DNA from: Sporopachydermia quercuum
Lineage: Eukaryota; Ascomycota; Sporopachydermiomycetes; Sporopachydermiales; Sporopachydermiaceae
Length of the DNA stretch: 64,000 nt
Assembly (NCBI GenBank): GCA_001599295.1
Contig: BCGN01000005.1
Location: forward strand, 806,001-870,000
Direction: 5' to 3'
Below the pieces are notes generated by a model that saw only the letters and a program-made list of their open reading frames with translations, was not told where the DNA came from and did no database searches. Positions within the stretch are counted from its first letter, which is position 1. Each line of letters begins with the position of its first letter. Shown one piece after another: positions 1-64,000 of the stretch. Both the position numbers and the translations under genes were made by a program.

Positions 1-630
<630 letters not shown>

Positions 631-837
631 ATGTGTGCCTGATTATTTTCTTGTATGATGTTATAAATAATGTACGCTGGAATACGATTCTATAAGTTCT
701 ATTTCCTTTTTCAGTAATCTGGTATTGTCACATGTAATGCCTCTNCAGGCAATTGAAAACATTTAATATCAACCTACTGGCAACAATATTGATAAGTTTA
801 TTATAGATAATTTTACTATGTCAGACTGACCTTACCT

Positions 838-2760
838 TTATAATCTTTTATTCTGATTTGTATTGTGATTATCTGGGCGAGCCACTTGTCCGGTTTCTTC
901 ATTCTCATACTCATTTTCATCTTCATCAGCATTGCTAATTGCATTCNCCTCTCCAGGTGGCCCGTCCTTATTGAAAATCTTACCAATAAAAGTTCCAACA
1001 GTTGCACTTCCTCTTCTTACAGCATCAGATATACTACTATTTCCTGGTGCTACATAATCACCATTATCGTTCATCAAATGAGAGACATCTGGTGGTTCTA
1101 GTTCTTGATGAGAAAATAATGAAGGTGTTTGTTGAGGACCAAGAAAAGGTGATATTTCTCCAGCGTTACCCAGGCCTTGTCTTGCTAAAGCAGCAGCCGA
1201 TAAATGTCTGGGGGAATTCAATATTGTTGCAGAGACGGAGCCATAACCATATCTAGGTCCATCACCAGAATACAACGAGTTGACTTCAGTATCTGGTTCA
1301 GAAATACCAGTGAAATTGGTATGATGATCTCTATTATAAGCTGAAACTGATGAGTATATTGAAGCAGCAGAATCATCTCCAAATACAGAATCCATATCTT
1401 CTAATTTTAAACCAGCAGTTTCAGGGTAAGTGAAGTAAACAACAAAGAATGATAGTAAACAAAACCCTGCATGCATGATATATAAATGGTAACGAATAGC
1501 TTCTTGTAAAACAGGTGTAACTTCTCCAACAATCCAGTTGAAAGCCCAATTAGCGGCTGTTGATAATGAGGCACCTTTTGCTCTTATTGATAACGGTAAG
1601 ATTTCAGGAGGATATAACCATGGGATTGGACCCCAAGAATAACCAAAAAATGCGTTATAAACAACAACAAGAAACACAACCATTCCAGGAGTTGCTGAGT
1701 TATTCAAAAACATAAAATATGCAATAAGAGATAATGATACAGACATTACTAAAGCACCAGATAATAAAATAGGTCGTCTTCCCCAATGGTCAACTAAATA
1801 CCAAGGTGGAATAGTGCTCGCAATATAAACTATTCCATTAATACCTGTCATTAGGATCGCATCTCTACCTTTCCAACCTGCTTGTTCAAAGACAAGTGGA
1901 GCGTAATAAGATATAACATTAATACCATTTAATTGGGCTAACGCTTGAGAAGACATAGCAATCAATACTCTTTTCTTATATTTTCTCCACATATAAGTGT
2001 ACGATCTTTCCCCTTCAATTCTATGTAACAGAACACCTTCTTTAATGTTTTTATACTCCTTTCTAGCCGCAGGGCTGAATACATTTCCTTCTGCGTATAA
2101 AGCAGCAATGACCAAAATGCCTTCTTCATCATGATCATTATCTAACAACCATCTAGGAGTCTCACAAATAACAAAAGATCCCGAAAATAATAGGAACCCC
2201 ATTAAGCATTGCAAGAACAATGGAATACGCCAAGAGGAGTTTGATTCCATAAATGAACAAAAATAATCAACCCAAACGGATGATGCATATCCAACAATAT
2301 TGCCAGTGAATTCTATACAGGCAAGTTTACCTCTATTATGAGGAGGAGAAATCTCAGACTGAAATATTGGCACGATAGTACTAAGCATACCAACTCCCAC
2401 ACCAGAAACAATTCTTCCCAAAATCAAATGCTTCATTTTCAATGAAAATGTTTGTAGAAGACCTCCAACCACAAATATAAATGCTCCATAACGAATTGTA
2501 CGTCTTCTACCAATTATATCCCCCAATCTTCCTACTACTAATGATGATACAAATGCTCCCACTTCTAAGATGGCTACCATTGTGCCGATAACAGCTTTAG
2601 ACGGATCATTGAAATACTTTTTGAAGTAAGGACCAGTAATGATACCAGACATCACACCTTGATCATAACCAAAGAGGAAGACACCTAATGATACAAATAT
2701 GCTAGTAAAATATAGCAACGACTTGCCCTTCAAGGCAGTCGTAGAGTCGGACTTTGCCAT
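838..2760 (-). CDS. Sugar porter of the major facilitator superfamily, YFL040W-like
   Basis: A 640-residue membrane protein with all the sugar-porter marks in order: GYDQGVMSG in TM1, GRLGDIIGRRR between TM2 and TM3, ETPRWLL after TM6, QLNGINVISYYAP in TM7, GRRPI after TM8, PWLYPPEI near TM10 and PETAGLKLEDMD after TM12. Twelve membrane spans are expected. About 150 cytosolic residues follow, rich in Ser, Asn and Gly; this tail is long for the family. The start is the ATG at 2760. The open frame continues upstream to a TTG at 2847, but that stretch encodes a Cys/Tyr low-complexity string from a (CTR)n-like repeat and has no ATG. The substrate cannot be read from sequence. The YFL040W-like label is my impression from overall sequence and is less sure than the family. 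An N lies at 947 in the tail. Confidence 0.93.
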   Translation of the reverse strand: MAKSDSTTALKGKSLLYFTSIFVSLGVFLFGYDQGVMSGIITGPYFKKYFNDPSKAVIGTMVAILEVGAFVSSLVVGRLGDIIGRRRTIRYGAFIFVVGGLLQTFSLKMKHLILGRIVSGVGVGMLSTIVPIFQSEISPPHNRGKLACIEFTGNIVGYASSVWVDYFCSFMESNSSWRIPLFLQCLMGFLLFSGSFVICETPRWLLDNDHDEEGILVIAALYAEGNVFSPAARKEYKNIKEGVLLHRIEGERSYTYMWRKYKKRVLIAMSSQALAQLNGINVISYYAPLVFEQAGWKGRDAILMTGINGIVYIASTIPPWYLVDHWGRRPILLSGALVMSVSLSLIAYFMFLNNSATPGMVVFLVVVYNAFFGYSWGPIPWLYPPEILPLSIRAKGASLSTAANWAFNWIVGEVTPVLQEAIRYHLYIMHAGFCLLSFFVVYFTYPETAGLKLEDMDSVFGDDSAASIYSSVSAYNRDHHTNFTGISEPDTEVNSLYSGDGPRYGYGSVSATILNSPRHLSAAALARQGLGNAGEISPFLGPQQTPSLFSHQELEPPDVSHLMNDNGDYVAPGNSSISDAVRRGSATVGTFIGKIFNKDGPPGEXNAISNADEDENEYENEETGQVARPDNHNTNQNKRL

Positions 2761-4280
2761 ACTAGCCAAATGAGCTTTAGGCCTGTGCTGGCAGTAGCAA
2801 CAGTAGCAGTAGTAGCAGCAATAAGCAGCTAGCGATTTAGTAAACAATGACCAGAACTGTAGTAAGATAACTAAACTGTTCTTATGTGGTTTGAATCATA
2901 TGAGTATACTTCTCGTAGAGTTTATAAGTACCATTTAGCAAAATCAAGATGTAGCTTGATTTCTATAGATTTGAACACCAAATTTCTTGAGAATCAATGT
3001 TTTGCTATATGTACTGTTGTATTGTATGATTTCAAGGAAGAGAATCTCAGATAACGATGAGATGCAAGAAAGATAGTGCGCTAAAGGATTATGATGATGT
3101 GATCATTAAATAATTTGTGCTGGAGAGGATTTAAGCTTATGTACGATTATGTATGATGATGTTACTTACCAGCAAAACTTCATTCGGAGGGTGCAAGATC
3201 TTTGATGTTAATTATACATATAATATAATGCCTTGTTTGAGCTGATGCAGGTGGAATTCATATTCATACAGTTGAAAATTTTCTGCTTTTCTCTTTCTCT
3301 TTCGTTTTTTATTTTAATTTTAGTTCTAAATCTTGAGCGTGTTGCATATTCATTGTGACTCTTGCTGCGAATTTCGACTATTGTTTGATTTTGTTATGAC
3401 GCAATGGTTCACAGCCAAAAACTTCATTAAATCATACTAACCTAATTCAATCCTTGATGAGTATAGGTGAGCCAGAGCTTTTGGCTAAGAATAGGTTGTT
3501 CTTCCGATAGAGATTATTACTACTGAACTCTCCTTATATTTTGAGAGATTGTTAGTGAACATTTCAAATTCACGAAGGTACTGTAGATTATCAATTGAAT
3601 TATAGTTAATAATGATAAGGAAGTGCAGCCATCAAAACTACTAATTAAGGTTAAACAAATACCTAATTAAAATATAACTATAATTATGAACTATAACTTT
3701 AATTGTAAATTGACCCGAGACGTCGAATTATTGATATTTCTTTCTCAATCAGGACGTAGATACTAACATATAAAGCAGGGGAAGTGATACAGAATTGCAA
3801 AAATAAGTAATGGTATGAAGAACGTACATTTGATTTTGTTTACAAAAAGCATGTACTCAGAGAACTGAAGAAAGCTTGAAGAATAATAGCCAGGAACAGC
3901 AGTAAGGAACCAACTTTAAGAGATGGCTCTGTATATGCTGAAACTTGTCGCTTTTCAGTAGAAACGTGAGCATAAACATGTCGATTTTAGTAAAACTTAT
4001 ACGAGTTTTTGAATATCATAACACATCCTTCGCTGAGTTAGAATGAGCAAACTAGCCTACCTATAATATAATTAAACTCTCACTTTAATAAGGATAAACT
4101 TTGAGATTTACTAAACCTAAAGCTAACCTTCAGATTTCAACTTCCTTTTATGTCGATTACGTAAAATCTAGTCAAAGATAACATAAACTGGTTCCTGAAA
4201 TTCGGCTACTGAATTACTCTCGACACTCCTTTTCTTTACTTTTATCATCCAAATGTACATGCAAGATGCCTTTATTTCGT
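2761..4280. other. Intergenic region upstream of the sugar porter
   Basis: About 1.5 kb between the sugar porter start and the hydantoinase stop, both on the minus strand. It holds a CT-rich tract at about 3281-3325 (promoter-like) and two plus-strand ACTAAC boxes followed by AG at about 3437 and 3762. Nothing downstream of those boxes is protein-like. The bases next to the porter (2785-2830) are a degenerate CAG/TAG triplet run. No gene or tRNA seen. Confidence 0.5.
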
Positions 4281-7241
4281 TTATTTATTATACTCTTCTA
4301 TAACTGACTTAATAGGTTTGAAAGCTAAATCTGTAAGATGCCTCTCTTCGAATCCAAAACCCTCAGGTCCTCCAATTTTTAACCCATTTTCACTAGACCA
4401 TAAAGGATTACTACAGATGATAATAACATCAACCCTTAATCCAAATCTGTATTCGCTAGTACCTAAAGCACTACCAGATTCTGCATCAAGAACCGTAATA
4501 ATGTCAGGAACAATAGCTTTTAATTGACCATTTTCATCAATTGCTATCAGATTTTCATTCTGAAATTTAATATCCAGCACACCTTTTCCGTTGACACTGG
4601 AAACTATCCTGACAGAACCAACAGTAAATGAACCTTCAACTGTTCTGGTTACTTCATAGATCTTACCACTGAAGAGATATTTGCCATTCTGCTCTAACAA
4701 AATAGCATCAATAGCTGAACTAGTTTTCAAACATCTCGCTTGATAAATAGCTCTTCCAATTCTCCATGATTGAGAAATTGATCCTTGGATTAAAACTTTA
4801 GTCAACTCATCTTTATCATACATTCTTAATGCAATAGCACCAGAATTACCAATTAGTCCACATTTCTTTCTAAACTCATTTTCAACTGTAACATTACTAT
4901 CACAGTCCTGAATAGTCTCAACGTGACCTTTGGCATCAGCTAAAACAGCAGGATGTAACGGAATATTATATATTTCCGGTGTTACTTGATACAGATGTGG
5001 ATAAGCTCTGCCCATCAAATCTCCATCAAGAACGTTCATTCCTGAATCAGCGCTAGCTATTAAACCTCTCATACCATTTGAGCCTCCAATCTCTGCACTC
5101 AGTATGCAAGTTGGTTCTTTCCCCATAAGTTTTGATGAAATTTTACTGCCCATGTTTATTTCTTCTCCTGATGGTAATCTTTCAATCAGAACGCTTGGTG
5201 ATCCCATGAAACCGACAGGTAACGCTGAATCATTACCTGATAAATAATTTAAATCCACTACATTAATCTCTTTCCCTTCTAGTAATTTTTGACGTGCTGC
5301 TAATAAAGATGTATATGTCGATCCTCCACCCCCAGCTCCAAGAACTAATGCGCCTTCTGCAATAAGCATCAGATCAATCTCACTAACTTTCCAAACGCCA
5401 TCCTTTACAGCTGGTTTATACTGTGGCAGATCAGCCGTTATGTCTTTTTTATAAACAAGAAGGTTCCTGACATTACTTGGTGTTTCTGATTTATAACTTT
5501 TGATGGTATCTTTAGACGTTGAGTTCTCATAGTTGTTGGGAANAGCACGCTCGTAACTAGATTCAACGTTTGACGTATTGCCATTACTGTCAGCTAAGTC
5601 TCCTATTGCTTTGATAATAACTCTTATTGTGGGATTAGTAGAGTAGGAGATAGGAATTACATCTTTTTCAATGATTTGAACAGATGATTCTATTGCTCCA
5701 GCTAAAATAACATCTTTTCGCACCTGGGTTTCTGTTTCTTTCTCTATAACTTTGATTTCGCTCTTATTTGCAATTTCCTTTGTAATATCCGCGACACAGC
5801 TTATTTTTGATAAAGCTGCTCCGACAGCATTTGCAGCATTGTTCATAGCAGGCCTTATAATGTTCCTTATACCCGGAATTCCACTATCATTAGCAACAAT
5901 TATTGATCCTCCTCCAACAAGTATAACATCAATAGGAGCACTAGATGGTTTCATCTTTTCAAGTACGGACTGCAGTCTATCTTTGATTTCAGTCATCGCT
6001 TTTAAAATAACATCTTCTGGTACATCATTTATAACAGGATTTTTATCAAACTCAACTAATGATAGCTTATAGGCAATATCTGTTGCAGTTAAAATACTGC
6101 CACCAAACACTTTTGCTTCAGTAGTCAAATATTTTCCTACAGATGCTGGACCTACTGTGACATCACCATTGGGAAGGCACCTCACTTTAGATCCACCGCC
6201 TAAACCAATACTTACAACGTCAGGCATAGTAAAGTTTGTTCGCACATCGCCAACCTCAACATATGCAGCTGCTTGCTTGGGGAAACCACTAGGTAGTAAC
6301 AAACAAACATCAGAAGTGGTACCGCCAATGTCAATTACTAGTGAGGGTTCAGTATTTCCCGACCATTTACCACTTAAAAATGCTGCACCACGCACGGAAT
6401 TTGTTGGACCAGACATAAAAGNTTTCACTGGATGACTCCCAGCATCCCTGCTATTAATGAGAGTTCCATCATTAGATGTTAGGTATAAATCTGTTGATGA
6501 GCCAAGAGTATCATTCACAGCAGTCTGAAACTCATTGATAATTCGCCGAGCGTATTTCAATAACGATGCGTTTAATATTGTTGCATTTTCTCTTTCCAGA
6601 TAACCAACTTGACCAATTGATGATGAACATATTACTTCAAGATTAGGAATTGATTTGAGTAGTATATCGCGGACGTAATATTCCTGTGATTTATTCACTG
6701 GAGAATAGATTCCTGTAATTGCCACGGTTGATATTTCATTCCCAATTAAATATTGAATCAATTCAGTTATTTCTTCATTGACTACTGGCGTTATTTCTTT
6801 TCCATCGATTTCGTAGCCTCCTGATAAGTGAAAAGTACCTGCATTGATTACTTTAGCTAATTCTTCTGGCCAATCAGCAAAAGGACAAACCTCTCTTCCA
6901 TATGGTCCACATAACCTTACAACAGCTACTTTTTCAAGTCGTAAAGCGTCCCTTTCAACAATTGCATTAATAAAGTGTGTAGTACCAATATTAACTGATA
7001 AGATATCTAATGGATTGATTTTTGATGATTCCAGTAAACCTTTGAGTACTTTTACGATTGAGTTAGTTATTGGGATTTCTGTTGTTTCCTTAACAGCTCT
7101 AACAACAACAGTGCTTGTAAGTGATGCTGGTGATAACTCTTCTGATCCTTTCAATATTTTATTATAAGTCGATACATTGACAATCACGCCATCGGTATTA
7201 GTGCCTCCAACATCAATACCAATTCTGTACTTATCAGTCAT
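4281..7241 (-). CDS. Hydantoinase/oxoprolinase (HyuA-type) fused to a DUF917 domain
   Basis: An intact 986-residue protein. The N-terminal two-thirds is an ASKHA-type HyuA module: GIDVGGTNTDGV at residues 8-19, NIGTTHFINAIVER near 85-98, DIGGTTSDV near 300, GLGGGSKV near 350 and VGGGSIIV near 445. A serine/asparagine-rich linker near residues 560-600 leads to a C-terminal DUF917 domain marked by GAGGGGSTYT near 635. By family knowledge HyuA enzymes open five-membered cyclic amides with ATP, and DUF917 proteins are linked to thiohydantoin chemistry. The substrate here is unknown. Like other fungal members it is probably cytosolic, since no signal peptide or membrane span is seen. Ns fall at 5543 and 6422 without breaking the frame. 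The two domains are separate genes in many bacteria, so a coupled two-step reaction is a fair guess. Confidence 0.9.
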   Translation of the reverse strand: MTDKYRIGIDVGGTNTDGVIVNVSTYNKILKGSEELSPASLTSTVVVRAVKETTEIPITNSIVKVLKGLLESSKINPLDILSVNIGTTHFINAIVERDALRLEKVAVVRLCGPYGREVCPFADWPEELAKVINAGTFHLSGGYEIDGKEITPVVNEEITELIQYLIGNEISTVAITGIYSPVNKSQEYYVRDILLKSIPNLEVICSSSIGQVGYLERENATILNASLLKYARRIINEFQTAVNDTLGSSTDLYLTSNDGTLINSRDAGSHPVKXFMSGPTNSVRGAAFLSGKWSGNTEPSLVIDIGGTTSDVCLLLPSGFPKQAAAYVEVGDVRTNFTMPDVVSIGLGGGSKVRCLPNGDVTVGPASVGKYLTTEAKVFGGSILTATDIAYKLSLVEFDKNPVINDVPEDVILKAMTEIKDRLQSVLEKMKPSSAPIDVILVGGGSIIVANDSGIPGIRNIIRPAMNNAANAVGAALSKISCVADITKEIANKSEIKVIEKETETQVRKDVILAGAIESSVQIIEKDVIPISYSTNPTIRVIIKAIGDLADSNGNTSNVESSYERAXPNNYENSTSKDTIKSYKSETPSNVRNLLVYKKDITADLPQYKPAVKDGVWKVSEIDLMLIAEGALVLGAGGGGSTYTSLLAARQKLLEGKEINVVDLNYLSGNDSALPVGFMGSPSVLIERLPSGEEINMGSKISSKLMGKEPTCILSAEIGGSNGMRGLIASADSGMNVLDGDLMGRAYPHLYQVTPEIYNIPLHPAVLADAKGHVETIQDCDSNVTVENEFRKKCGLIGNSGAIALRMYDKDELTKVLIQGSISQSWRIGRAIYQARCLKTSSAIDAILLEQNGKYLFSGKIYEVTRTVEGSFTVGSVRIVSSVNGKGVLDIKFQNENLIAIDENGQLKAIVPDIITVLDAESGSALGTSEYRFGLRVDVIIICSNPLWSSENGLKIGGPEGFGFEERHLTDLAFKPIKSVIEEYNK

Positions 7242-10200
7242 TGTAGAGGAATTTGTTGTATCTCCCGAGATGAACGCAGGTGCTTAGCTGGTAATATTGT
7301 TACNAGGTTTGAGGACGTCCAGTGTTCTCTCGAACTTAGATATATAACGAATGATAGTATAACAAGATTTAAGAGATAGTGTGATGGGATTAGTGTATTG
7401 GATTGTTATTAAATAAGAATAGGCCAAAGGAGAGCGTATATAAGAGAGATGATTAGTACAGACATGTGAAAATTTGAAGATGCAGATTGATACAGAATTC
7501 ACATTTATGAGGGAATTAAGTTCAGCTTTCAAGTTGAGTGAAGCATAGCTCTTGACTTCGAGTTAAGTCCGATCGTGCAAAGTGGATCAGAACATCCGGA
7601 GAGGGAGTGGTGATATAGGCTAGAAAAGAGTATAATGTATGAGAGATCAAAAGAATATTCCAAATTTCCTTTATTGGAAAGCCAAGGGGTACATTCTTGG
7701 TTAAACTAATAAAGGCCGTAAATTCTCAATCTTGTTTGTTCTAATGACGGACTTATAGCTCAAAGAACGCAATGAAAATAAGCTCAACAAGACAACATTT
7801 AGGGTTTATCCTTAAAGTTCAATCAGAAATAAACCTTATTGTGACTTAACGAATAGAGGAGAAGAAATTGATGCATAGTCTCTAATTCGTAAACACTCTT
7901 CTACTTCAAAATATAACAATAGGACTATGAAATACAATAGCCTTGGAAAATGTACATTTTCAATGAGAAGTTCTAAACTAGCAAGGATGGTAAATATTTA
8001 TTTTTTTTGCTCTAACATATCTATGCAGAACCTACTGGATTGAAAACGGCTTAGGCGTATAACCAATAATTGAACTCAGATCATCTTGATTCTTCTCTAT
8101 GGACACTCTCTGAATGGTTTGGTATTACTCATCTCTAACTATCTGTATTTATTAATATACCAAGGAGAATACCCTACTAAGTTTTGGTTAAGGTTACTAG
8201 CTGCTCAAACTATATAATACGGGGTAAGACCTATTGATCAAACTGAGAGAATGAGAGAATGTCTAAATTGTGAACAACAGAGGAACTATTGATCCTCTGA
8301 TCAATGACTAGTTTGATTATTGTTCTTATCAAAGAGAAACAAAGTATTCTACAACTATCTATAACAAATATCAAATAGACTGCTAGTTCTCCTGCCAGTT
8401 CGCACCAGCGAAACAACAGATAAAACTAACTGCCACTACCTCGTAAGAACAAGCAGTTGTCTTACATCATATGATACTAGTAACACAATGTACACTCATA
8501 ATCAGCAATTGTTGTTATGATAAAATATTAGACTATAATGAGCTTGATAGAGAATAGAACAATAATTGGACCTACTCTGACTTTATTCAACCTTGTAGTT
8601 TTGGTAAACAGAACTCAACCTGACGTGATTTCGCCTTGTCTTTTCACTATTGTAAACCAATCTTCATTAACCAAGATCCNAAAAAACTAATTATTTATTC
8701 ATTTGATTAAATCAGTATAAGATTAATTCAAGCAAATGGAATAACGACAGCAAATTTTCAATATATAAGGATTACCAAATAGGATTTTGAGCCTGTCTGA
8801 GTTCAGGCTGGCAGAAATTGCCTTAGCTTTGAATAGTAGTATTCATTTTCTTATTTCATTATTCTCAACAGGTTGAAATTATTTCAAAAAACAACTAAAC
8901 AAGATTAATCTGTTATATACAAATGGTAATCATCTATCGGAGGAATCCTTTTATCTTCTCAAAGGTAATAAGTCAACCAAGAAACCTGTTAACAAAAGTG
9001 ATAATATAATTCTTGATAGATACTACAATTTCATATATACTAAAACTACCCTAAGATTTTGAATTGACTGATATTTCTACAGAATTCGGTCTAAATTTTG
9101 TATAAAGCTAGACCAATACAAATCACTCGAGTTTCGCCCTTCATAAAGAGAAATCCATATTCTTTTTCTGAGGAGGCAAATAATGAAGTGTGGAAGGTTT
9201 TATGATTGGATCCCCAAATTATGAAAGCACTAGTTGCTTAGTTTGTTTAAAAGTTGGAATAATCAGTTGATTTCAAAGAGGAAAGTTCTGCCTAGAAGTT
9301 GCCGTATTATTTTGCTCAAAATATATTTTGAACTTTCAAACATTGTCTAAATCTACTCTTAAATTGCAGTAACCATTAATAGTGCTAAGTGTCAATCAGA
9401 GTATTTCCATATTTCAACTTCTAGTACACCTATCTTACCAACTCAATTACCAAATTCATAATTATTGATTAAGATAAGACTATTATGATTGAATATCATT
9501 AGTTGACTGAATATGGTAATAATATCGCCAGAATTGTAATTTTCTTCAGAGAATTCTTGACTTCTAAAAACCTACAAACCTCTTAATACACCATTCGAGA
9601 TTGATGTACATGTTCATAATGTTTTAGACAGTGAAACCAATGAATGTAATAGCTTATGTTAACAATGCGATTTTATACATACTTACAGCTGAAGCCCGTT
9701 TTGAAGTTTTGACGTAGAGGAGAGTACTTCTGGAAATAGAGGTATTCGACTCAGTTACGGCAGTAAGAGTATCTACGGTGTGCTACATAGCATGGTAACA
9801 GAGTGATCTCTATTAGTAGNTATTAACTCACTTTAAAATGTCCAATAAAAGGAACTACTGTAAATAATGCCTTGCTATATTTAGTTGTCAAATATATGGA
9901 AAAAGACAATCGCTATGAATAAACTTTTCTGATAATGACGGTTCTCTTTCCCTTTATAGACATTTCATCAACGAAAGATCGGCGTTAATAAAGTTTGAAG
10001 CTTAAAGTAAAAGAAAACTAAGTTCAACACATACTGTTCGTAATTTCATTAGTTATATATAAATCTACGATGTAACCAGGGTTCCATAGTTAGTTCTATC
10101 ATGCAACTCTGCTTAGGATTAGAAAAGATTTTTCTACCAAGAGCTTAAGAGGAGTATTTAATCAGCAGTTGGCATCCAAATAGGACTTATTAAAACGTAG

Positions 10201-11323
10201 GATCCCCCTATTAGGCTCTTCAGTTACGAGTTGAAACTTTTGGTCCTTCCTAATATTTCCTCGAACGCCCAGTATCTGAATTAGTAATAATATTTCTAAG
10301 ACAATATGTATGTCTCCTACATATTTGATGTTCAGTATATTTGACCGGTGCATGCTCTTCAGTTCTGTATGTTACTTTTACCAGTCGGAGTTGTAAACTT
10401 CAAACCATATTTTGCTTTGCTGCAGAACCTTATTCTCCGAAACTAAAATCTTAAGCTCGTCCTCATTATCCACCATTCGTTTTTGTTTCTCTGTTCAGTT
10501 CACGAAACGGATATTAATTAAAAGAACCTTTATCGCTGGGTAACGATTGAAACAGGGCTTCCTATAAAACTAATAAGTTTCTTCTACATTTCTACTATGT
10601 GTAAAGTATATAAAGGTTGTCATTTGTTATTTGTTTTCTGTTAAAAAAAAAAAGTGAGAAATTAGTGATTGTTTGTATTTATTGCTTTTCTTTTCTTTTC
10701 TTTTCTTTTGATTTCAATTTTTTTTTTTTTGGATAGTTTGGATTGAGTATTGCTTGGTACTTCCTTTCTGAATTATTTAAACCAAAGTCGAGTCAAAATA
10801 TTGCTGAGCATAACAGAGTAGTACGTATATTTGATAATGCGTTACCGTTTAGTGTAACATGATGCAAAATGATGTTTATGTATAAGGTTGGTACTGTTGA
10901 GTGTGGGAATCGGGCTATACTGCAGATGTTAAACTGAAGAAAAGCTGAGGTTAGTTTTACCTGGGCAGTTTGTAGATGCTACAATTAGTATGATGAATTG
11001 ACTGATCAAATGAAAGGAAAAGAAAAAAAGCTTAGAGAAGATGATATCGTGTTTTTGATGTTTTGATGTTTGATAAAGAATAAGCAAGTGGTGGAGGAAG
11101 TAATGAAATACAGCTAATCATTAACTGTCCAACAAATCATTCTCTTTTTCAGTTATCAACATACATATCTCAACTGATGCGTAAAAATAGGAAGGATAGC
11201 AGGAATTAATACTCTTTGTCTCTAACTACAAATTACTAACAAATCTTTTTCCAGTCTCATCTTCATAAATTCGGGCTCATTCTTTGTCCTCAAGCTATCG
11301 TCATAAACATCTAATATTGCGAA
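7242..11323. other. 4.1-kb stretch without a recognisable gene
   Basis: This is the longest gap in the window, between divergent hydantoinase (-) and thioredoxin (+). Three short frames (7284-7532, 8231-8416, 10162-10353) show no family match. I scanned both strands for ACTAAC branch boxes with a nearby AG and for TTCRANNC B-boxes and found no exon or tRNA that holds up. A small hairpin (AGCCTG/CAGGCT) lies near 8791. Single Ns occur at 7304, 8689 and 9820. The part next to thioredoxin carries pyrimidine tracts. It could be regulatory, centromeric, or a graveyard of decayed sequence; the sequence alone does not decide. Confidence 0.5.
10685..10709. repeat. (CTTTT)5 microsatellite and adjacent T-run
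   Basis: Five copies of a CTTTT pentamer, followed after about ten bases by a run of twelve T. An A-run lies at about 10643. These pyrimidine tracts sit some 600 bases upstream of the thioredoxin start and look like nucleosome-poor promoter sequence. Confidence 0.85.
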
Positions 11324-11800
11324 ATGTCATCTCTGATAAAGGAAATAGAAACATTAGAAGAATTCAACCGAATAATTTCAAAGAAAGATAATTATCCTAC
11401 TGATGAAATAATAATACTGGATTACTATTCTCCAGTATGTGCACCATGCAAGGTGATTGCTCCAATTTATGAGAAATTGGCTCAAAACTATCCTGCTATT
11501 ACATGCTACAAGGTATGTATTTTTAAATTACTCACGTCAATAGAGAATCTGAGAGAGAGCGAGAGGGAGAAATGCTTGATCATTAGAAGTGAATGAAATA
11601 TTTTATTGACTAAACAAAAAACATAGGTCAACGGATTGGATGAACCAGGAACAACAATGCAGAAACAATTAGATGTTGTATGGTGGCCTACTTTTGTTAT
11701 CCTGAAGAATGGTGAAGAGAAATACAGAGTAAAGATCCCAAATCCTCCTGTTTTATCTCTTATGGATATTTTGGAAGCAGAGTTGAAAAAGGTACTATAG
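11324..11800 (+). CDS. Atypical thioredoxin with VCAPC active site, two exons
   Basis: Exons 11324-11512 and 11627-11800 give 120 residues. The 114-base intron starts GTATGT and ends ACATAG, with a TGACTAAAC branch box about 13 bases before the end. The split is between codons 63 and 64. The thioredoxin fold is clear: DEIIILDYYSPVCAPCK near residues 28-43 carries the two cysteines C39 and C42, and WWPTFVILKNGE near 82-93 carries the cis-proline P84. In ordinary thioredoxins the site reads WCGPC; here the Trp is Val and the Gly is Ala. No signal peptide or second domain is present. It is probably a cytosolic or nuclear thioredoxin-like reductase with shifted redox potential, which is inference. 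Without the intron the frame runs into a stop after 90 codons and loses the cis-proline half, which supports the splice. Confidence 0.88.
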
Positions 11801-12654
11801 TATTAGATACTTTCAAATTTTTGCAACGGTCATTCATCATTAGTACCACACTTCTCTTACCTCCTATTGCATTCATCAGACCACTGGAACTATTATTCCC
11901 TTTAGGCTCGTTTAGTACGGTTCATAGGAATAGACCGCGGTTTCTTATAACCCCCATACAAAATAATTACTCAATTAGTAGAAATGTGCTCCGTTAATCA
12001 AATTATGTACCCATATATTCCTATGTCCGATATCATATTCATGATCCAATGAAATACTGGAAAGACCTCTGTCATCAATCATAAATACTTGAAGCACATC
12101 ATTATGAAATGTCATCATATAGTCAGTCCTTTATCATTGCTTTATTATGTTATTATTAACACATAGTTTGAATTTTCCGTTCAAACAATTACATTAACTT
12201 TCTTTCTCTTTCTTTGTTCTCAAGCTATACCCGATAAGGCATCGCATCAGCAGCGAGCATCGCATACTTACATGAATCAATCAATTCATTACAAATATGC
12301 CCTAACAAAACGGGTAATACTAGTTGGATGACGTGATCAGAATTCAAAAAAGAATTGAGACAGAACGGAGGGGAAGGGGAGAGATAATAGAATATGCAAG
12401 GAGACCTATGTTAAATGCTTTCTTCAGCAATACCAAAGGCAAGTTCTGCTGTTTGTCTTATCAGATGAATAATACTAGTAGTCTTGATGGGTTATCCCGA
12501 TCTAATTATATTTAGATTGATTGGAAATCATTTTTGAGTCTCACAATAGATATAAAGTTATTTTTTTTTGTTGTTCGGGATTATTTTGAGAGATTTTATG
12601 TAAACGTAGTTGGATCGAAATCAATCAATGTTATGTTGATAATACAATGCAATT
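11801..12654. other. Intergenic region between thioredoxin and the Slx5-like gene
   Basis: About 850 bases between two plus-strand genes. A 63-codon frame at 12324-12515 begins at TTG and looks like chance. A T-run near 12559 lies about 90 bases before the next start. No other feature seen. Confidence 0.5.
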
Positions 12655-13908
12655 ATGCCTGATGTTTATGAGTTATCTGATGGCGTAGCATCAGAGTCTG
12701 ATGATGATTTGATCGTTGTTGCAAGTGGTCCTTCATCAGATGTAATCCAACTCAGTGACACGGAACCCACAGGTGTATCTGCTAGTGAGGCGATTGATGT
12801 TGATTCGTTCATTCCAAGTGCATCTCCACAAGTGGCAGAATCACAATCACGCAATGGCAGGAATACTAGAAGGCGAAGAGGACNATCGCTTACCTATATG
12901 CCTTCACCTGATTCTGTTAGCATTCATAATCATGAAGAATTGCATAGAATCCAACATATGAATCATCACAATCAACATCAACCACAATACCAGCATGGCC
13001 ATAATGAAATTAACTTGCATACACCCACGGGGGCTATATCGTTCTTCTTGGAACAGGCTGATTACCCTCCATTGTCGAATTGGCGGCTACACCAAAATGT
13101 AAGAGGAATTCGACCGGACGGTATTAGTTTTGATAATAGTGGAGGACCTAGACAACGTTGGCGTGTAGGCAGAGGAGGAGTCAATAGTAGAAGAGGGAAT
13201 TCAGCAAGATCTCGTGGTGGAAGCCTTTCGTCTGCATTTGGATTTCAAGAGCTTCTCAATCTATACACTCAGAACCTTTTTGGAGCAACTTCGGAAGAGT
13301 CTTTTGGCTTTCAGACACCTGAGACTGTAGAGCAAGTTAACAATCAAAACGAAGTCTTCAAAGAAACGAGAAATGAATTAGAACATAGACAACCAAAGAG
13401 AGAAGGCTATATAGATGAGATCTCATCTGGTGATAATTTAGTATGTGTTTTATGTGGTTTAGAACTTGGGAACGGAATTCCTGAGACTCCAGATTATAGC
13501 AGTGAAGAAATGGATGAGCAAAAAATAGCAGAAATTAAGGATGCTCGAGAAGGAACGAGCTCAGATTTATCAATCAAGTACCGGAGACCGTTTAGTAAAG
13601 ATGAAATACAAACCAGCAAACATGTTTTCTTTGCAAAATGCGGCCATGTATACTGTGGGTTGTGTTTTCAGAATATATGTAAATCAGGCTGCACTAGACC
13701 TCGGAAAAGAAAGAAAGTCAACATTGATGTAGAGAAGAAAGGTACCAGTGATAGGGCATTTGACGCACTATGTGTTCCGGAGTGTTCCAAGCTTGGTCAA
13801 AAGGATCATTGGTGTTTTCCTATCAAATGTGTTGTTCCAGGTTGTAGCCAAGTTTTCAAACAAAAGAATATCAAACCAGCACGTGTTTTCTCAGAATTAT
13901 ATTTTTGA
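12655..13908 (+). CDS. RING-finger protein with SUMO-interacting motifs, Slx5/Rfp-like
   Basis: A 417-residue single-exon protein. Near the N-terminus two similar DVxxLSD strings (residues 3-9 and 29-35) and DDDLIVVAS (16-24) look like SUMO-interacting motifs: a short hydrophobic core flanked by acid and serine. An Arg-Gly-rich middle follows. The C-terminal RING has C264-x2-C267, a 61-residue loop, C329-G-H331, C334-x2-C337 and a last pair C392-x4-C397. By family knowledge Slx5 and S. pombe Rfp1/2 bind sumoylated proteins and work with Slx8 to ubiquitylate them during DNA repair. The last cysteine pair has four residues between, not two, and the first loop is long, so zinc geometry may differ. 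Assignment rests on motif layout, not close sequence match. N at 12884 falls in a basic stretch. Confidence 0.65.
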   Translation: MPDVYELSDGVASESDDDLIVVASGPSSDVIQLSDTEPTGVSASEAIDVDSFIPSASPQVAESQSRNGRNTRRRRGXSLTYMPSPDSVSIHNHEELHRIQHMNHHNQHQPQYQHGHNEINLHTPTGAISFFLEQADYPPLSNWRLHQNVRGIRPDGISFDNSGGPRQRWRVGRGGVNSRRGNSARSRGGSLSSAFGFQELLNLYTQNLFGATSEESFGFQTPETVEQVNNQNEVFKETRNELEHRQPKREGYIDEISSGDNLVCVLCGLELGNGIPETPDYSSEEMDEQKIAEIKDAREGTSSDLSIKYRRPFSKDEIQTSKHVFFAKCGHVYCGLCFQNICKSGCTRPRKRKKVNIDVEKKGTSDRAFDALCVPECSKLGQKDHWCFPIKCVVPGCSQVFKQKNIKPARVFSELYF

Positions 13909-14332
13909 TAAATGGTTCAATCAATGGCTGAGAAAAATGGGCAAGAAAGATTGTAATAGAGAATATTCATGTTTATCTATGCTTTATATATATGCTTGTG
14001 GGAAGTAAATTTTATGGGGAATTAGTAAGGCTGACAGGTAAGTCATAGGGATGGTTCAAAACATGTATAGTATATGATATTATAGAAAGTAATTATATCA
14101 CTTATAGTTACATTATTTATTTCATCATGTTGATTTGTATTAATTAGGTAATATTGAAATGGGCTAAATAAGATAAAGTCATTAATTGAACTCTTGTATC
14201 ATTAAAAGAGTACAGGGTATATATGTATATAGATTCGTTAATATTGCTGGAGTCCAAAACTCTCAGACTTCAGATGCATGTATTTACATCCTTATTGAAG
14301 CACACGATCATTAACTGGAGTGAATTCACTAA
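13909..14332. other. Short convergent intergenic region
   Basis: AT-rich 424 bases between the 3' ends of the Slx5-like gene and the Atos-family gene. It should hold both polyadenylation zones. No gene, tRNA or hairpin stands out. Confidence 0.5.
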
Positions 14333-15439
14333 TCATCGTAAATGACTTGAGTAATTACCATCGCTTGGTCGCCTCCATTTTCTGTTATATTCATCTATCA
14401 ACGAATCTTCATAAATATGAGATATACTCACATTTTCAGCTTTCTCTTCTTTTCTATATGATTTGCATGAAGTATTCGATTTCTTCGCCTTCTCCTCATT
14501 TGTATTTGCACTGGACTCTTCAACCGCATTCTCAGTTTTCATATGTGGGCCGAAAACTTGCGATACATGAGAATTAACAAATAAGGTCTCCAAAGGGCAA
14601 AACACTAATTGAATAGTATTATATAGATAGTATCTTTTTCTTATTCTCAAAAACTTCAAGTGGACAACATCAAGTAAAGACCCATTGTTCGCTGCATGAA
14701 TTGATTGTCTGAGAAATGTTTTAGATCCATCAGCAAGATTATATAGATCATATGATATAAAAATACATCTGAACTTCTTTCTATCATGATTTGAAATATT
14801 CATTTGTAGTATTCCTTTAGAAGGTATCCTCAATCCAGGGTTAAACATGCCGGCATTCACACCGTTATTATTATTGCTGGAACTTGTCTTCTTTGCTTTC
14901 TCCTGGTAATAACTATCAATATTTATCTCACCAACATAAGGAGGGGGAACTTGTGAGGTCACCAAATGAGGATAATAAACAGCGTTGAAACAAATGCTTA
15001 TGTGAGCAGATAAGACAGCAGCAGTTTTACTGGGTCCAGTTTGTTTTATTAGTAAGCGTTTCGAGTTTTGAATAGATTTGTGTCTTGTATCCCATACTTG
15101 AAGTTTTGTCTCAAATTGTATGGGATCCGAAGGAGGTTCAGCTGTTCTTCCAGTCAACAATGCTTCTTCATATGAACCAGCAAGAGATGTTGCTCTCTTA
15201 TGAGATTTTGCTGGAAATGATACTAAAGGAGACGAAGAAGATGATGATGAGGATGAAGCAAGATTCGGTAGAGGCCCTATGGACAACCCGCCAGTTACAC
15301 TGGATAATTGCTCAATTGAACTCCTCTGTTGATTTGCGTTTGTTTCTTCTTCCTTTTCTAAATCTTCAGGACTGAAAACCGTACACAAGGACGATCGTCT
15401 TCTTGGGGTACTTTTATGAAGAGAATACGTAATAGGCAT
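14333..15439 (-). CDS. Atos-family (FAM214/DUF4210 plus chromosome-segregation domain) protein
   Basis: A 368-residue protein beginning at ATG 15439. After a Ser-rich N-terminus it shows GSYEEALLTGR at residues 88-98, the signature that opens the Atos/DUF4210 domain, then PPYVGEINIDSYY at 166-178. The second domain is seen at 201-280: LRIPSKGILQMNISN, FISYDLYNLADGSKTFLRQ and HLKFLRIRKRYYLYNTIQLVF. Both domain signatures match the animal ATOSA/ATOSB proteins and their fungal relatives. Fly Atossa is a nuclear transcriptional regulator in migrating macrophages; the fungal role is not known to me. A 60-residue basic and acidic tail follows. A run of nine Ser near residue 62 and an Asn run near 189 are low-complexity inserts. 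S. cerevisiae has no obvious counterpart that I recall. Confidence 0.8.
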   Translation of the reverse strand: MPITYSLHKSTPRRRSSLCTVFSPEDLEKEEETNANQQRSSIEQLSSVTGGLSIGPLPNLASSSSSSSSSPLVSFPAKSHKRATSLAGSYEEALLTGRTAEPPSDPIQFETKLQVWDTRHKSIQNSKRLLIKQTGPSKTAAVLSAHISICFNAVYYPHLVTSQVPPPYVGEINIDSYYQEKAKKTSSSNNNNGVNAGMFNPGLRIPSKGILQMNISNHDRKKFRCIFISYDLYNLADGSKTFLRQSIHAANNGSLLDVVHLKFLRIRKRYYLYNTIQLVFCPLETLFVNSHVSQVFGPHMKTENAVEESSANTNEEKAKKSNTSCKSYRKEEKAENVSISHIYEDSLIDEYNRKWRRPSDGNYSSHLR

Positions 15440-16981
15440 TCTTGATAATCTTTTGAAAGATGTATGTCATCTATAGCTAGCCCAGCAGATAGATAGATAG
15501 CTTTCACTTGATAGGATCGATACTAATAGAATTTCCGGCGCAAATATCATCGTAACAGATGCAATATTCAGCTCTGCTTATACGCTTATCATTCATAACC
15601 ATAACAATAATAACAAATGACATAAAGTCATCTCAGCATGTAAAGAGAAGACAAATTTCAAGAATTCAAAACAACATATAAGCTGTGATCATAGAAGAGT
15701 CATACACACAGGACATACTTCCTCTAATAAGGAAAAACCCTTATCAATAGGGTTAGGGAGCTTACGGGTAATGAGCCGTTATGTAGAACATGTAACAACA
15801 TATGTTTACATGGAAGGGATTGGGGATGAGTGAAATCATGCATAGAGATGCATACAGACTATTGAGCTGATAGAAATTGTTGGCAAAGTGGTCTGAATTC
15901 AAATGATTGTAGCTGTAGATAGCGGATAACTTGAAAGAGAGAGAGATAATAAGAAAATTATTGGTATTTGGACGTAGCGTTTTTCATTTTCATTTTTATT
16001 TTTTTACTTTTTCTTTTATTTCTGGAAAAAAAATTGGGGAATATGAAAAAGCACCGATCAGAAGAGAGTGCTAAGGTGACTGATGAAACAGGCAATGTGT
16101 CAAATGTGATAAAAACATGCATTATACTGCATGATGCTGCATATCAAATCAAGGAACTGCAGTTAGGTTTTTGCTCATCAGTTGAAAGTATAGGGAACCG
16201 TTTCTAAATAGTAAGAAGGCTAATAATGTATTGTTTTATGTTTGAATTCCAAATCATAGCGGAGCCACTAGTTCATGATGAATGCATTATGATTCATTCA
16301 TGCTCGTGAATCTTCGTTTCTTACCTTATAGTCCTTCACCTAAATCTGCGACCATATGCTTCAAACCTTCAAACTACCTCTTAAAACAACTATACTTCAA
16401 ATAAACAAAATCTATTTAAAACTCAAACCATAACTAATTAAAAATAAAGACTAACTCAGGAAGATCAACATCCAGTCATTGCAAAATTGGTATTGCAGTC
16501 TCACTCATCCCTGATTTTATCCTACTTAATCAATCATTCTTCTTATCATATTGTTATATCATATAATCAATAAAACATGAAGCAGTATCCTAAACTTTAT
16601 TTAAATTACTAAATGATAAAACCAGACATGTAAAAAGTCTCGATCAGCCATATTATGATTGTTCCCTGTTTTATGGGCTCCTACTCATCTATTAGTACTT
16701 TGGGGTCAGTAGAAAGTGGATTAAACAAGCTAAATGTAGTTAGTGTTTTTAACGTGTTTCTTTCTGGGGTTTGGATTGTTTGAATAGAATTGTTGAGAAC
16801 ATTTTGGGATTAGAAAATTAGAGACAGTCTAGTCATTGTGATGAGAATAAACTGTGGCATCTGTTGGAAGTACAAAAACTTAACTAGAGGATAAACAAAC
16901 AAGAGAAGAAAGAAAACATCATACCTTCCGGTGAAGTAGATTTCATATTTTGTATTTTATATTTCTGAGTGAGATTAAAAA
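15440..16981. other. Divergent intergenic region with one possible small gene
   Basis: About 1.5 kb between the Atos-family start (-) and the SLC35F6-like start (+). It contains the 54-codon frame described separately at 16043-16207 and a GATA tetramer run near 15488-15500. An ACTAAC box sits on each strand (plus about 16455, minus about 16740) but neither leads to a credible exon. Confidence 0.4.
16043..16207 (+). CDS. Possible small protein of 54 residues, unknown function
   Basis: An ATG-to-TAA frame of 54 codons whose composition is visibly less AT-rich than the flanks. The product is polar at the start and ends in a mixed helix (ILHDAAYQIKELQLGF). There is no recognised family, signal peptide or membrane span. 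The frame is open upstream to a TTG at 15968, but that part encodes only Phe/Leu from a T-rich tract. It could be a real small gene in the promoter region of the transporter, or chance. I recognise nothing. Confidence 0.25.
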   Translation: MKKHRSEESAKVTDETGNVSNVIKTCIILHDAAYQIKELQLGFCSSVESIGNRF

Positions 16982-18226
16982 ATGCGAAGTACAAGTATAC
17001 CATTAATAGTGCTGGGCACTATTCTCACAGGATGTTCAAACTCAGTACTTACTAAGTATCAAGATAACATTTGCATAGCAGATTGTGATAGCGATTCACC
17101 TAGAAGATTTCAGCAGCCTTTACTGCAAACGCTACAGATGTTTATAGGTGAAATGGGATGCTTTTTAGTATACTTTCTGCTGAACTATCATAGCATAAGC
17201 AGTTCATGGAGAGAGAGACTTCAATCATATCAACTTATATTCCCTAAATCACCAAAGCAATTAAGCTATGGATCAGATACCAGCTCTACTTTGAATGAAG
17301 TTGAAGATGATAGTTTGGCTTCACCATTGATGTCACCTATGCATGATAATCCACCAGTATCCAAGGCTGACGGTTTGAAGTCACCGACATTTACTCAGAC
17401 ACTTTTGTTGGCTGTTCCTTCAACTTGCGATATCTGCGGCACAACTCTCATGAACATAGGACTTATTTACACACCAGTATCAGTGTATCAGATGACAAGA
17501 GGCTCTTTGGTATTATTTGTTGCTGTATTCTCTGTATTATTTCTTAAGAGGTACGTTTCCTCTCTGGAATGGGCGTCGTTATTGATTGTTACAATTGGTG
17601 TTGCTGTTGTTGGACTCAGCTCAACATCGGATTCCGATTCCGATAATCCATATTTGTATTCTGGATTGCTAGTATTTATGGGTATTTGTTTTATTACATT
17701 TGGTCAGCTGTTTACTGCCACACAATTTGTAGTTGAAGAACATATTCTGACAATGTTTGAGATGCATCCTTTGAAACTTGTTGGTTGGGAAGGTTTATTT
17801 GGATCTGTTTTGACCTTTGCTGCCATGGTAGTTTTACATATCACCGTGGGATCTAGTGATAAAGGCAGAGGTGGGATGTATGATATGCGTGCTGGTTTAG
17901 TCCAAATGTTCAGTAATACATCAGTGCTATGGACCTCATTGGCCATCATGTTGTCTATTGGTTCATTCAACTTTTTTGGCTTGAGTTTGACTAATAAGCT
18001 ATCTGCAACATCTAGATCTACAGTTGATACATGCAGAACTTTAGCTGTATGGTTGGTCTCATTACTGTTAGGATGGGAAAGCTTCAAATTCTTACAAATG
18101 TTAGGCTTCATGTTATTAGTGTATGGAACCTTAGTGTTCAATGGTGTTGTAGAGGTTCGCTGGTGGCCGTGGAGTAAGTACCATAAGCTGATGGACACCA
18201 TTGACGAACCAATTGAAAGGCAATGA
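16982..18226 (+). CDS. SLC35F6-like drug/metabolite-type membrane transporter
   Basis: A 414-residue protein with about ten membrane spans. It follows human SLC35F6 (C2orf18) along its length: an opening span then SVLTKYQDN, FQQPLLQTLQMFIGEMGCF, PSTCDICGTTLMNIGL, SVYQMTRGSLVLFVAVFSV, VVEEHILTMFEMHPLKLVG, and TNKLSATSRSTVDTCRT near the C-terminus. The paired TSVYQM-RG and LSATSRxxxD strings are hallmarks of this branch of the superfamily. About 50 polar residues rich in Ser and Pro sit between the second and third spans and are extra relative to the animal protein. The animal protein is placed on lysosomes or mitochondria; the substrate is unknown. Single exon, ATG at 16982. It is not a standard S. 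cerevisiae gene as far as I recall. Confidence 0.88.
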   Translation: MRSTSIPLIVLGTILTGCSNSVLTKYQDNICIADCDSDSPRRFQQPLLQTLQMFIGEMGCFLVYFLLNYHSISSSWRERLQSYQLIFPKSPKQLSYGSDTSSTLNEVEDDSLASPLMSPMHDNPPVSKADGLKSPTFTQTLLLAVPSTCDICGTTLMNIGLIYTPVSVYQMTRGSLVLFVAVFSVLFLKRYVSSLEWASLLIVTIGVAVVGLSSTSDSDSDNPYLYSGLLVFMGICFITFGQLFTATQFVVEEHILTMFEMHPLKLVGWEGLFGSVLTFAAMVVLHITVGSSDKGRGGMYDMRAGLVQMFSNTSVLWTSLAIMLSIGSFNFFGLSLTNKLSATSRSTVDTCRTLAVWLVSLLLGWESFKFLQMLGFMLLVYGTLVFNGVVEVRWWPWSKYHKLMDTIDEPIERQ

Positions 18227-18601
18227 ATTTAAGTAGTTGGTAGGAATAATTAATAGTTTTCAGTATTTAATCAGAGTAATAATACCATTAATGATTGTTT
18301 AATTGATTCTATCGCGTATCCTTTGTGATAATGTAACAACCCTTATCAGCAAATCTCAAAAGTAGAAGTAGACCTATTTTAAGACGGAAACTATATTTAA
18401 ATTCGGACAAATCATTTTCTCCGTCTAAGCTGATAGAGGGTAATCAGAGAGATCATTTGATTTATCCCTGACCGTAGCACTCACTACCTTCCATCTTTAT
18501 GACTGCTATCAATTTTGCTCTTATCTATTGTCAAAACCTATCTTCCAAGATATTGTCGTTCGATATTAATTCACACGTTTGATCATCACCAATTGATAAC
18601 A
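18227..18601. other. Tandem intergenic region before VPS68
   Basis: About 375 AT-rich bases between two plus-strand genes, holding the terminator region of the transporter and the VPS68 promoter. No distinct element seen. Confidence 0.5.
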
Positions 18602-19257
18602 ATGGATAATAAACTATTCAGGTTCAATTTCCCTCTACCATCATCCGCTACTTTGCGGTCGACCGGAGTATACCTGTCAGGAGCTCTTGTATGTGATGTG
18701 AAAATCATAGAATGATTGCACTTAATAATTCATTAAACTAATAACTAACATAATTTACAATTAACAGTATGCTGCTGGATTTTGGGTATTTCTCGATGCA
18801 GCCATTTACTCTAAAACCATAAATGCTTCGACGGTTCATGTGACATTTGTAGATTGGATTCCTGCTCTATGCTCTTCACTGGGAATGTTGGTGTAAGTGT
18901 TAAATGGTGATTGTCTACAGAATAAAGAATCGGAAATAGGGAAACTAACAGAAAACAATTAGTGTCAATTCCATTGAGAAATCACGCCTTTTGAATGACG
19001 TTTTATCACCCAGTGGATCATCAAATTCTTGGAAAGCTCGTCTTGTTTTATTTATAGGATTTGCCCTATTGGCTGGAGGTGTTGCTGGCTCAATCGTTGT
19101 GCTCATTCTTAAGTTTCTACAGCCACATTATGTATTCCCAACACTATGGATGGGAGTAGCAAATGTTATTGCAAATGGGTTAATTATGCTGAGTTGTATT
19201 GTTCTTTGGGTCGCGCAGAATGTTGAAGACGAATACAGCTACTCTTTGGCTTTATAA
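18602..19257 (+). CDS. VPS68: Vps68/TMEM50-family endosomal membrane protein, three exons
   Basis: Exons 18602-18688, 18768-18892 and 18963-19257 give 168 residues. Introns of 79 and 70 bases start GTATGT and GTAAGT, each with an ACTAAC box before the AG. The joined protein aligns with S. cerevisiae Vps68 nearly end to end: STGVYLSGALYAAGFWVF, HVTFVDWIPALCSSLG, VVNSIEKSRLL, LFIGFALLAGGVAGSIVVL and the C-terminal WVAQNVEDEYSYSL. Four membrane spans are expected. By family knowledge Vps68 works with Vps55 in late-endosome to vacuole traffic. The third exon completes GT|T GTC AAT for V-V-N, so the second splice is fixed by frame. The leucine in SSLG is encoded CTG and is conserved, which argues for standard decoding. 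Slightly shorter than the 184-residue yeast protein. Confidence 0.96.
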
Positions 19258-21996
19258 CCAAAAAGATCTCATTACTCTAATACATCTCAGCTCCAACTAT
19301 TATAATTTGTATCTTGGCTCTGTACATGTAGAATTGTTTCTCTAGAGACTTTTCCTGAGAATCTATGCATGCATGTTTATGCACAATAGATGCACTGTTA
19401 TGCTCACATAAATTAAAGTTGTCGAAGTAAATCTTATATAATTAGTTCTCCCAAATTGCAAACTCTTGCATATTTTAGCAGAATGTTAACTTGATTATTA
19501 AATGGTTATACGAATTAACAGTAAAGGGTTTAAGGTAAAAGGTATATTTGGATTTAAAGAATTCTAAATGACAGCTCTCAAATATATAAATACGTTAAAA
19601 GTTTTGTTTCTGAAATATCTTATTTTGAAATGAGTGCTGGGTTTATTGGACAAATAGTTAGGAACTATGAGCAGAATGATAGGAACACTGATTCATAATT
19701 TGATTCATTGCAAATATTCAAATCAGTTGTTAACAGTTCTCAAAAGAGAGACCATATTGTTTTCTGATAACATAAGAGTATTGTGAAAAGTCGAAATAGA
19801 AATAGCATTGAGACTTTTCATTGTATTAGAATCTCGCTAATGGGGTTACCAAATATTTAAGTGCCAATCCGGAATTTATATTGAAGTACGGACTGAACGT
19901 TTCATTTGATTCGCTGCTTCGTGGAAATGACTTACTTGTAAGGTAAAAGCTTAGGTAGAAGGATTACGTGAGTATTTTACTTTTTCAACAAGTACTTGTA
20001 GAATGACATTTGAAAGCTGCTAACGTTAAGATCTATTTTATAAACTCATCAATGATTTTATCGCATTGTTCAGTTGGTCTCAATTGTAAATGATGAGATA
20101 AGCGAATTCCACGTGTCGCAGTTCCTTGCCATTTCTGACTAGAGATACTATTTTTTTTGGATCACATATTATCGAAATTTAAAGCATGTATTCTGAGAAT
20201 GTTAACCCATTTTTTTGGACAATGACAGACTAAAAAATCTACGAAACGGTTGTCCCTGTGAAATTCTACAATCAATTTTAGGTGTGAAGAAGCTTTGAAG
20301 TATCTCTAGAAAAAGATATTTAAATCGGCTGTATAGCTAAAGATTTAACGAAAACTTTTCACTGCACCACTAGAATCGTTGTTGCATTAAAGCTTCGATT
20401 CTAGTTACACTTCTTTGTATCTGATTTTCTGCTCCCATACTTTCGGAACTGGCATGCTGAATTATGAATCCTTCAATAATTGCTTTGTTTCTGTATTTTT
20501 CACAAATGCCCAGCTGGGTCGTAAGTTTCTTGGTTACATTCCATGCCAGTATTCTCTGTTCAATTGTCAATTAAGAGTATGGCGAATTTACTGGAGAACC
20601 TTACTTAGAAATGTGTACAAAGGCCTTTTTTATAACAACTAGATTAAACAAAATACAAACAACTTCAATTTAAAGCATCTGCATTTTTTCTGTTTTTAAG
20701 ATCTCATTTTGCTTTGATTCATTTACATTGTCATAGCTTCTATCTTCTTAGTCTACTCTATTTACCATTGGTATTTACATTTTTATATGGGCCNTTGTGA
20801 TTTAAACTTTAGTTATTCCAAATAAGGCAAGCGAATATTTAGGTTTAAACGAAAATTATATAAACTTTCCAGCTATAGCTACTACCATCTGGACAGGTAA
20901 GAATACTCCTCTGAGAATCCTCCCAAAAGGGCTATAAAATAATGCTCCATTACCGAGTCCACTGGACTATACATATATGTACCGGGTGGTTTATTCTGGT
21001 GGAGATATTAGGCGTTTTCTCAGCATTCAGTCTCCTTTTCAGAATAATGTCGGAGGCTCCAACCTTGATTTCCCTGCACTTCTTCATCGTCCTGTATTCT
21101 CTTTTCACAAAACACAATGTAAGCAAATAAAGTCTTTATATGATACTCCCATAGTTATTTCTCCAGCTCAATTGCCATTTTCTCTCCGGTCTCCAATTTG
21201 AAANATTAATTCTCCTTCCAAAACCATCTTCCCAGCTTCCATTCATCAAACCTTCTCATGTCCAACCTTAACGTNCTGCGTTCCTCATACAGAAAACGTG
21301 TGGTAATAGGGTTCAATTTTTCCAACCTTAATCTCACTTTCATACATCAAAGGGCACCAAGAGGGTAAGTTCGCGAGACTTATTCATCGTTGGACANAAA
21401 TGTGTTCCCCTTGCTAATAATTATTATAGAAGCACTCGCATTATGGTATTAACGGTTCTCGTTTACTTCTCTGATCTTCTCGGTAACCATGTGGAAAATC
21501 TCATGGGTTACTAGAACGAAGCTTGTATGCTTGTATAATATATGTTGTGCTTTCTCTGAAGTTCTTTATATATGTTCCATCAGTGATCATTCCATGTGCA
21601 ACAAAGGTACTCACTTTATTACCTATATAATACAGTTGGTTATCTTGTAGAAAGAATCAGATAAGAACATTTGATAACTGCAGTCAAATCAATTAGGGGA
21701 ACATAGTAGAAATTTTCATAGTAGAACTGAAAGTAACAGTATATTTGACTGTTCTGACTTATTCAGTAATTGGATTTGTGTGTTAATATCTCTGGAGGTT
21801 GCTAGTATTTGAAGTGTAAGGTATCGAGGGAAGTGTTACATCTCTCTTTGATCAAATTGGTTCAAACGCCAAAGTGTGTTTGTGAATGAAATAGCAGAAG
21901 TACGAATATCCTCTGCGAACCATTGAGAAGTCAAGTCAATCTGCTGTTGTTATATTATATTCAGTTTTATTATTTTGTGAATAATTCTTATTCAAA
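19258..21996. other. 2.7-kb intergenic region upstream of PHO81
   Basis: No ATG-started gene is recognisable on either strand. A 66-codon minus-strand frame at 20370-20570 looks protein-like but starts at TTG and has no splice partner that I can find. CACGTG lies at 20110-20115 and AACGTG (reverse CACGTT) at 21295-21300; both resemble Pho4-type E-boxes. TATAAAA-like sequence occurs near 20934. Ns at 20794, 21204, 21275 and 21397. Confidence 0.5.
20110..20115. promoter_or_regulatory. CACGTG E-box, distant upstream of PHO81
   Basis: A perfect CACGTG about 1.9 kb before the PHO81 start. In S. cerevisiae Pho4 binds CACGTG/CACGTT and induces PHO81. A second, weaker site (AACGTG, reverse of CACGTT) lies at 21295-21300, about 700 bases upstream. 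Site identity is seen; function is inference. Confidence 0.3.
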
Positions 21997-24900
21997 ATGT
22001 ATGTAATGGGGTTTTCATTTCGGATTGGTTGTAATTTGTTTGATGNAATGGCATTTGATAATTAAGACCAGTTGACACCGGGACACGGATCAATCAACAA
22101 AGAAATAAGAAAACGGAAAAGCCAACACTAACATGCTATTTTTAATAGGAAATTTGGGAAATATCTAGCAGCACGAATGCTGGATCTTCCAGAGTATTCG
22201 TCATATTTCATTGATTATAAAGCATTAAAAAAGGTATGTAAAGATGCAATCCTTTTATTAGGAGTTGTCAATTACTAACAAACTTTCTATCAGCTGATAA
22301 AATCATTATCAAAACCAAATGGATCAAACCCCCAGGAAGTTGAAATTGCCTTACAGGAAAATAAAGCAACGTTTTTCTTTCGATTGGAAAGAGAGTTGGA
22401 AAAAGTAAATAACTTCTATTTAGAAAAGGAAGCGTCATTAAAAGTACGACTAGACATTTTGGTGAAAAAGAAACAGGAAGCACTAAAAACTGGTAGACTA
22501 AATTCTCGTAACAGCGTTGCATATGTTTCATTATATGAGGGATTTCAAAGGTTCAGAAGAGATTTGGATAAGTTTGAACAGTACATTGAATTAAACGAAA
22601 CAGGATTTTCCAAAGTGTTGAAAAAATGGGATAAACGATCAAAATCCCAAACTAAAGAATTATATTTATCCACAGCTGTTGAAGTTCAACCAGTTTTCCA
22701 TCGGGAGGAAATTTCTGAATTGTCTGATGTCACTGCTTCAGCAATCCTTCATTTAGAAACNCTAGTTGAAGGAGGCATTATTTATGACACACCAGATAAA
22801 ACAAGCAGTAAGAATTCGGATATTGGCTCTGAACAGAAAATTACTAATGATAGAGGAAATGTCGCAAATTTTCATGAACAGTCAAGAGAACAATCAGTGG
22901 GTCCGCATATAAGTCCTTCAATGGCAAATACGGAATCAGCGATGTTCCTAGCTTCTTCTGATGATAGAGCCACTGATGATTTATACTATGAATTTGTTAA
23001 AACAGCTTCTTCGGCAACTTCTGTTGAAAACGATTGGAATGATTGGATTAATAAACTGCGCCATATGCCTGATGCNAAATCGCGTATGTCGAAGATCTTT
23101 CTTTTATCGATTTCGTCAGAGGCTTCCGATAATGCGTTATTAGCTCTTTATTCTTCAGGATATGTTGATTTAAATACGGTGGACGAATTGTCAGGACAAA
23201 ACTGTTTACATGCTTGTGCTGCAGCTGTTTTACAGAAAATTTCAGTTTCAGAAAATCAATCATATCCAAGGAAGGCTATTATTTCTCTTGCTTTGTCGGC
23301 TAAAGTTGATGTTACTAAGAAAGATTCTTCTGGAAGAACTCCTTTACACTATGCTTGCATGAACAATAAACGATACTTGATCAATCTATTTATTGATGCA
23401 GGAGCCCCAGTGAATTGTTTTGATAAGGACAACTTTTCTCCAGTGTTATATTCCATCCGATTCAACTATGCTGACTGTGTTAAAGATCTAATACATAAAG
23501 GAGCTTCAATTGAACCAAGAACAGAAAATGATTATATTCCATTAACGTTTGCTTGCTACTTTGGCTCATTAGAATCAGCAGAAATCATTCTTAACAAAGG
23601 GACTGAGCTTGATTCTTTCCCTATTTTACCCGACGCTGAGGGTTTATATCCAATACACGTAGTTGCTCGCAATGGACATTCAAAGCTTGTTAGACTACTC
23701 CGGGAAGCCAATCACGATATAAATAAAATGGATAAACTGAACTACTGGACACCCTTGTTCTATGCAGCATCTGAAGGTCATTTGGAAACAGTACGTGAAT
23801 TATTGGCCTGCGGTGCTAATCCTACTATTGTTGATGACAAGGGAAAGCTAGCCTCTTACTATGCTTCTTGGGAAGGCCATTTAGACTGCTTAACACTTAT
23901 ATCCGATGCTATCAACGAAGTAATTAGAACCAATAGTNCTATGGTAACTACTACAAGTCCTGGTTCCAACTCAGTCTCAAATTCCAACTCACAACGGTAT
24001 CAGCAAAAGACTCAGAATAGAAAATCAGCTATTACCGGTCCCGAATTCACTTCAGACTCATCAGGTGATCTTCTCCAAGCTCAATCACAAAATACCGAAT
24101 CAGCCTTCATTCTAGACTCCCAATTCAAACATGTAACATTAACATCCAAAACCAATGATTCTGGTATGCTATCGGATGTTTCCGACATTGAAGTGATCCC
24201 TGACTTGGAGCTTCCACCACCGATTATTCCATTACGAAGATATGGTCATAGCTTTTTAGAAAAGAAGATCTTCGTCCAGCTTATTTTCGCCCCGGGGCTC
24301 CATTCTGTTAACTTCTTTGGCTCTCAAACTGGGTCCCAAGCAGGTTTAGGCTTACCTACAGCTCATGAGTTCACTGGGAGAACTACCATCTCATCCCGTG
24401 GGTCNGATATAATTCCTAGGAATATAATGTATCCTTTGAACGATGGCGATCGGGTTGTTTCTTTCCAAGTAGACGATTTGACTGAGTTCAGTATTGATTT
24501 TGAATTCTTTCCTATATTTGGTACTAGAATGATCGCTAAGGCAACGGCACTTCCACATTTGTTCAATAGCAGCTCCTCAGGCGAAAGTGGTAATGGGCTA
24601 ATAGGTTGCAGTTCAACATGTACACTTCCTTTATTTGATATGAGACTCCGGACAGTCGGCCAACTCAAATTTGCTTTACAGGTAGTTCGACCATACGCAG
24701 GAACACCTCTAGAAATCTCTAAATTCGATACCTACTGGAAATCGACCTCTCAATTAGATCCTGTTGGTCCTGTTGGAATCCCACCGACATCCTCAGTTTC
24801 TGTAGTCACATCGACAATAGCCGGACTCATTGGTGGTTCTAGCGTTGGAGCTTCAGCACCAAGTTCAATAATGGATTTAGGATTAGAAGATGGATCAAGT

Positions 24901-25815
24901 AGAGCAACAGCAATAAATCCTGCAGTTCAAACGTTATCATTTGTTACATCATCATCACTTTCAGGTGAATATGTTCGAGTGAAACTATGCTGGTTAAGAG
25001 ATTCCAAGATTATTGTTTCTCCTAGTAGATTTATCTTAGCTGGTGGTGTACCAGTCCCTGTTTGTGTACTCACAGAAACTCAATTACAAGTCTTAACTGA
25101 AGCATTATACAATGGACATGAAATAAGAAATCAATTAACAAAAATCAGTAACATTGCTCAGCTGCAAGAACTGTTAACCAAAATATACATACCGTTGGAT
25201 GAGTTACTGGATTTATTACCATTAAGCATTAATCTAAATCTAGACATTTTCTTCCCAAGCAGAATTGAAGANGAAGAAANTGGTGGATTATGGAGTTCAG
25301 TAACGGATTTGAACAGTTATGTAGATGAAATTCTTGCTGGTGTTTTCAACCATGTTCGTAAATTTAGAGCAGCATCGGACACTGGAAATAATAATGGAAG
25401 TTCTAGATCTCGATCGTTATTGCTCTCATCAAATANTGCAGACGTCTGCACAGTTCTTAATTGGAAACAACCCAATTATCCTGTATTTTTCTCAATGGAA
25501 AGAAACGGTGGTCCAGGCGTTGAGCCTATCAATAAAGCTTCAGGAGGCGGATTAACATCATATGGTTTGGAGCTTCTTACGCCAAGATCATTCAGAGGAG
25601 CTACACAATATGCAATCAAGAATAACCTACTAGGAATAATCTGTGAGGACAATATATTAAAAATGGTTCCAGATTTAGTTGATACAATTAGATCATTTGG
25701 TCTTGTTTTAATAGCTGCCCATTCTACTGACGATCCATCAACAGCGCTACGGTCGGGAGTCAATGGTGTTTTATCAAATGGTGTATTGGTATTTCCTCAG
25801 GCTATAGATATGTAA
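21997..25815 (+). CDS. PHO81: Pho81-type CDK inhibitor with SPX, ankyrin and degenerate GDPD regions
   Basis: Proposed exons are 21997-21998 (the AT of the start codon), 22149-22233 and 22294-25815, giving 1202 residues against 1178 in S. cerevisiae. The N-terminus then reads MKFGKYLAAR...EYSSYFIDYKALKKL, the exact SPX opening of Pho81. SPX covers about residues 1-165 (EKVNNFYLEKE, LNETGFSKVLKKWDKR). Ankyrin repeats cover about 325-570 (SGRTPLHYAC, PLTFACYFGSLESAEIIL, TPLFYAASEGHLETVRELL). The C-terminal part from about 920 resembles the glycerophosphodiester phosphodiesterase tail but lacks the HRG and ExD catalytic set, as in Pho81. By family knowledge Pho81 senses inositol pyrophosphates through SPX and inhibits Pho80-Pho85 when phosphate is low. 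Ns at 22761, 23076, 23938, 24405, 25272, 25280 and 25436 leave the frame intact. Confidence 0.93.
21999..22148 (+). other. Intron that splits the PHO81 start codon (AT|G)
   Basis: Donor GTATGT at 21999, branch CACTAAC at 22126-22132 and acceptor ATAG ending at 22148. Joining AT (21997-21998) to G (22149) makes ATG followed directly by AAATTTGGG, which encodes the conserved MKFG of SPX proteins. Without this intron the first usable ATG is residue 11, inside the SPX domain. An N lies at 22046 within the intron. A second, 60-base PHO81 intron is at 22234-22293 (GTATGT, TTACTAAC, ATCAG). Confidence 0.82.
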
Positions 25816-26997
25816 AAAGTTTGTGTGATAAACAATGTAAATAGTTTAATTCAATAATATTATAATAATTGATNTGATAATCATGTTATGAAACGTACAC
25901 AAGATTCTTTTTGTAGTTGTTTGAGCAGATAACGGAGCCGATGATGATCTCTTAAATTTATTTTGGTTATTTGATTATTTCCGAAATATAGAATATTGCC
26001 CTGTCTTTAGACGGTCCCGAATGTAATTTCGGGTCATTGAGAAATTGACCCAAGTACAATACGTCATAGAGTATAACTGTATTAACTGTAGTAGGTTGCC
26101 TGAAAACAAGTGATAGTAATAAGTAGCACTTGTCTTAATTCAACGAATGACTTGAATTTTCTTTGGTCGAAGATTANCAGGATTAATGAGATCCCTCTTT
26201 CTCCTCGTTAGCTTCCCTAAAAGATTCCAATATACCGCTCTCTCTTTGTCTCTTATCTATCTATATTAACCCATTTTTCGCCCGTTCTAACCTCCTTCTT
26301 TCTTTGAACAAAACTTATTATAAGTTCTAACCTTTTGCATTCAAATGTAACTTTTCCTATCTTATTCTTCTACTTTGTGATCCCCATTTTCCTTCCATCC
26401 ACAGCTCAAATACCCAGAGGACCCTCTATTCACGTGACATGAGGGGCCGATTTCCATACGACCCGAATGCTTCCTTCTGAGCTCTCCAATCAATGAGCTC
26501 GAGCATAATAGATTGTCTATAATACACATTTCTATTATAATCTACCATTATATTACAGTAGATACAGCAGGAATAAAAGGATCACTCTTATCAATCTAGT
26601 AGTTATCATTCTCTCATCCTCAAGTTCTTGTTCAGCACGTTCTACCTCCAAAAACATACGTAAACTAAGTGTATATCCAAGTATTACATTAGTATAATCT
26701 ATCTATCCAGACAGACAGATAGCTCATCAACAGTCAGGCAATTGAATAAGAAACCATCGACAAATCAGAGTCAGGAAAACAAGCCTGATGGTTACAAAAG
26801 AAGGAATAAGATTGAGAAAATAAAGGTTTCTAATGATAGCAGATTGAGCTAGTCCTTTCATTCAATCATTTGCGTTGAAATATCCAGTTAGTAGGTTCGT
26901 GTATAGTAATACTTACTACCACGGCCTATTATTTTACACATTTTACCTGCAAATCAGCAACGGAATTCTTGATCATAGCTCCTTTTTATTCCTTATT
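25816..26997. other. Tandem intergenic region before the mitochondrial carrier
   Basis: Nearly 1.2 kb between plus-strand genes. A small hairpin (CCCGAA, loop, TTCGGG) lies at 26016-26033, soon after PHO81. The half nearer the carrier is pyrimidine-rich and carries TCACGTGA at 26430-26437 and AGGGG at 26442-26446. Ns at 25874 and 26177. The frame of the carrier is open upstream to a TTG at 26875 but has no ATG there. Confidence 0.5.
26430..26446. promoter_or_regulatory. TCACGTGA palindrome plus AGGGG stress-type element
   Basis: A perfect 8-base E-box palindrome followed five bases later by AGGGG, about 550 bases before the carrier start. In yeasts the first matches Cbf1/Pho4-type sites and the second the STRE core. 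Function is inferred from the words only. Confidence 0.35.
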
Positions 26998-28077
26998 ATG
27001 TCGTCAACGGAAACTGAAACAAATCTGGCTGTACCAGCTATCACTGGTGACTCAACCGCTCCTAAATTGGTAAAACTACCTGATATACTAGCGCCTTACC
27101 GTTCTACCATAATTGCATATTCCTCATCATTAGTATCAACAACAATAGGCTTCCCCTTAGATTCTATAAAAACTAGACAACAAACTCATAAATATCCTTC
27201 TGTTTTTGCTTGCGTGAAGGATACTATTTCTAATGAAGGCATTAAAGGTTTATATAGAGGTCTATGGGCACCATTATTATCTACATCAGCATCAAGATCA
27301 ATATCGGTCGGAATTTACACAACAAGTAAACCTTTTATGCATTCATTCATTGGAAATATTTACCAACCAGCACATAGCAGTTCTGGCAAAATAGAAATCA
27401 TATTTAAGAACATTCCTGAGGCTTACTTGGCTGGAGCATTAGCAGGAATCTGCGTTTCCACGTTTGCCTGTCCTTTTGAATTTACAAAGCTCTTTTCTCA
27501 AATCGAGCAACTAGTTGTTCGTCATAATTTCAATTCAAACATCACGAAAACCAATCCTGTTTCTTTTGTTCCTGATTCAACTTGGCAAGTATGTAAAAAG
27601 ATTATATCTCATAGAGGGTTCAAAGGATTATATTCAGGATATGGGTTTCAAATAATACGTGATGCCGTTGGAAGTGGGATTTATTATGCTGTTTATGAAA
27701 CCATCAAGCTAGGTTTGGTATATAACAATCCAGAATCTTCTTCATCGCCATCTTCTTCTTCTTCAGGTAGCAATGCTGGCTCAATTGCTGTGTCTGGTGC
27801 TTTGGCAGGTGTCATTTGTTGGTTAGCTGTGTTCCCATTTGATACATTGAAATCGTTGTATCAAAAGAATATTGTCGCTGATATCATCAAACAGACGCAC
27901 CCAGATCTGGCAAATAACGCTGTTGCTGATACTGGTAGTGAATATGCAAAAATCAAAAAANTTTCTCATATTTTCAACAGGAGAATGTACCAGGGAATAG
28001 CAACTTCTGTTGTTAGAACAGCAATCGTTAGCATGACTTTCTTCTCTGGATTTGAGTATCTGTCGAAACTGTTTTGA
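26998..28077 (+). CDS. Mitochondrial carrier family (SLC25) protein
   Basis: 359 residues from ATG 26998. Three tandem carrier repeats are shown by the PxDxxKxR-type motif at the end of each odd helix: FPLDSIKTRQQ, CPFEFTKLFSQ and FPFDTLKSLYQ. Each is followed by a short matrix helix and a GLYRG or GLYSG string (EGIKGLYRGLWAP, RGFKGLYSGYGFQ). Six membrane spans in the inner mitochondrial membrane are expected. The substrate is not clear: none of the contact-site triplets identifies a class for me, and I do not assign an ortholog. Ser-rich loops lie near the third repeat (about residues 246-260). The second motif has Phe instead of the usual Arg after KL, a mild departure. N at 27961. Close relatives include poorly characterised yeast carriers, so I leave the symbol blank. 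Confidence 0.9.
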   Translation: MSSTETETNLAVPAITGDSTAPKLVKLPDILAPYRSTIIAYSSSLVSTTIGFPLDSIKTRQQTHKYPSVFACVKDTISNEGIKGLYRGLWAPLLSTSASRSISVGIYTTSKPFMHSFIGNIYQPAHSSSGKIEIIFKNIPEAYLAGALAGICVSTFACPFEFTKLFSQIEQLVVRHNFNSNITKTNPVSFVPDSTWQVCKKIISHRGFKGLYSGYGFQIIRDAVGSGIYYAVYETIKLGLVYNNPESSSSPSSSSSGSNAGSIAVSGALAGVICWLAVFPFDTLKSLYQKNIVADIIKQTHPDLANNAVADTGSEYAKIKKXSHIFNRRMYQGIATSVVRTAIVSMTFFSGFEYLSKLF

Positions 28078-28786
28078 TAAGAAAGTTATTTGTAGTATCT
28101 GGTGAAATATGTACAGCTGGTGAGGATTCGATTCAGCTTGATAAACATAAACGTAAGGTGCAATGCGGTCAATTGGAACATTGAAACCAGAATTTTGAAG
28201 AGAAAATGATGGTATAACAAGACGAAATACCGTTAGTGTATGTACAGCAATGGAAGATGTTAGAATTGTTGAGGACTATTTTTGACGATTAGAAGGATCA
28301 AAAGAAAGTTAGCAATAAACAATTCTTGGGATTAATTTGGGGAGAACAAGCAACGAGAACAGCCTATTAATAATTGTCACATAGATCATATTAGTATTCT
28401 CAGCTTATTTATTTATCTAATACTGATTGTATTTGAATGTATTTATCTAATAGAATATTTATTAGGAATTCTATGAAGTAGAATANTTCTTGTATATATA
28501 TATACAAATGAACTTATAACTTTACAAATAGTGAATTCAAATGAATAGTGAAATTATCTGGAATGTCTATCTTACGGTATCCCAAACACACACTCAATTT
28601 AAATAAAGCATATATACATACAGTAAGTATATAGCATAATTTGATATAATACATTGGTAAACAGTTTGATATCTAGCTGAACAAAAATAGATAAAATCAT
28701 TAGGAACTTGTAAAATAAAATAACAACAAAGGATACTAATGAAAGCTCATTTGCCAGAAATATAATACAATTAATTCATCATAATA
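28078..28786. other. Convergent intergenic region
   Basis: About 700 AT-rich bases between the carrier and the ESC1-like gene, both ending here. A short TATA dinucleotide run lies at about 28495-28505. No gene seen. Confidence 0.5.
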
Positions 28787-31700
28787 CTATACATGTTTAG
28801 AAGGGTCCAAATCTCTGATGACTTTCCCACTCCGAAGAATATGTCGAGGCGGTGTCAATTCTTTTAGCTTCCCTTCCTCTTCCGCTTCCCCTTCCGATTC
28901 TGATGCCAACTCTGTCTCCGCCTCCGATTCTCTATTGGTGAAGGGATTGGTATCTCCGTTATTCTTTATTAACTTCTCCGGTTTAGGATTACCTTCTGCG
29001 GTCTCAGTCACACCATCGTTTCCTTCTTCTTCTTCCTCTTTCTCAGCTTTACTACCAGTAGATACTGTCGATCTTTTACCTCTTCCTCCTCTTCCTCTTC
29101 CTCTTCCTCTTCCTCTTCCTCTTCTACCTCGTGCCCCTCTTCCACGCGTTGAATGTTTCGGCTCGCTTATAATAACTTCTGGCGATGGTGACTTAGCCGA
29201 AGTTGATTCTTCTTTATCGGGATAAACCTCAGCTATAGTATGCTCGGCTTCTCTGACAATGTCAGCATTTTCTTCCATTTGGTGTTCCGATTCGCTTTCC
29301 GTATTTCCCTCCAAATTATCTTCTTGTTCCTCTGCTTCCTCATCTGTATCGAATTTGTTATGATATTGTTTATGCAAGCCCAAGTCAACTTCAGAGTTAA
29401 CTTTCAATCCAGTCTCCGCTTCTGGTGCAGAAGTTTGTGTCTTCTCTTCTTCGGATTCATTTCCAATCGTATTTTCTTCCCGAAGTTCCCAAGATACTTT
29501 TACAGGTTTCGGTTCCAGTTCTGCTTCCGATTCATCCTCTGCCTTAGATTCAGCATTAGATTCATCATGATTCTCCTGTTCTTCATCGGAAACTACAATT
29601 TTTGACTGTAAGTCTGACAGAACATTTGAAGTTGAGACGTTTGATTTGAACTGTTCATCTTCCGGCTTTTCAGTTTCCTCTTCAACCTCAATTTCATAGT
29701 CGGAGATTTCTTCCTTCTGTTTTTGTTCTTGTTCCCTATCGTCATTACCATTTCTGTTATTATCAATATCAGATGCATCCATCNTTTCCGCTTTATCATC
29801 TGAGTCTTTAATTGAAATACTTGATTGACAAATTCCTATCTGGTTTAAATCACTTGCATTGTTAATACTATTGTTTCCGGTATTAATAACAACATTAGGA
29901 TTGTGATCGGATGCATCCTCTCCGGTATGACGAGCGTCTTCCATAACAACATCACCTCCACTATTGTATGGATTAGTCTCTTGATGTGCCAAAACTGGCT
30001 GTGGGATNTTATTGATAGCCATCAAAGCGAAATTTAGACCATTTGGAGGAGAAGTAAGTGTACTATTGGTTATTACTGTTTTTGTTGAATGAGATGGGAC
30101 CTCTGATAAGTTCTCTAACGCTTCATCGGATAGCTCTTCCGGTTTTACTTCCAATTCCACTTCTACAACATGTTCAGGTTCAACTAAGGTTTCTGTTTCT
30201 CTTATTATCTCTGCTTTGCTTTCTATTGATATGAATTCAATTGTTTCCGATATATCGCCAGGCTGCGATTCAGAAATTTCAGCATCTAGATTGCCTTCTC
30301 CGCTATTTTCTTCCCCACCATCAACTTCGTTTATAATAGCATCAGAACTACATTTGTCGTCTCCGTTTTCCCCTTTTTCCACGTNTGATTTCCAAGGAGA
30401 AACTGATCCTCGATTGACATTTTCAGATTCGTTCGAAGCCATGTCCCTATTACCATATGATTCATGCGTCAATTCAACTTCACTTTCGGACTCAACTACC
30501 GAATGAGCCCTTCCTGAATGTGTTTCCAGTTGCTCTTGCTCCCATTCTTCTTGTGATTCTTTTTGTGATTCTTTCTCCGCTTCTTGCTCCGATTCTTCAA
30601 GAGGAATACTATCGGGAATAATTCCAGAGTACTGTTCCACTGTTTGATCCAAAATCTGCTTCAAAACGGTTTCCGAATTATCAGCCATCACAGCTATATC
30701 TTCGATTTCCACTCCCTGCTGTCTAATTCTATGTTCATTTATTTCTTCCGTTATTGGTCTTATACCTTCCGATTTCTGTAAATTTCCATATGCTTCAGAT
30801 TGATTAATTTGATCATAAACTTCAACCGGCATTATTATAGTTTCCGTTCTTTCTGTTGCTTGCAAATCATTAGCTTCTGTGTTTCTTGACATTTGATCAT
30901 CGTTAACTTCAACTGGTGTTATCTCCGCAATTTCTTCCGAAGTATATTCAATATTATTGATGCTTTGTTCTTCGTCAACCTTCATCGAATCTTCTATAGT
31001 ATTATTTTCTTCAATTTCAAGATCATCTCTGGAATCGCATGGTAAATCAGATTCCTGTTCAGCTTGAGAACCTGACTCGATCAGTACTTCAGCTTCAACC
31101 TCAGCTTTCGAAGCTACTTTGGTTTCTCTTCCACGTACTTCTGTCTCAACATCCGACTCTTCGGATCCCTCGGCTTGTTCTGATTCTTCCGAATTGACAT
31201 CCAACTCGGAACCTATTTNCATATTTCCTTGTCCTAAAATATCAGCCTCTAGTTTTATCTCTTCTACTTCTTCTTCTTCTTCTTCTTTATTATAATTAGA
31301 CTCCGTAATCATATCTACATCTGAAGTTTCCTCTACTTCGATTTCCACTATTTTGGCTGCCANCACTTCTGCTTCCTCTAATTCGACAGATTCAGCTTCT
31401 TCCTCTTCAATATTTTCATCATCTACGGTATTGCCAGTGTCCGCTTGTCGGTTAACTTGTTGAGTTGATATGATTTCCGTGACTGTTTCAAAGGTTTCTT
31501 TCTTTTCCCTATTATTTCTGCNTTGAGATAAATGTGAAAGCATATCAACATCTTCAGAAAGCAGTTCTGTGGTTTTTAAACTTTCTTTTTCGTGTGGAAA
31601 TGTATTTTTCTGTTCGGTATCCACTATGGTTTCTGATATAGCTTCCGTTGTTTTCTCCGTTATTTTCTCCGTTTCCACTATTTGTAAATCTTCTTCAGCT

Positions 31701-33943
31701 AGTAAATCAAAATCCTTTCCGGTATTGTTATCTTCTCCCGAATCTTCTCGGACAGTAGCACCAGCGGTTTTAGCAATGTCATCGTTTCTATTTTCAGGAT
31801 TGTAAATCGAAACGGGACCTTCGACTTTATCATCAGCATCATTCATATTCTCATCATTTTCGGTTACCTTGCCTTCCTTGTCTTCTATAATACTATTATT
31901 TCCAACTTGATTATCTTCAACTATATCANCTGATTGTTCACGATGAAATTCATGTGATTCTGGTGAGTTGTTACTTGCATTCTCAATGTCCGTACCAACC
32001 ATCACTTCTGATTCGTTAGATTGTGGCTGTGATCCTACTATGATTTCCGATTTATCCTGAGTTTCTGTTCCCGCTTCCGTTTTTTCTTCTGCACTGCTCA
32101 TCGTTTCACCCTCTTCGCCCATCAATACGTTTTCAGCATTGATAGTAGAAAATGCCAACTGTTGTATTTCACTTTCAGAAAGGACGGGGACAGAAATCTC
32201 CTCCATGTCTATATCAAACAAAGCAGAATCTATTTGATCATTAGCCACAGTTTGTTGGAAGTTTGTTTCCAATTCTTCTTTGGAGTCAATTTCATTCTGA
32301 ATTTCTTTTTCCAGTTCATTTTCCTCATCATCAAAGTCACTTTTTTCTTCTTCTTCCTCTTCATCTTCCTCTTCTTCTTCCTCAGAAAACGCTTCTTGTT
32401 CATTAGGAGGATAACTAGAAGGATTTGAAATGTGTGATAGCTGAAGGTCATCATGTAGCTGTAGCTGTGTATGATACATTGATTGGGCGGCATAATTACT
32501 NTTAATTAACGATGGTTTATTTGGCAGAGTACATTGAGAATTAATGAGAGAATGCCGTAGCTGTGTTTGAAATGCCAAAATATGTTCTTCGTCGTCACTT
32601 TGGTGAGATTCGTCAGAGTGAGAATCATTTTCTCCAGAATACTCGTCTTCACTATCGTCTCCATTTCCTTCTACTGATTCTTCGTCTTCTTCCGCCCCTT
32701 CTTCTTCTTCATCAGAGTCAAGAATACTTATGACGTTATTTGAAGATAGTCCTGGTTCAATATTTACGTTGTTTCCATTTTCTTTTTCTTCAAATTCTTC
32801 AGATTCTCCACTTTCGTTTTCATTTTCATCATCCTCATCCTCTATGTCTTCCACTTCCTCACCATCGCTTTCATCATCGTTCTGTTGACCAAAATTATGG
32901 TTAAAGCTGCTATCTACTGCCAGCGTATCCATAAGCCGAGGTTTATTTGTTACTGGACGATTCAGTGAATTTGCACCAGGGAGCTCAAGATTCCTGAAGA
33001 TGTTCTCCTCATCTTCAACATACTCATCTCCTTCTTCTCCGTTATCTTCCTCATACTCTTCCTCATACTCTTCTTCTTCTTTGCTTTTTTCACTTTCAAC
33101 TTCTTCATCTTCCGCTTCTCTAGCTTCTGCGGTTTCTTTTATAGATTCGCCAAAAAGCTCCTCATCAATCTCTTCAGCAAACATTTCATGATTACGATCT
33201 TCAATTGATTCGTCGACAACAGGCGTTTGCTCTTCCTCTTCAATGAATACGTCGTGCACCTTATCGCCAGTNCCCATGAATTCATCTTGTTCGTCAATGC
33301 CATTACCAGCTTCTGTTATATCCTCATTTTCTGGTGATTCATTAAACCTTCGAAAATCATCTCCAACATAAGTATTATTAAGGACCGAGAACTCATTACT
33401 ACGGTTATAGTTTTCAGGCTGAAATTCACCACCCTCTTCTTCTTCTTCTTCTTCTTCTTCTTCTTCTTCTTCTTCTTCTTCACTATCCGCTTCTTCTTGT
33501 TCTATCTTTACATCTCCTTCATTATCACCGTCATCACCATAGTTTTCACTGTTCTCTTTTTTCACTCTTTTATATTGACTATTGAAAGTATCATCACCAT
33601 AATCCATTGATTGATTTGCTAGATCTAATATTCGTTTGCGAGCTTTCTGAGTTTCCTCGTTAATACTAGAAGTTCTCACTTGCAGCTCTCTTATTTCTTC
33701 TTCATGTTTCCTTAATGCTTCTGCTTCTTTCACTCGTTCCCTTTCTAATATAGCTCCAAGTTTCTGGAATTCGCTCACNCGAGGGCTATAAAGTAATTCT
33801 TGCTCTTCTTTCAGCTTTTTCAGCTTCAAAAGAAACAATTCATCTTCCTTTGCTGAGTTTTCTAACGTTTTCCTAGCCCGTTCTTTTATCGAATGAAGCC
33901 ATGACAACAGCCCTGTCGAAGATTTACTTTCTTCCTGGGACAT
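28787..33943 (-). CDS. Giant acidic protein, positional counterpart of ESC1
   Basis: 1718 residues in one open frame, overwhelmingly Glu, Asp, Ser and Asn. Three parts stand out. Residues 1-110 are helical: an amphipathic start (LLSWLHSIKERARKTLE) and a coiled coil (LGAILERERVKEAEALRKHE). The long middle is acidic low complexity with an 18-Glu run near residue 160. Near the C-terminus a basic RGRGRG block precedes a short end motif, PPRHILRSGKVIRDL. No enzyme domain is seen. In S. cerevisiae the acidic 1658-residue Esc1, which anchors silent chromatin at the nuclear periphery, lies divergently beside TRS130. Here the same size and composition lie divergently beside TRS130. I infer ESC1 by position; sequence alone could not show it. 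Ten Ns leave the frame intact. Confidence 0.7.
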   Translation of the reverse strand: MSQEESKSSTGLLSWLHSIKERARKTLENSAKEDELFLLKLKKLKEEQELLYSPXVSEFQKLGAILERERVKEAEALRKHEEEIRELQVRTSSINEETQKARKRILDLANQSMDYGDDTFNSQYKRVKKENSENYGDDGDNEGDVKIEQEEADSEEEEEEEEEEEEEEEEGGEFQPENYNRSNEFSVLNNTYVGDDFRRFNESPENEDITEAGNGIDEQDEFMXTGDKVHDVFIEEEEQTPVVDESIEDRNHEMFAEEIDEELFGESIKETAEAREAEDEEVESEKSKEEEEYEEEYEEDNGEEGDEYVEDEENIFRNLELPGANSLNRPVTNKPRLMDTLAVDSSFNHNFGQQNDDESDGEEVEDIEDEDDENENESGESEEFEEKENGNNVNIEPGLSSNNVISILDSDEEEEGAEEDEESVEGNGDDSEDEYSGENDSHSDESHQSDDEEHILAFQTQLRHSLINSQCTLPNKPSLIXSNYAAQSMYHTQLQLHDDLQLSHISNPSSYPPNEQEAFSEEEEEEDEEEEEEKSDFDDEENELEKEIQNEIDSKEELETNFQQTVANDQIDSALFDIDMEEISVPVLSESEIQQLAFSTINAENVLMGEEGETMSSAEEKTEAGTETQDKSEIIVGSQPQSNESEVMVGTDIENASNNSPESHEFHREQSXDIVEDNQVGNNSIIEDKEGKVTENDENMNDADDKVEGPVSIYNPENRNDDIAKTAGATVREDSGEDNNTGKDFDLLAEEDLQIVETEKITEKTTEAISETIVDTEQKNTFPHEKESLKTTELLSEDVDMLSHLSQXRNNREKKETFETVTEIISTQQVNRQADTGNTVDDENIEEEEAESVELEEAEVXAAKIVEIEVEETSDVDMITESNYNKEEEEEEVEEIKLEADILGQGNMXIGSELDVNSEESEQAEGSEESDVETEVRGRETKVASKAEVEAEVLIESGSQAEQESDLPCDSRDDLEIEENNTIEDSMKVDEEQSINNIEYTSEEIAEITPVEVNDDQMSRNTEANDLQATERTETIIMPVEVYDQINQSEAYGNLQKSEGIRPITEEINEHRIRQQGVEIEDIAVMADNSETVLKQILDQTVEQYSGIIPDSIPLEESEQEAEKESQKESQEEWEQEQLETHSGRAHSVVESESEVELTHESYGNRDMASNESENVNRGSVSPWKSXVEKGENGDDKCSSDAIINEVDGGEENSGEGNLDAEISESQPGDISETIEFISIESKAEIIRETETLVEPEHVVEVELEVKPEELSDEALENLSEVPSHSTKTVITNSTLTSPPNGLNFALMAINXIPQPVLAHQETNPYNSGGDVVMEDARHTGEDASDHNPNVVINTGNNSINNASDLNQIGICQSSISIKDSDDKAEXMDASDIDNNRNGNDDREQEQKQKEEISDYEIEVEEETEKPEDEQFKSNVSTSNVLSDLQSKIVVSDEEQENHDESNAESKAEDESEAELEPKPVKVSWELREENTIGNESEEEKTQTSAPEAETGLKVNSEVDLGLHKQYHNKFDTDEEAEEQEDNLEGNTESESEHQMEENADIVREAEHTIAEVYPDKEESTSAKSPSPEVIISEPKHSTRGRGARGRRGRGRGRGRGRGGRGKRSTVSTGSKAEKEEEEEGNDGVTETAEGNPKPEKLIKNNGDTNPFTNRESEAETELASESEGEAEEEGKLKELTPPRHILRSGKVIRDLDPSKHV
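29082..29134. repeat. Hexameric CTTCCT repeat encoding the RG block
   Basis: About eight copies of a CTTCCT-like hexamer on the plus strand, read on the minus strand as alternating Arg-Gly. RG repeats often bind RNA or are arginine-methylated; here they lie about 90-110 residues from the C-terminus of the ESC1-like protein. Confidence 0.85.
33434..33481. repeat. (CTT)16 microsatellite encoding polyglutamate
   Basis: An almost pure triplet run of about 48 bases in the ESC1-like gene. On the coding strand it is GAA repeated and gives most of an 18-Glu tract. Length variation between strains is likely. Confidence 0.9.
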
Positions 33944-34182
33944 ATTCTGTGATACTGTGTACTATGCTACCAATGGTAAATCCAGAAGACAACGTAGTAG
34001 GATTTCAGAGCTTTGATGGCTTCTCAATACCTTTTCAAGTAAGGATTGACAAGGATGCTTACTTAAATCTTGTGGATGAGAATCAGGATTGTTTGTGATT
34101 GTTTGATAGTTGTTANAGGTTCTGTAAATGAGAGTGTCTTATTTGTGATTACGTTATCATATACTGATGATGCCGTGAGCAA

Positions 34183-34190
34183 TCACGTGA
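34183..34190. promoter_or_regulatory. TCACGTGA palindrome in the divergent promoter
   Basis: Perfect 8-base E-box palindrome about 240 bases before the ESC1-like start. It matches Cbf1/Pho4-type sites. Occupancy is unknown. Confidence 0.35.
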
Positions 34191-34354
34191 AGAGAGGAAC
34201 TAAGTATGTTTGGTNAATAGAGCATTAATTCAATATTCAGGCTGAACGAAAAATTGGGAGAGAAAAGCAAAAATCTGTGATGAATGACAAGGATGATATT
34301 TGGAGTAGTTTGATTTCTCGTTTAGAGTAAATATCATAAACTGTAATCGATGAA

Positions 34355-34378
34355 ATGAGATGAGATGAGATGAGATGA
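34355..34378. repeat. (ATGAG)n pentamer microsatellite
   Basis: Nearly five copies of ATGAG in the spacer between the ESC1-like gene and TRS130. Confidence 0.85.
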
Positions 34379-35129
34379 ATAGTTGCTTATTGATATTTCG
34401 GAAAAGATACTGGGTGAAAATGGTGAAATATATGCAAGACGGAATAGATAACAAAAAAGTTTACCATTGAGAGAAAATGTAAATGTNTTCAAGGNCGGGT
34501 TAATAGGATATGCCTGATTTTGGCATCTTAAAATTTATTGTTGACATTGAATAACCAGTTTTATGATTTTAATTCATTAGTTCGACTCCCAGTTAAAGTA
34601 GTAAATTTCTCCAAGAAGAAATCAATCACCGTTTTGGCTTATCATTTCCGATGTTTCTTATCTCTTCCCAACTCACACTACAACTAATCTACTATCAAAT
34701 ACAACATAAACAATCAGGTCTTAGCATGCATTTCTTTCAATCTCTTTTAAGATAAATCTATCTATTCACAACTTCACGAAAATCCCTTCTTGAACAATTC
34801 CGCTTGATTTCTCTTAACTTGCTCTTCTTATTTCAACACTGTTCTTCCATTCCACAACATTTCCGCTCTGACCATCTCAAAACCTAATCTCCTATATCAT
34901 CTCCGTAATTCCTGCTTCTTAATTCATCATTCAATTCTTCTTCCTTTTAAGAAATAACAATTAACAACTTACACACTATTAACATTCAATTTGCTTTCTC
35001 GTCTATTAATCCGTCAAAACAACATATGACAGTACTTTTCTTGGATATCAACTACTCAAATCTCTTCTCAAAACAATTCCTTGCATTCACCAATACTCAG
35101 GTCTTGAGAATTAATCATATCTATCCACA

Positions 35130-38100
35130 ATGGTTGAACCACCCATTAGTAACCCAAATTCATCATCAGGAAAACAAACAATATCGGCATCAACAAACGA
35201 ACCAAAAATTGCATACTATGACCCGTTTTCATTATACCCCAAATTACGCCATGAAATAAAATCAAAGCTTCCTTTGACGAATATTCATTGGAAATCAGAA
35301 ACCCGTCCTCTGAGATCAATTCCCACGCTACCAGTACAACTAGTTGAAGAATTGCCAAGTAGCTCTATGTCCAAAGGACCAATGCATCAAATGCCGGGTA
35401 TAGCAAGCGTCCCTTATGTTCAATTGATGCTTTTTGAATGTTCAGACGTTGATACTTATCGNAATGAAGTAAGACCTCTGATTAGAGAATGGTTGAAGAG
35501 AGCAGTGACGAATCAAAGAGATCCAACTGAATGGTTTATCATATTTTACCATAATACCCAAAATAAGCTTAGAAACAGCTTGGTTGAAAAATTCAAAGTC
35601 GATTTTCAAAACGCCAGCAAGAATGAACACAGCGTTGATAGAATTATGATTGTGAGGTCAGACTTTTCATCAACAATGGAAAGAATTGAAGCTTGGAGTG
35701 AATTCGCTGCTAGATTGAAAGATGCATTATTGGCGTCGTTTGGTGATCGCGTTTCTCTGTATGAGCATGAAGTTGCGAAGCTTGAAAATCAAAGAAATGT
35801 CCCCGGTTGGAATTTCGCTAAGTTTTACTCTATCAAAGAATCTCTAGCTATTGCTTTTGAAGATATGTGCTTATATGAAGATGCTTTAATAATTTATCAT
35901 GAGCTTGAGGAATTATTCGAATCTCTATACAGTGAAAATTCACTATCATTCTTTTCGTCCGTTGGATTCGATGAATTTCCAAATTCAATTCACGACTATT
36001 CCACATCATTGGCAAGTAAATTAAGACCTCAGATTTTAGCGAATACTATCACATTGTTTGATTTTCGTTGCTATCTATTCTCCCATCAAGCTAATATGTT
36101 GTTAAACATCAACAGAATATCGTCATCTCCATCAGTTGCATCAGTTCGTTTAGCAGAACTGCTTTTCTCCGCTAGAAAATTTATTGCCGATATGCAAACA
36201 TTGCTATTAGCGGCAGGGAAACAACCAGAAATGGTTTCTCAATGGGTTTACAAAGTATCGAAGGAATTCTTATCATACGGTCAAGAAGAATATAATGAAG
36301 GAATTACTGTTCTTGTTACACCTGATTTAGCTACAGCAAGAGGCCATTTAATCTTAGCAATGAGGTCAGAATTAGTTCGTCTTGCCAAGAGTAAAAAATG
36401 GTCAATCAAAGGTTTAATAGTCAATATTGAAATCCGGCCTTACTATTTTGCTGAAGAAGATGAGTTTACTATTGAATTCGCTGATCTGCAATCTTCATTA
36501 GCATCTGAAGATGCTTTCCAAGCAAAATTTGAAGAATTGACATTGCTTGCAATGAATGAGTTTAAAACTGCTGGTAGCCCAAGACTACTAAATAACTTAT
36601 CTGTTGATGTTGCATTACTGAAATATTATCAAGGAAACTATGAGGAAGCTGCTTCAATGTTAGAAAACCATCATATGGTTTATGATGCTCAGGGCTGGAC
36701 TTTCATTGAAGCCTATTTACTGAAGATTTACTATAACTGTATGAAACTTACAGGTAGGAAACAGAATTTGATACAGTCTTGTTTGCATTTCTTATCAATG
36801 CCCGGTTTCCTTAGTGAAATGGATATTTCTGATGCATTAGCAACTCTTCATGATGTTAGTAAAGATAAGGAACTTCAATTAGAGTATCCATTAGATAGTC
36901 TATTTGAGCTTGAGATTCTACCATATGTATCACCAGCAAATAATAACGGAGATGGATATTATGAATTGGAAGCATTGATACACAATTCGTTTAATGAGAA
37001 AGTATATTTCGATGAGTTGGAGTTAATACTAATTGCTGATTTGCCTTCTGGTATAGAAGATCATGATCCATTATCATCAACAGTTCCAAAAATTATGTTC
37101 AGTTTACTTGATAATACTAGTGACAACTCTAGTGACAATAATCTTAAAGAGAAGTATTTATCACCGGGAAACAATAGGTTTATTCTCAAATCAAGTGAAG
37201 TTGTTATTGGTGAATTCAAACTAGGAAATATCTGCCTGAAAATCAATAACTTAGAACTAATCAAAACATTTAATGGGAATTCAACTGAAAATGAGAAAAT
37301 TTTAGTGTTTCCTGGCTCAGACATGTTTCATGCTCGTGTATGCCAAGCATCAACTATCAGTTTAACTGAAATGGCAATATGTGTAGAGATTTCTACGGGA
37401 CAGGTAGATATTGAAGAAATGAGTATAATAGCGGAACCAGAAACTGGGTTTTCTTTGCAGTATGAAAAGGCCAAAGCTATTTTAGATGACAATGATAATA
37501 GTGGTAATGGAAGCAGTAGTGAAAAGGAAATAATTCATGATAGCGATAGTAATAGTGCAAGTACTAGCAATCCTACTGATTGTACAACTACTACTAATAA
37601 AACAGCTACACCTTTGATTCTGAAATCAATTTCTAAAGGAAAAACTCTTTCAATCAACATCCCTTATCAAACTTCACCATCTAATGAAGATAAATCGGAA
37701 ATAATGGTAGATGTTTTAATCAAATATCATACTATTGATAAATTGCACCACAGTTATCATTTCCGGGACTCATTAGATATGACACTTATGATATCCGTTT
37801 CTGTCCAAGATGTTTTCCGGAATTCCAACATCTTCTCCAGATTTCTTGTCAGCTCTTCAATTAATTCGTTACCAATGAGGATACTGGAAAGTGAATTGAA
37901 AGGTAATAATAAATTCACAGTTAGAAGCCCAAAGAAACAATTAAATATAATATCATTTGAAAATCAACCTGTGGCAAGTATTTTCGCTATTTCGCCAAAT
38001 GAAAATGAGAAATTGAAAGAAAACGATTCATTATTACTACAAGTGAAATATCGGTCATTATCTGATGAAATATTTGAATTGATTTGGAAGTCGTTCACCA

Positions 38101-38798
38101 ATAAAATAAAACAATCGAATAACAGTTTAACTGCTTATTTATTGCTATTGAAACCTATTTTGATAGAGTTCTGTCAATCAGTTGATTTAAATCGGTATGG
38201 TCAAACAGGGTTTATTATTATGGAAGAATTCGATATTACGAGGCCAGAATGGTTGGATATCTTTGTTCATATTCCTAAGCCTTACCGACAAGAAGCTATT
38301 GATATTTTAGAGCATTTTGTTAAAGATAATGAGACATTTGATGATTCACAATTCGTTCATAAATCTGATAGATTATTAACTATATCTGTTACATTACCAT
38401 TATGTCATGTTCTTTATACAATTCAATTTGATTTACCAAATGATCAACAATTTACTGTTGGTAAACCAATTAATACTCAATTCACTATTGAAACCTGCGT
38501 GAATTGGAATGGCAATGAATGTCTACCTAATGACGAAATCTATGAATTGGAACTCAAAACTGTACAGGATAATTGGATGATAGCTGGCAAATGTAGACTT
38601 TCATGGAATATGCAGTCTAGCAAACAATCTGTGCCAATAATCATTGTTCCTCTGAAAACAGGTAGAATTAAATTTCCTGAAGTCAATATTACATCAAAGA
38701 ATGTTAAATCCGCTTTCCCTATTGAGGTTAACTATAAAAACAGTTGTCAGACTGTTTTGATTGAGCCGGAGCTTGATCGGGTTATTTTTTCTTATTGA
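35130..38798 (+). CDS. TRS130: TRAPPII complex subunit Trs130 (TRAPPC10)
   Basis: 1222 residues, single exon, ATG at 35130. The N-terminus shows the Trs130/TRAPPC10 signature: IAYYDPFSLYP, NIHWKSETRPLRSI, HQMPGIASVPYVQLMLFEC and EVRPLIREWLKR. This is followed by WFIIFYHN and SIKESLAIAFEDMCLYEDALIIYHELE, the helical solenoid with TPR-like packing. The C-terminal 500 residues are beta-rich (Ig-like), as in the family, with a Ser/Asn-rich insertion near 790-820. By family knowledge Trs130 with Trs120 and Trs65 turns TRAPP into a GEF for Ypt31/32 at the late Golgi. Length is about 10 percent greater than the 1102-residue yeast protein. It is divergent from the ESC1-like gene, as in S. cerevisiae. 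N at 35462 is a third codon position. Confidence 0.95.
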   Translation: MVEPPISNPNSSSGKQTISASTNEPKIAYYDPFSLYPKLRHEIKSKLPLTNIHWKSETRPLRSIPTLPVQLVEELPSSSMSKGPMHQMPGIASVPYVQLMLFECSDVDTYXNEVRPLIREWLKRAVTNQRDPTEWFIIFYHNTQNKLRNSLVEKFKVDFQNASKNEHSVDRIMIVRSDFSSTMERIEAWSEFAARLKDALLASFGDRVSLYEHEVAKLENQRNVPGWNFAKFYSIKESLAIAFEDMCLYEDALIIYHELEELFESLYSENSLSFFSSVGFDEFPNSIHDYSTSLASKLRPQILANTITLFDFRCYLFSHQANMLLNINRISSSPSVASVRLAELLFSARKFIADMQTLLLAAGKQPEMVSQWVYKVSKEFLSYGQEEYNEGITVLVTPDLATARGHLILAMRSELVRLAKSKKWSIKGLIVNIEIRPYYFAEEDEFTIEFADLQSSLASEDAFQAKFEELTLLAMNEFKTAGSPRLLNNLSVDVALLKYYQGNYEEAASMLENHHMVYDAQGWTFIEAYLLKIYYNCMKLTGRKQNLIQSCLHFLSMPGFLSEMDISDALATLHDVSKDKELQLEYPLDSLFELEILPYVSPANNNGDGYYELEALIHNSFNEKVYFDELELILIADLPSGIEDHDPLSSTVPKIMFSLLDNTSDNSSDNNLKEKYLSPGNNRFILKSSEVVIGEFKLGNICLKINNLELIKTFNGNSTENEKILVFPGSDMFHARVCQASTISLTEMAICVEISTGQVDIEEMSIIAEPETGFSLQYEKAKAILDDNDNSGNGSSSEKEIIHDSDSNSASTSNPTDCTTTTNKTATPLILKSISKGKTLSINIPYQTSPSNEDKSEIMVDVLIKYHTIDKLHHSYHFRDSLDMTLMISVSVQDVFRNSNIFSRFLVSSSINSLPMRILESELKGNNKFTVRSPKKQLNIISFENQPVASIFAISPNENEKLKENDSLLLQVKYRSLSDEIFELIWKSFTNKIKQSNNSLTAYLLLLKPILIEFCQSVDLNRYGQTGFIIMEEFDITRPEWLDIFVHIPKPYRQEAIDILEHFVKDNETFDDSQFVHKSDRLLTISVTLPLCHVLYTIQFDLPNDQQFTVGKPINTQFTIETCVNWNGNECLPNDEIYELELKTVQDNWMIAGKCRLSWNMQSSKQSVPIIIVPLKTGRIKFPEVNITSKNVKSAFPIEVNYKNSCQTVLIEPELDRVIFSY

Positions 38799-39607
38799 GC
38801 AACTGAGTAAGAAAATAGAATGGTGGTAATTAAAAGGAACTGGATGAGCAGAGTTTAATTATGCTAATCAAGTATGGGAGAATGGAGATAAAACAATAAA
38901 AAAATAAAAAAATAAAAATAAAAAAAGGAAAGAAAGAAAGAAAAGGAATGCAGGAGAGGAGCCTCCTGATAGCATAAGTTATAGATGTATTATAACCATC
39001 AACATGAACACGATTTGCATAGTATATAGTAACAAACCAGTGATATAATTAGCATAGATTGTTATTAAAATGAAATTGCATGCTGACAACCTAGCACCAC
39101 TAGTTCTATTATTGTTATTCTTTGAGTGTAGATATTACCACTGTTATAATGAACATACTACATGTATATGAATATAGGAATATATTAATATACATTTTCT
39201 CGTATATTCAAACACTTTTGATTGATGCTATTGTACAAAACGCATTCTAATGAGTTTGTTGGTGATTTTTAGTGATATTATTGGTTATTCTGAACTTGTA
39301 TGTTCATATTCATCGTTAGGAAAATGTACGGATATTAATGTCTTGATCCAATGCACTTCTGTTACAGACAAGAAATATCCCGCTTTGAGTTTGATTACAG
39401 AATCTTGAAAGAGCTGATTCTATCAAACTCAAGGTCTTCTTGATCATACATGACAGGATGATTAGAGTACGGGAAAACTTCGTTGTCCGCCTAAAATGAA
39501 ACGGCTAAGTAATGATTTCTTCTTCCTGATCGTGGATTACCTTTCAAGGAAACCACTAGCAGGCCAATTATCGTGAGTAAACTAAAATTCCTATATTTCG
39601 GTAATAT
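38799..39607. other. Convergent intergenic region
   Basis: About 800 bases between TRS130 and HEM4 ends. An A-rich tract with a (GAAA)n tail lies at 38891-38945. No gene seen on either strand. Confidence 0.5.
38891..38945. repeat. A-rich low-complexity tract with GAAA repeats
   Basis: AATAAAAA-type repeats grading into about four GAAA copies, about 95 bases after the TRS130 stop. The AATAAA words could serve 3'-end formation. Confidence 0.7.
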
Positions 39608-40375
39608 TCAGACGTACTCATTTATTCCTTTAGCAATTGACTCTGGATTTGGCTTCTCGGCAGTGAAAACAGGCTCTAAGCCGTTGTTCCTTAAATACTC
39701 TGTTGTGGTAGGACCAATCGACACAATTTTGATCGAATCAATAATTCCTTCTTCCCGCTTGATCATTTTAACAATTTTCTCTGTTCCTGAAGGCGAAAAG
39801 AAAACAATCCAACAGCCAGGTTCAATAGCTTCTTTAACTCGTTTATGACAATCTTCTAATGTTTCTGTCTTATACACTTCAAGCTCTTCTATATCAATTC
39901 CTTCTGCTTTCATTCTCTTGGGGATAATATCACGACGAATCTCCCCAGCTGGGAATAAAATATGTTGATATGTATTTTTCTCATGATGATCTTTTGCTAT
40001 TATGTCTGATAGTATTAATCCATTGCCTGCATTATCACCTCTAACATCTTTGAACCCTAGTCTCCTCATAGCTGTAGCGGTAGCTGGTCCAACTGTGTAA
40101 GCTGGTAATGAAAAAGAATTCTGAAACGAATCTAGAGTCTCTCTCGGTAAGCTTTGCATCGCTTCAACTGTCCTTTGAGATGTGATGACAATTGCATCCA
40201 TATTTCCACCCTTTAGGCGATCTTCTAACTTGTCAAGGTTCTTATATGAGTGCGTGAGCAAAGGTATGAACACAGGATATAGATCTGTTTGTTCTAGCAA
40301 CGATTCGTACTTATCATGAGTCATTGATTTATTTTTTAGCAGAAGCACCTTTTTGCTTAAGTTGACAGATGTCAT
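39608..40375 (-). CDS. HEM4: Uroporphyrinogen-III synthase
   Basis: 255 residues from ATG 40375, close to the usual length (275 in S. cerevisiae). The two-lobed fold is supported by VLLLKNK near the start, AIVITSQRTVEAM near 62-74, the hinge region YTVGPATATAMRRLGF, ILFPAGEIRRDIIPKRM, EELEVYKTE and the closing WIVFFSPSGTEKI and IVSIGPTTTEYL. These match the conserved blocks of HemD/Hem4. The enzyme closes and inverts ring D of hydroxymethylbilane to give uroporphyrinogen III, the fourth step of haem synthesis, in the cytosol. Single exon. It converges with TRS130 and is divergent from the SET-domain gene. No oddity. Confidence 0.95.
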   Translation of the reverse strand: MTSVNLSKKVLLLKNKSMTHDKYESLLEQTDLYPVFIPLLTHSYKNLDKLEDRLKGGNMDAIVITSQRTVEAMQSLPRETLDSFQNSFSLPAYTVGPATATAMRRLGFKDVRGDNAGNGLILSDIIAKDHHEKNTYQHILFPAGEIRRDIIPKRMKAEGIDIEELEVYKTETLEDCHKRVKEAIEPGCWIVFFSPSGTEKIVKMIKREEGIIDSIKIVSIGPTTTEYLRNNGLEPVFTAEKPNPESIAKGINEYV

Positions 40376-41467
40376 AATAGTTGTAGAACGGCTATTTGTG
40401 GTGATGATAATAGATTAATTATACTGAATTCTAGTTTCTATACCAGTTTGTATTAGAATCCGATGCTATTGGCAGCTGGGAGCTGTTGATGACGATATGC
40501 TAGTGGGAAGATGAAATGAGATTGAAGTTTGAGACTGATGATGATAACTCTGTTTTACAGAAAAAGAGCTGATTATAAGTTTCGCGAGATTTATAATTAC
40601 TTTGACGTCTTATTGATCGTTTAGGAGAAGTAATAGATTGATAATTGTGAAGAAGAATGAGAAGCATAAAGAGGAAAAGAATAGTAAAATGTCACTGATA
40701 AAATAAGATTAATAAATACATGTGTAATTATATGCATAATAGTCCCATTGCATAGAAACATGCATAGAGTGTGTTGAGCTACAAGTTTGTTCAAGGTCAA
40801 AAAAGCCTTCATACTGAAACTGTTTAAAAACTTGAAGGAAATATTTTGGATGAGATTCAATTTGTTTTAAGATTCCTTCACAGGTTATAAAAGCTTTCAG
40901 CTTCCGAGAAAACATGCCATGTATGTTCCACCATGTATATTCTACCATGTATATTCTACCATGTATATTCTATGTTATTGAAGGTGTCATTATTAAGTAT
41001 CAGAACAGAACATTGAGTTATAAACCTTAATTTCAATTGCCAGAAATGTAAGCTAAGTAAATATGCTAAAACTTTAATAGTTACTCCTATGCACGGTTAA
41101 AAATGTTAATTTCAACATAAAAATAAAAAAATAATTATTGCTCAAAATAATGAGGTTTAAAGCCTAAACTAAATTATAATTTTTGTTTCCTCAAAATACT
41201 TCAAATATCTTCCGTTTCGACGACATTAATCAGTCTTCGTCTAATCTCACTTAGGAATATGCATACTCCAACATAGGTTTTCCAAACAATTTGCTGCATA
41301 AATATGCACGTCTGACTATCTTTCCCTCATCAGAAGGATAAGAAATGAAAATTTTCAACTTTTAGTTTTGAATACCTATTGCTCTTACTAATCGTTCTAC
41401 CGATAACTATTGGAAAGATCTTCTACCTATGGAATAAATTCTTAGAGTTTTGGTTGTGGTGATTAAA
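40376..41467. other. Divergent intergenic region with a 14-base tandem repeat
   Basis: About 1.1 kb between HEM4 and the SET-domain gene. Besides the tandem repeat at 40916-40971 I see only AT-rich sequence and an A-rich stretch near 41120-41140. Two overlapping minus-strand frames (40621-40948) are chance. Confidence 0.5.
40916..40971. repeat. Four-copy 14-base tandem repeat
   Basis: Three exact copies of ACCATGTATATTCT at 40930-40943, 40944-40957 and 40958-40971, preceded by one diverged copy at 40916-40929. Each unit holds an ATG but no useful frame. Nothing else in the window carries the unit. Confidence 0.9.
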
Positions 41468-43204
41468 ATGACGAAAATTGATAGGCAGCTGCTGCAGTGG
41501 CTTGGAAGCAATAGTGAAGGTTTCGAAATAGGTTTAGAGATAAGAAAATCATCATTGGGAGGAATAGGAGTGTTTGCTACTAAGAAGATAAAAGCAGAAA
41601 CGCAGTTGTTATCTGTTCATAAACACAATATTTTGTCAATAAAAACGTAAGTCTTATATATTTCAGAAAACTGCTTTTGACTCCATGGTGTTTCCAATTG
41701 TGTTTACCAGATTAGATGGAGGCAGACCAGTATCATCNATATGAAACATACTAACACTTACATTAGATGTGGTATAAGCAATATTCTAGCTGATGCAGGA
41801 TTTACTGAGTTAGTCAGCCTTATATTAGCAGTATGGTTTGAATTAGGGCTTGATGAAAACTCTCCTTGGGCTCCTTATCTAAAGTATGTCATAGAAGGTG
41901 ATTATTCATTGTTACCCCAGTTCTGGTCCAAGGATGAGAAAGAACTGCTGAAAGGAACAGAAGCTCATTTGCTTGAAGATTTAGATGAAAAAAGGTACGT
42001 TGAATCTTTTAATGAAAAAGTGCATCCTTTTATTGAGAAAAACAAGGACTATTTTAAAGACATGAGTTATACTACATTTAGAGAGTTAATATGCAAAGTG
42101 GGAAGCAGAGCTTTTGAAGTTGATGCGTATCTTGGACTAAGTTTAATACCAGGTGCTGACTTGTTTAATCATGGCGTTGATCCTGATGTTGTTCTAGAAA
42201 CTATTGATGATGTGTGTACACTTTGCGGTATGATACAGTGTGATCATAGAGAATCGGAAGATGGCTGTCAAGATGGCTGTGGATGTGATCATGAGCATGG
42301 GCATGGGCCTGAGCATGGGGAAGATAATGAAAATGGATGGGAAGATGAAGAATTTGAATCAGATTATAGTGACGACCTTAGTAATGGTGAGCTGAGAATT
42401 CCTAAGGATGATGATATGAATGATCTTGACGATGAGTTTATAGAACCTATAGTGAGAAGTGAAAAGGCTGAAGAGATTGAATGTTGCGACATTGTCTCCA
42501 TACGGCCAATAGAAAAAGGAAATGAAATTTTGAACACTTTCGGAGATTTTGGGAATGAAACTTTGCTTACGAGATATGGTTTTTCTATTTGGGATAATCC
42601 TTATGCAACTGTTAGTCTCGGTAACGAATTCTATCAATATGCATTGAAGCATAAGCTTAAAGGTAGATTTGTTTGGTGGGACACTGTTGGATATCCTTTG
42701 TTTTCTAAAATATTGAAAGAGGAGGAAAGGAAGTATAAACAAAAAAATATGGCAGAATCTGATGAGGAAGATAAAGAGGAGGATGAAATGGATGATCATG
42801 AAAAGTATGATGAAGACGATGAAGAAATAAGCTGGCGGGATGCATTGAGAGTGAATGAATTATGTGAACCAACGCTCATTGCTTTAGCGACTGCTAAATT
42901 GTTAGCTCTCAGTGAACCACATTATGTCAAACTGATGACCAGTACAGGNAAAAAGAATACAAGCTTGCTAGCTAAGTTCCTAGGTCCATTTAGTGATAAG
43001 ACAAAGGAACTCATAGTACACATTTTGAAAATGAGGTTGAAAAAGTACGAGGACGGTAACCTATCAAGTAATGATTATTTAAACATTTTAAGTGATTCCA
43101 ATGAGAAGTCAAAGCTGTCAAATGCCAGGAAAACAGCTATGATAACGGTTGGAACTGAAAAGCTAAAGATTGAAAGGGCNATACATTTCACTTATAGTTT
43201 ATGA
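41468..43204 (+). CDS. SET-domain protein lysine methyltransferase (Rkm/SETD6-like), two exons
   Basis: Exons 41468-41646 and 41767-43204 give 538 residues. The 120-base intron starts GTAAGT, has a perfect TACTAAC at 41749-41755 and ends CATTAG. It joins AC|A to read SIKTCGISNIL, the expected link in this family. SET parts are split, as in SETD6/Rkm enzymes: GGIGVFATKKIKAETQLLSV near 31-50, then GADLFNHG near 190-198 and IRPIEKGNEILNTFGDFGNETLLTRYGF with the closing tyrosine. Between them is a 90-residue insert: C210-x2-C213-x4-CDH220, then a Cys/His-rich run and acid residues. By family knowledge such enzymes methylate ribosomal or translation proteins. The C-terminal helical domain is Asp/Glu-rich. 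Substrate unknown. N at 42949 and 43180 are third positions. Confidence 0.88.
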
Positions 43205-43707
43205 AGATGCAAGCTATAAAAGCGAGGTCCATACTATCTCTATAGTGCGTACTCTTTATATGTGCATAATTAGCATCACCATTACTTATTGTATGAAGAA
43301 TACTATTATTATAACTTCCAATCTTTTACCGTTAGAATGGAGAACAGCCAATTAGACCCTAAGTTTCAGACCCTATTCTGTTGCTAGATCCACATTTTCA
43401 CATAGTGTCTCATCTCATGGATTATTGCGAAGTTACCCGTATATTCATCTATACCAAATAGTAAACAACCTAACAAATCCACCAGTAAACCAATGATTGC
43501 CTTACTGTAATGCATTATTAATATTATCTTGTATATTATCCTACGTTTACTATTTAGTATGTGTTGTATTTTCATATTTCTTAAGCATGGCTGAGTCTAT
43601 TCCTTCAATGTTTGACCAATACGACTGTACCGATTAATCTATTCATTTTTTTAGGACCAGGTTGGAAAGGTAGTCTACCAAGCATATATACACAGCGGAT
43701 AAACAAG
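43205..43707. other. Tandem intergenic region before GRX5
   Basis: 500 AT-rich bases. The GRX5 frame is open upstream to 43612 but has no ATG there. A T-run ending in AG at 43645-43654 resembles an acceptor but has no branch box. Confidence 0.5.
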
Positions 43708-44356
43708 ATGTACAGACAGGTGATCAATAGAGTAGGAAGAGCCACAGGACCAAGCCTGTGGCAAACCAGCAGAATTCAAAGCAAACTTACCCCTAGTTTC
43801 TCATTTGTAAGATTTTTATCTGAAGAAACTAGGTCTGCTATTGATAATGCAGTCAGCAGCACTAAGGTTGTTCTATTCATGAAAGGAACACCTGAATTCC
43901 CACAGTGTGGATTCTCAAGAGCTACCATTCAAACATTAGGGCATCAAGGTGTTGATCCGGCAAAATTTGCTGCTTTCAATGTACTTGAAGACTCAGAACT
44001 AAGAGATGGAATCAAGGAATATAGTGAATGGCCCACAATTCCCCAATTATATGTTGATGTAAGTTGCTTTTCTCAAACTATTATCATGAAATCATCAAGA
44101 GACTAACATGTATGTTTTTACAGGGTGAATTCGTTGGTGGATGTGATATTGTTATGGCTATGGCGCAATCGTAAGTTAATACTCTTTTTTGTTTAAAAGG
44201 CTGTATTTCATGTTATTCTATGTATCGAGAACTAATATTCAATCAAGTGGTGAATTGACTGAACTTCTAGAAAAAGCTGATGCTTTGGTTCCTGAAGAAG
44301 AAGAACCTAACACCAACACTGAACCTGCTGATGTTAAGCCTGCTGACAGATCCTAA
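43708..44356 (+). CDS. GRX5: Mitochondrial monothiol glutaredoxin, three exons
   Basis: Exons 43708-44058, 44124-44170 and 44248-44356 give 168 residues. Both introns (65 and 77 bases) begin GTAAGT, with branch boxes GACTAAC and AACTAAT. The first 40 residues are Arg/Ser-rich without acid, a typical mitochondrial presequence, and end near [13 protein letters not shown]. The core shows [21 protein letters not shown] with the monothiol CGFS motif at C67, then [22 protein letters not shown] and [10 protein letters not shown], which pin both splice joins. A 20-residue Glu/Pro/Asp tail is extra. Grx5 carries a glutathione-bound [2Fe-2S] cluster from Isu1 to later Fe-S assembly steps. Start at 43708 is the first ATG that gives the presequence. 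Confidence 0.96.
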
Positions 44357-44929
44357 ATCATAGCAAAACTTATTGAAAATTCCTACTGTCAACAGCTTAC
44401 AACTAGTATAAATGTCATATATACTTCACGAGAAAAGCTCGCATGATAAGTCATTCTTGAGATGGCAGTCATCTCGTGAAAGAAATAAGTTCTAACATAG
44501 TCGACAACTCGGCCTTGGACTACATGATCTTGATAGCTTATGTGTTTTTCTGTATATAGTTTACATACTCAGAGAATTATATATCACATCCATCAATCAA
44601 ATGAGTGATGGTCATAATCCATTACTCATTCACCATATCTCTAATTGTTTTCTGATTACGTAATGTTAATGACCATTTTTCTCATCAAACTTATTGATCA
44701 CATTATCATTAATGCTTAACCCATTATGGGGTTGAAGAAACTGATATTGATGAGTCAGTTGCCCTTTTATTTCTAAATTCACCTAGCTCGTTATTTATCT
44801 GTTACCCATGTTTGCTTCCTGTTTCTATCTATCAATTGTTCTCATCAACATTAATTCTGTTTCAGAGTCCTCACATCTGAACCGGAGAAATAGAGCCTCA
44901 AGCACAGCTGTGCCTAGATTCATATCAGT
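44357..44929. other. Tandem intergenic region
   Basis: About 570 AT-rich bases between GRX5 and the ABC ATPase gene. Nothing beyond likely terminator and promoter sequence. Confidence 0.5.
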
Positions 44930-46495
44930 ATGAAACCTTCTTTAAGACTGTCCCAGACATTGGTATCTTTGAAGAACTCGGTGTTATCTACTTTAACACC
45001 AGCTTCCTCGGTACCTCAGAAAATTTTCCCAGAACCTCAGACGTTAACAATTGATTCTAAGGAGTGCTGGGCAGTAATAGGAACCCACAAAACAAAATTA
45101 CTAGAAGTCTTGGCATCTCAGCATTTGGTTTCACCTCCTTTATCAAGAAAATATCCATTCCTAGCTGCATCCAATGCCTGGCCGAGCTCTGCTATCTCCT
45201 ACCTGGAATTTAGGAACAAGAATACTCCAAAAGTTCATTTATCTGCTAGATTTGAATATTTCAAAGTCGTTGAAGATAAAACACTGAGAGAATTCATGCT
45301 TGGATCTCAGATCAATACTACGGCTGGTTTAGAAGTAGACGAAAAGCTGCTGCGGGAGGTTTTGCAGAAATTACAATTGAATGGAATGGAAGATCGACTG
45401 GTTTTGGGTTTTAGTAACGGACAGACCAGAAGAGCTCGTATGGCGAAAGCCTTAATTGCTGAGCCTAAGATTCTCATTATTGATGAACCATTCCTTGGTT
45501 TAGACCCAAAGGCCAAAAAAGTTGTTTCCGAAGCACTAGGTAGTCTGCCTCCTAATCCGTATTTGATAGTAGGTTTAAGGTATCAAGATCCCTTACCTGA
45601 GTGGATTTCTCATGTGGCTGTGGTGGGAAAGAATGGTATTATAGTACTTGGGGAAAAAAATGCAGTAGAGGAACATGTTACTGAATATAAATCAAAAGAT
45701 GAGGAGTTAGTTTTTTTGAATGAAAAACTTGCTAGTGAAGAGAGAAAACTGAAGAAATCCAAGAGGGTGATAAATAGCGAAGAAAGGAAAGAGAAGCTGA
45801 AAAATGCAAGACCGGCAATTGAGTTCAACAACGCGGAAGTATCGTACAACGGTCAAGAAGTTTTTAAGCCATTGTCTTTCACAATAAGAGAAGGTGAAAG
45901 ATGGCATATTCGTGGTGATAATGGTACTGGAAAATCAACGCTACTGTCGTTAATAACTGCGGATCATCCTCAAGCTTGGAAAGGTAAAACTGCTTTATTT
46001 GGAGCCCCATATAAGATTGGAAAAGCAAATTATTTCGATATCAATGCTCAGATTGGATTCGCAGCTCCAGAAATTCATGCTGTGTTTCCAATGGACAAAA
46101 TGACTGTTTTCGATGCATTGAACACAGGTTTTAGAGTAGGAAGTTTTGTTCCTTATGCTCGAAAAGATTTGAAAGATGAACAAGTGAATGCGATTGAGGA
46201 ATTAATTGAAGAATTTGGTCTAAATGGAGATGATATAGTGTCTGATTTATCAATATCAGATCAAAAAACTGTACTGTTTGNTAGAGCCCTTGTGAAGAAG
46301 CCTAAAGTGGTTTTACTTGATGAAGCATTCTCTACTATGGAAGAAGCAAGAATTGAACAGTGTAAGGATATAATTAATAATTATGATGGAACTGTTCTAT
46401 TCATTGCTCATGAAGAGTCAGAAATTGGTCACTGTGATAAATATATTAGATTATACCCTGACGGAACCTCTGAGATAGGAGAAGTGAGTAACTAA
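44930..46495 (+). CDS. Soluble twin-ABC ATPase, YDR061W-like
   Basis: 521 residues, two ABC nucleotide-binding domains and no membrane spans. The second domain is standard at the start: IRGDNGTGKSTLLSLITADHPQ (K335). Its signature is LSISDQKTVLF and its Walker B is VVLLDEAFSTME. In the first domain the signature LGFSNGQTRRARMAKAL and Walker B ILIIDEPFLGLDP (D185, E186) are good, but the P-loop reads GTHKTKLLEVL without the usual GxGK pattern. A charged linker separates the domains near 245-285. Strings such as DHPQAWKG match the YDR061W/ModF-like group, whose yeast member is a mitochondria-associated protein of unknown role. It sits directly before LCB2, exactly as YDR061W precedes YDR062W in S. 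cerevisiae. The CTG in GKSTLL falls on a conserved Leu. Confidence 0.9.
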   Translation: MKPSLRLSQTLVSLKNSVLSTLTPASSVPQKIFPEPQTLTIDSKECWAVIGTHKTKLLEVLASQHLVSPPLSRKYPFLAASNAWPSSAISYLEFRNKNTPKVHLSARFEYFKVVEDKTLREFMLGSQINTTAGLEVDEKLLREVLQKLQLNGMEDRLVLGFSNGQTRRARMAKALIAEPKILIIDEPFLGLDPKAKKVVSEALGSLPPNPYLIVGLRYQDPLPEWISHVAVVGKNGIIVLGEKNAVEEHVTEYKSKDEELVFLNEKLASEERKLKKSKRVINSEERKEKLKNARPAIEFNNAEVSYNGQEVFKPLSFTIREGERWHIRGDNGTGKSTLLSLITADHPQAWKGKTALFGAPYKIGKANYFDINAQIGFAAPEIHAVFPMDKMTVFDALNTGFRVGSFVPYARKDLKDEQVNAIEELIEEFGLNGDDIVSDLSISDQKTVLFXRALVKKPKVVLLDEAFSTMEEARIEQCKDIINNYDGTVLFIAHEESEIGHCDKYIRLYPDGTSEIGEVSN

Positions 46496-46947
46496 GAGAA
46501 GCATTGATTGCAGAGCTCGAATTAACGTTTCTATTCTACAATGTTGATGAATACATGTAAACAGAAACCTCAAAAGGACGGATAAAAGTAAATAGTAACG
46601 CATAAAAGAAGGATAATAAATAATAATGATATATGTATATGAATGAATCAACCTCGATATAAATGAAGAATGTATTTCTGATTAAGTAATCCTTCTTTTT
46701 TACTTTGAAACCGGGCCACATTATAGGAACAAAATATTGTCCCGTGACATGAGAATGAAAGGTGGGAAACATGCATTCTTTTCCGAACATACTTAGCCTG
46801 ATATACATAATATACAGACATATTATTCCATTATACTTAAGTTAACTATTTGCAAGTCAAGAAAACATTCATATATATATGTAGCTTGCTACTTGTCTAA
46901 TTTTTATTTTATGTTGAACAAGTAGTATAGATTTACTTTACTCATCT

Positions 46948-46967
46948 TTTGGGACTTTTGTCCCAAA
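46948..46967. other. Perfect 8-bp hairpin, TTTT loop
   Basis: TTTGGGAC, loop TTTT, GTCCCAAA. A third GTCCC follows at once. It lies 450 bases after the ABC ATPase stop, so it is not an obvious terminator. Confidence 0.6.
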
Positions 46968-47268
46968 GTCCCACTTGGCTACCAAACAAGGCAATGTCCT
47001 CAAATTTAAACTTTGCCGTATCATGCGAGATGTACCTTATAATGGGGAGTCTACCGAAGCAAGAGACAAATTGTATCAAAATATTTCCTACAATTTCCAT
47101 TATATTAATCCAAATTGTTACATAATATCTCTGAATTATCTCAACTAGTGCCTCGGAGAGTATCAAATGAGTCAACCCTCTTTAGAATCAATAGAACAAT
47201 CTCAAAATTCATGTCTCTAGTCTTACCCCTAAACGCATTTACATGCATACCTTGCATATATTCGAAAG

Positions 47269-47315
47269 CGCGATTGATTTTTCATCTCCCAATAGAGATG
47301 ACTTACAAAATCGCG
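47269..47315. other. Nested inverted repeats
   Basis: Outer arms CGCGATT (47269-47275) and AATCGCG (47309-47315) enclose inner arms CATCTC (47283-47288) and GAGATG (47295-47300). Together they can form one interrupted stem-loop. Purpose unknown. Confidence 0.5.
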
Positions 47316-47848
47316 ATTAAGTGCCCGAGGAAACTTGGACATCAACTCTTTGTTTATTTCGGTAGTTCATTAATAAGTCAGATCAACTAAACACTTAAGA
47401 GCTGATCGAACAAAGCATCAACCGACTGTGGGGTATCAAATGCTTAAGTGTCTTAGTCTTATGCGGTAATTGTTTTTCAATAGAATCTTTGAAAAAATAA
47501 CACTGAGGTAGGTGTTTCGTGGAAAGATATAGATTGTCCACCTTGACGCGGAATTAGCGGAACGGGTAGACAGATACTAAATACCTGGGAAAAAAGAAAC
47601 AAAGAAGTCTGATAATTTCTATTTATTCAAAGATTTTTTATTTGAAGAAGGTAAATCGTTTTTTTATTGTTAATTGATCGTTATTGAGTATTTGCTCTAC
47701 AACTCAATACAGTTGATACAATCCGCAGAGCATTAACATAGTTAGTCGACTTACTATCAGTTGATCCATCAATTAGCAGATCATTTCACAAATAAGATAA
47801 TACCATTAGTGAGAATCAATATTACATCATAGCAAATTATTAAACAAA

Positions 47849-49615
47849 ATGGCACCGAGAACAAGATCTAAAGGTAAGAAGATTACTGTAGATCTTGTTG
47901 ATCCTGTTGAAGTATCCACTGAAACCTCAAATGGCGAAGTGCACGAAAAATCAGCTCCTATTGAAGGGAAGAAACATCATACATTGGGAAACAGTGGGCC
48001 AGAAGTCCTGGATAATGAATATGGACCATTAACTTCAGAGAAATATTTGGCAGTGTCAAGAATTCGACCAGGACAATTAGCATCAGCTGATGAATTGATT
48101 GAACCACCTTATCATATATTCATTACAACTTTCTTATCATATTTAGTTCTGATTATTTTCGGGCATGTAGAAGATTTCTTGGAAAAGTTATTTAAATCTG
48201 ATGAGTTTAAAGAATGCATGATAGTTGATGGATTTGCTCCTTGGTATTCCGATTTTGAATCATTTTACTTCCGAAGAATGAAGAAAAGATTAGATGATTG
48301 TTTCCGAAGACCAACAGTTGGAGTGCCTGGAAGATTTATTAATGTTTTAGACCGCAAACCATTAGATTTTTTCACACACTATGAGTATACGGGTACATCA
48401 ACTGCTTGTTTGAATCTTTCTGCTTATAATTATCTTGGTTTTGCTCAATCTGCTGGTAGTTGCACTGATGCAGCTGAAAAAGCTGTTTACTCCTATGGTA
48501 CAACATGTGGTGGTCCTCGTAATAAATCAGGTACTACAGATTTGCATTTGAAAACCGAACAAGTTATTGCTGATTTCGTTGGTAAAGAAGCTGCTTTAGT
48601 GTTTTCTATGGGTTATGGAACTAATGCTAATCTATTCGCTTCCCTTGTCGATAATAAATGTCTCGTCATCTCAGATGAATTGAATCATGGTTCTATTAGA
48701 ATTGGCGTTAGATTATCAGGCGCTGTCATCAAAGTATTCAAGCACAATGACATGGAGGATCTAGAGAAGGTTTTAAGAGAACAGATCTCGCAGGGCCAAC
48801 CAAAAACCCATAGACCTTGGAAAAAAATTTGGGTTTTATGTGAAGGATTATATTCTATGGAAGGTACATGTGCAAATCTACCTGCTTTGATTGAATTGAA
48901 GAAGAAATATAAATGTTACTTATTTGTTGATGAAGCACATTCTATTGGAGCTATGGGACCAACTGGTAGAGGTATCTGTGAATATTTTGGTGTTGACACT
49001 AACGATGTAGATATTCTTATGGGTACATTAACTAAGTCTTTTGGAGCAACCGGAGGTTATGTTGCAGCTTCCAACGATATTATTGATAGACTACGTATTG
49101 ATATTTCTACCAATAATTATGCAGAATCTATGTCACCACCAGTGCTAAGCCAAATCATTACTTCATTGAAGATCATCAGTGGTGAGCTAAATGGTGATGA
49201 AGGTAAAGAGCGTTTGCAACGTTTAGCATTCAATTCAAGATACCTAAGATTGGGGTTGAAACGATTGGGTTTCATTGTTTATGGTAATGATGATTCACCG
49301 GTTATTCCTTTGTTATTATACAATCCTGGTAAGATGCCAGCATTTTCTCGGATGATGCTTGCTGAGAAGATTGCCGTCGTAGTTGTTGGTTATCCTGCAA
49401 CACCACTGACTTCTAACAGAGTAAGACTATGTATGAGTTCTGCTGTGACTAAGGAAGATCTTGATCGTTTCTTGAGAGTATGTGATAAGGTTGGCGATGA
49501 AGTTATACTAAAATATAGTAATGACCCTGGAGCTTATGGTGAAAAGACACACTGGAATGTTGAGGAAGTTATTGCTAGGGGTGTTGAAGATGTTCAAAGA
49601 CCTATTTTGTATTAA
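47849..49615 (+). CDS. LCB2: Serine palmitoyltransferase subunit 2
   Basis: 588 residues, single exon. A membrane span lies near 90-110 (FITTFLSYLVLIIFGHVEDFL region). The alpha-oxoamine synthase fold follows: SAYNYLGFA, SYGTTCGGPRNKSGTTDLHL, DEAHSIGAMGPTGRGICEYF and the PLP-lysine motif GTLTKSFGATGGY with Lys396. The C-terminal YPATPLTSNRVRLCMSS is also conserved. The L of that motif (residue 520) is encoded CTG. Lcb2 pairs with Lcb1 in the ER and condenses serine with palmitoyl-CoA, the first step of sphingolipid synthesis; Lcb2 supplies the catalytic lysine. The basic N-terminus (PRTRSKGKK) is poorly conserved. Position next to the YDR061W-like gene matches S. cerevisiae. Confidence 0.98.
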   Translation: MAPRTRSKGKKITVDLVDPVEVSTETSNGEVHEKSAPIEGKKHHTLGNSGPEVLDNEYGPLTSEKYLAVSRIRPGQLASADELIEPPYHIFITTFLSYLVLIIFGHVEDFLEKLFKSDEFKECMIVDGFAPWYSDFESFYFRRMKKRLDDCFRRPTVGVPGRFINVLDRKPLDFFTHYEYTGTSTACLNLSAYNYLGFAQSAGSCTDAAEKAVYSYGTTCGGPRNKSGTTDLHLKTEQVIADFVGKEAALVFSMGYGTNANLFASLVDNKCLVISDELNHGSIRIGVRLSGAVIKVFKHNDMEDLEKVLREQISQGQPKTHRPWKKIWVLCEGLYSMEGTCANLPALIELKKKYKCYLFVDEAHSIGAMGPTGRGICEYFGVDTNDVDILMGTLTKSFGATGGYVAASNDIIDRLRIDISTNNYAESMSPPVLSQIITSLKIISGELNGDEGKERLQRLAFNSRYLRLGLKRLGFIVYGNDDSPVIPLLLYNPGKMPAFSRMMLAEKIAVVVVGYPATPLTSNRVRLCMSSAVTKEDLDRFLRVCDKVGDEVILKYSNDPGAYGEKTHWNVEEVIARGVEDVQRPILY

Positions 49616-50539
49616 ATAAATAGATCTGTTTGGTCTCAGAGATAATTAGGGTTGAGCATGAATGAAGAATGAGAATATGACAATTATGGGAGTTGGAGTA
49701 GTAATAGTAATGGAGATGATGTACAATTGACTTAAAGTCTAACTATTTGTTATTTTTGTATAGTTAGACGGTACTTTATATACGATTTTGCTTTTAAGCA
49801 CTTAATAATACCAATAATAATAATTTTTCATCAACGAAATGTTGTAAATAGTTGATAAGAAATATCGGATATCATGTTCTCATAGGTTCCCCAAATATCA
49901 GATATTATCCGATCCCTTTCTGTACCATACATTCATTCTTCATATTTCCCTAATTCAACTAATAAACAAAATCCTAATTTTATTCACCTCCACACTTACG
50001 TTCTCGACCATTTCAACTATTTTAATACTTCTGTAACCCTTCCACGTATCCGTTTTCCCTTTGTATGATCAATCTTCACTTCTTTCCCTTTGAAATATCT
50101 CCCAAATCACCCTTCCTTCTTTTCTCGATCATCTTCTCCGATTTCTGCAGCCCATCTTCTCCCTATCTTAATGACATCATCTCCAGTACTACCCCCTTGT
50201 TTCCTTTGAGCATGATCAAAGTCAAGAATCACATCACAAAGGAAATGACAGCAGGATTGCTGCTTATCAATTAGCGCTCCTCTTATTGTCTTATTTTACT
50301 TCTGTTGCAGTTGCTATGCCTATATGTAACTGCTAGTAGAAGAAAATGAATTGCAATAGTTAGCTCATAGAAACACGATATACTATACTCTAGTTTACAA
50401 TAACTATTTAAATAATTAGCAGAGGTATCAAGTACCATTATTCTGTCTTAAAGTACAATTGACTCAAGTAACAAACACCCCAGCACAAGATCCTATCATT
50501 TTAACTTCCAATTCATAAATTTACACACATTAGTTTGAA
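49616..50539. other. Tandem intergenic region before DOS2
   Basis: About 920 bases. A strongly pyrimidine-rich block at 49980-50290 contains a 69-codon frame (50065-50274) of Ser/Phe/Pro that I regard as chance. No other element. Confidence 0.5.
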
Positions 50540-52003
50540 ATGGACTTCTCTGAACAGGTAATCCCAGAATCAACAAGCAATAGTCCTTTGAATTTTTCAA
50601 AGAAAACTGGGAAGACGAAAAAATCGGACACAAGTGAACAAGAGGTGTCTTCGTCTAATGAAGGCTCTTCTGAGGCTCAAACTGCGGAAGAGATAACGGA
50701 TAAACAAACAAATTCTGAAACAAATTCTGCCCAAGCCGATGAAGCCGAAGGGATTGATAAGCCCAAAGAATCAAACCCAAGTCTGATTTCGGAAGTTGAT
50801 GGGAAAACTGATGAAGCGTTAGAGAAATTAGAACAGGAAGTAGAAAGAGTATATACTGCTCTTGAGCAATCAACAAGTCAATGGGGTAATAAATTATCAT
50901 CAGCTTGGACCTCATTTTTGAAAACAAGTGAAGTGGTAATAAATGAGAATAAGAAAAAGTTGAACGAACTTGATTTTGATAAGAAGCTAAAAGATCTAGG
51001 GCTTGATAAAACAGTTGAAAACATTAAGAAGATTGATATATCTGATCGTATTAATGAATTGAAGCAAAATCTTGATACAACAATTAGTTTGGATGATGAT
51101 TCAAATCAAGAAATAGTTGATCTTGCTTCTGTTGCTCGTGAAAAGGAACAAGTGGTTGCAAATAAAGGCAANAAGATGTTTGATTTGTTAACAATTCAAG
51201 CGCAAGCTTATTTTGATGATTTGGACCAAGATTTGGAAGATCTGCAGAAAGGAACTGAAGGCTTAGTATCAAAACTAGGTGGTTTCTTGAAAGATGCTAT
51301 AACTATTGATTCAGAGAACTCAACAGATAATAATGATGCTGATTCAGATGTTAACAAATCAAATGATGTTCTATTCGATACAGAGACTCAAATACATACC
51401 TCCAGATTAGAAGCTCAGCTTCATACTCTTAACACATCACAAGATGTATACCTTACAGAAGCTCCAGACGATTCATTTACTGCGTTCGTTGAATCGTTCT
51501 CTGTGGATGATCATACAGATGATATCTCAACGTTGTTAGAGGCATATCCTGAGCTACGGAACACCATGTCAATATTGGTTCCCACTAAGATTGCATATAA
51601 TGATTTCTGGGCACGATATTTCTTTATGAAGAAGCAGATAGAAGAGCAAGATGAAAAGAGAAGGTCTTTGCTTCAAAAGGCTAAAGCTACTGGTGAGGAA
51701 GAAGATGATGACTTTCAATGGGATGATGAGGAGGAGGAAGAAGAGGACCAAGTTTCTAGTAGTGCTGATGTGAAAGGAAAAGGACTTGGTGATGCTCTTA
51801 GGACGAAGTCAGATGAAGGATCTGAAAAGTCCAATAGATCCTCAGGTGAAGTCACTTTGGATCTAGTATCTAACTCCAGTTCAACCCTGGAAGTGGTAGC
51901 ATCACCGAAACAGAAGCAATCTAGTGCTTTCGGTGGAATTGATGATAATGTGAACTCTTCTAAAGATAGAACTGATGATGATTCTGATGATGATTGGGAA
52001 TAG
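50540..52003 (+). CDS. DOS2: BSD-domain protein Dos2
   Basis: 487 residues, single exon. The N-terminal 100 residues are Ser/Glu/Asn-rich. A helical region follows (WGNKLSSAWTSFLKTSEVVINENKKKLNELDF, then AYFDDLDQDLEDLQKGTEGLVSKLG). The BSD domain is seen near 315-375, with AFVESFSVDDHTDDIS, LLEAYPELRNTMSILVP and the diagnostic YNDFWARYFFMKK. The acidic tail ends DDDSDDDWE, as in fungal BSD/Dos2 proteins. S. cerevisiae Dos2 (310 residues) is poorly understood and has been tied to ubiquitin homeostasis. It converges with the DOA4-like gene, as DOS2 (YDR068W) does with DOA4 (YDR069C). N at 51172 is a third position. Confidence 0.88.
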   Translation: MDFSEQVIPESTSNSPLNFSKKTGKTKKSDTSEQEVSSSNEGSSEAQTAEEITDKQTNSETNSAQADEAEGIDKPKESNPSLISEVDGKTDEALEKLEQEVERVYTALEQSTSQWGNKLSSAWTSFLKTSEVVINENKKKLNELDFDKKLKDLGLDKTVENIKKIDISDRINELKQNLDTTISLDDDSNQEIVDLASVAREKEQVVANKGXKMFDLLTIQAQAYFDDLDQDLEDLQKGTEGLVSKLGGFLKDAITIDSENSTDNNDADSDVNKSNDVLFDTETQIHTSRLEAQLHTLNTSQDVYLTEAPDDSFTAFVESFSVDDHTDDISTLLEAYPELRNTMSILVPTKIAYNDFWARYFFMKKQIEEQDEKRRSLLQKAKATGEEEDDDFQWDDEEEEEEDQVSSSADVKGKGLGDALRTKSDEGSEKSNRSSGEVTLDLVSNSSSTLEVVASPKQKQSSAFGGIDDNVNSSKDRTDDDSDDDWE

Positions 52004-52745
52004 AAGGGAAATGGTAGTTTTGGCTTTATTTAACATACAGAAAAGTAGTAGTAATAGTATGTGTAGTTTTATCAAGTTTATTTTTAATGATGATGAGGGT
52101 TTCAATGATTGATTCTGAGCGTAAATTGATGTCTCTTTTATTGGTTACTTTGAATAAATATCCCAGAGAGAAAATCTTGACATTCTTATATATCGATATG
52201 GTAATATGACTAGCAACCATTGAACAAAAGGGCATGAAACATATCAGCTTCTTAATTTAATGATACTGATGAATATAACATTACTATACTAGGAGAGTTA
52301 AAATTCAGGCTATAAAGGTTCCTTCTCAACAGTTCTTCGCAGAAAAAAAGGGTACTCATAATTTAATGAGAACAAAGCAAATTAATGTAGTATCGTCCTT
52401 TTACTAATATCACTTATAAATATAGGGATAATATAACAGTAGTACTGAAAACATTTTGTATCCAAAAAAATCATTCTTTTTTACTACTAGAATACCACAT
52501 ATGCAAATTATCCAATTGTATTCATATCATGTAACATTATAACATCTATAATAATAATAAACTAGTAACATTATTTGGAGATATATGCAATAAATAACTA
52601 ATTCATAAATCATACCAGCAGTTGAGATCATTTCAACTTCTCCTAATAAAATCAATTGAAAATAGCTTCCAATACTCTCCTAGGTATAAATATATTCTCC
52701 TCTATTCCTTTTCTTTTTCCCCTCTCTTTTGCCTTCTCTTTAAAT
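52004..52745. other. Convergent intergenic region
   Basis: About 740 AT-rich bases between the ends of DOS2 and the deubiquitinase gene. No distinct element. Confidence 0.5.
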
Positions 52746-55700
52746 CTAGACATTTGGCTCTCGAGCATAAAATAAAACATATGCATTGCCATTGCACACA
52801 TCCTCAGATGGCAAATTATAACTGATCTTCGTATCATCAAAATAGCACCAGTTCCTTTTCCCTTTTTTCACATATGCTGTATAATGTCCTCCTTTCAAAG
52901 TACCATAATGATTAGCAACAGCATACAATTTGTATCTAAATGGTGGTATTTGATCCCTCAATGGCATTCCTGCTAACTTTTGCTTATCGTCAGCAATATA
53001 TGGTGGCCAGAATTTAGTTAAGTCAAGTATAGTACTAACAGGATAACTAACAAACGTTTCCAGCTTTTGTAAGGAACCTGAAAAAGAGAATCCTTGATTT
53101 TGCTTAAATCTGTTTAGATGAATAATCAAGACGTTTGGTAAACGAGATATTCTTAGTGTTTTCAATGTCTTTTGTCTTCTTTTACATCTGCTACAATACC
53201 AACGATCATCACCATCGAGTATTTCCTGTCTTAGAAACTCTCGGAAACAGTCATCTAATGAAACAGTTCTACCATGACTTAAAGATATTGGCAAGGATAA
53301 ACATGAAAAGGCATTATAAGTAGTTGATGTGAATTTGCATTCCATACATTGTAAACGGCTTTGATATTGACCTTGACAAACAGTAACAATACTAGAAAAA
53401 TCTGTCTTGAGGTATCTTTCCCATTCGATAGTAGATGCTCTTCTAACAGACATTTGTTCTCTATGACGTTCTTGTTCTGGTGTTAGTTCTCCCATTCTTG
53501 GTTTACCACCGCATTGATTCAACTCTTCATGTAAACCATCTAACAGAAAAGTAAGAAACTCTTGACAATCTTGCTGATCAAACCCTACAAAGTCGTCTCT
53601 CAGTTTCCCACATACAAATTTGAAAGCAGCAGGTGATAAAATTGCTCCGTCATTATTTGCCATAGTTTTAACAACTTCTGCATACTTATTTGCTAGAATT
53701 CCTTTATATCCAAGTCTACTAGCCATGTTAATATGATTTTTATAGCTATCATCAATGAAAATACTGGTCAGTTGCACCGTTCCAGCAAGGCACTGTAGGA
53801 TGCAGTTCATATAGCAAGTATTGCCTAAATTTTTCAGCCCACAAGCAAATGTCTCTAATCTCGCAGATTGGAATGGGTTTTGTTTGAACTCTTGATAAGA
53901 GTTTGTCCCCATCATGGCATCTGAAGAAGCTCTTCTGACTGATTTAGCTGTTACAGCTACTGGTGGAGGAAACGGTGGAATCTTCGGTGGAATCTGCGGT
54001 GTAGATGGCTGGAACCCTGTATGAGATATCACGGTTGAGTCTTCTGAGCTCAATTTACCATTGGTCATACTATTACTAGTAGAATAGGAACCATTGGATT
54101 TGAAAGATATATGGGATCCTTGTTGTGGAGAGTATAATTGTTGTTGAGAGTAATGATTCATGTCGAACGGTGTTTCATAACTTCTATCTATTGGTGACAT
54201 TTCCCGTGATGGTGATAATTGACCTGATGATGTAGAGCCTCCTGTGGAGTATGATGAGGTCGTTGAGGATAAATAAAGCTTTTCTGTTCTTGAGATTGCT
54301 TCTGGTGGCTTACTAATACCAATAGCACCATTTTGGTAATTATTCAGTATAGGACTTGGTGAGAATCCAGTGCGAGTAGAAGAACTGAGAGTTTTCAGCG
54401 TTGAGCTTGTAGCGATAGAATTAGGACCTTTCAACTGCTTCCAGGTAATCAAACCTCCATCGAGAAAAACAGGGTTTCTTTTCAAAGGGTTAGCAAAACT
54501 GAGATCAGTTAATGATAGTACGAGGTTTTTCAAACCTGAGACGTTATCCAGACTAGACTCAAATTGGTATTTAGAAGCAGTATTTGATCCAACGCCTGAC
54601 ACTCCTGATTTTGATGCAAACCTGGATGNGAAATCGTAAAATACTACCAATTCAAACTCGTTCCTTTTGCTGAATAGTTCTTGTTCGTTTTTAGGCGATA
54701 CACACAATGTATCTCGTAAATGGCTGTCACTAGCATTTGGTCTTAAAGATATAGGTTCAATGCAAATAATATTCTCACAATTGATATGACCTTCATCAAA
54801 TAATCTTCTTGCTCTCACGTCTATCAGCAAAATAGATGATTGATATGTATTCAATAATTGGCTTAGTATTTCTGGTGTTATATGAGTCTCTGATGGTAAA
54901 TTGGGGAAAGGTGAACTAGAATTGCCGGCTCTCTTGATAGGATTTGATCCATTGTTGGTGCTCGACTGTGAAGTTGTCTGATTTCGTTGTGAAGGATACT
55001 TGTTATTAGTGAATGGCTGTGGAAGTACTGATTTATTTGGTATTTGTTGAGGATTAGCCATTTGGTTTAGTTTCAGCGGTAGAGACTTAGCGGTTTGATT
55101 TGGCTTTAGTTTGGCAAATCTTGCACTTAGATCATCCATCGTCACATCGGTATTAGACTTGGAGTTCGGTTTACCTGAATCTAATCTCGTCGGTTGATTT
55201 TCAGCTGCTTTTATTGACCTTTGGGCAAGCTCGTAGTTAGAATCAATAGTTTGTTTCAACTGTTCGATTCTATCTTCCTTCATTAGCTTTGTAGAAAGCT
55301 CTCTCAATGATTGAGAGTATTTCGAGTTTTTATTAGAAATCAATTCTTGGTAGGATGGAGATTCTGGTATGACTTCTGATACTANAGTCAAAGCAGCTAG
55401 GTAGCTTGAATAAGCGTTTTCCCAGCTTCTAGTGAGCATTAGATTATTGAATCGCGAATAGAACTCTTGAGCTTCTTGCAATAACAAAGGAATTGGTAAT
55501 TGTTTGTTTTTATAAGCTTTCGAAGCAAGATCAATCTCTGGTACTGATCTTGTTAAATGAGGCTTCAGTATTTTGTTGTTGTTACTGTTATTTGCGTTAC
55601 TAATAGTATCAACATCATTACTATGCAATGTACTAGCAGAGCCATTTAATCCTGAGCTCTTACTATCAGCACCAGCAGTAGTAGATTTGAAACTTGGTCT

Positions 55701-55766
55701 AATATCACCAGGAGTATGCATCGGGACACTCGGTAGAGCATTTAAATCAATAGGTGTTGGTGACAT
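52746..55766 (-). CDS. DOA4: Doa4/Ubp5-type ubiquitin-specific protease
   Basis: 1006 residues from ATG 55766. Residues 55-180 are an MIT/USP8-dimer-like helical region (EFYSRFNNLMLTRSWENAYSSYL). A rhodanese-like domain lies near 300-420 (ILLIDVRARRLFDEGHI). A Ser/Pro/Gln-rich linker follows. The USP domain begins near 644: GLKNLGNTCYMNCILQCL with catalytic Cys651, FDQQDCQEFLTFLLDGLHEEL, two CxxC zinc pairs, and YAVANHYGTLKGGHYTAYV with catalytic His961, then WCYFDDTKI. This is the Doa4/Ubp5 architecture. Doa4 recycles ubiquitin from cargo at ESCRT-III on endosomes. The gene is related equally to DOA4 and its S. cerevisiae duplicate UBP5; I use DOA4 because DOS2 is its convergent neighbour. 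Ns at 54629 and 55385. Confidence 0.93.
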   Translation of the reverse strand: MSPTPIDLNALPSVPMHTPGDIRPSFKSTTAGADSKSSGLNGSASTLHSNDVDTISNANNSNNNKILKPHLTRSVPEIDLASKAYKNKQLPIPLLLQEAQEFYSRFNNLMLTRSWENAYSSYLAALTXVSEVIPESPSYQELISNKNSKYSQSLRELSTKLMKEDRIEQLKQTIDSNYELAQRSIKAAENQPTRLDSGKPNSKSNTDVTMDDLSARFAKLKPNQTAKSLPLKLNQMANPQQIPNKSVLPQPFTNNKYPSQRNQTTSQSSTNNGSNPIKRAGNSSSPFPNLPSETHITPEILSQLLNTYQSSILLIDVRARRLFDEGHINCENIICIEPISLRPNASDSHLRDTLCVSPKNEQELFSKRNEFELVVFYDFXSRFASKSGVSGVGSNTASKYQFESSLDNVSGLKNLVLSLTDLSFANPLKRNPVFLDGGLITWKQLKGPNSIATSSTLKTLSSSTRTGFSPSPILNNYQNGAIGISKPPEAISRTEKLYLSSTTSSYSTGGSTSSGQLSPSREMSPIDRSYETPFDMNHYSQQQLYSPQQGSHISFKSNGSYSTSNSMTNGKLSSEDSTVISHTGFQPSTPQIPPKIPPFPPPVAVTAKSVRRASSDAMMGTNSYQEFKQNPFQSARLETFACGLKNLGNTCYMNCILQCLAGTVQLTSIFIDDSYKNHINMASRLGYKGILANKYAEVVKTMANNDGAILSPAAFKFVCGKLRDDFVGFDQQDCQEFLTFLLDGLHEELNQCGGKPRMGELTPEQERHREQMSVRRASTIEWERYLKTDFSSIVTVCQGQYQSRLQCMECKFTSTTYNAFSCLSLPISLSHGRTVSLDDCFREFLRQEILDGDDRWYCSRCKRRQKTLKTLRISRLPNVLIIHLNRFKQNQGFSFSGSLQKLETFVSYPVSTILDLTKFWPPYIADDKQKLAGMPLRDQIPPFRYKLYAVANHYGTLKGGHYTAYVKKGKRNWCYFDDTKISYNLPSEDVCNGNAYVLFYAREPNV

Positions 55767-56997
55767 GCCGTTAATTCTAACTAAGTGTTGTTGACTTTTT
55801 ATTTCAAATCATTCTACTATTAGCTGTGATCTCCTCATGTGTCAGTACGTATGGTTACGATATTGATACTGATACTGATGCTCGGTAGTAATGATCTAGA
55901 TGACCGGCATTAGCAAGTTCTCAACAATAAGCTTTGAACTGTTGAAACAGACTGATGGCTTAACTAATTGTTTGTTTTATCAATCGCACAAGCAATGCCT
56001 GTGTTGTGGTGCGTGCAATTACTATGCGATTACTAAGAAAATTGAATGAATGATTGATTGAATGATCAAAAGACAATGATGGATTGATGGTACGTTTACT
56101 TGTTTATTGAATCATTTAAATGATGAAATCCACGCACAGTTATAACACTGATGGTTAATAACTATTTATTCCAATAAAGATGAGTTTTAGGAGATGCAGA
56201 ATACTAGAATGGAGAAATACTATGGAAGAAAGCAAGAGAGTGTGGCATGAATGGCGGAGTTGAGTAGATTTGATGTGGGATAATGCATGTATATGTAGGT
56301 CTCTCTGCGTTTATATTGGGTGATGTGCATCTTGCTGTATGATAAAGGATGTGGACATTAAAAGGTACGATTGTTGATGGAAGAAAGATATTGTGATTCC
56401 AAGAGTCTCAAAAGTTATTTTTCAAGATTTTATTGAGCTGAAAAGGTTTTAAAAGGAGTATTCCATTAGAGAAACGTCTCTTTGTTGAGGTATTAGTCAA
56501 TCTACGAGTATATAGCATTTTTCAGGAGGAACTATAGTTTCCATATTATGTATGCAGTAATATGTATGTGATATGCAGCATTTTAGGTTTCTCACTTTAT
56601 TGGAGAAGACATATAAACGTTTATATACAAAAAAAGCTGGAAATTTAAACCAAAAATTTGAACATCAACAGTAAAGAGTATATCTACCAAAATAACTTTA
56701 TAACCTGTTGATATCTTTTAATATCACCGAAACATATCTCTTCTAATCAATACTCCTATCATAAACACTTCTGCACCTATCCCGCTTCTTGCATACTTCT
56801 CGCATAAGTAGCTCTGAGCTCTTGCAGCTTGTGTAAAAAGTCACCGTTTCAATTCAATCTGTCCTTCTTCTTTCGTTGTGAAGAAGCCTTGAAATAATGA
56901 GCGATCCTCAAAGCAGAAGCTTCGAATGTAAATCTAAATAATCACTATTTGATCTTGACTTCAATTTTATCTTCCGCAATATATCGTATTCGCCATA
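55767..56997. other. Divergent intergenic region of DOA4-like and OCA6
   Basis: About 1.2 kb. It contains a TGAATGAT-type imperfect repeat at about 56043-56066 and a 14-residue upstream ORF at 56897-56941 before OCA6. Otherwise featureless. Confidence 0.5.
56897..56941 (+). promoter_or_regulatory. Short upstream ORF before OCA6
   Basis: ATG AGC GAT ... TAA, 14 codons, ending 56 bases before the OCA6 start. It would be the first ATG if transcription begins upstream of 56897. Regulatory effect is speculative. Confidence 0.3.
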
Positions 56998-57645
56998 ATG
57001 CCAACGAAAGCTCTGTCAGCATTAACTCCTCCATTGCATTTTGCAATGGTTCAACCACAAGCCTACAGAGGTTCATATCCAAGACCCATTAATTATAAAT
57101 ACTTAAAACGTCTATCTATAAGAACAATTGTTTCAATGGCTCCAGATCCTATAACTGCAGAGACTGATGCACATTTATTCAACTTTGCTGAAGAAAATGG
57201 TATTAAACTAGTACATATAGAAGCAGGTCCTGAAGGAGGTAAAGGTAAGAAAAGAGGTGTTAGTCTTACGTATGATGCTGTTACAGTTGTTTTGAATCTG
57301 ATATTGGATTCAACAACGAGTCCAATTTATATTCATTGTTTGAATGGATGTCAAGTTACATCGCTGACAGTTGCATGCTTGAGGAGGATATCCATGTGGT
57401 CATTAGTATCTATATTTTCAGAATTCATGTCATATTCTCCAGTTGTCAATGCTAGCGATCGAGCGTTTGTTGAACAGTTTCATGCGGAATTTGACTTGAA
57501 AGAGGATTCGCCTAGTTGGATTTATGCTGGTCTATCCACAACTGGTGCAGGAGTTATAGTCGATGGTAATAAAATCAAAGTGACTAGTATAGAATCAGCA
57601 GCAACAATGAAACTAGATCGGCAGGATGATGATGATTANATTTAA
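56998..57645 (+). CDS. OCA6: Oca6-like member of the Siw14/Oca phosphatase family
   Basis: 215 residues, single exon, ATG at 56998. The opening PPLHFAMVQPQAYRGSYPRPINYKYL and TIVSMAPDPIT are typical of the Oca/Siw14 group. The phosphatase-loop position reads IYIHCLNGCQVTSLTVACLRR: the Cys is present but the Arg of HCx5R is Val. That suggests a non-catalytic or altered member, as thought for several Oca proteins in the Oca1-6 complex. SIFSEFMSY and the acidic C-terminus follow. S. cerevisiae Oca6 is YDR067C, one gene from DOS2 and two from DOA4; here it is divergent from the DOA4-like gene. N at 57639 in the last codons. Identity as Oca6 rather than another Oca paralog leans on this synteny. 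Confidence 0.82.
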   Translation: MPTKALSALTPPLHFAMVQPQAYRGSYPRPINYKYLKRLSIRTIVSMAPDPITAETDAHLFNFAEENGIKLVHIEAGPEGGKGKKRGVSLTYDAVTVVLNLILDSTTSPIYIHCLNGCQVTSLTVACLRRISMWSLVSIFSEFMSYSPVVNASDRAFVEQFHAEFDLKEDSPSWIYAGLSTTGAGVIVDGNKIKVTSIESAATMKLDRQDDDDXI

Positions 57646-57851
57646 TGTAGTGGAAGAAATTTATGAACTGAGAAGATTAGAAAGCGTTACTGATTGGCAG
57701 TAATAATGATAAAAGAGAATAGTACTATTCTTTTATTGCAAAAACTGTTGACAACACTTTTTATGCTCTATCCACGTTTATATACTTGTACGCATAATCA
57801 GAATGTATTGATAAACGAATGTTCACACTATTCAAAACACAGGTATGCAAA

Positions 57852-59144
57852 CTATTGGAATAATAAACTAGCTGCATAATCGACATTACCATTAGTTTGT
57901 TCTAAAGCTCTTATTGCTTGTTCGCGGCCAAAACCCAATGCCACCAATTGAGAAATCTCTGCTTCGGAAAACGGTTTAGCAGCTCTAGCAGATGCTGCTG
58001 ATGCTGCTGCTGAGGCTGCTGAGGATGCGGGAACATCCGTTGTTTTACCAACAGACGAATCATCAGATTTGCTACCTAATCTATGGGTTCTGCCGTCCCT
58101 AACCTTTTGGCTACCAAATGCGTTAGGAACATCTTTACTGTGTAAAAATGGAGTCTCAGTATCGCCGAATACTAAAACATTTCTTTGTAAATCGATGATA
58201 CCCTGGTGACGCTTCAGCATATCAAGGCCTAGCAATAGATCAGGAGCATTAGTATTGCTGTTATCTAACACAACGAAAGAACAAGGGAGAAATGAGTCAC
58301 CAATTTTTATTGGAGCAGAATGTACTCTACCGATTATCTTTCCAGACCCCACCCCTTGAGCGATACCTTGATATCTGGTATCTAATAATCTTTTAAGGCC
58401 ACATTGTTCTAATAAATAAGGTGACATAATTGTCATTTGAGCACCAGAATCAACAAAAGCCTTTGCATCATATCCATTAACTTTAACATCTATGTATAGC
58501 ATATCAACTTGAGTAAAAGCTTCTGGTGTATGTTCCAATGCTTGTTGTAAATTCTCGGCGATTTGATTCTCTTGAATCAATTCGTAAATTCTTCGCTGAG
58601 ATTCTTCGCTAAAAGGATCTTCATTCAACCTTGCTAGCTCTTGTTGACGTCTCATTTGCGCAGCACCAGCTTCCATCTGAATTTGAATCATTTTTTGTCT
58701 AAATTGTTCAGGATTTGATACTATGGCATCAGTTAGTCCATGTGATTCGTATTGAGATATGAATTGTTCTTTCAATGCAGAATTTGATAGCAGTTGATTT
58801 CTTAATGCTTCAATCTGTTGTTGGGCTTGTTGCAACATTTGTACAGAGTTTCCATTGGGCCCTTGTGTTATTGCTGTAGATGATGACAATGACGAACCTG
58901 CGGAAGGAGTACTTTCGCTCTTCGATGTAACAATCAATACATCATCTTCTTCAAGATTCAATGCAGAGATACTATTATCATTTCCAATGTTTAAAATATT
59001 TGATCCTGATTGTATAATTTGTAAATCGGCTTGAATTCCTGATTCAATCTCAATGTAGGCTTTCAGATCTTCAAACGTCATTTCTGGTGATACCTCTATT
59101 GGAATGATTGAATCATTCAATGGAACAGATAAGGTGAGTCTCAT
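57852..59144 (-). CDS. DDI1: Ddi1 shuttle-type aspartic protease (UBL-HDD-RVP-UBA)
   Basis: 430 residues. The start is the ATG at 59144 (MRLTLSVPLND); the open frame reaches 59213 but begins there with TTG. Domains in order: ubiquitin-like, residues 1-75; helical HDD region near 100-200; retropepsin-like protease with DSGAQMTIMS (catalytic Asp232), and LLLGLDMLKRHQGIIDL near 310; UBA at the C-terminus (ISQLVALGFGREQAIRALEQ, ending LLFQ). This is the full Ddi1 layout. By family knowledge it is a host aspartic protease that cuts heavily ubiquitylated proteins and helps the proteasome. An Ala-rich stretch precedes the UBA. In S. cerevisiae DDI1 lies beside UBP5, the duplicate of DOA4, and two genes from LSM5; here it lies between the DOA4-like gene and LSM5. 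Confidence 0.97.
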   Translation of the reverse strand: MRLTLSVPLNDSIIPIEVSPEMTFEDLKAYIEIESGIQADLQIIQSGSNILNIGNDNSISALNLEEDDVLIVTSKSESTPSAGSSLSSSTAITQGPNGNSVQMLQQAQQQIEALRNQLLSNSALKEQFISQYESHGLTDAIVSNPEQFRQKMIQIQMEAGAAQMRRQQELARLNEDPFSEESQRRIYELIQENQIAENLQQALEHTPEAFTQVDMLYIDVKVNGYDAKAFVDSGAQMTIMSPYLLEQCGLKRLLDTRYQGIAQGVGSGKIIGRVHSAPIKIGDSFLPCSFVVLDNSNTNAPDLLLGLDMLKRHQGIIDLQRNVLVFGDTETPFLHSKDVPNAFGSQKVRDGRTHRLGSKSDDSSVGKTTDVPASSAASAAASAASARAAKPFSEAEISQLVALGFGREQAIRALEQTNGNVDYAASLLFQ

Positions 59145-59741
59145 TTTGGATGGTGAATCTGATACTGATGAAATGAAGTAAGATGAATCTCTTCGATTTT
59201 GATTATAATACAAGTTCAGGAAACAGTTGACTGAGAGAAAAATAAGAATTGTCTATATCTTTCCGAACTTTGATCGAAGGAAAAGAATAAAGTGGGAACA
59301 ATTAACTATTAAATAGCATTATGGCAATTGTTTATCAATGGCAAAAGAAGGAGCTTAGTAAATGTGGCAAGGAGAGGATTATGATACATGTGAATTGGAA
59401 CATTGTGCATGGCCTCGCAGAGTTACTGCAGGACTGATATATGAGAGGTTACTCGAGGAGAACACTTGAAGATAGAAAGGTGAGTCAGTCACAAAATGTA
59501 AAGAGCTTTAATTTAGAAGACACATTTAACGTATAGATGATATAGATTGTTGAAAGTTTAAGATTGTTCTTATATGTTACAGATTGTGTTATCTTGGTTA
59601 TGTAGGTTACTCATGTATGGTACATGCAATGATATGCAAATGATATCTCTACATGTATAAGTAGAGGTTCTTTGCAACTCTTGATCAAGTATAATGACAA
59701 AAGCTATTATTATTAGAATACAAGGGAAAGATTAAGTATGA
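59145..59741. other. Tandem intergenic region between LSM5 and DDI1
   Basis: About 600 AT-rich bases between two minus-strand genes, holding the LSM5 3' end and DDI1 promoter. No other element. Confidence 0.5.
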
Positions 59742-60326
59742 TTAGTTCGGTCGTTCACCTCCTGGAATAATCTGTTTTAACTGTTAGTATTTAATTCGTT
59801 CTTAGGAATTTCGAGATTCCAGTGTTTTTCTCTTCTTTTTTCTATCATCAAAGGTTACGTACCATTGCAATTTGATTTCCACTCAACAGAATCTTCTTCA
59901 ACTTCTTAGGCTCATGAAGGTTACCACTGTGATGCCATTAGTAATCCGAAACTGCAAACAAATGAAATCAGAAAACTGACTCAAATACTTACTACGAAAC
60001 AACATCTTCTAGAACCATGTCTATGTGGATTAGTTAGTGAGAATTTATGGGGTATGGAAGATAAAAGTGAGTGTGTGGTATATCCCTTTAAGTATCAATG
60101 TACTTACTAACGAAATTGTCAAATCCAGCTAGGGTGCCTGTAAATTCTAATGGGATTCAGTTAGTAAACAGCTCTTCCAATGGATTGTTAACATCACTCT
60201 CTCATATATCAACGTACCAGCATCGTCTGTCATCACAACAAACACTTTGGACCCAATACATTTGTCCACCAACTCCAAAGGAAGGATAGGTGACACTCCT
60301 TTTTCTGGTTGGGCGGCTTCTGACAT
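59742..60326 (-). CDS. LSM5: Lsm5, Sm-like subunit of Lsm1-7/Lsm2-8 rings, five exons
   Basis: Minus-strand exons, in reading order: 60326-60218, 60146-60108, 60020-59993, 59926-59863 and 59771-59742, giving 89 residues. Introns are 71, 87, 66 and 91 bases, with donors GTACGT, GTAAGT, GTAAGT and GTACGT and an ACTAAC or ACTAAT box before each AG. The product reads SPILPLELVDKCIGSKVFVV (Lsm5 opening), AEFTGTLAGFDNFVNMVLED (Sm1), KKILLSGNQIAM (Sm2) and ends IIPGGERPN. The first AG after the first branch box is used; the next AG would drop three residues from the Sm1 loop. All joins keep frame. Lsm5 serves in the cytoplasmic decapping ring and the nuclear U6 ring. No long open frame marks this gene, so a simple ORF search misses it. 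The 63-codon plus-strand frame at 60098-60289 is antisense. Confidence 0.93.
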
Positions 60327-60838
60327 TCTGGCTTATATCAGTCAAGTAATATGTTCACTGTACGTTTCAATGCTCATATTATGTTTCCTACCTATTATCC
60401 TTAAGTGTTCTATTAATTGAACTGCTAACCGCCATAGTAAAGTAATACACGAACTTCATACCAAATAAAAAGTTGCAAAGGACCATTTAATGTCTTCTAT
60501 GTAGCCCCCCATATAATTATCTCCTGACACCCCCTTTTAATGTTATTTTCATTTTTCTGATAACGTTATAATTTATATATCCCTCAACTGTTTCGTCATT
60601 TGGCTTTGTTCCTATTGTCTGTTGACAAAAGAAGAATTTGACAATACTGAATGCACGAGTGAAGAGAGATATTTCTGAACTATTGAAAGTCATTGTTGCA
60701 GAAAGTTGTGTCTGTATTTTGTATTATAAGCTGTGCATTTTAACTGATTGCATGTGTATGTGTTGAATGAACACTTACGCGTAGAAGTACTAAGAGAGAA
60801 GTGAAGGCAAGCAAGGTTGAGATAGTTATAGGTTCAAA
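60327..60838. other. Divergent promoter region of LSM5 and PAA1
   Basis: About 510 bases. A CCCCCC-containing stretch near 60506-60535 is unusual in this AT-rich sequence. No gene seen. Confidence 0.5.
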
Positions 60839-61520
60839 ATGGCTAATAAATTTGTTATCGATATCCCAGCGCATTCTTATATTAGACCTCTTTTGCTATC
60901 AGATGTTGACAAATGTGTTGAACTGGAAAGTCTAGGTTTCCCACCTGAAGAAAGATGTTCTAAAGAAAAGGTATGTAGAAGTTATATCAGTAGTAGTTTT
61001 GTTGTTTTTTTTGTTGAGGATGGAAGCATAACTAACTAGAATGTTTGAACAGTTTGCTTACAGATTGACAGTTTGTCCTGAATTATCAGCAGGAATATTC
61101 ATTCATGGAGAAGAGAAACTGATAGGACATATACTTGGAACAAAAATGAGATCAGATGTTGTTACTGATGAAGCAATGGAAATTCCTGAAGTAGATGAGG
61201 CCTATTCAGAATTATATCTACGAAAATCCAAAGACGATAAGAGAGGCCATTTTGATGATGGAGATGTCATCGGTATTCATTCATTAGTTATTCATCCTGA
61301 TTACAGACATAAGAAGTTGGGACATTTTTTACTAAAAGACTATATTCAAAGAATGATTTCTCTACGAGTTGCTACCAAGATTAGTATCCTTGCTCATCGT
61401 TCACTAATTCCATTTTATGCGCCATTGGGATTTGTTGAATTAGGAGAGAGTGACGTTCAATTTGGTGGTGGTAACTGGTTAAATTTATCAGTTGATTTAA
61501 CTCCTGATGAAGAAGATTAG
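60839..61520 (+). CDS. PAA1: GNAT-family polyamine/arylalkylamine N-acetyltransferase, two exons
   Basis: Exons 60839-60970 and 61053-61520 give 199 residues. The 82-base intron starts GTATGT and has AACTAAC before the AG. The split is between codons 44 and 45. The protein follows S. cerevisiae Paa1: YIRPLLLSDVDKCVELESLGFPPEERCS, FAYRLTVCPELSAGIFI, KLIGHILGTKM and the acetyl-CoA motif GIHSLVIHPDYRHKKLGHFLL, then LIPFYAPLGFVELGES. By family knowledge Paa1 acetylates polyamines and aromatic amines such as serotonin. It is YDR071C in yeast, two genes from DOA4, so its place here fits the block. Reading through the intron would stop soon after KEK, and only the spliced form keeps motif D. Confidence 0.95.
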
Positions 61521-63077
61521 TTTGTTTTTGAGAAAGTTGTTGAAATTGGTTTGTTGTATTCATATTTTGCACCACAAGCATTGGAAACACTTCAACTGGC
61601 AAAAATTTTCTCTTTGGTCGCTAACACATTATACGGTCTCACAATTTATCTACTTATCTAATAATATATTTATTTCTTTGCTTGTCTACTTCATTTATTT
61701 ACTTGTTAACGTGGGTTTCACAGCTCTTGGGTTTAAATTAATTGGGTGATGTATTGACTCTCCACGTATCAAACAACCAACAAGTCGTTTGTTAATGAGA
61801 TCATGCATTATTTCTCTCCTCAACTTCTTTGTATTCTATTTATTATATGCTCCATAAACGTTTGATTCATCAAATATATGTCCTTTCATTGCTTTTGTTC
61901 CTTTTTGTACCTCGCTCTCTTGTTTGTTTCCTCTCTATTGAGAACCAATAACAGCATCATTAAATTATCAAAGGTTTTGCTCCGCGTAACTCTAAACCTA
62001 ATATGGACATGTCCCTTTTTGGTAGATGTTGATATGGTCAATGATAATAAATAAAGGTACCTGCTATAGTGATTGAGCCATTCTATGACTTAAATTTTGG
62101 TAGGAGATTCCTGATACTCATATTGAATAGAGACAAATACTGATTGATATTCTGAGCTGACTTTCAATCGTTGTGACTTATTGTAAATAAATTGCAGTTG
62201 ATGTAGGTGGATGCAATTATAGAATGTCTGTTAAGCTGATGATTGCTTTTCCGGACAAATATTAATCCTAAGCACGTGATGTGATGGAAACCTGATCAAG
62301 GATACGATAAAGAAAAGAAACTATACAACACTCTGTGATCCTGATATTGGGGTTCTACCGTTTTTCCATTGAATTCTCTCTTTTCCCTTCTTTGTTTTTG
62401 CTTCTAGATTAACAAGACGAATAAATATACCCCATTCTTATGAAATGAAAGATAAATGAATCCCATATAGACACATTCCAGACAAAACGACGGACTATCG
62501 TTCAGCAATGTCAATTCCTACAGTTCTCGGAGCAAATCCCTGTTCTTTTTTCAATTTCCGTCAAATGTAATACCCTCTGTTTATCTACCAATATTCTCAA
62601 ATTTTACTAGTATATCAAGGTCCTAAACAACGTTCAGTCACCTTTATATCGCTGTTCTGAACGAAGGAATCTCTGCCAACATAGCGTATCATCTCATGCT
62701 TTTTCAAATTCTTCGACATGTGTTCACTTACCCGGATTTCGGTCTTGAATTTCAAATCCAATCTTTGCTACCTCTGTTTACAATGTTGTTTATCATGTCA
62801 CGATAACAATAATAATTACACCGGTAGAACCAACAAATCTTGGATATAGCAGTTAAGATCTCTATAAATCTTTGAAATAAACTATACGAAGTAGAAGAAG
62901 AAGAAGAGAGGGGAGATTGAAACGAATATTGAACAATTTTATGTAAGCGGTAAACACAAGTGATCAACGATTCTTTCTTGGAAGTGCTCACTCAGAACTG
63001 TAGTTTACAAGACTACAGGAGAACCCATCGTAAAGAGAATATTCAGAGATATAAAAAATTGCAGGTTGAATGACACG
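61521..63077. other. Tandem intergenic region before SNF11
   Basis: About 1.55 kb. CACGTG lies at 62273-62278. The stretch 61750-61990 is pyrimidine-rich. A GTAAGC-like donor near 62942 and TTGCAG acceptor near 63063 flank no branch box and are not used here as an intron. No other gene found. Confidence 0.5.
62273..62278. promoter_or_regulatory. CACGTG E-box upstream of SNF11
   Basis: Single CACGTG about 800 bases before the SNF11 start. Listed because three other intergenic regions also hold this word. Confidence 0.25.
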
Positions 63078-64000
63078 ATGATGCGTCAAAGATCTGAAGT
63101 TCCCATAGGCTTCAGCAACAATATGGGGAATCCTATGAATAATAACATGGGGAATAACATGGGGAGTAGTATGGGTAATGCGATAGGAAATATAAATAAT
63201 GCCATGAGCAACGGCATGGGTAATGTAATGGGAAACGTTATGGGAGCTCCAATGAATTCGATGGGAAATAACTTGGGGAATGCTATGAGTAACCCCATGG
63301 GCAACAATAGTATGGGTGTTAATATTGGAGGTCCTATGGCTAATAATAGTAGTGGGTTGATGAACAGTAGGAGGTCAAGCACTGAACCAGACCCAGCGCT
63401 GGAAATTGAATCACAACGAATAAGTTTAATCCTTGATATAAACGCTGAGCTTTTAAGAACAGCAATTCGTATTCAAGATGATAAGTCCTCTCAAAGGGAC
63501 AAACTGAAAGTTGAAATATATCAAGCTTGTCTTAGAAAACTGAATGCGAACATAGTATACCTATCTTCTTTGTCGGACCCACAGAAGAGATTTGTTCAAA
63601 ATCATTCATTAATAGCTCAAATGGTTGCTCCTATTCAACAACTAACGAAACTTGGTGATCATTTCAAAATGCTCCAGTCTTTATTTCCAGAATCTATGTT
63701 GTTATTACAAAGGAAAGCTATGTTGTTAAAACAGCAGCAACAACAGCAACAACAGCAGAACCAACAAATTCAGCTACCAACAGATTCTTCACAGCCTCCA
63801 CAGTCTCAGGTGCAGTTGCAGCTTCAAGCAAATCAACAGCAACGTCAAATTCCACAAACAAAGCAGCAACAATTGCAACAATTGCAACAATTACAGCAAT
63901 TACAACAACAGCAGCAGGCTAAACTACCGCCATCTCAGCAGCAACAACAACAGCCTACTCCAACACAAGCTCAGGCTTCCATGGCCGATGGTCGTAACGG
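63078..64000 (+). CDS. SNF11: Snf11/SSXT-type SWI/SNF subunit, 3'-truncated by the window edge
   Basis: The frame opens at ATG 63078 (MMRQRSEVPIGF) and is still open at base 64000, so at least 307 residues. Residues about 12-90 are Met/Gly/Asn repeats (NMGN-like). Residues about 107-165 carry the SSXT/SNH-like helices: ESQRISLILDINAELLRTAI and LRKLNANIVYLSSLSD, which parallels ANLVYLATIAD of human SS18. From about 215 the protein is a Gln-rich tract with Leu and Pro. In S. cerevisiae Snf11 (169 residues) binds the Snf2 ATPase in SWI/SNF. The position fits, as SNF11 (YDR073W) lies two genes beyond PAA1. The long Gln tail is absent from the yeast protein and recalls the Gln-rich tail of SS18. 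A 98-codon minus-strand frame here is antisense to the repeats. Confidence 0.82.
   Translation, partial: MMRQRSEVPIGFSNNMGNPMNNNMGNNMGSSMGNAIGNINNAMSNGMGNVMGNVMGAPMNSMGNNLGNAMSNPMGNNSMGVNIGGPMANNSSGLMNSRRSSTEPDPALEIESQRISLILDINAELLRTAIRIQDDKSSQRDKLKVEIYQACLRKLNANIVYLSSLSDPQKRFVQNHSLIAQMVAPIQQLTKLGDHFKMLQSLFPESMLLLQRKAMLLKQQQQQQQQQNQQIQLPTDSSQPPQSQVQLQLQANQQQRQIPQTKQQQLQQLQQLQQLQQQQQAKLPPSQQQQQQPTPTQAQASMADGRN
63111..63345. repeat. Degenerate ATGGGNAAT repeats in SNF11
   Basis: About fifteen imperfect copies of an ATGGGnAAT core separated by short Asn or Ser codons, coding Asn-Met-Gly-Asn strings. The phase is always a multiple of three, so expansion stays in frame. Confidence 0.75.

What the first reader, a model, noticed from the sequence alone, without database searches (positions are those of the whole stretch)
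44930..64000. Gene order joins the two whole-genome-duplication sister tracks of S. cerevisiae
Nine consecutive genes here (YDR061W-like, LCB2, DOS2, DOA4/UBP5-like, OCA6, DDI1, LSM5, PAA1, SNF11) match two yeast regions: chromosome IV YDR061W-YDR073W and chromosome V YER143W-YER146W. DOA4 and UBP5 are known duplicates, and DDI1 and LSM5 flank UBP5. One unduplicated order explains both, with reciprocal gene loss afterwards in Saccharomyces. Such retention is surprising if this lineage is as distant as its introns suggest.
Basis: partly seen in the sequence, partly recalled or inferred. Interest (0 to 1): 0.72.

Follow-up and report, generated by a model that had tools for sequence, protein, structure and literature searches.

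The report
Ancient gene neighbourhood in unnamed yeast
A run of neighbouring genes in this intron-bearing yeast combines genes that baker's yeast keeps on two different chromosomes, so it is most likely a surviving, partly shuffled copy of the gene neighbourhood that existed before baker's yeast doubled its genome.

Summary
The nine genes are there. Eight of nine have support from family or structure-sequence searches, several only at family level; SNF11 rests on resemblance alone and runs past the window end. The content is a union of the Saccharomyces chromosome IV and V sister tracks (positions recalled). Signed order is not conserved: OCA6, DDI1, LSM5 and PAA1 form a contiguous block flipped relative to both flanks, and the reversal count is no better than random under two of four assumed ancestral orders and borderline under the other two.

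The main new evidence lies outside the window. Missing members of the same track sit 16-38 kb to the right (GDI1, AIM7, RPS13, possible RRG1, single-copy RTR, EMP65, COX15) in an order matching both tracks. TPS2, SCC4 and SPT15, split between chromosomes IV and V in Saccharomyces, are neighbours on another contig. An unduplicated track, later broken up, is well supported.

The yeast reads CUG as leucine, has complex I, and groups with a Komagataella-like chain rather than Yarrowia in one gene tree. If so, the retention exceeds what a major review says survives between yeast subgroups. No pre-duplication yeast could be compared.

The parts
44930..46495 (+). YDR061W-like tandem ABC ATPase (521 aa)
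   Evidence: ABC_tran, two stretches, 2.1e-29; ORF
47849..49615 (+). LCB2, serine palmitoyltransferase subunit 2 (588 aa)
   Evidence: PF00155 1.1e-58; best PDB hit serine palmitoyltransferase 2, 739 bits
50540..52003 (+). DOS2-like BSD-domain protein (487 aa)
   Evidence: PF03909 4.2e-16; orthology inferred from domain and position
52746..55766 (-). DOA4/UBP5-like ubiquitin hydrolase (1006 aa); the gene that Saccharomyces keeps in duplicate
   Evidence: UCH 2.5e-64 and borderline USP8_dimer; best PDB hits USP15, then USP8; best of 17 UCH matches in the genome
56998..57645 (+). OCA6-like tyrosine-phosphatase-family protein; strand flipped relative to Saccharomyces (recalled)
   Evidence: PF03162 1.3e-39; five places with this family in the genome
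57852..59144 (-). DDI1 (ubiquitin-like, retroviral-type protease, UBA); strand flipped
   Evidence: PF09668 2.2e-43, UBA 1.9e-10, ubiquitin 2.1e-05 (below its cut-off)
59742..60326 (-). LSM5, five exons (60326-60218, 60146-60108, 60020-59993, 59926-59863, 59771-59742), 89 aa; strand flipped
   Evidence: Exons placed by eye, frame and GT..AG borders checked; product matches LSM 4.4e-17
61041..61520 (+). PAA1-like GNAT N-acetyltransferase (159 aa); strand flipped
   Evidence: GNAT 3.8e-09; PDB hits serotonin N-acetyltransferase 1.7e-08
63078..64000 (+). SNF11-like Q/N-rich protein; ORF continues to 64391 (C5:870391)
   Evidence: ORF; no relevant Pfam or PDB match; assignment by recalled resemblance only

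Best explanation
This is a vertically inherited piece of the gene neighbourhood that existed before the Saccharomyces whole-genome duplication. In the Saccharomyces lineage it was copied and each copy lost different genes, giving the IV and V tracks. This lineage never doubled it, so genes of both tracks stay side by side. Here the track was later cut into at least three pieces: the window block; a GDI1-to-COX15 block about 16 kb to the right, behind a run of chromosome XI genes; and a TPS2-SCC4-SPT15 block on another contig. Inside the window block four neighbouring genes appear inverted. Shown: gene content, single-copy RTR, interleaving at three places. Inferred: timing, reciprocal loss in Saccharomyces, and which rearrangements happened.
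For: Nine-gene content in the window, 8 of 9 tool-supported. GDI1, AIM7, RPS13, RTR (two exons), EMP65 and COX15 supported by Pfam at window +80.3 to +102.5 kb. TPS2, SCC4 and SPT15 within 8.7 kb on C6, strands matching recalled Saccharomyces strands after reversal of the segment. RTR is one locus in the genome; SCC4 has one strong locus and one sub-cut-off match. The right block is in the order of both recalled tracks, strands agreeing for 6 of 7 genes, the unconfirmed RRG1 counted. Chromosome IV members in the window: 2 of 21 pairs out of order, exact P 0.011 with SNF11, 2 of 15 and P 0.056 without it. No run of Ns in the 222 kb lies nearer than window -49 kb.
Against: Signed order inside the window is not clearly close to any of the four ancestral orders I assumed (5, 6, 3 and 3 reversals; 67%, 99.6%, 5.3% and 5.3% of signed orders are as close). 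FTR1 family members lie on C11 and C4 and the IPT1/AUR1 family on C4. SNF11 and RRG1 are not confirmed by any library. Non-track genes interrupt the right block. Saccharomyces gene positions are recalled. No pre-duplication yeast was compared.
Confidence: 0.9

Rival explanations
1. The same neighbourhood is retained, but the species is a fairly close relative of Saccharomyces (for example Phaffomycetales), so the retention is ordinary. This rival concerns the surprise, not the inheritance.
For: Synteny with the pre-duplication ancestor is documented around centromeres across Saccharomycetales, Saccharomycodales and Phaffomycetales, about 208 My (PMC12711049, passages). Other Saccharomyces-like runs exist nearby. 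CUG-Leu and complex I do not exclude it.
Against: RPB2 scores higher against a chain I take as Komagataella (1767 bits) than against Saccharomyces (1684), with the chain I take as Schizosaccharomyces only slightly lower (1655); scores are not a tree. LSM5 has four introns.
Confidence: 0.25
2. The genes stay together because selection keeps them as a functional or co-regulated cluster.
For: Members stay within short distances although local order is shuffled.
Against: Known functions of these families are unrelated (sphingolipid synthesis, ubiquitin removal, RNA decay, N-acetylation, protease; recalled). The track is in three pieces here and split in Saccharomyces.
Confidence: 0.06
3. The adjacency arose separately in this lineage.
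For: No pre-duplication genome could be checked; order and strand differ from the recalled tracks.
Against: Chance of nine consecutive genes from one 30-gene track is about 3e-21 per position under a naive null. Interleaving of the same two tracks at two further sites.
Confidence: 0.02
4. The blocks reflect an assembly artefact.
For: 47 single Ns in the window and one 64-base run of Ns at window -49 kb show an imperfect assembly.
Against: The window and both blocks on C5 lie in one 1.49 Mb contig with no run of Ns between them; an artefact would not be expected to rebuild known neighbourhoods.
Confidence: 0.02

Closest known systems
Reconstructed pre-duplication yeast ancestor (Yeast Gene Order Browser; Gordon et al. 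2009, PMC2675101, passages seen)
   Same: An unduplicated order whose genes are divided between two Saccharomyces sister tracks; here tracks IV (YDR061W-YDR074W) and V (YER136W-YER148W), positions recalled
   Different: That reconstruction uses 11 species, those named in the passages being Saccharomycetaceae. This genome appears to lie outside that family, has the track in three pieces and a reshuffled order. The reconstructed order of this segment was not available to me
Gene-order conservation between Phaffomycetales, Saccharomycodales and the pre-duplication ancestor (PMC12711049, passages seen)
   Same: Local gene neighbourhoods kept across yeast orders, with small inversions and arm exchanges
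   Different: That work concerns regions around centromeres; this segment was not tested for a centromere, and the species may belong to a more distant order
Dual synteny of Lachancea waltii and Eremothecium gossypii with Saccharomyces (reported in PMC5499181, passage seen)
   Same: Single neighbourhood mapping to two Saccharomyces regions
   Different: Those are pre-duplication relatives in the same family

Membership tests
Unduplicated counterpart of a Saccharomyces double-synteny block | Genes of both sister tracks lie together in one region | tested here: met
   Window block, right block, C6 block; Saccharomyces positions recalled
Unduplicated counterpart of a Saccharomyces double-synteny block | RTR1/RTR2 pair is single-copy | tested here: met
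   One locus, two exons, C5:902228-902659
Unduplicated counterpart of a Saccharomyces double-synteny block | DOA4/UBP5 pair is single-copy | tested here: inconclusive
   Best of 17 UCH matches; orthology against UBP7/UBP11 not resolved by a tree
Unduplicated counterpart of a Saccharomyces double-synteny block | Gene order and strand agree with the two tracks | tested here: inconclusive
   Right block and C6 largely agree; chromosome IV order in the window nearly colinear (P 0.011 with, 0.056 without SNF11); signed order of six inner genes not conserved and four strands flipped
Unduplicated counterpart of a Saccharomyces double-synteny block | The same adjacencies exist in known pre-duplication yeasts | not testable with these tools
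   No other yeast genome reached; a paper search for three of LSM5, UBP5, DDI1, synteny found 0
Sporopachydermiales (Sporopachydermia quercuum) | Genome size about 16.4 Mb in few scaffolds | tested here: met
   16,393,282 bp, 12 contigs against 16.4 Mb, 15 scaffolds in PMC5499181 Table 3; not specific
Sporopachydermiales (Sporopachydermia quercuum) | Phylogenetic position by many genes | not tested
   Only one four-taxon tree (NUAM), which excludes the Yarrowia side but cannot name the order
Saccharomycetaceae or Saccharomycodaceae | Loss of nuclear complex I genes (recalled character) | tested here: not met
   75 kDa subunit present at C2:1633031, 1076 bits to a fungal complex I chain
CUG-Ser or CUG-Ala yeasts | CTG codons read as serine or alanine | tested here: not met
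   Two of the 12 genes listed were examined (MTR4, LCB2): of their 10 CTG codons 7 align with leucine in the best PDB chain, 1 with glutamine in a poorly conserved stretch, 2 not visible (read by eye)

The most novel reading that the evidence does not exclude
A yeast of an order that split off well before Phaffomycetales (probably Sporopachydermiales) has kept large recognisable parts of the pre-duplication Saccharomyces gene map: 17 genes of one track, tool-supported at least at family level, in three blocks, plus a second double-track cluster 55 kb away. Gene-neighbourhood content would then survive much deeper in Saccharomycotina than the view that nearly all conserved synteny disappears between subgroups, and the ancestral map could be pushed back toward the root of the larger clade.
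Probability: 0.5. Interest if true: 0.55.

Novelty: new member of a known kind. Interest (0 to 1): 0.42.

Why it matters
Double synteny is how the Saccharomyces genome duplication was recognised, and the reconstructed ancestor rests on a limited set of fairly close species. A distant, unduplicated genome that still shows the interleaved tracks is an independent outgroup check. [quoted passage not shown]

Tried and rejected
Snf11 identity: Pfam at E up to 1 and PDB with the in-window ORF and with its conserved-looking segment gave nothing relevant (the two hits were chemoreceptor chains at E 0.57 and 0.9). RRG1 identity: no Pfam match.

Placement by RPB2: I wanted Schizosaccharomyces as outgroup, but the alignments printed were one Komagataella-like and two Saccharomyces chains (three asked) and one Komagataella-like and four Saccharomyces chains (five asked). 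No RPB2 tree was made. The NUAM tree uses rows printed. The tool does not print organisms of PDB chains: those named here are recalled or inferred from the molecule names (Saccharomyces RPB2 bears its ORF name).

Breakpoint signals: ARAGORN found no tRNA in the window or in 11 flanking loci, Rfam at gathering thresholds none in the window, so no tRNA was found to mark the breaks.

Literature: one paper held three of DOA4, UBP5, whole genome duplication, DDI1; its listing concerns fungal pathogenesis. None held three of LSM5, UBP5, DDI1, synteny. Wider synteny searches: (listings). Passages of PMC11105162 and PMC12322030 were also seen and not relied on.

Considered and dropped: a functional cluster (unrelated functions), and chance adjacency.

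Full report
What was checked. The window is C5:806001-870000 of a 16,393,282 bp genome in 12 contigs. I listed ORFs in the finding's span and in the window plus flanks, 222 kb in all, and searched the nine candidate genes against Pfam, and four of them (LCB2, DOA4, PAA1, and SNF11 twice) against the sequences of solved structures. Saccharomyces gene positions and strands used below are recalled; no call supplied them.

The nine genes. Eight of nine have tool support: a tandem ABC protein, LCB2, a BSD-domain protein (DOS2), a UCH protein with a borderline USP8_dimer domain (DOA4/UBP5), a Y_phosphatase2 protein (OCA6), DDI1, and a GNAT protein (PAA1) by Pfam, with LCB2 and the GNAT protein also by structure-sequence search. 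LSM5 is not one open frame: it is five short exons on the minus strand at 60326-59742, placed by eye and checked to give 89 residues across four GT..AG introns of 66-91 bases; the product matches the LSM family at 4.4e-17. The ninth, SNF11, has no relevant Pfam or PDB match; I keep the name only as a lead. Several names (OCA6, DOS2, PAA1, DOA4) are family-level plus position. In the gaps I saw no other ORF that I judged gene-like; the short gap ORFs were not searched.

Order and strand. The seven chromosome IV members appear in the order 61, 62, 68, 69, 67, 71, 73, with 2 of 21 pairs out of order (exact P 0.011); without the unconfirmed SNF11 it is 2 of 15 pairs and P 0.056. Strands agree with Saccharomyces for YDR061W, LCB2, DOS2, DOA4 and SNF11 and are flipped for OCA6, DDI1, LSM5 and PAA1. 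The four flipped genes are contiguous (57.0-61.5 kb), which suggests inversion of one block. I counted signed reversals from four assumed ancestral merged orders to the window order: 5, 6, 3 and 3. The fractions of all signed orders that are as close are 0.667, 0.996, 0.053 and 0.053. So local signed order carries little signal; content does. Under a naive random-order null, nine consecutive genes from a given 30-gene track among 5000 have a chance of about 3e-21 per position (both numbers are my inputs).

Outside the window. To the right come a WD40 protein (SWD2-like; WD40 families only), a helicase (HCS1-like), ATP7 and URB1, a recalled YKL018W-YKL014C run. Then, at 80.3-102.5 kb in window numbering, come GDI1, AIM7 (a cofilin-family match), RPS13, three ORFs that are not of the track (83980-84585 without a Pfam match; a permease-like and a dioxygenase-like ORF judged by eye), a possible RRG1 (no Pfam match), RTR in two exons, EMP65 and COX15. 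These include the members missing from the window: chromosome IV 63, 64, (65), 66 and chromosome V 136, 139, 140, 141, in that order, with strands agreeing for 6 of 7 (COX15 differs). RTR, duplicated in Saccharomyces as RTR1/RTR2, is one locus here. On contig C6, SPT15, SCC4 and TPS2 lie within 823.0-831.7 kb (a second, weaker trehalose-phosphatase match lies at C5:408 kb). Read on the reverse strand they are TPS2 +, SCC4 -, SPT15 +, the recalled Saccharomyces strands, although TPS2 is on chromosome IV and the other two on V. This interleaving does not depend on the DOA4 assignment. FTR1-family genes (C11, C4) and the IPT1/AUR1 family (C4) lie elsewhere. Counting only tool-supported genes, 8 in the window, 6 in the right block and 3 on C6 make 17.

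Is the segment special in this genome? Not unique. Left of the window, at -28.5 to -10 kb, lie GLC8, PRE5, ZUO1, ELP6, TGL3, YMR310C/YGR283C and a BGL2-like gene (by domain), a recalled mixture of chromosomes XIII and VII, that is, a second double-track cluster. SEC13-PNP1, NUF2-SDH5, IRC6/ERJ5 and ADK1-PCF11 are further Saccharomyces-like neighbours (by domain; SEC13 by WD40 and eye). By contrast I recognised no such run in window 1-44 kb, from the ORFs read by eye and nine of them scanned with Pfam (two, seven). A genome-wide count was not made.

What yeast is it? CTG is leucine: of 10 CTG codons in MTR4 and LCB2 (two of the 12 genes), 7 align with leucine, 1 with glutamine in a poorly conserved stretch, 2 were not visible (read by eye). 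Complex I is present. In a four-taxon tree of its 75 kDa subunit the query joins the chain I take as Komagataella; the two other topologies are rejected (AU 0.006 and 2e-5). RPB2 scores are 1767 (taken as Komagataella), 1684 (Saccharomyces) and 1655 (taken as Schizosaccharomyces). Sporopachydermia has its own family, order and class. Introns such as the four in LSM5 fit an earlier branch but do not prove it.

Meaning. The best reading is vertical inheritance of an unduplicated neighbourhood, with the split into two tracks occurring only in Saccharomyces. Synteny with that ancestor is documented out to Phaffomycetales around centromeres (PMC12711049, passages). A major review states that nearly all conserved synteny disappears between yeast subgroups (PMC5499181 section 31 read). 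If the species is Sporopachydermia-like, the 17 supported genes of one track are a clear exception in content, though not in signed order. The proposed decisive test, pre-duplication yeasts, could not be run.

Noticed in passing
C5:777549-795950 (window -28451 to -10050; L021, L009): A second double-track cluster: GLC8, PRE5, ZUO1, ELP6, TGL3, YMR310C/YGR283C and BGL2-like, a mixture of recalled Saccharomyces chromosomes XIII and VII.
   Followed up: partly
C6:823035-831718 (L037, L038): SPT15, SCC4 and TPS2 are neighbours although split between chromosomes IV and V in Saccharomyces (recalled); LUC7 lies next to them.
   Followed up: yes
59742-60326: LSM5 has four introns in an 89-residue protein, with TACTAAC-like branch sites in at least two of them (by eye), many for a budding yeast.
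   Followed up: partly
window 1-64000: 47 isolated single Ns about every 1.4 kb, as if ambiguous (heterozygous?) positions had been masked.
   Followed up: no
window 1-64000 and 11 flanking loci: No tRNA found by ARAGORN and no Rfam match at gathering thresholds in the window, which seems sparse for a yeast; intron-containing tRNAs may be missed.
   Followed up: no
L010:4443-4727 (window -5557 to -5273): L51/S25/CI-B8 domain ORF resembling complex I subunit NDUFA2, in line with complex I being present.
   Followed up: partly
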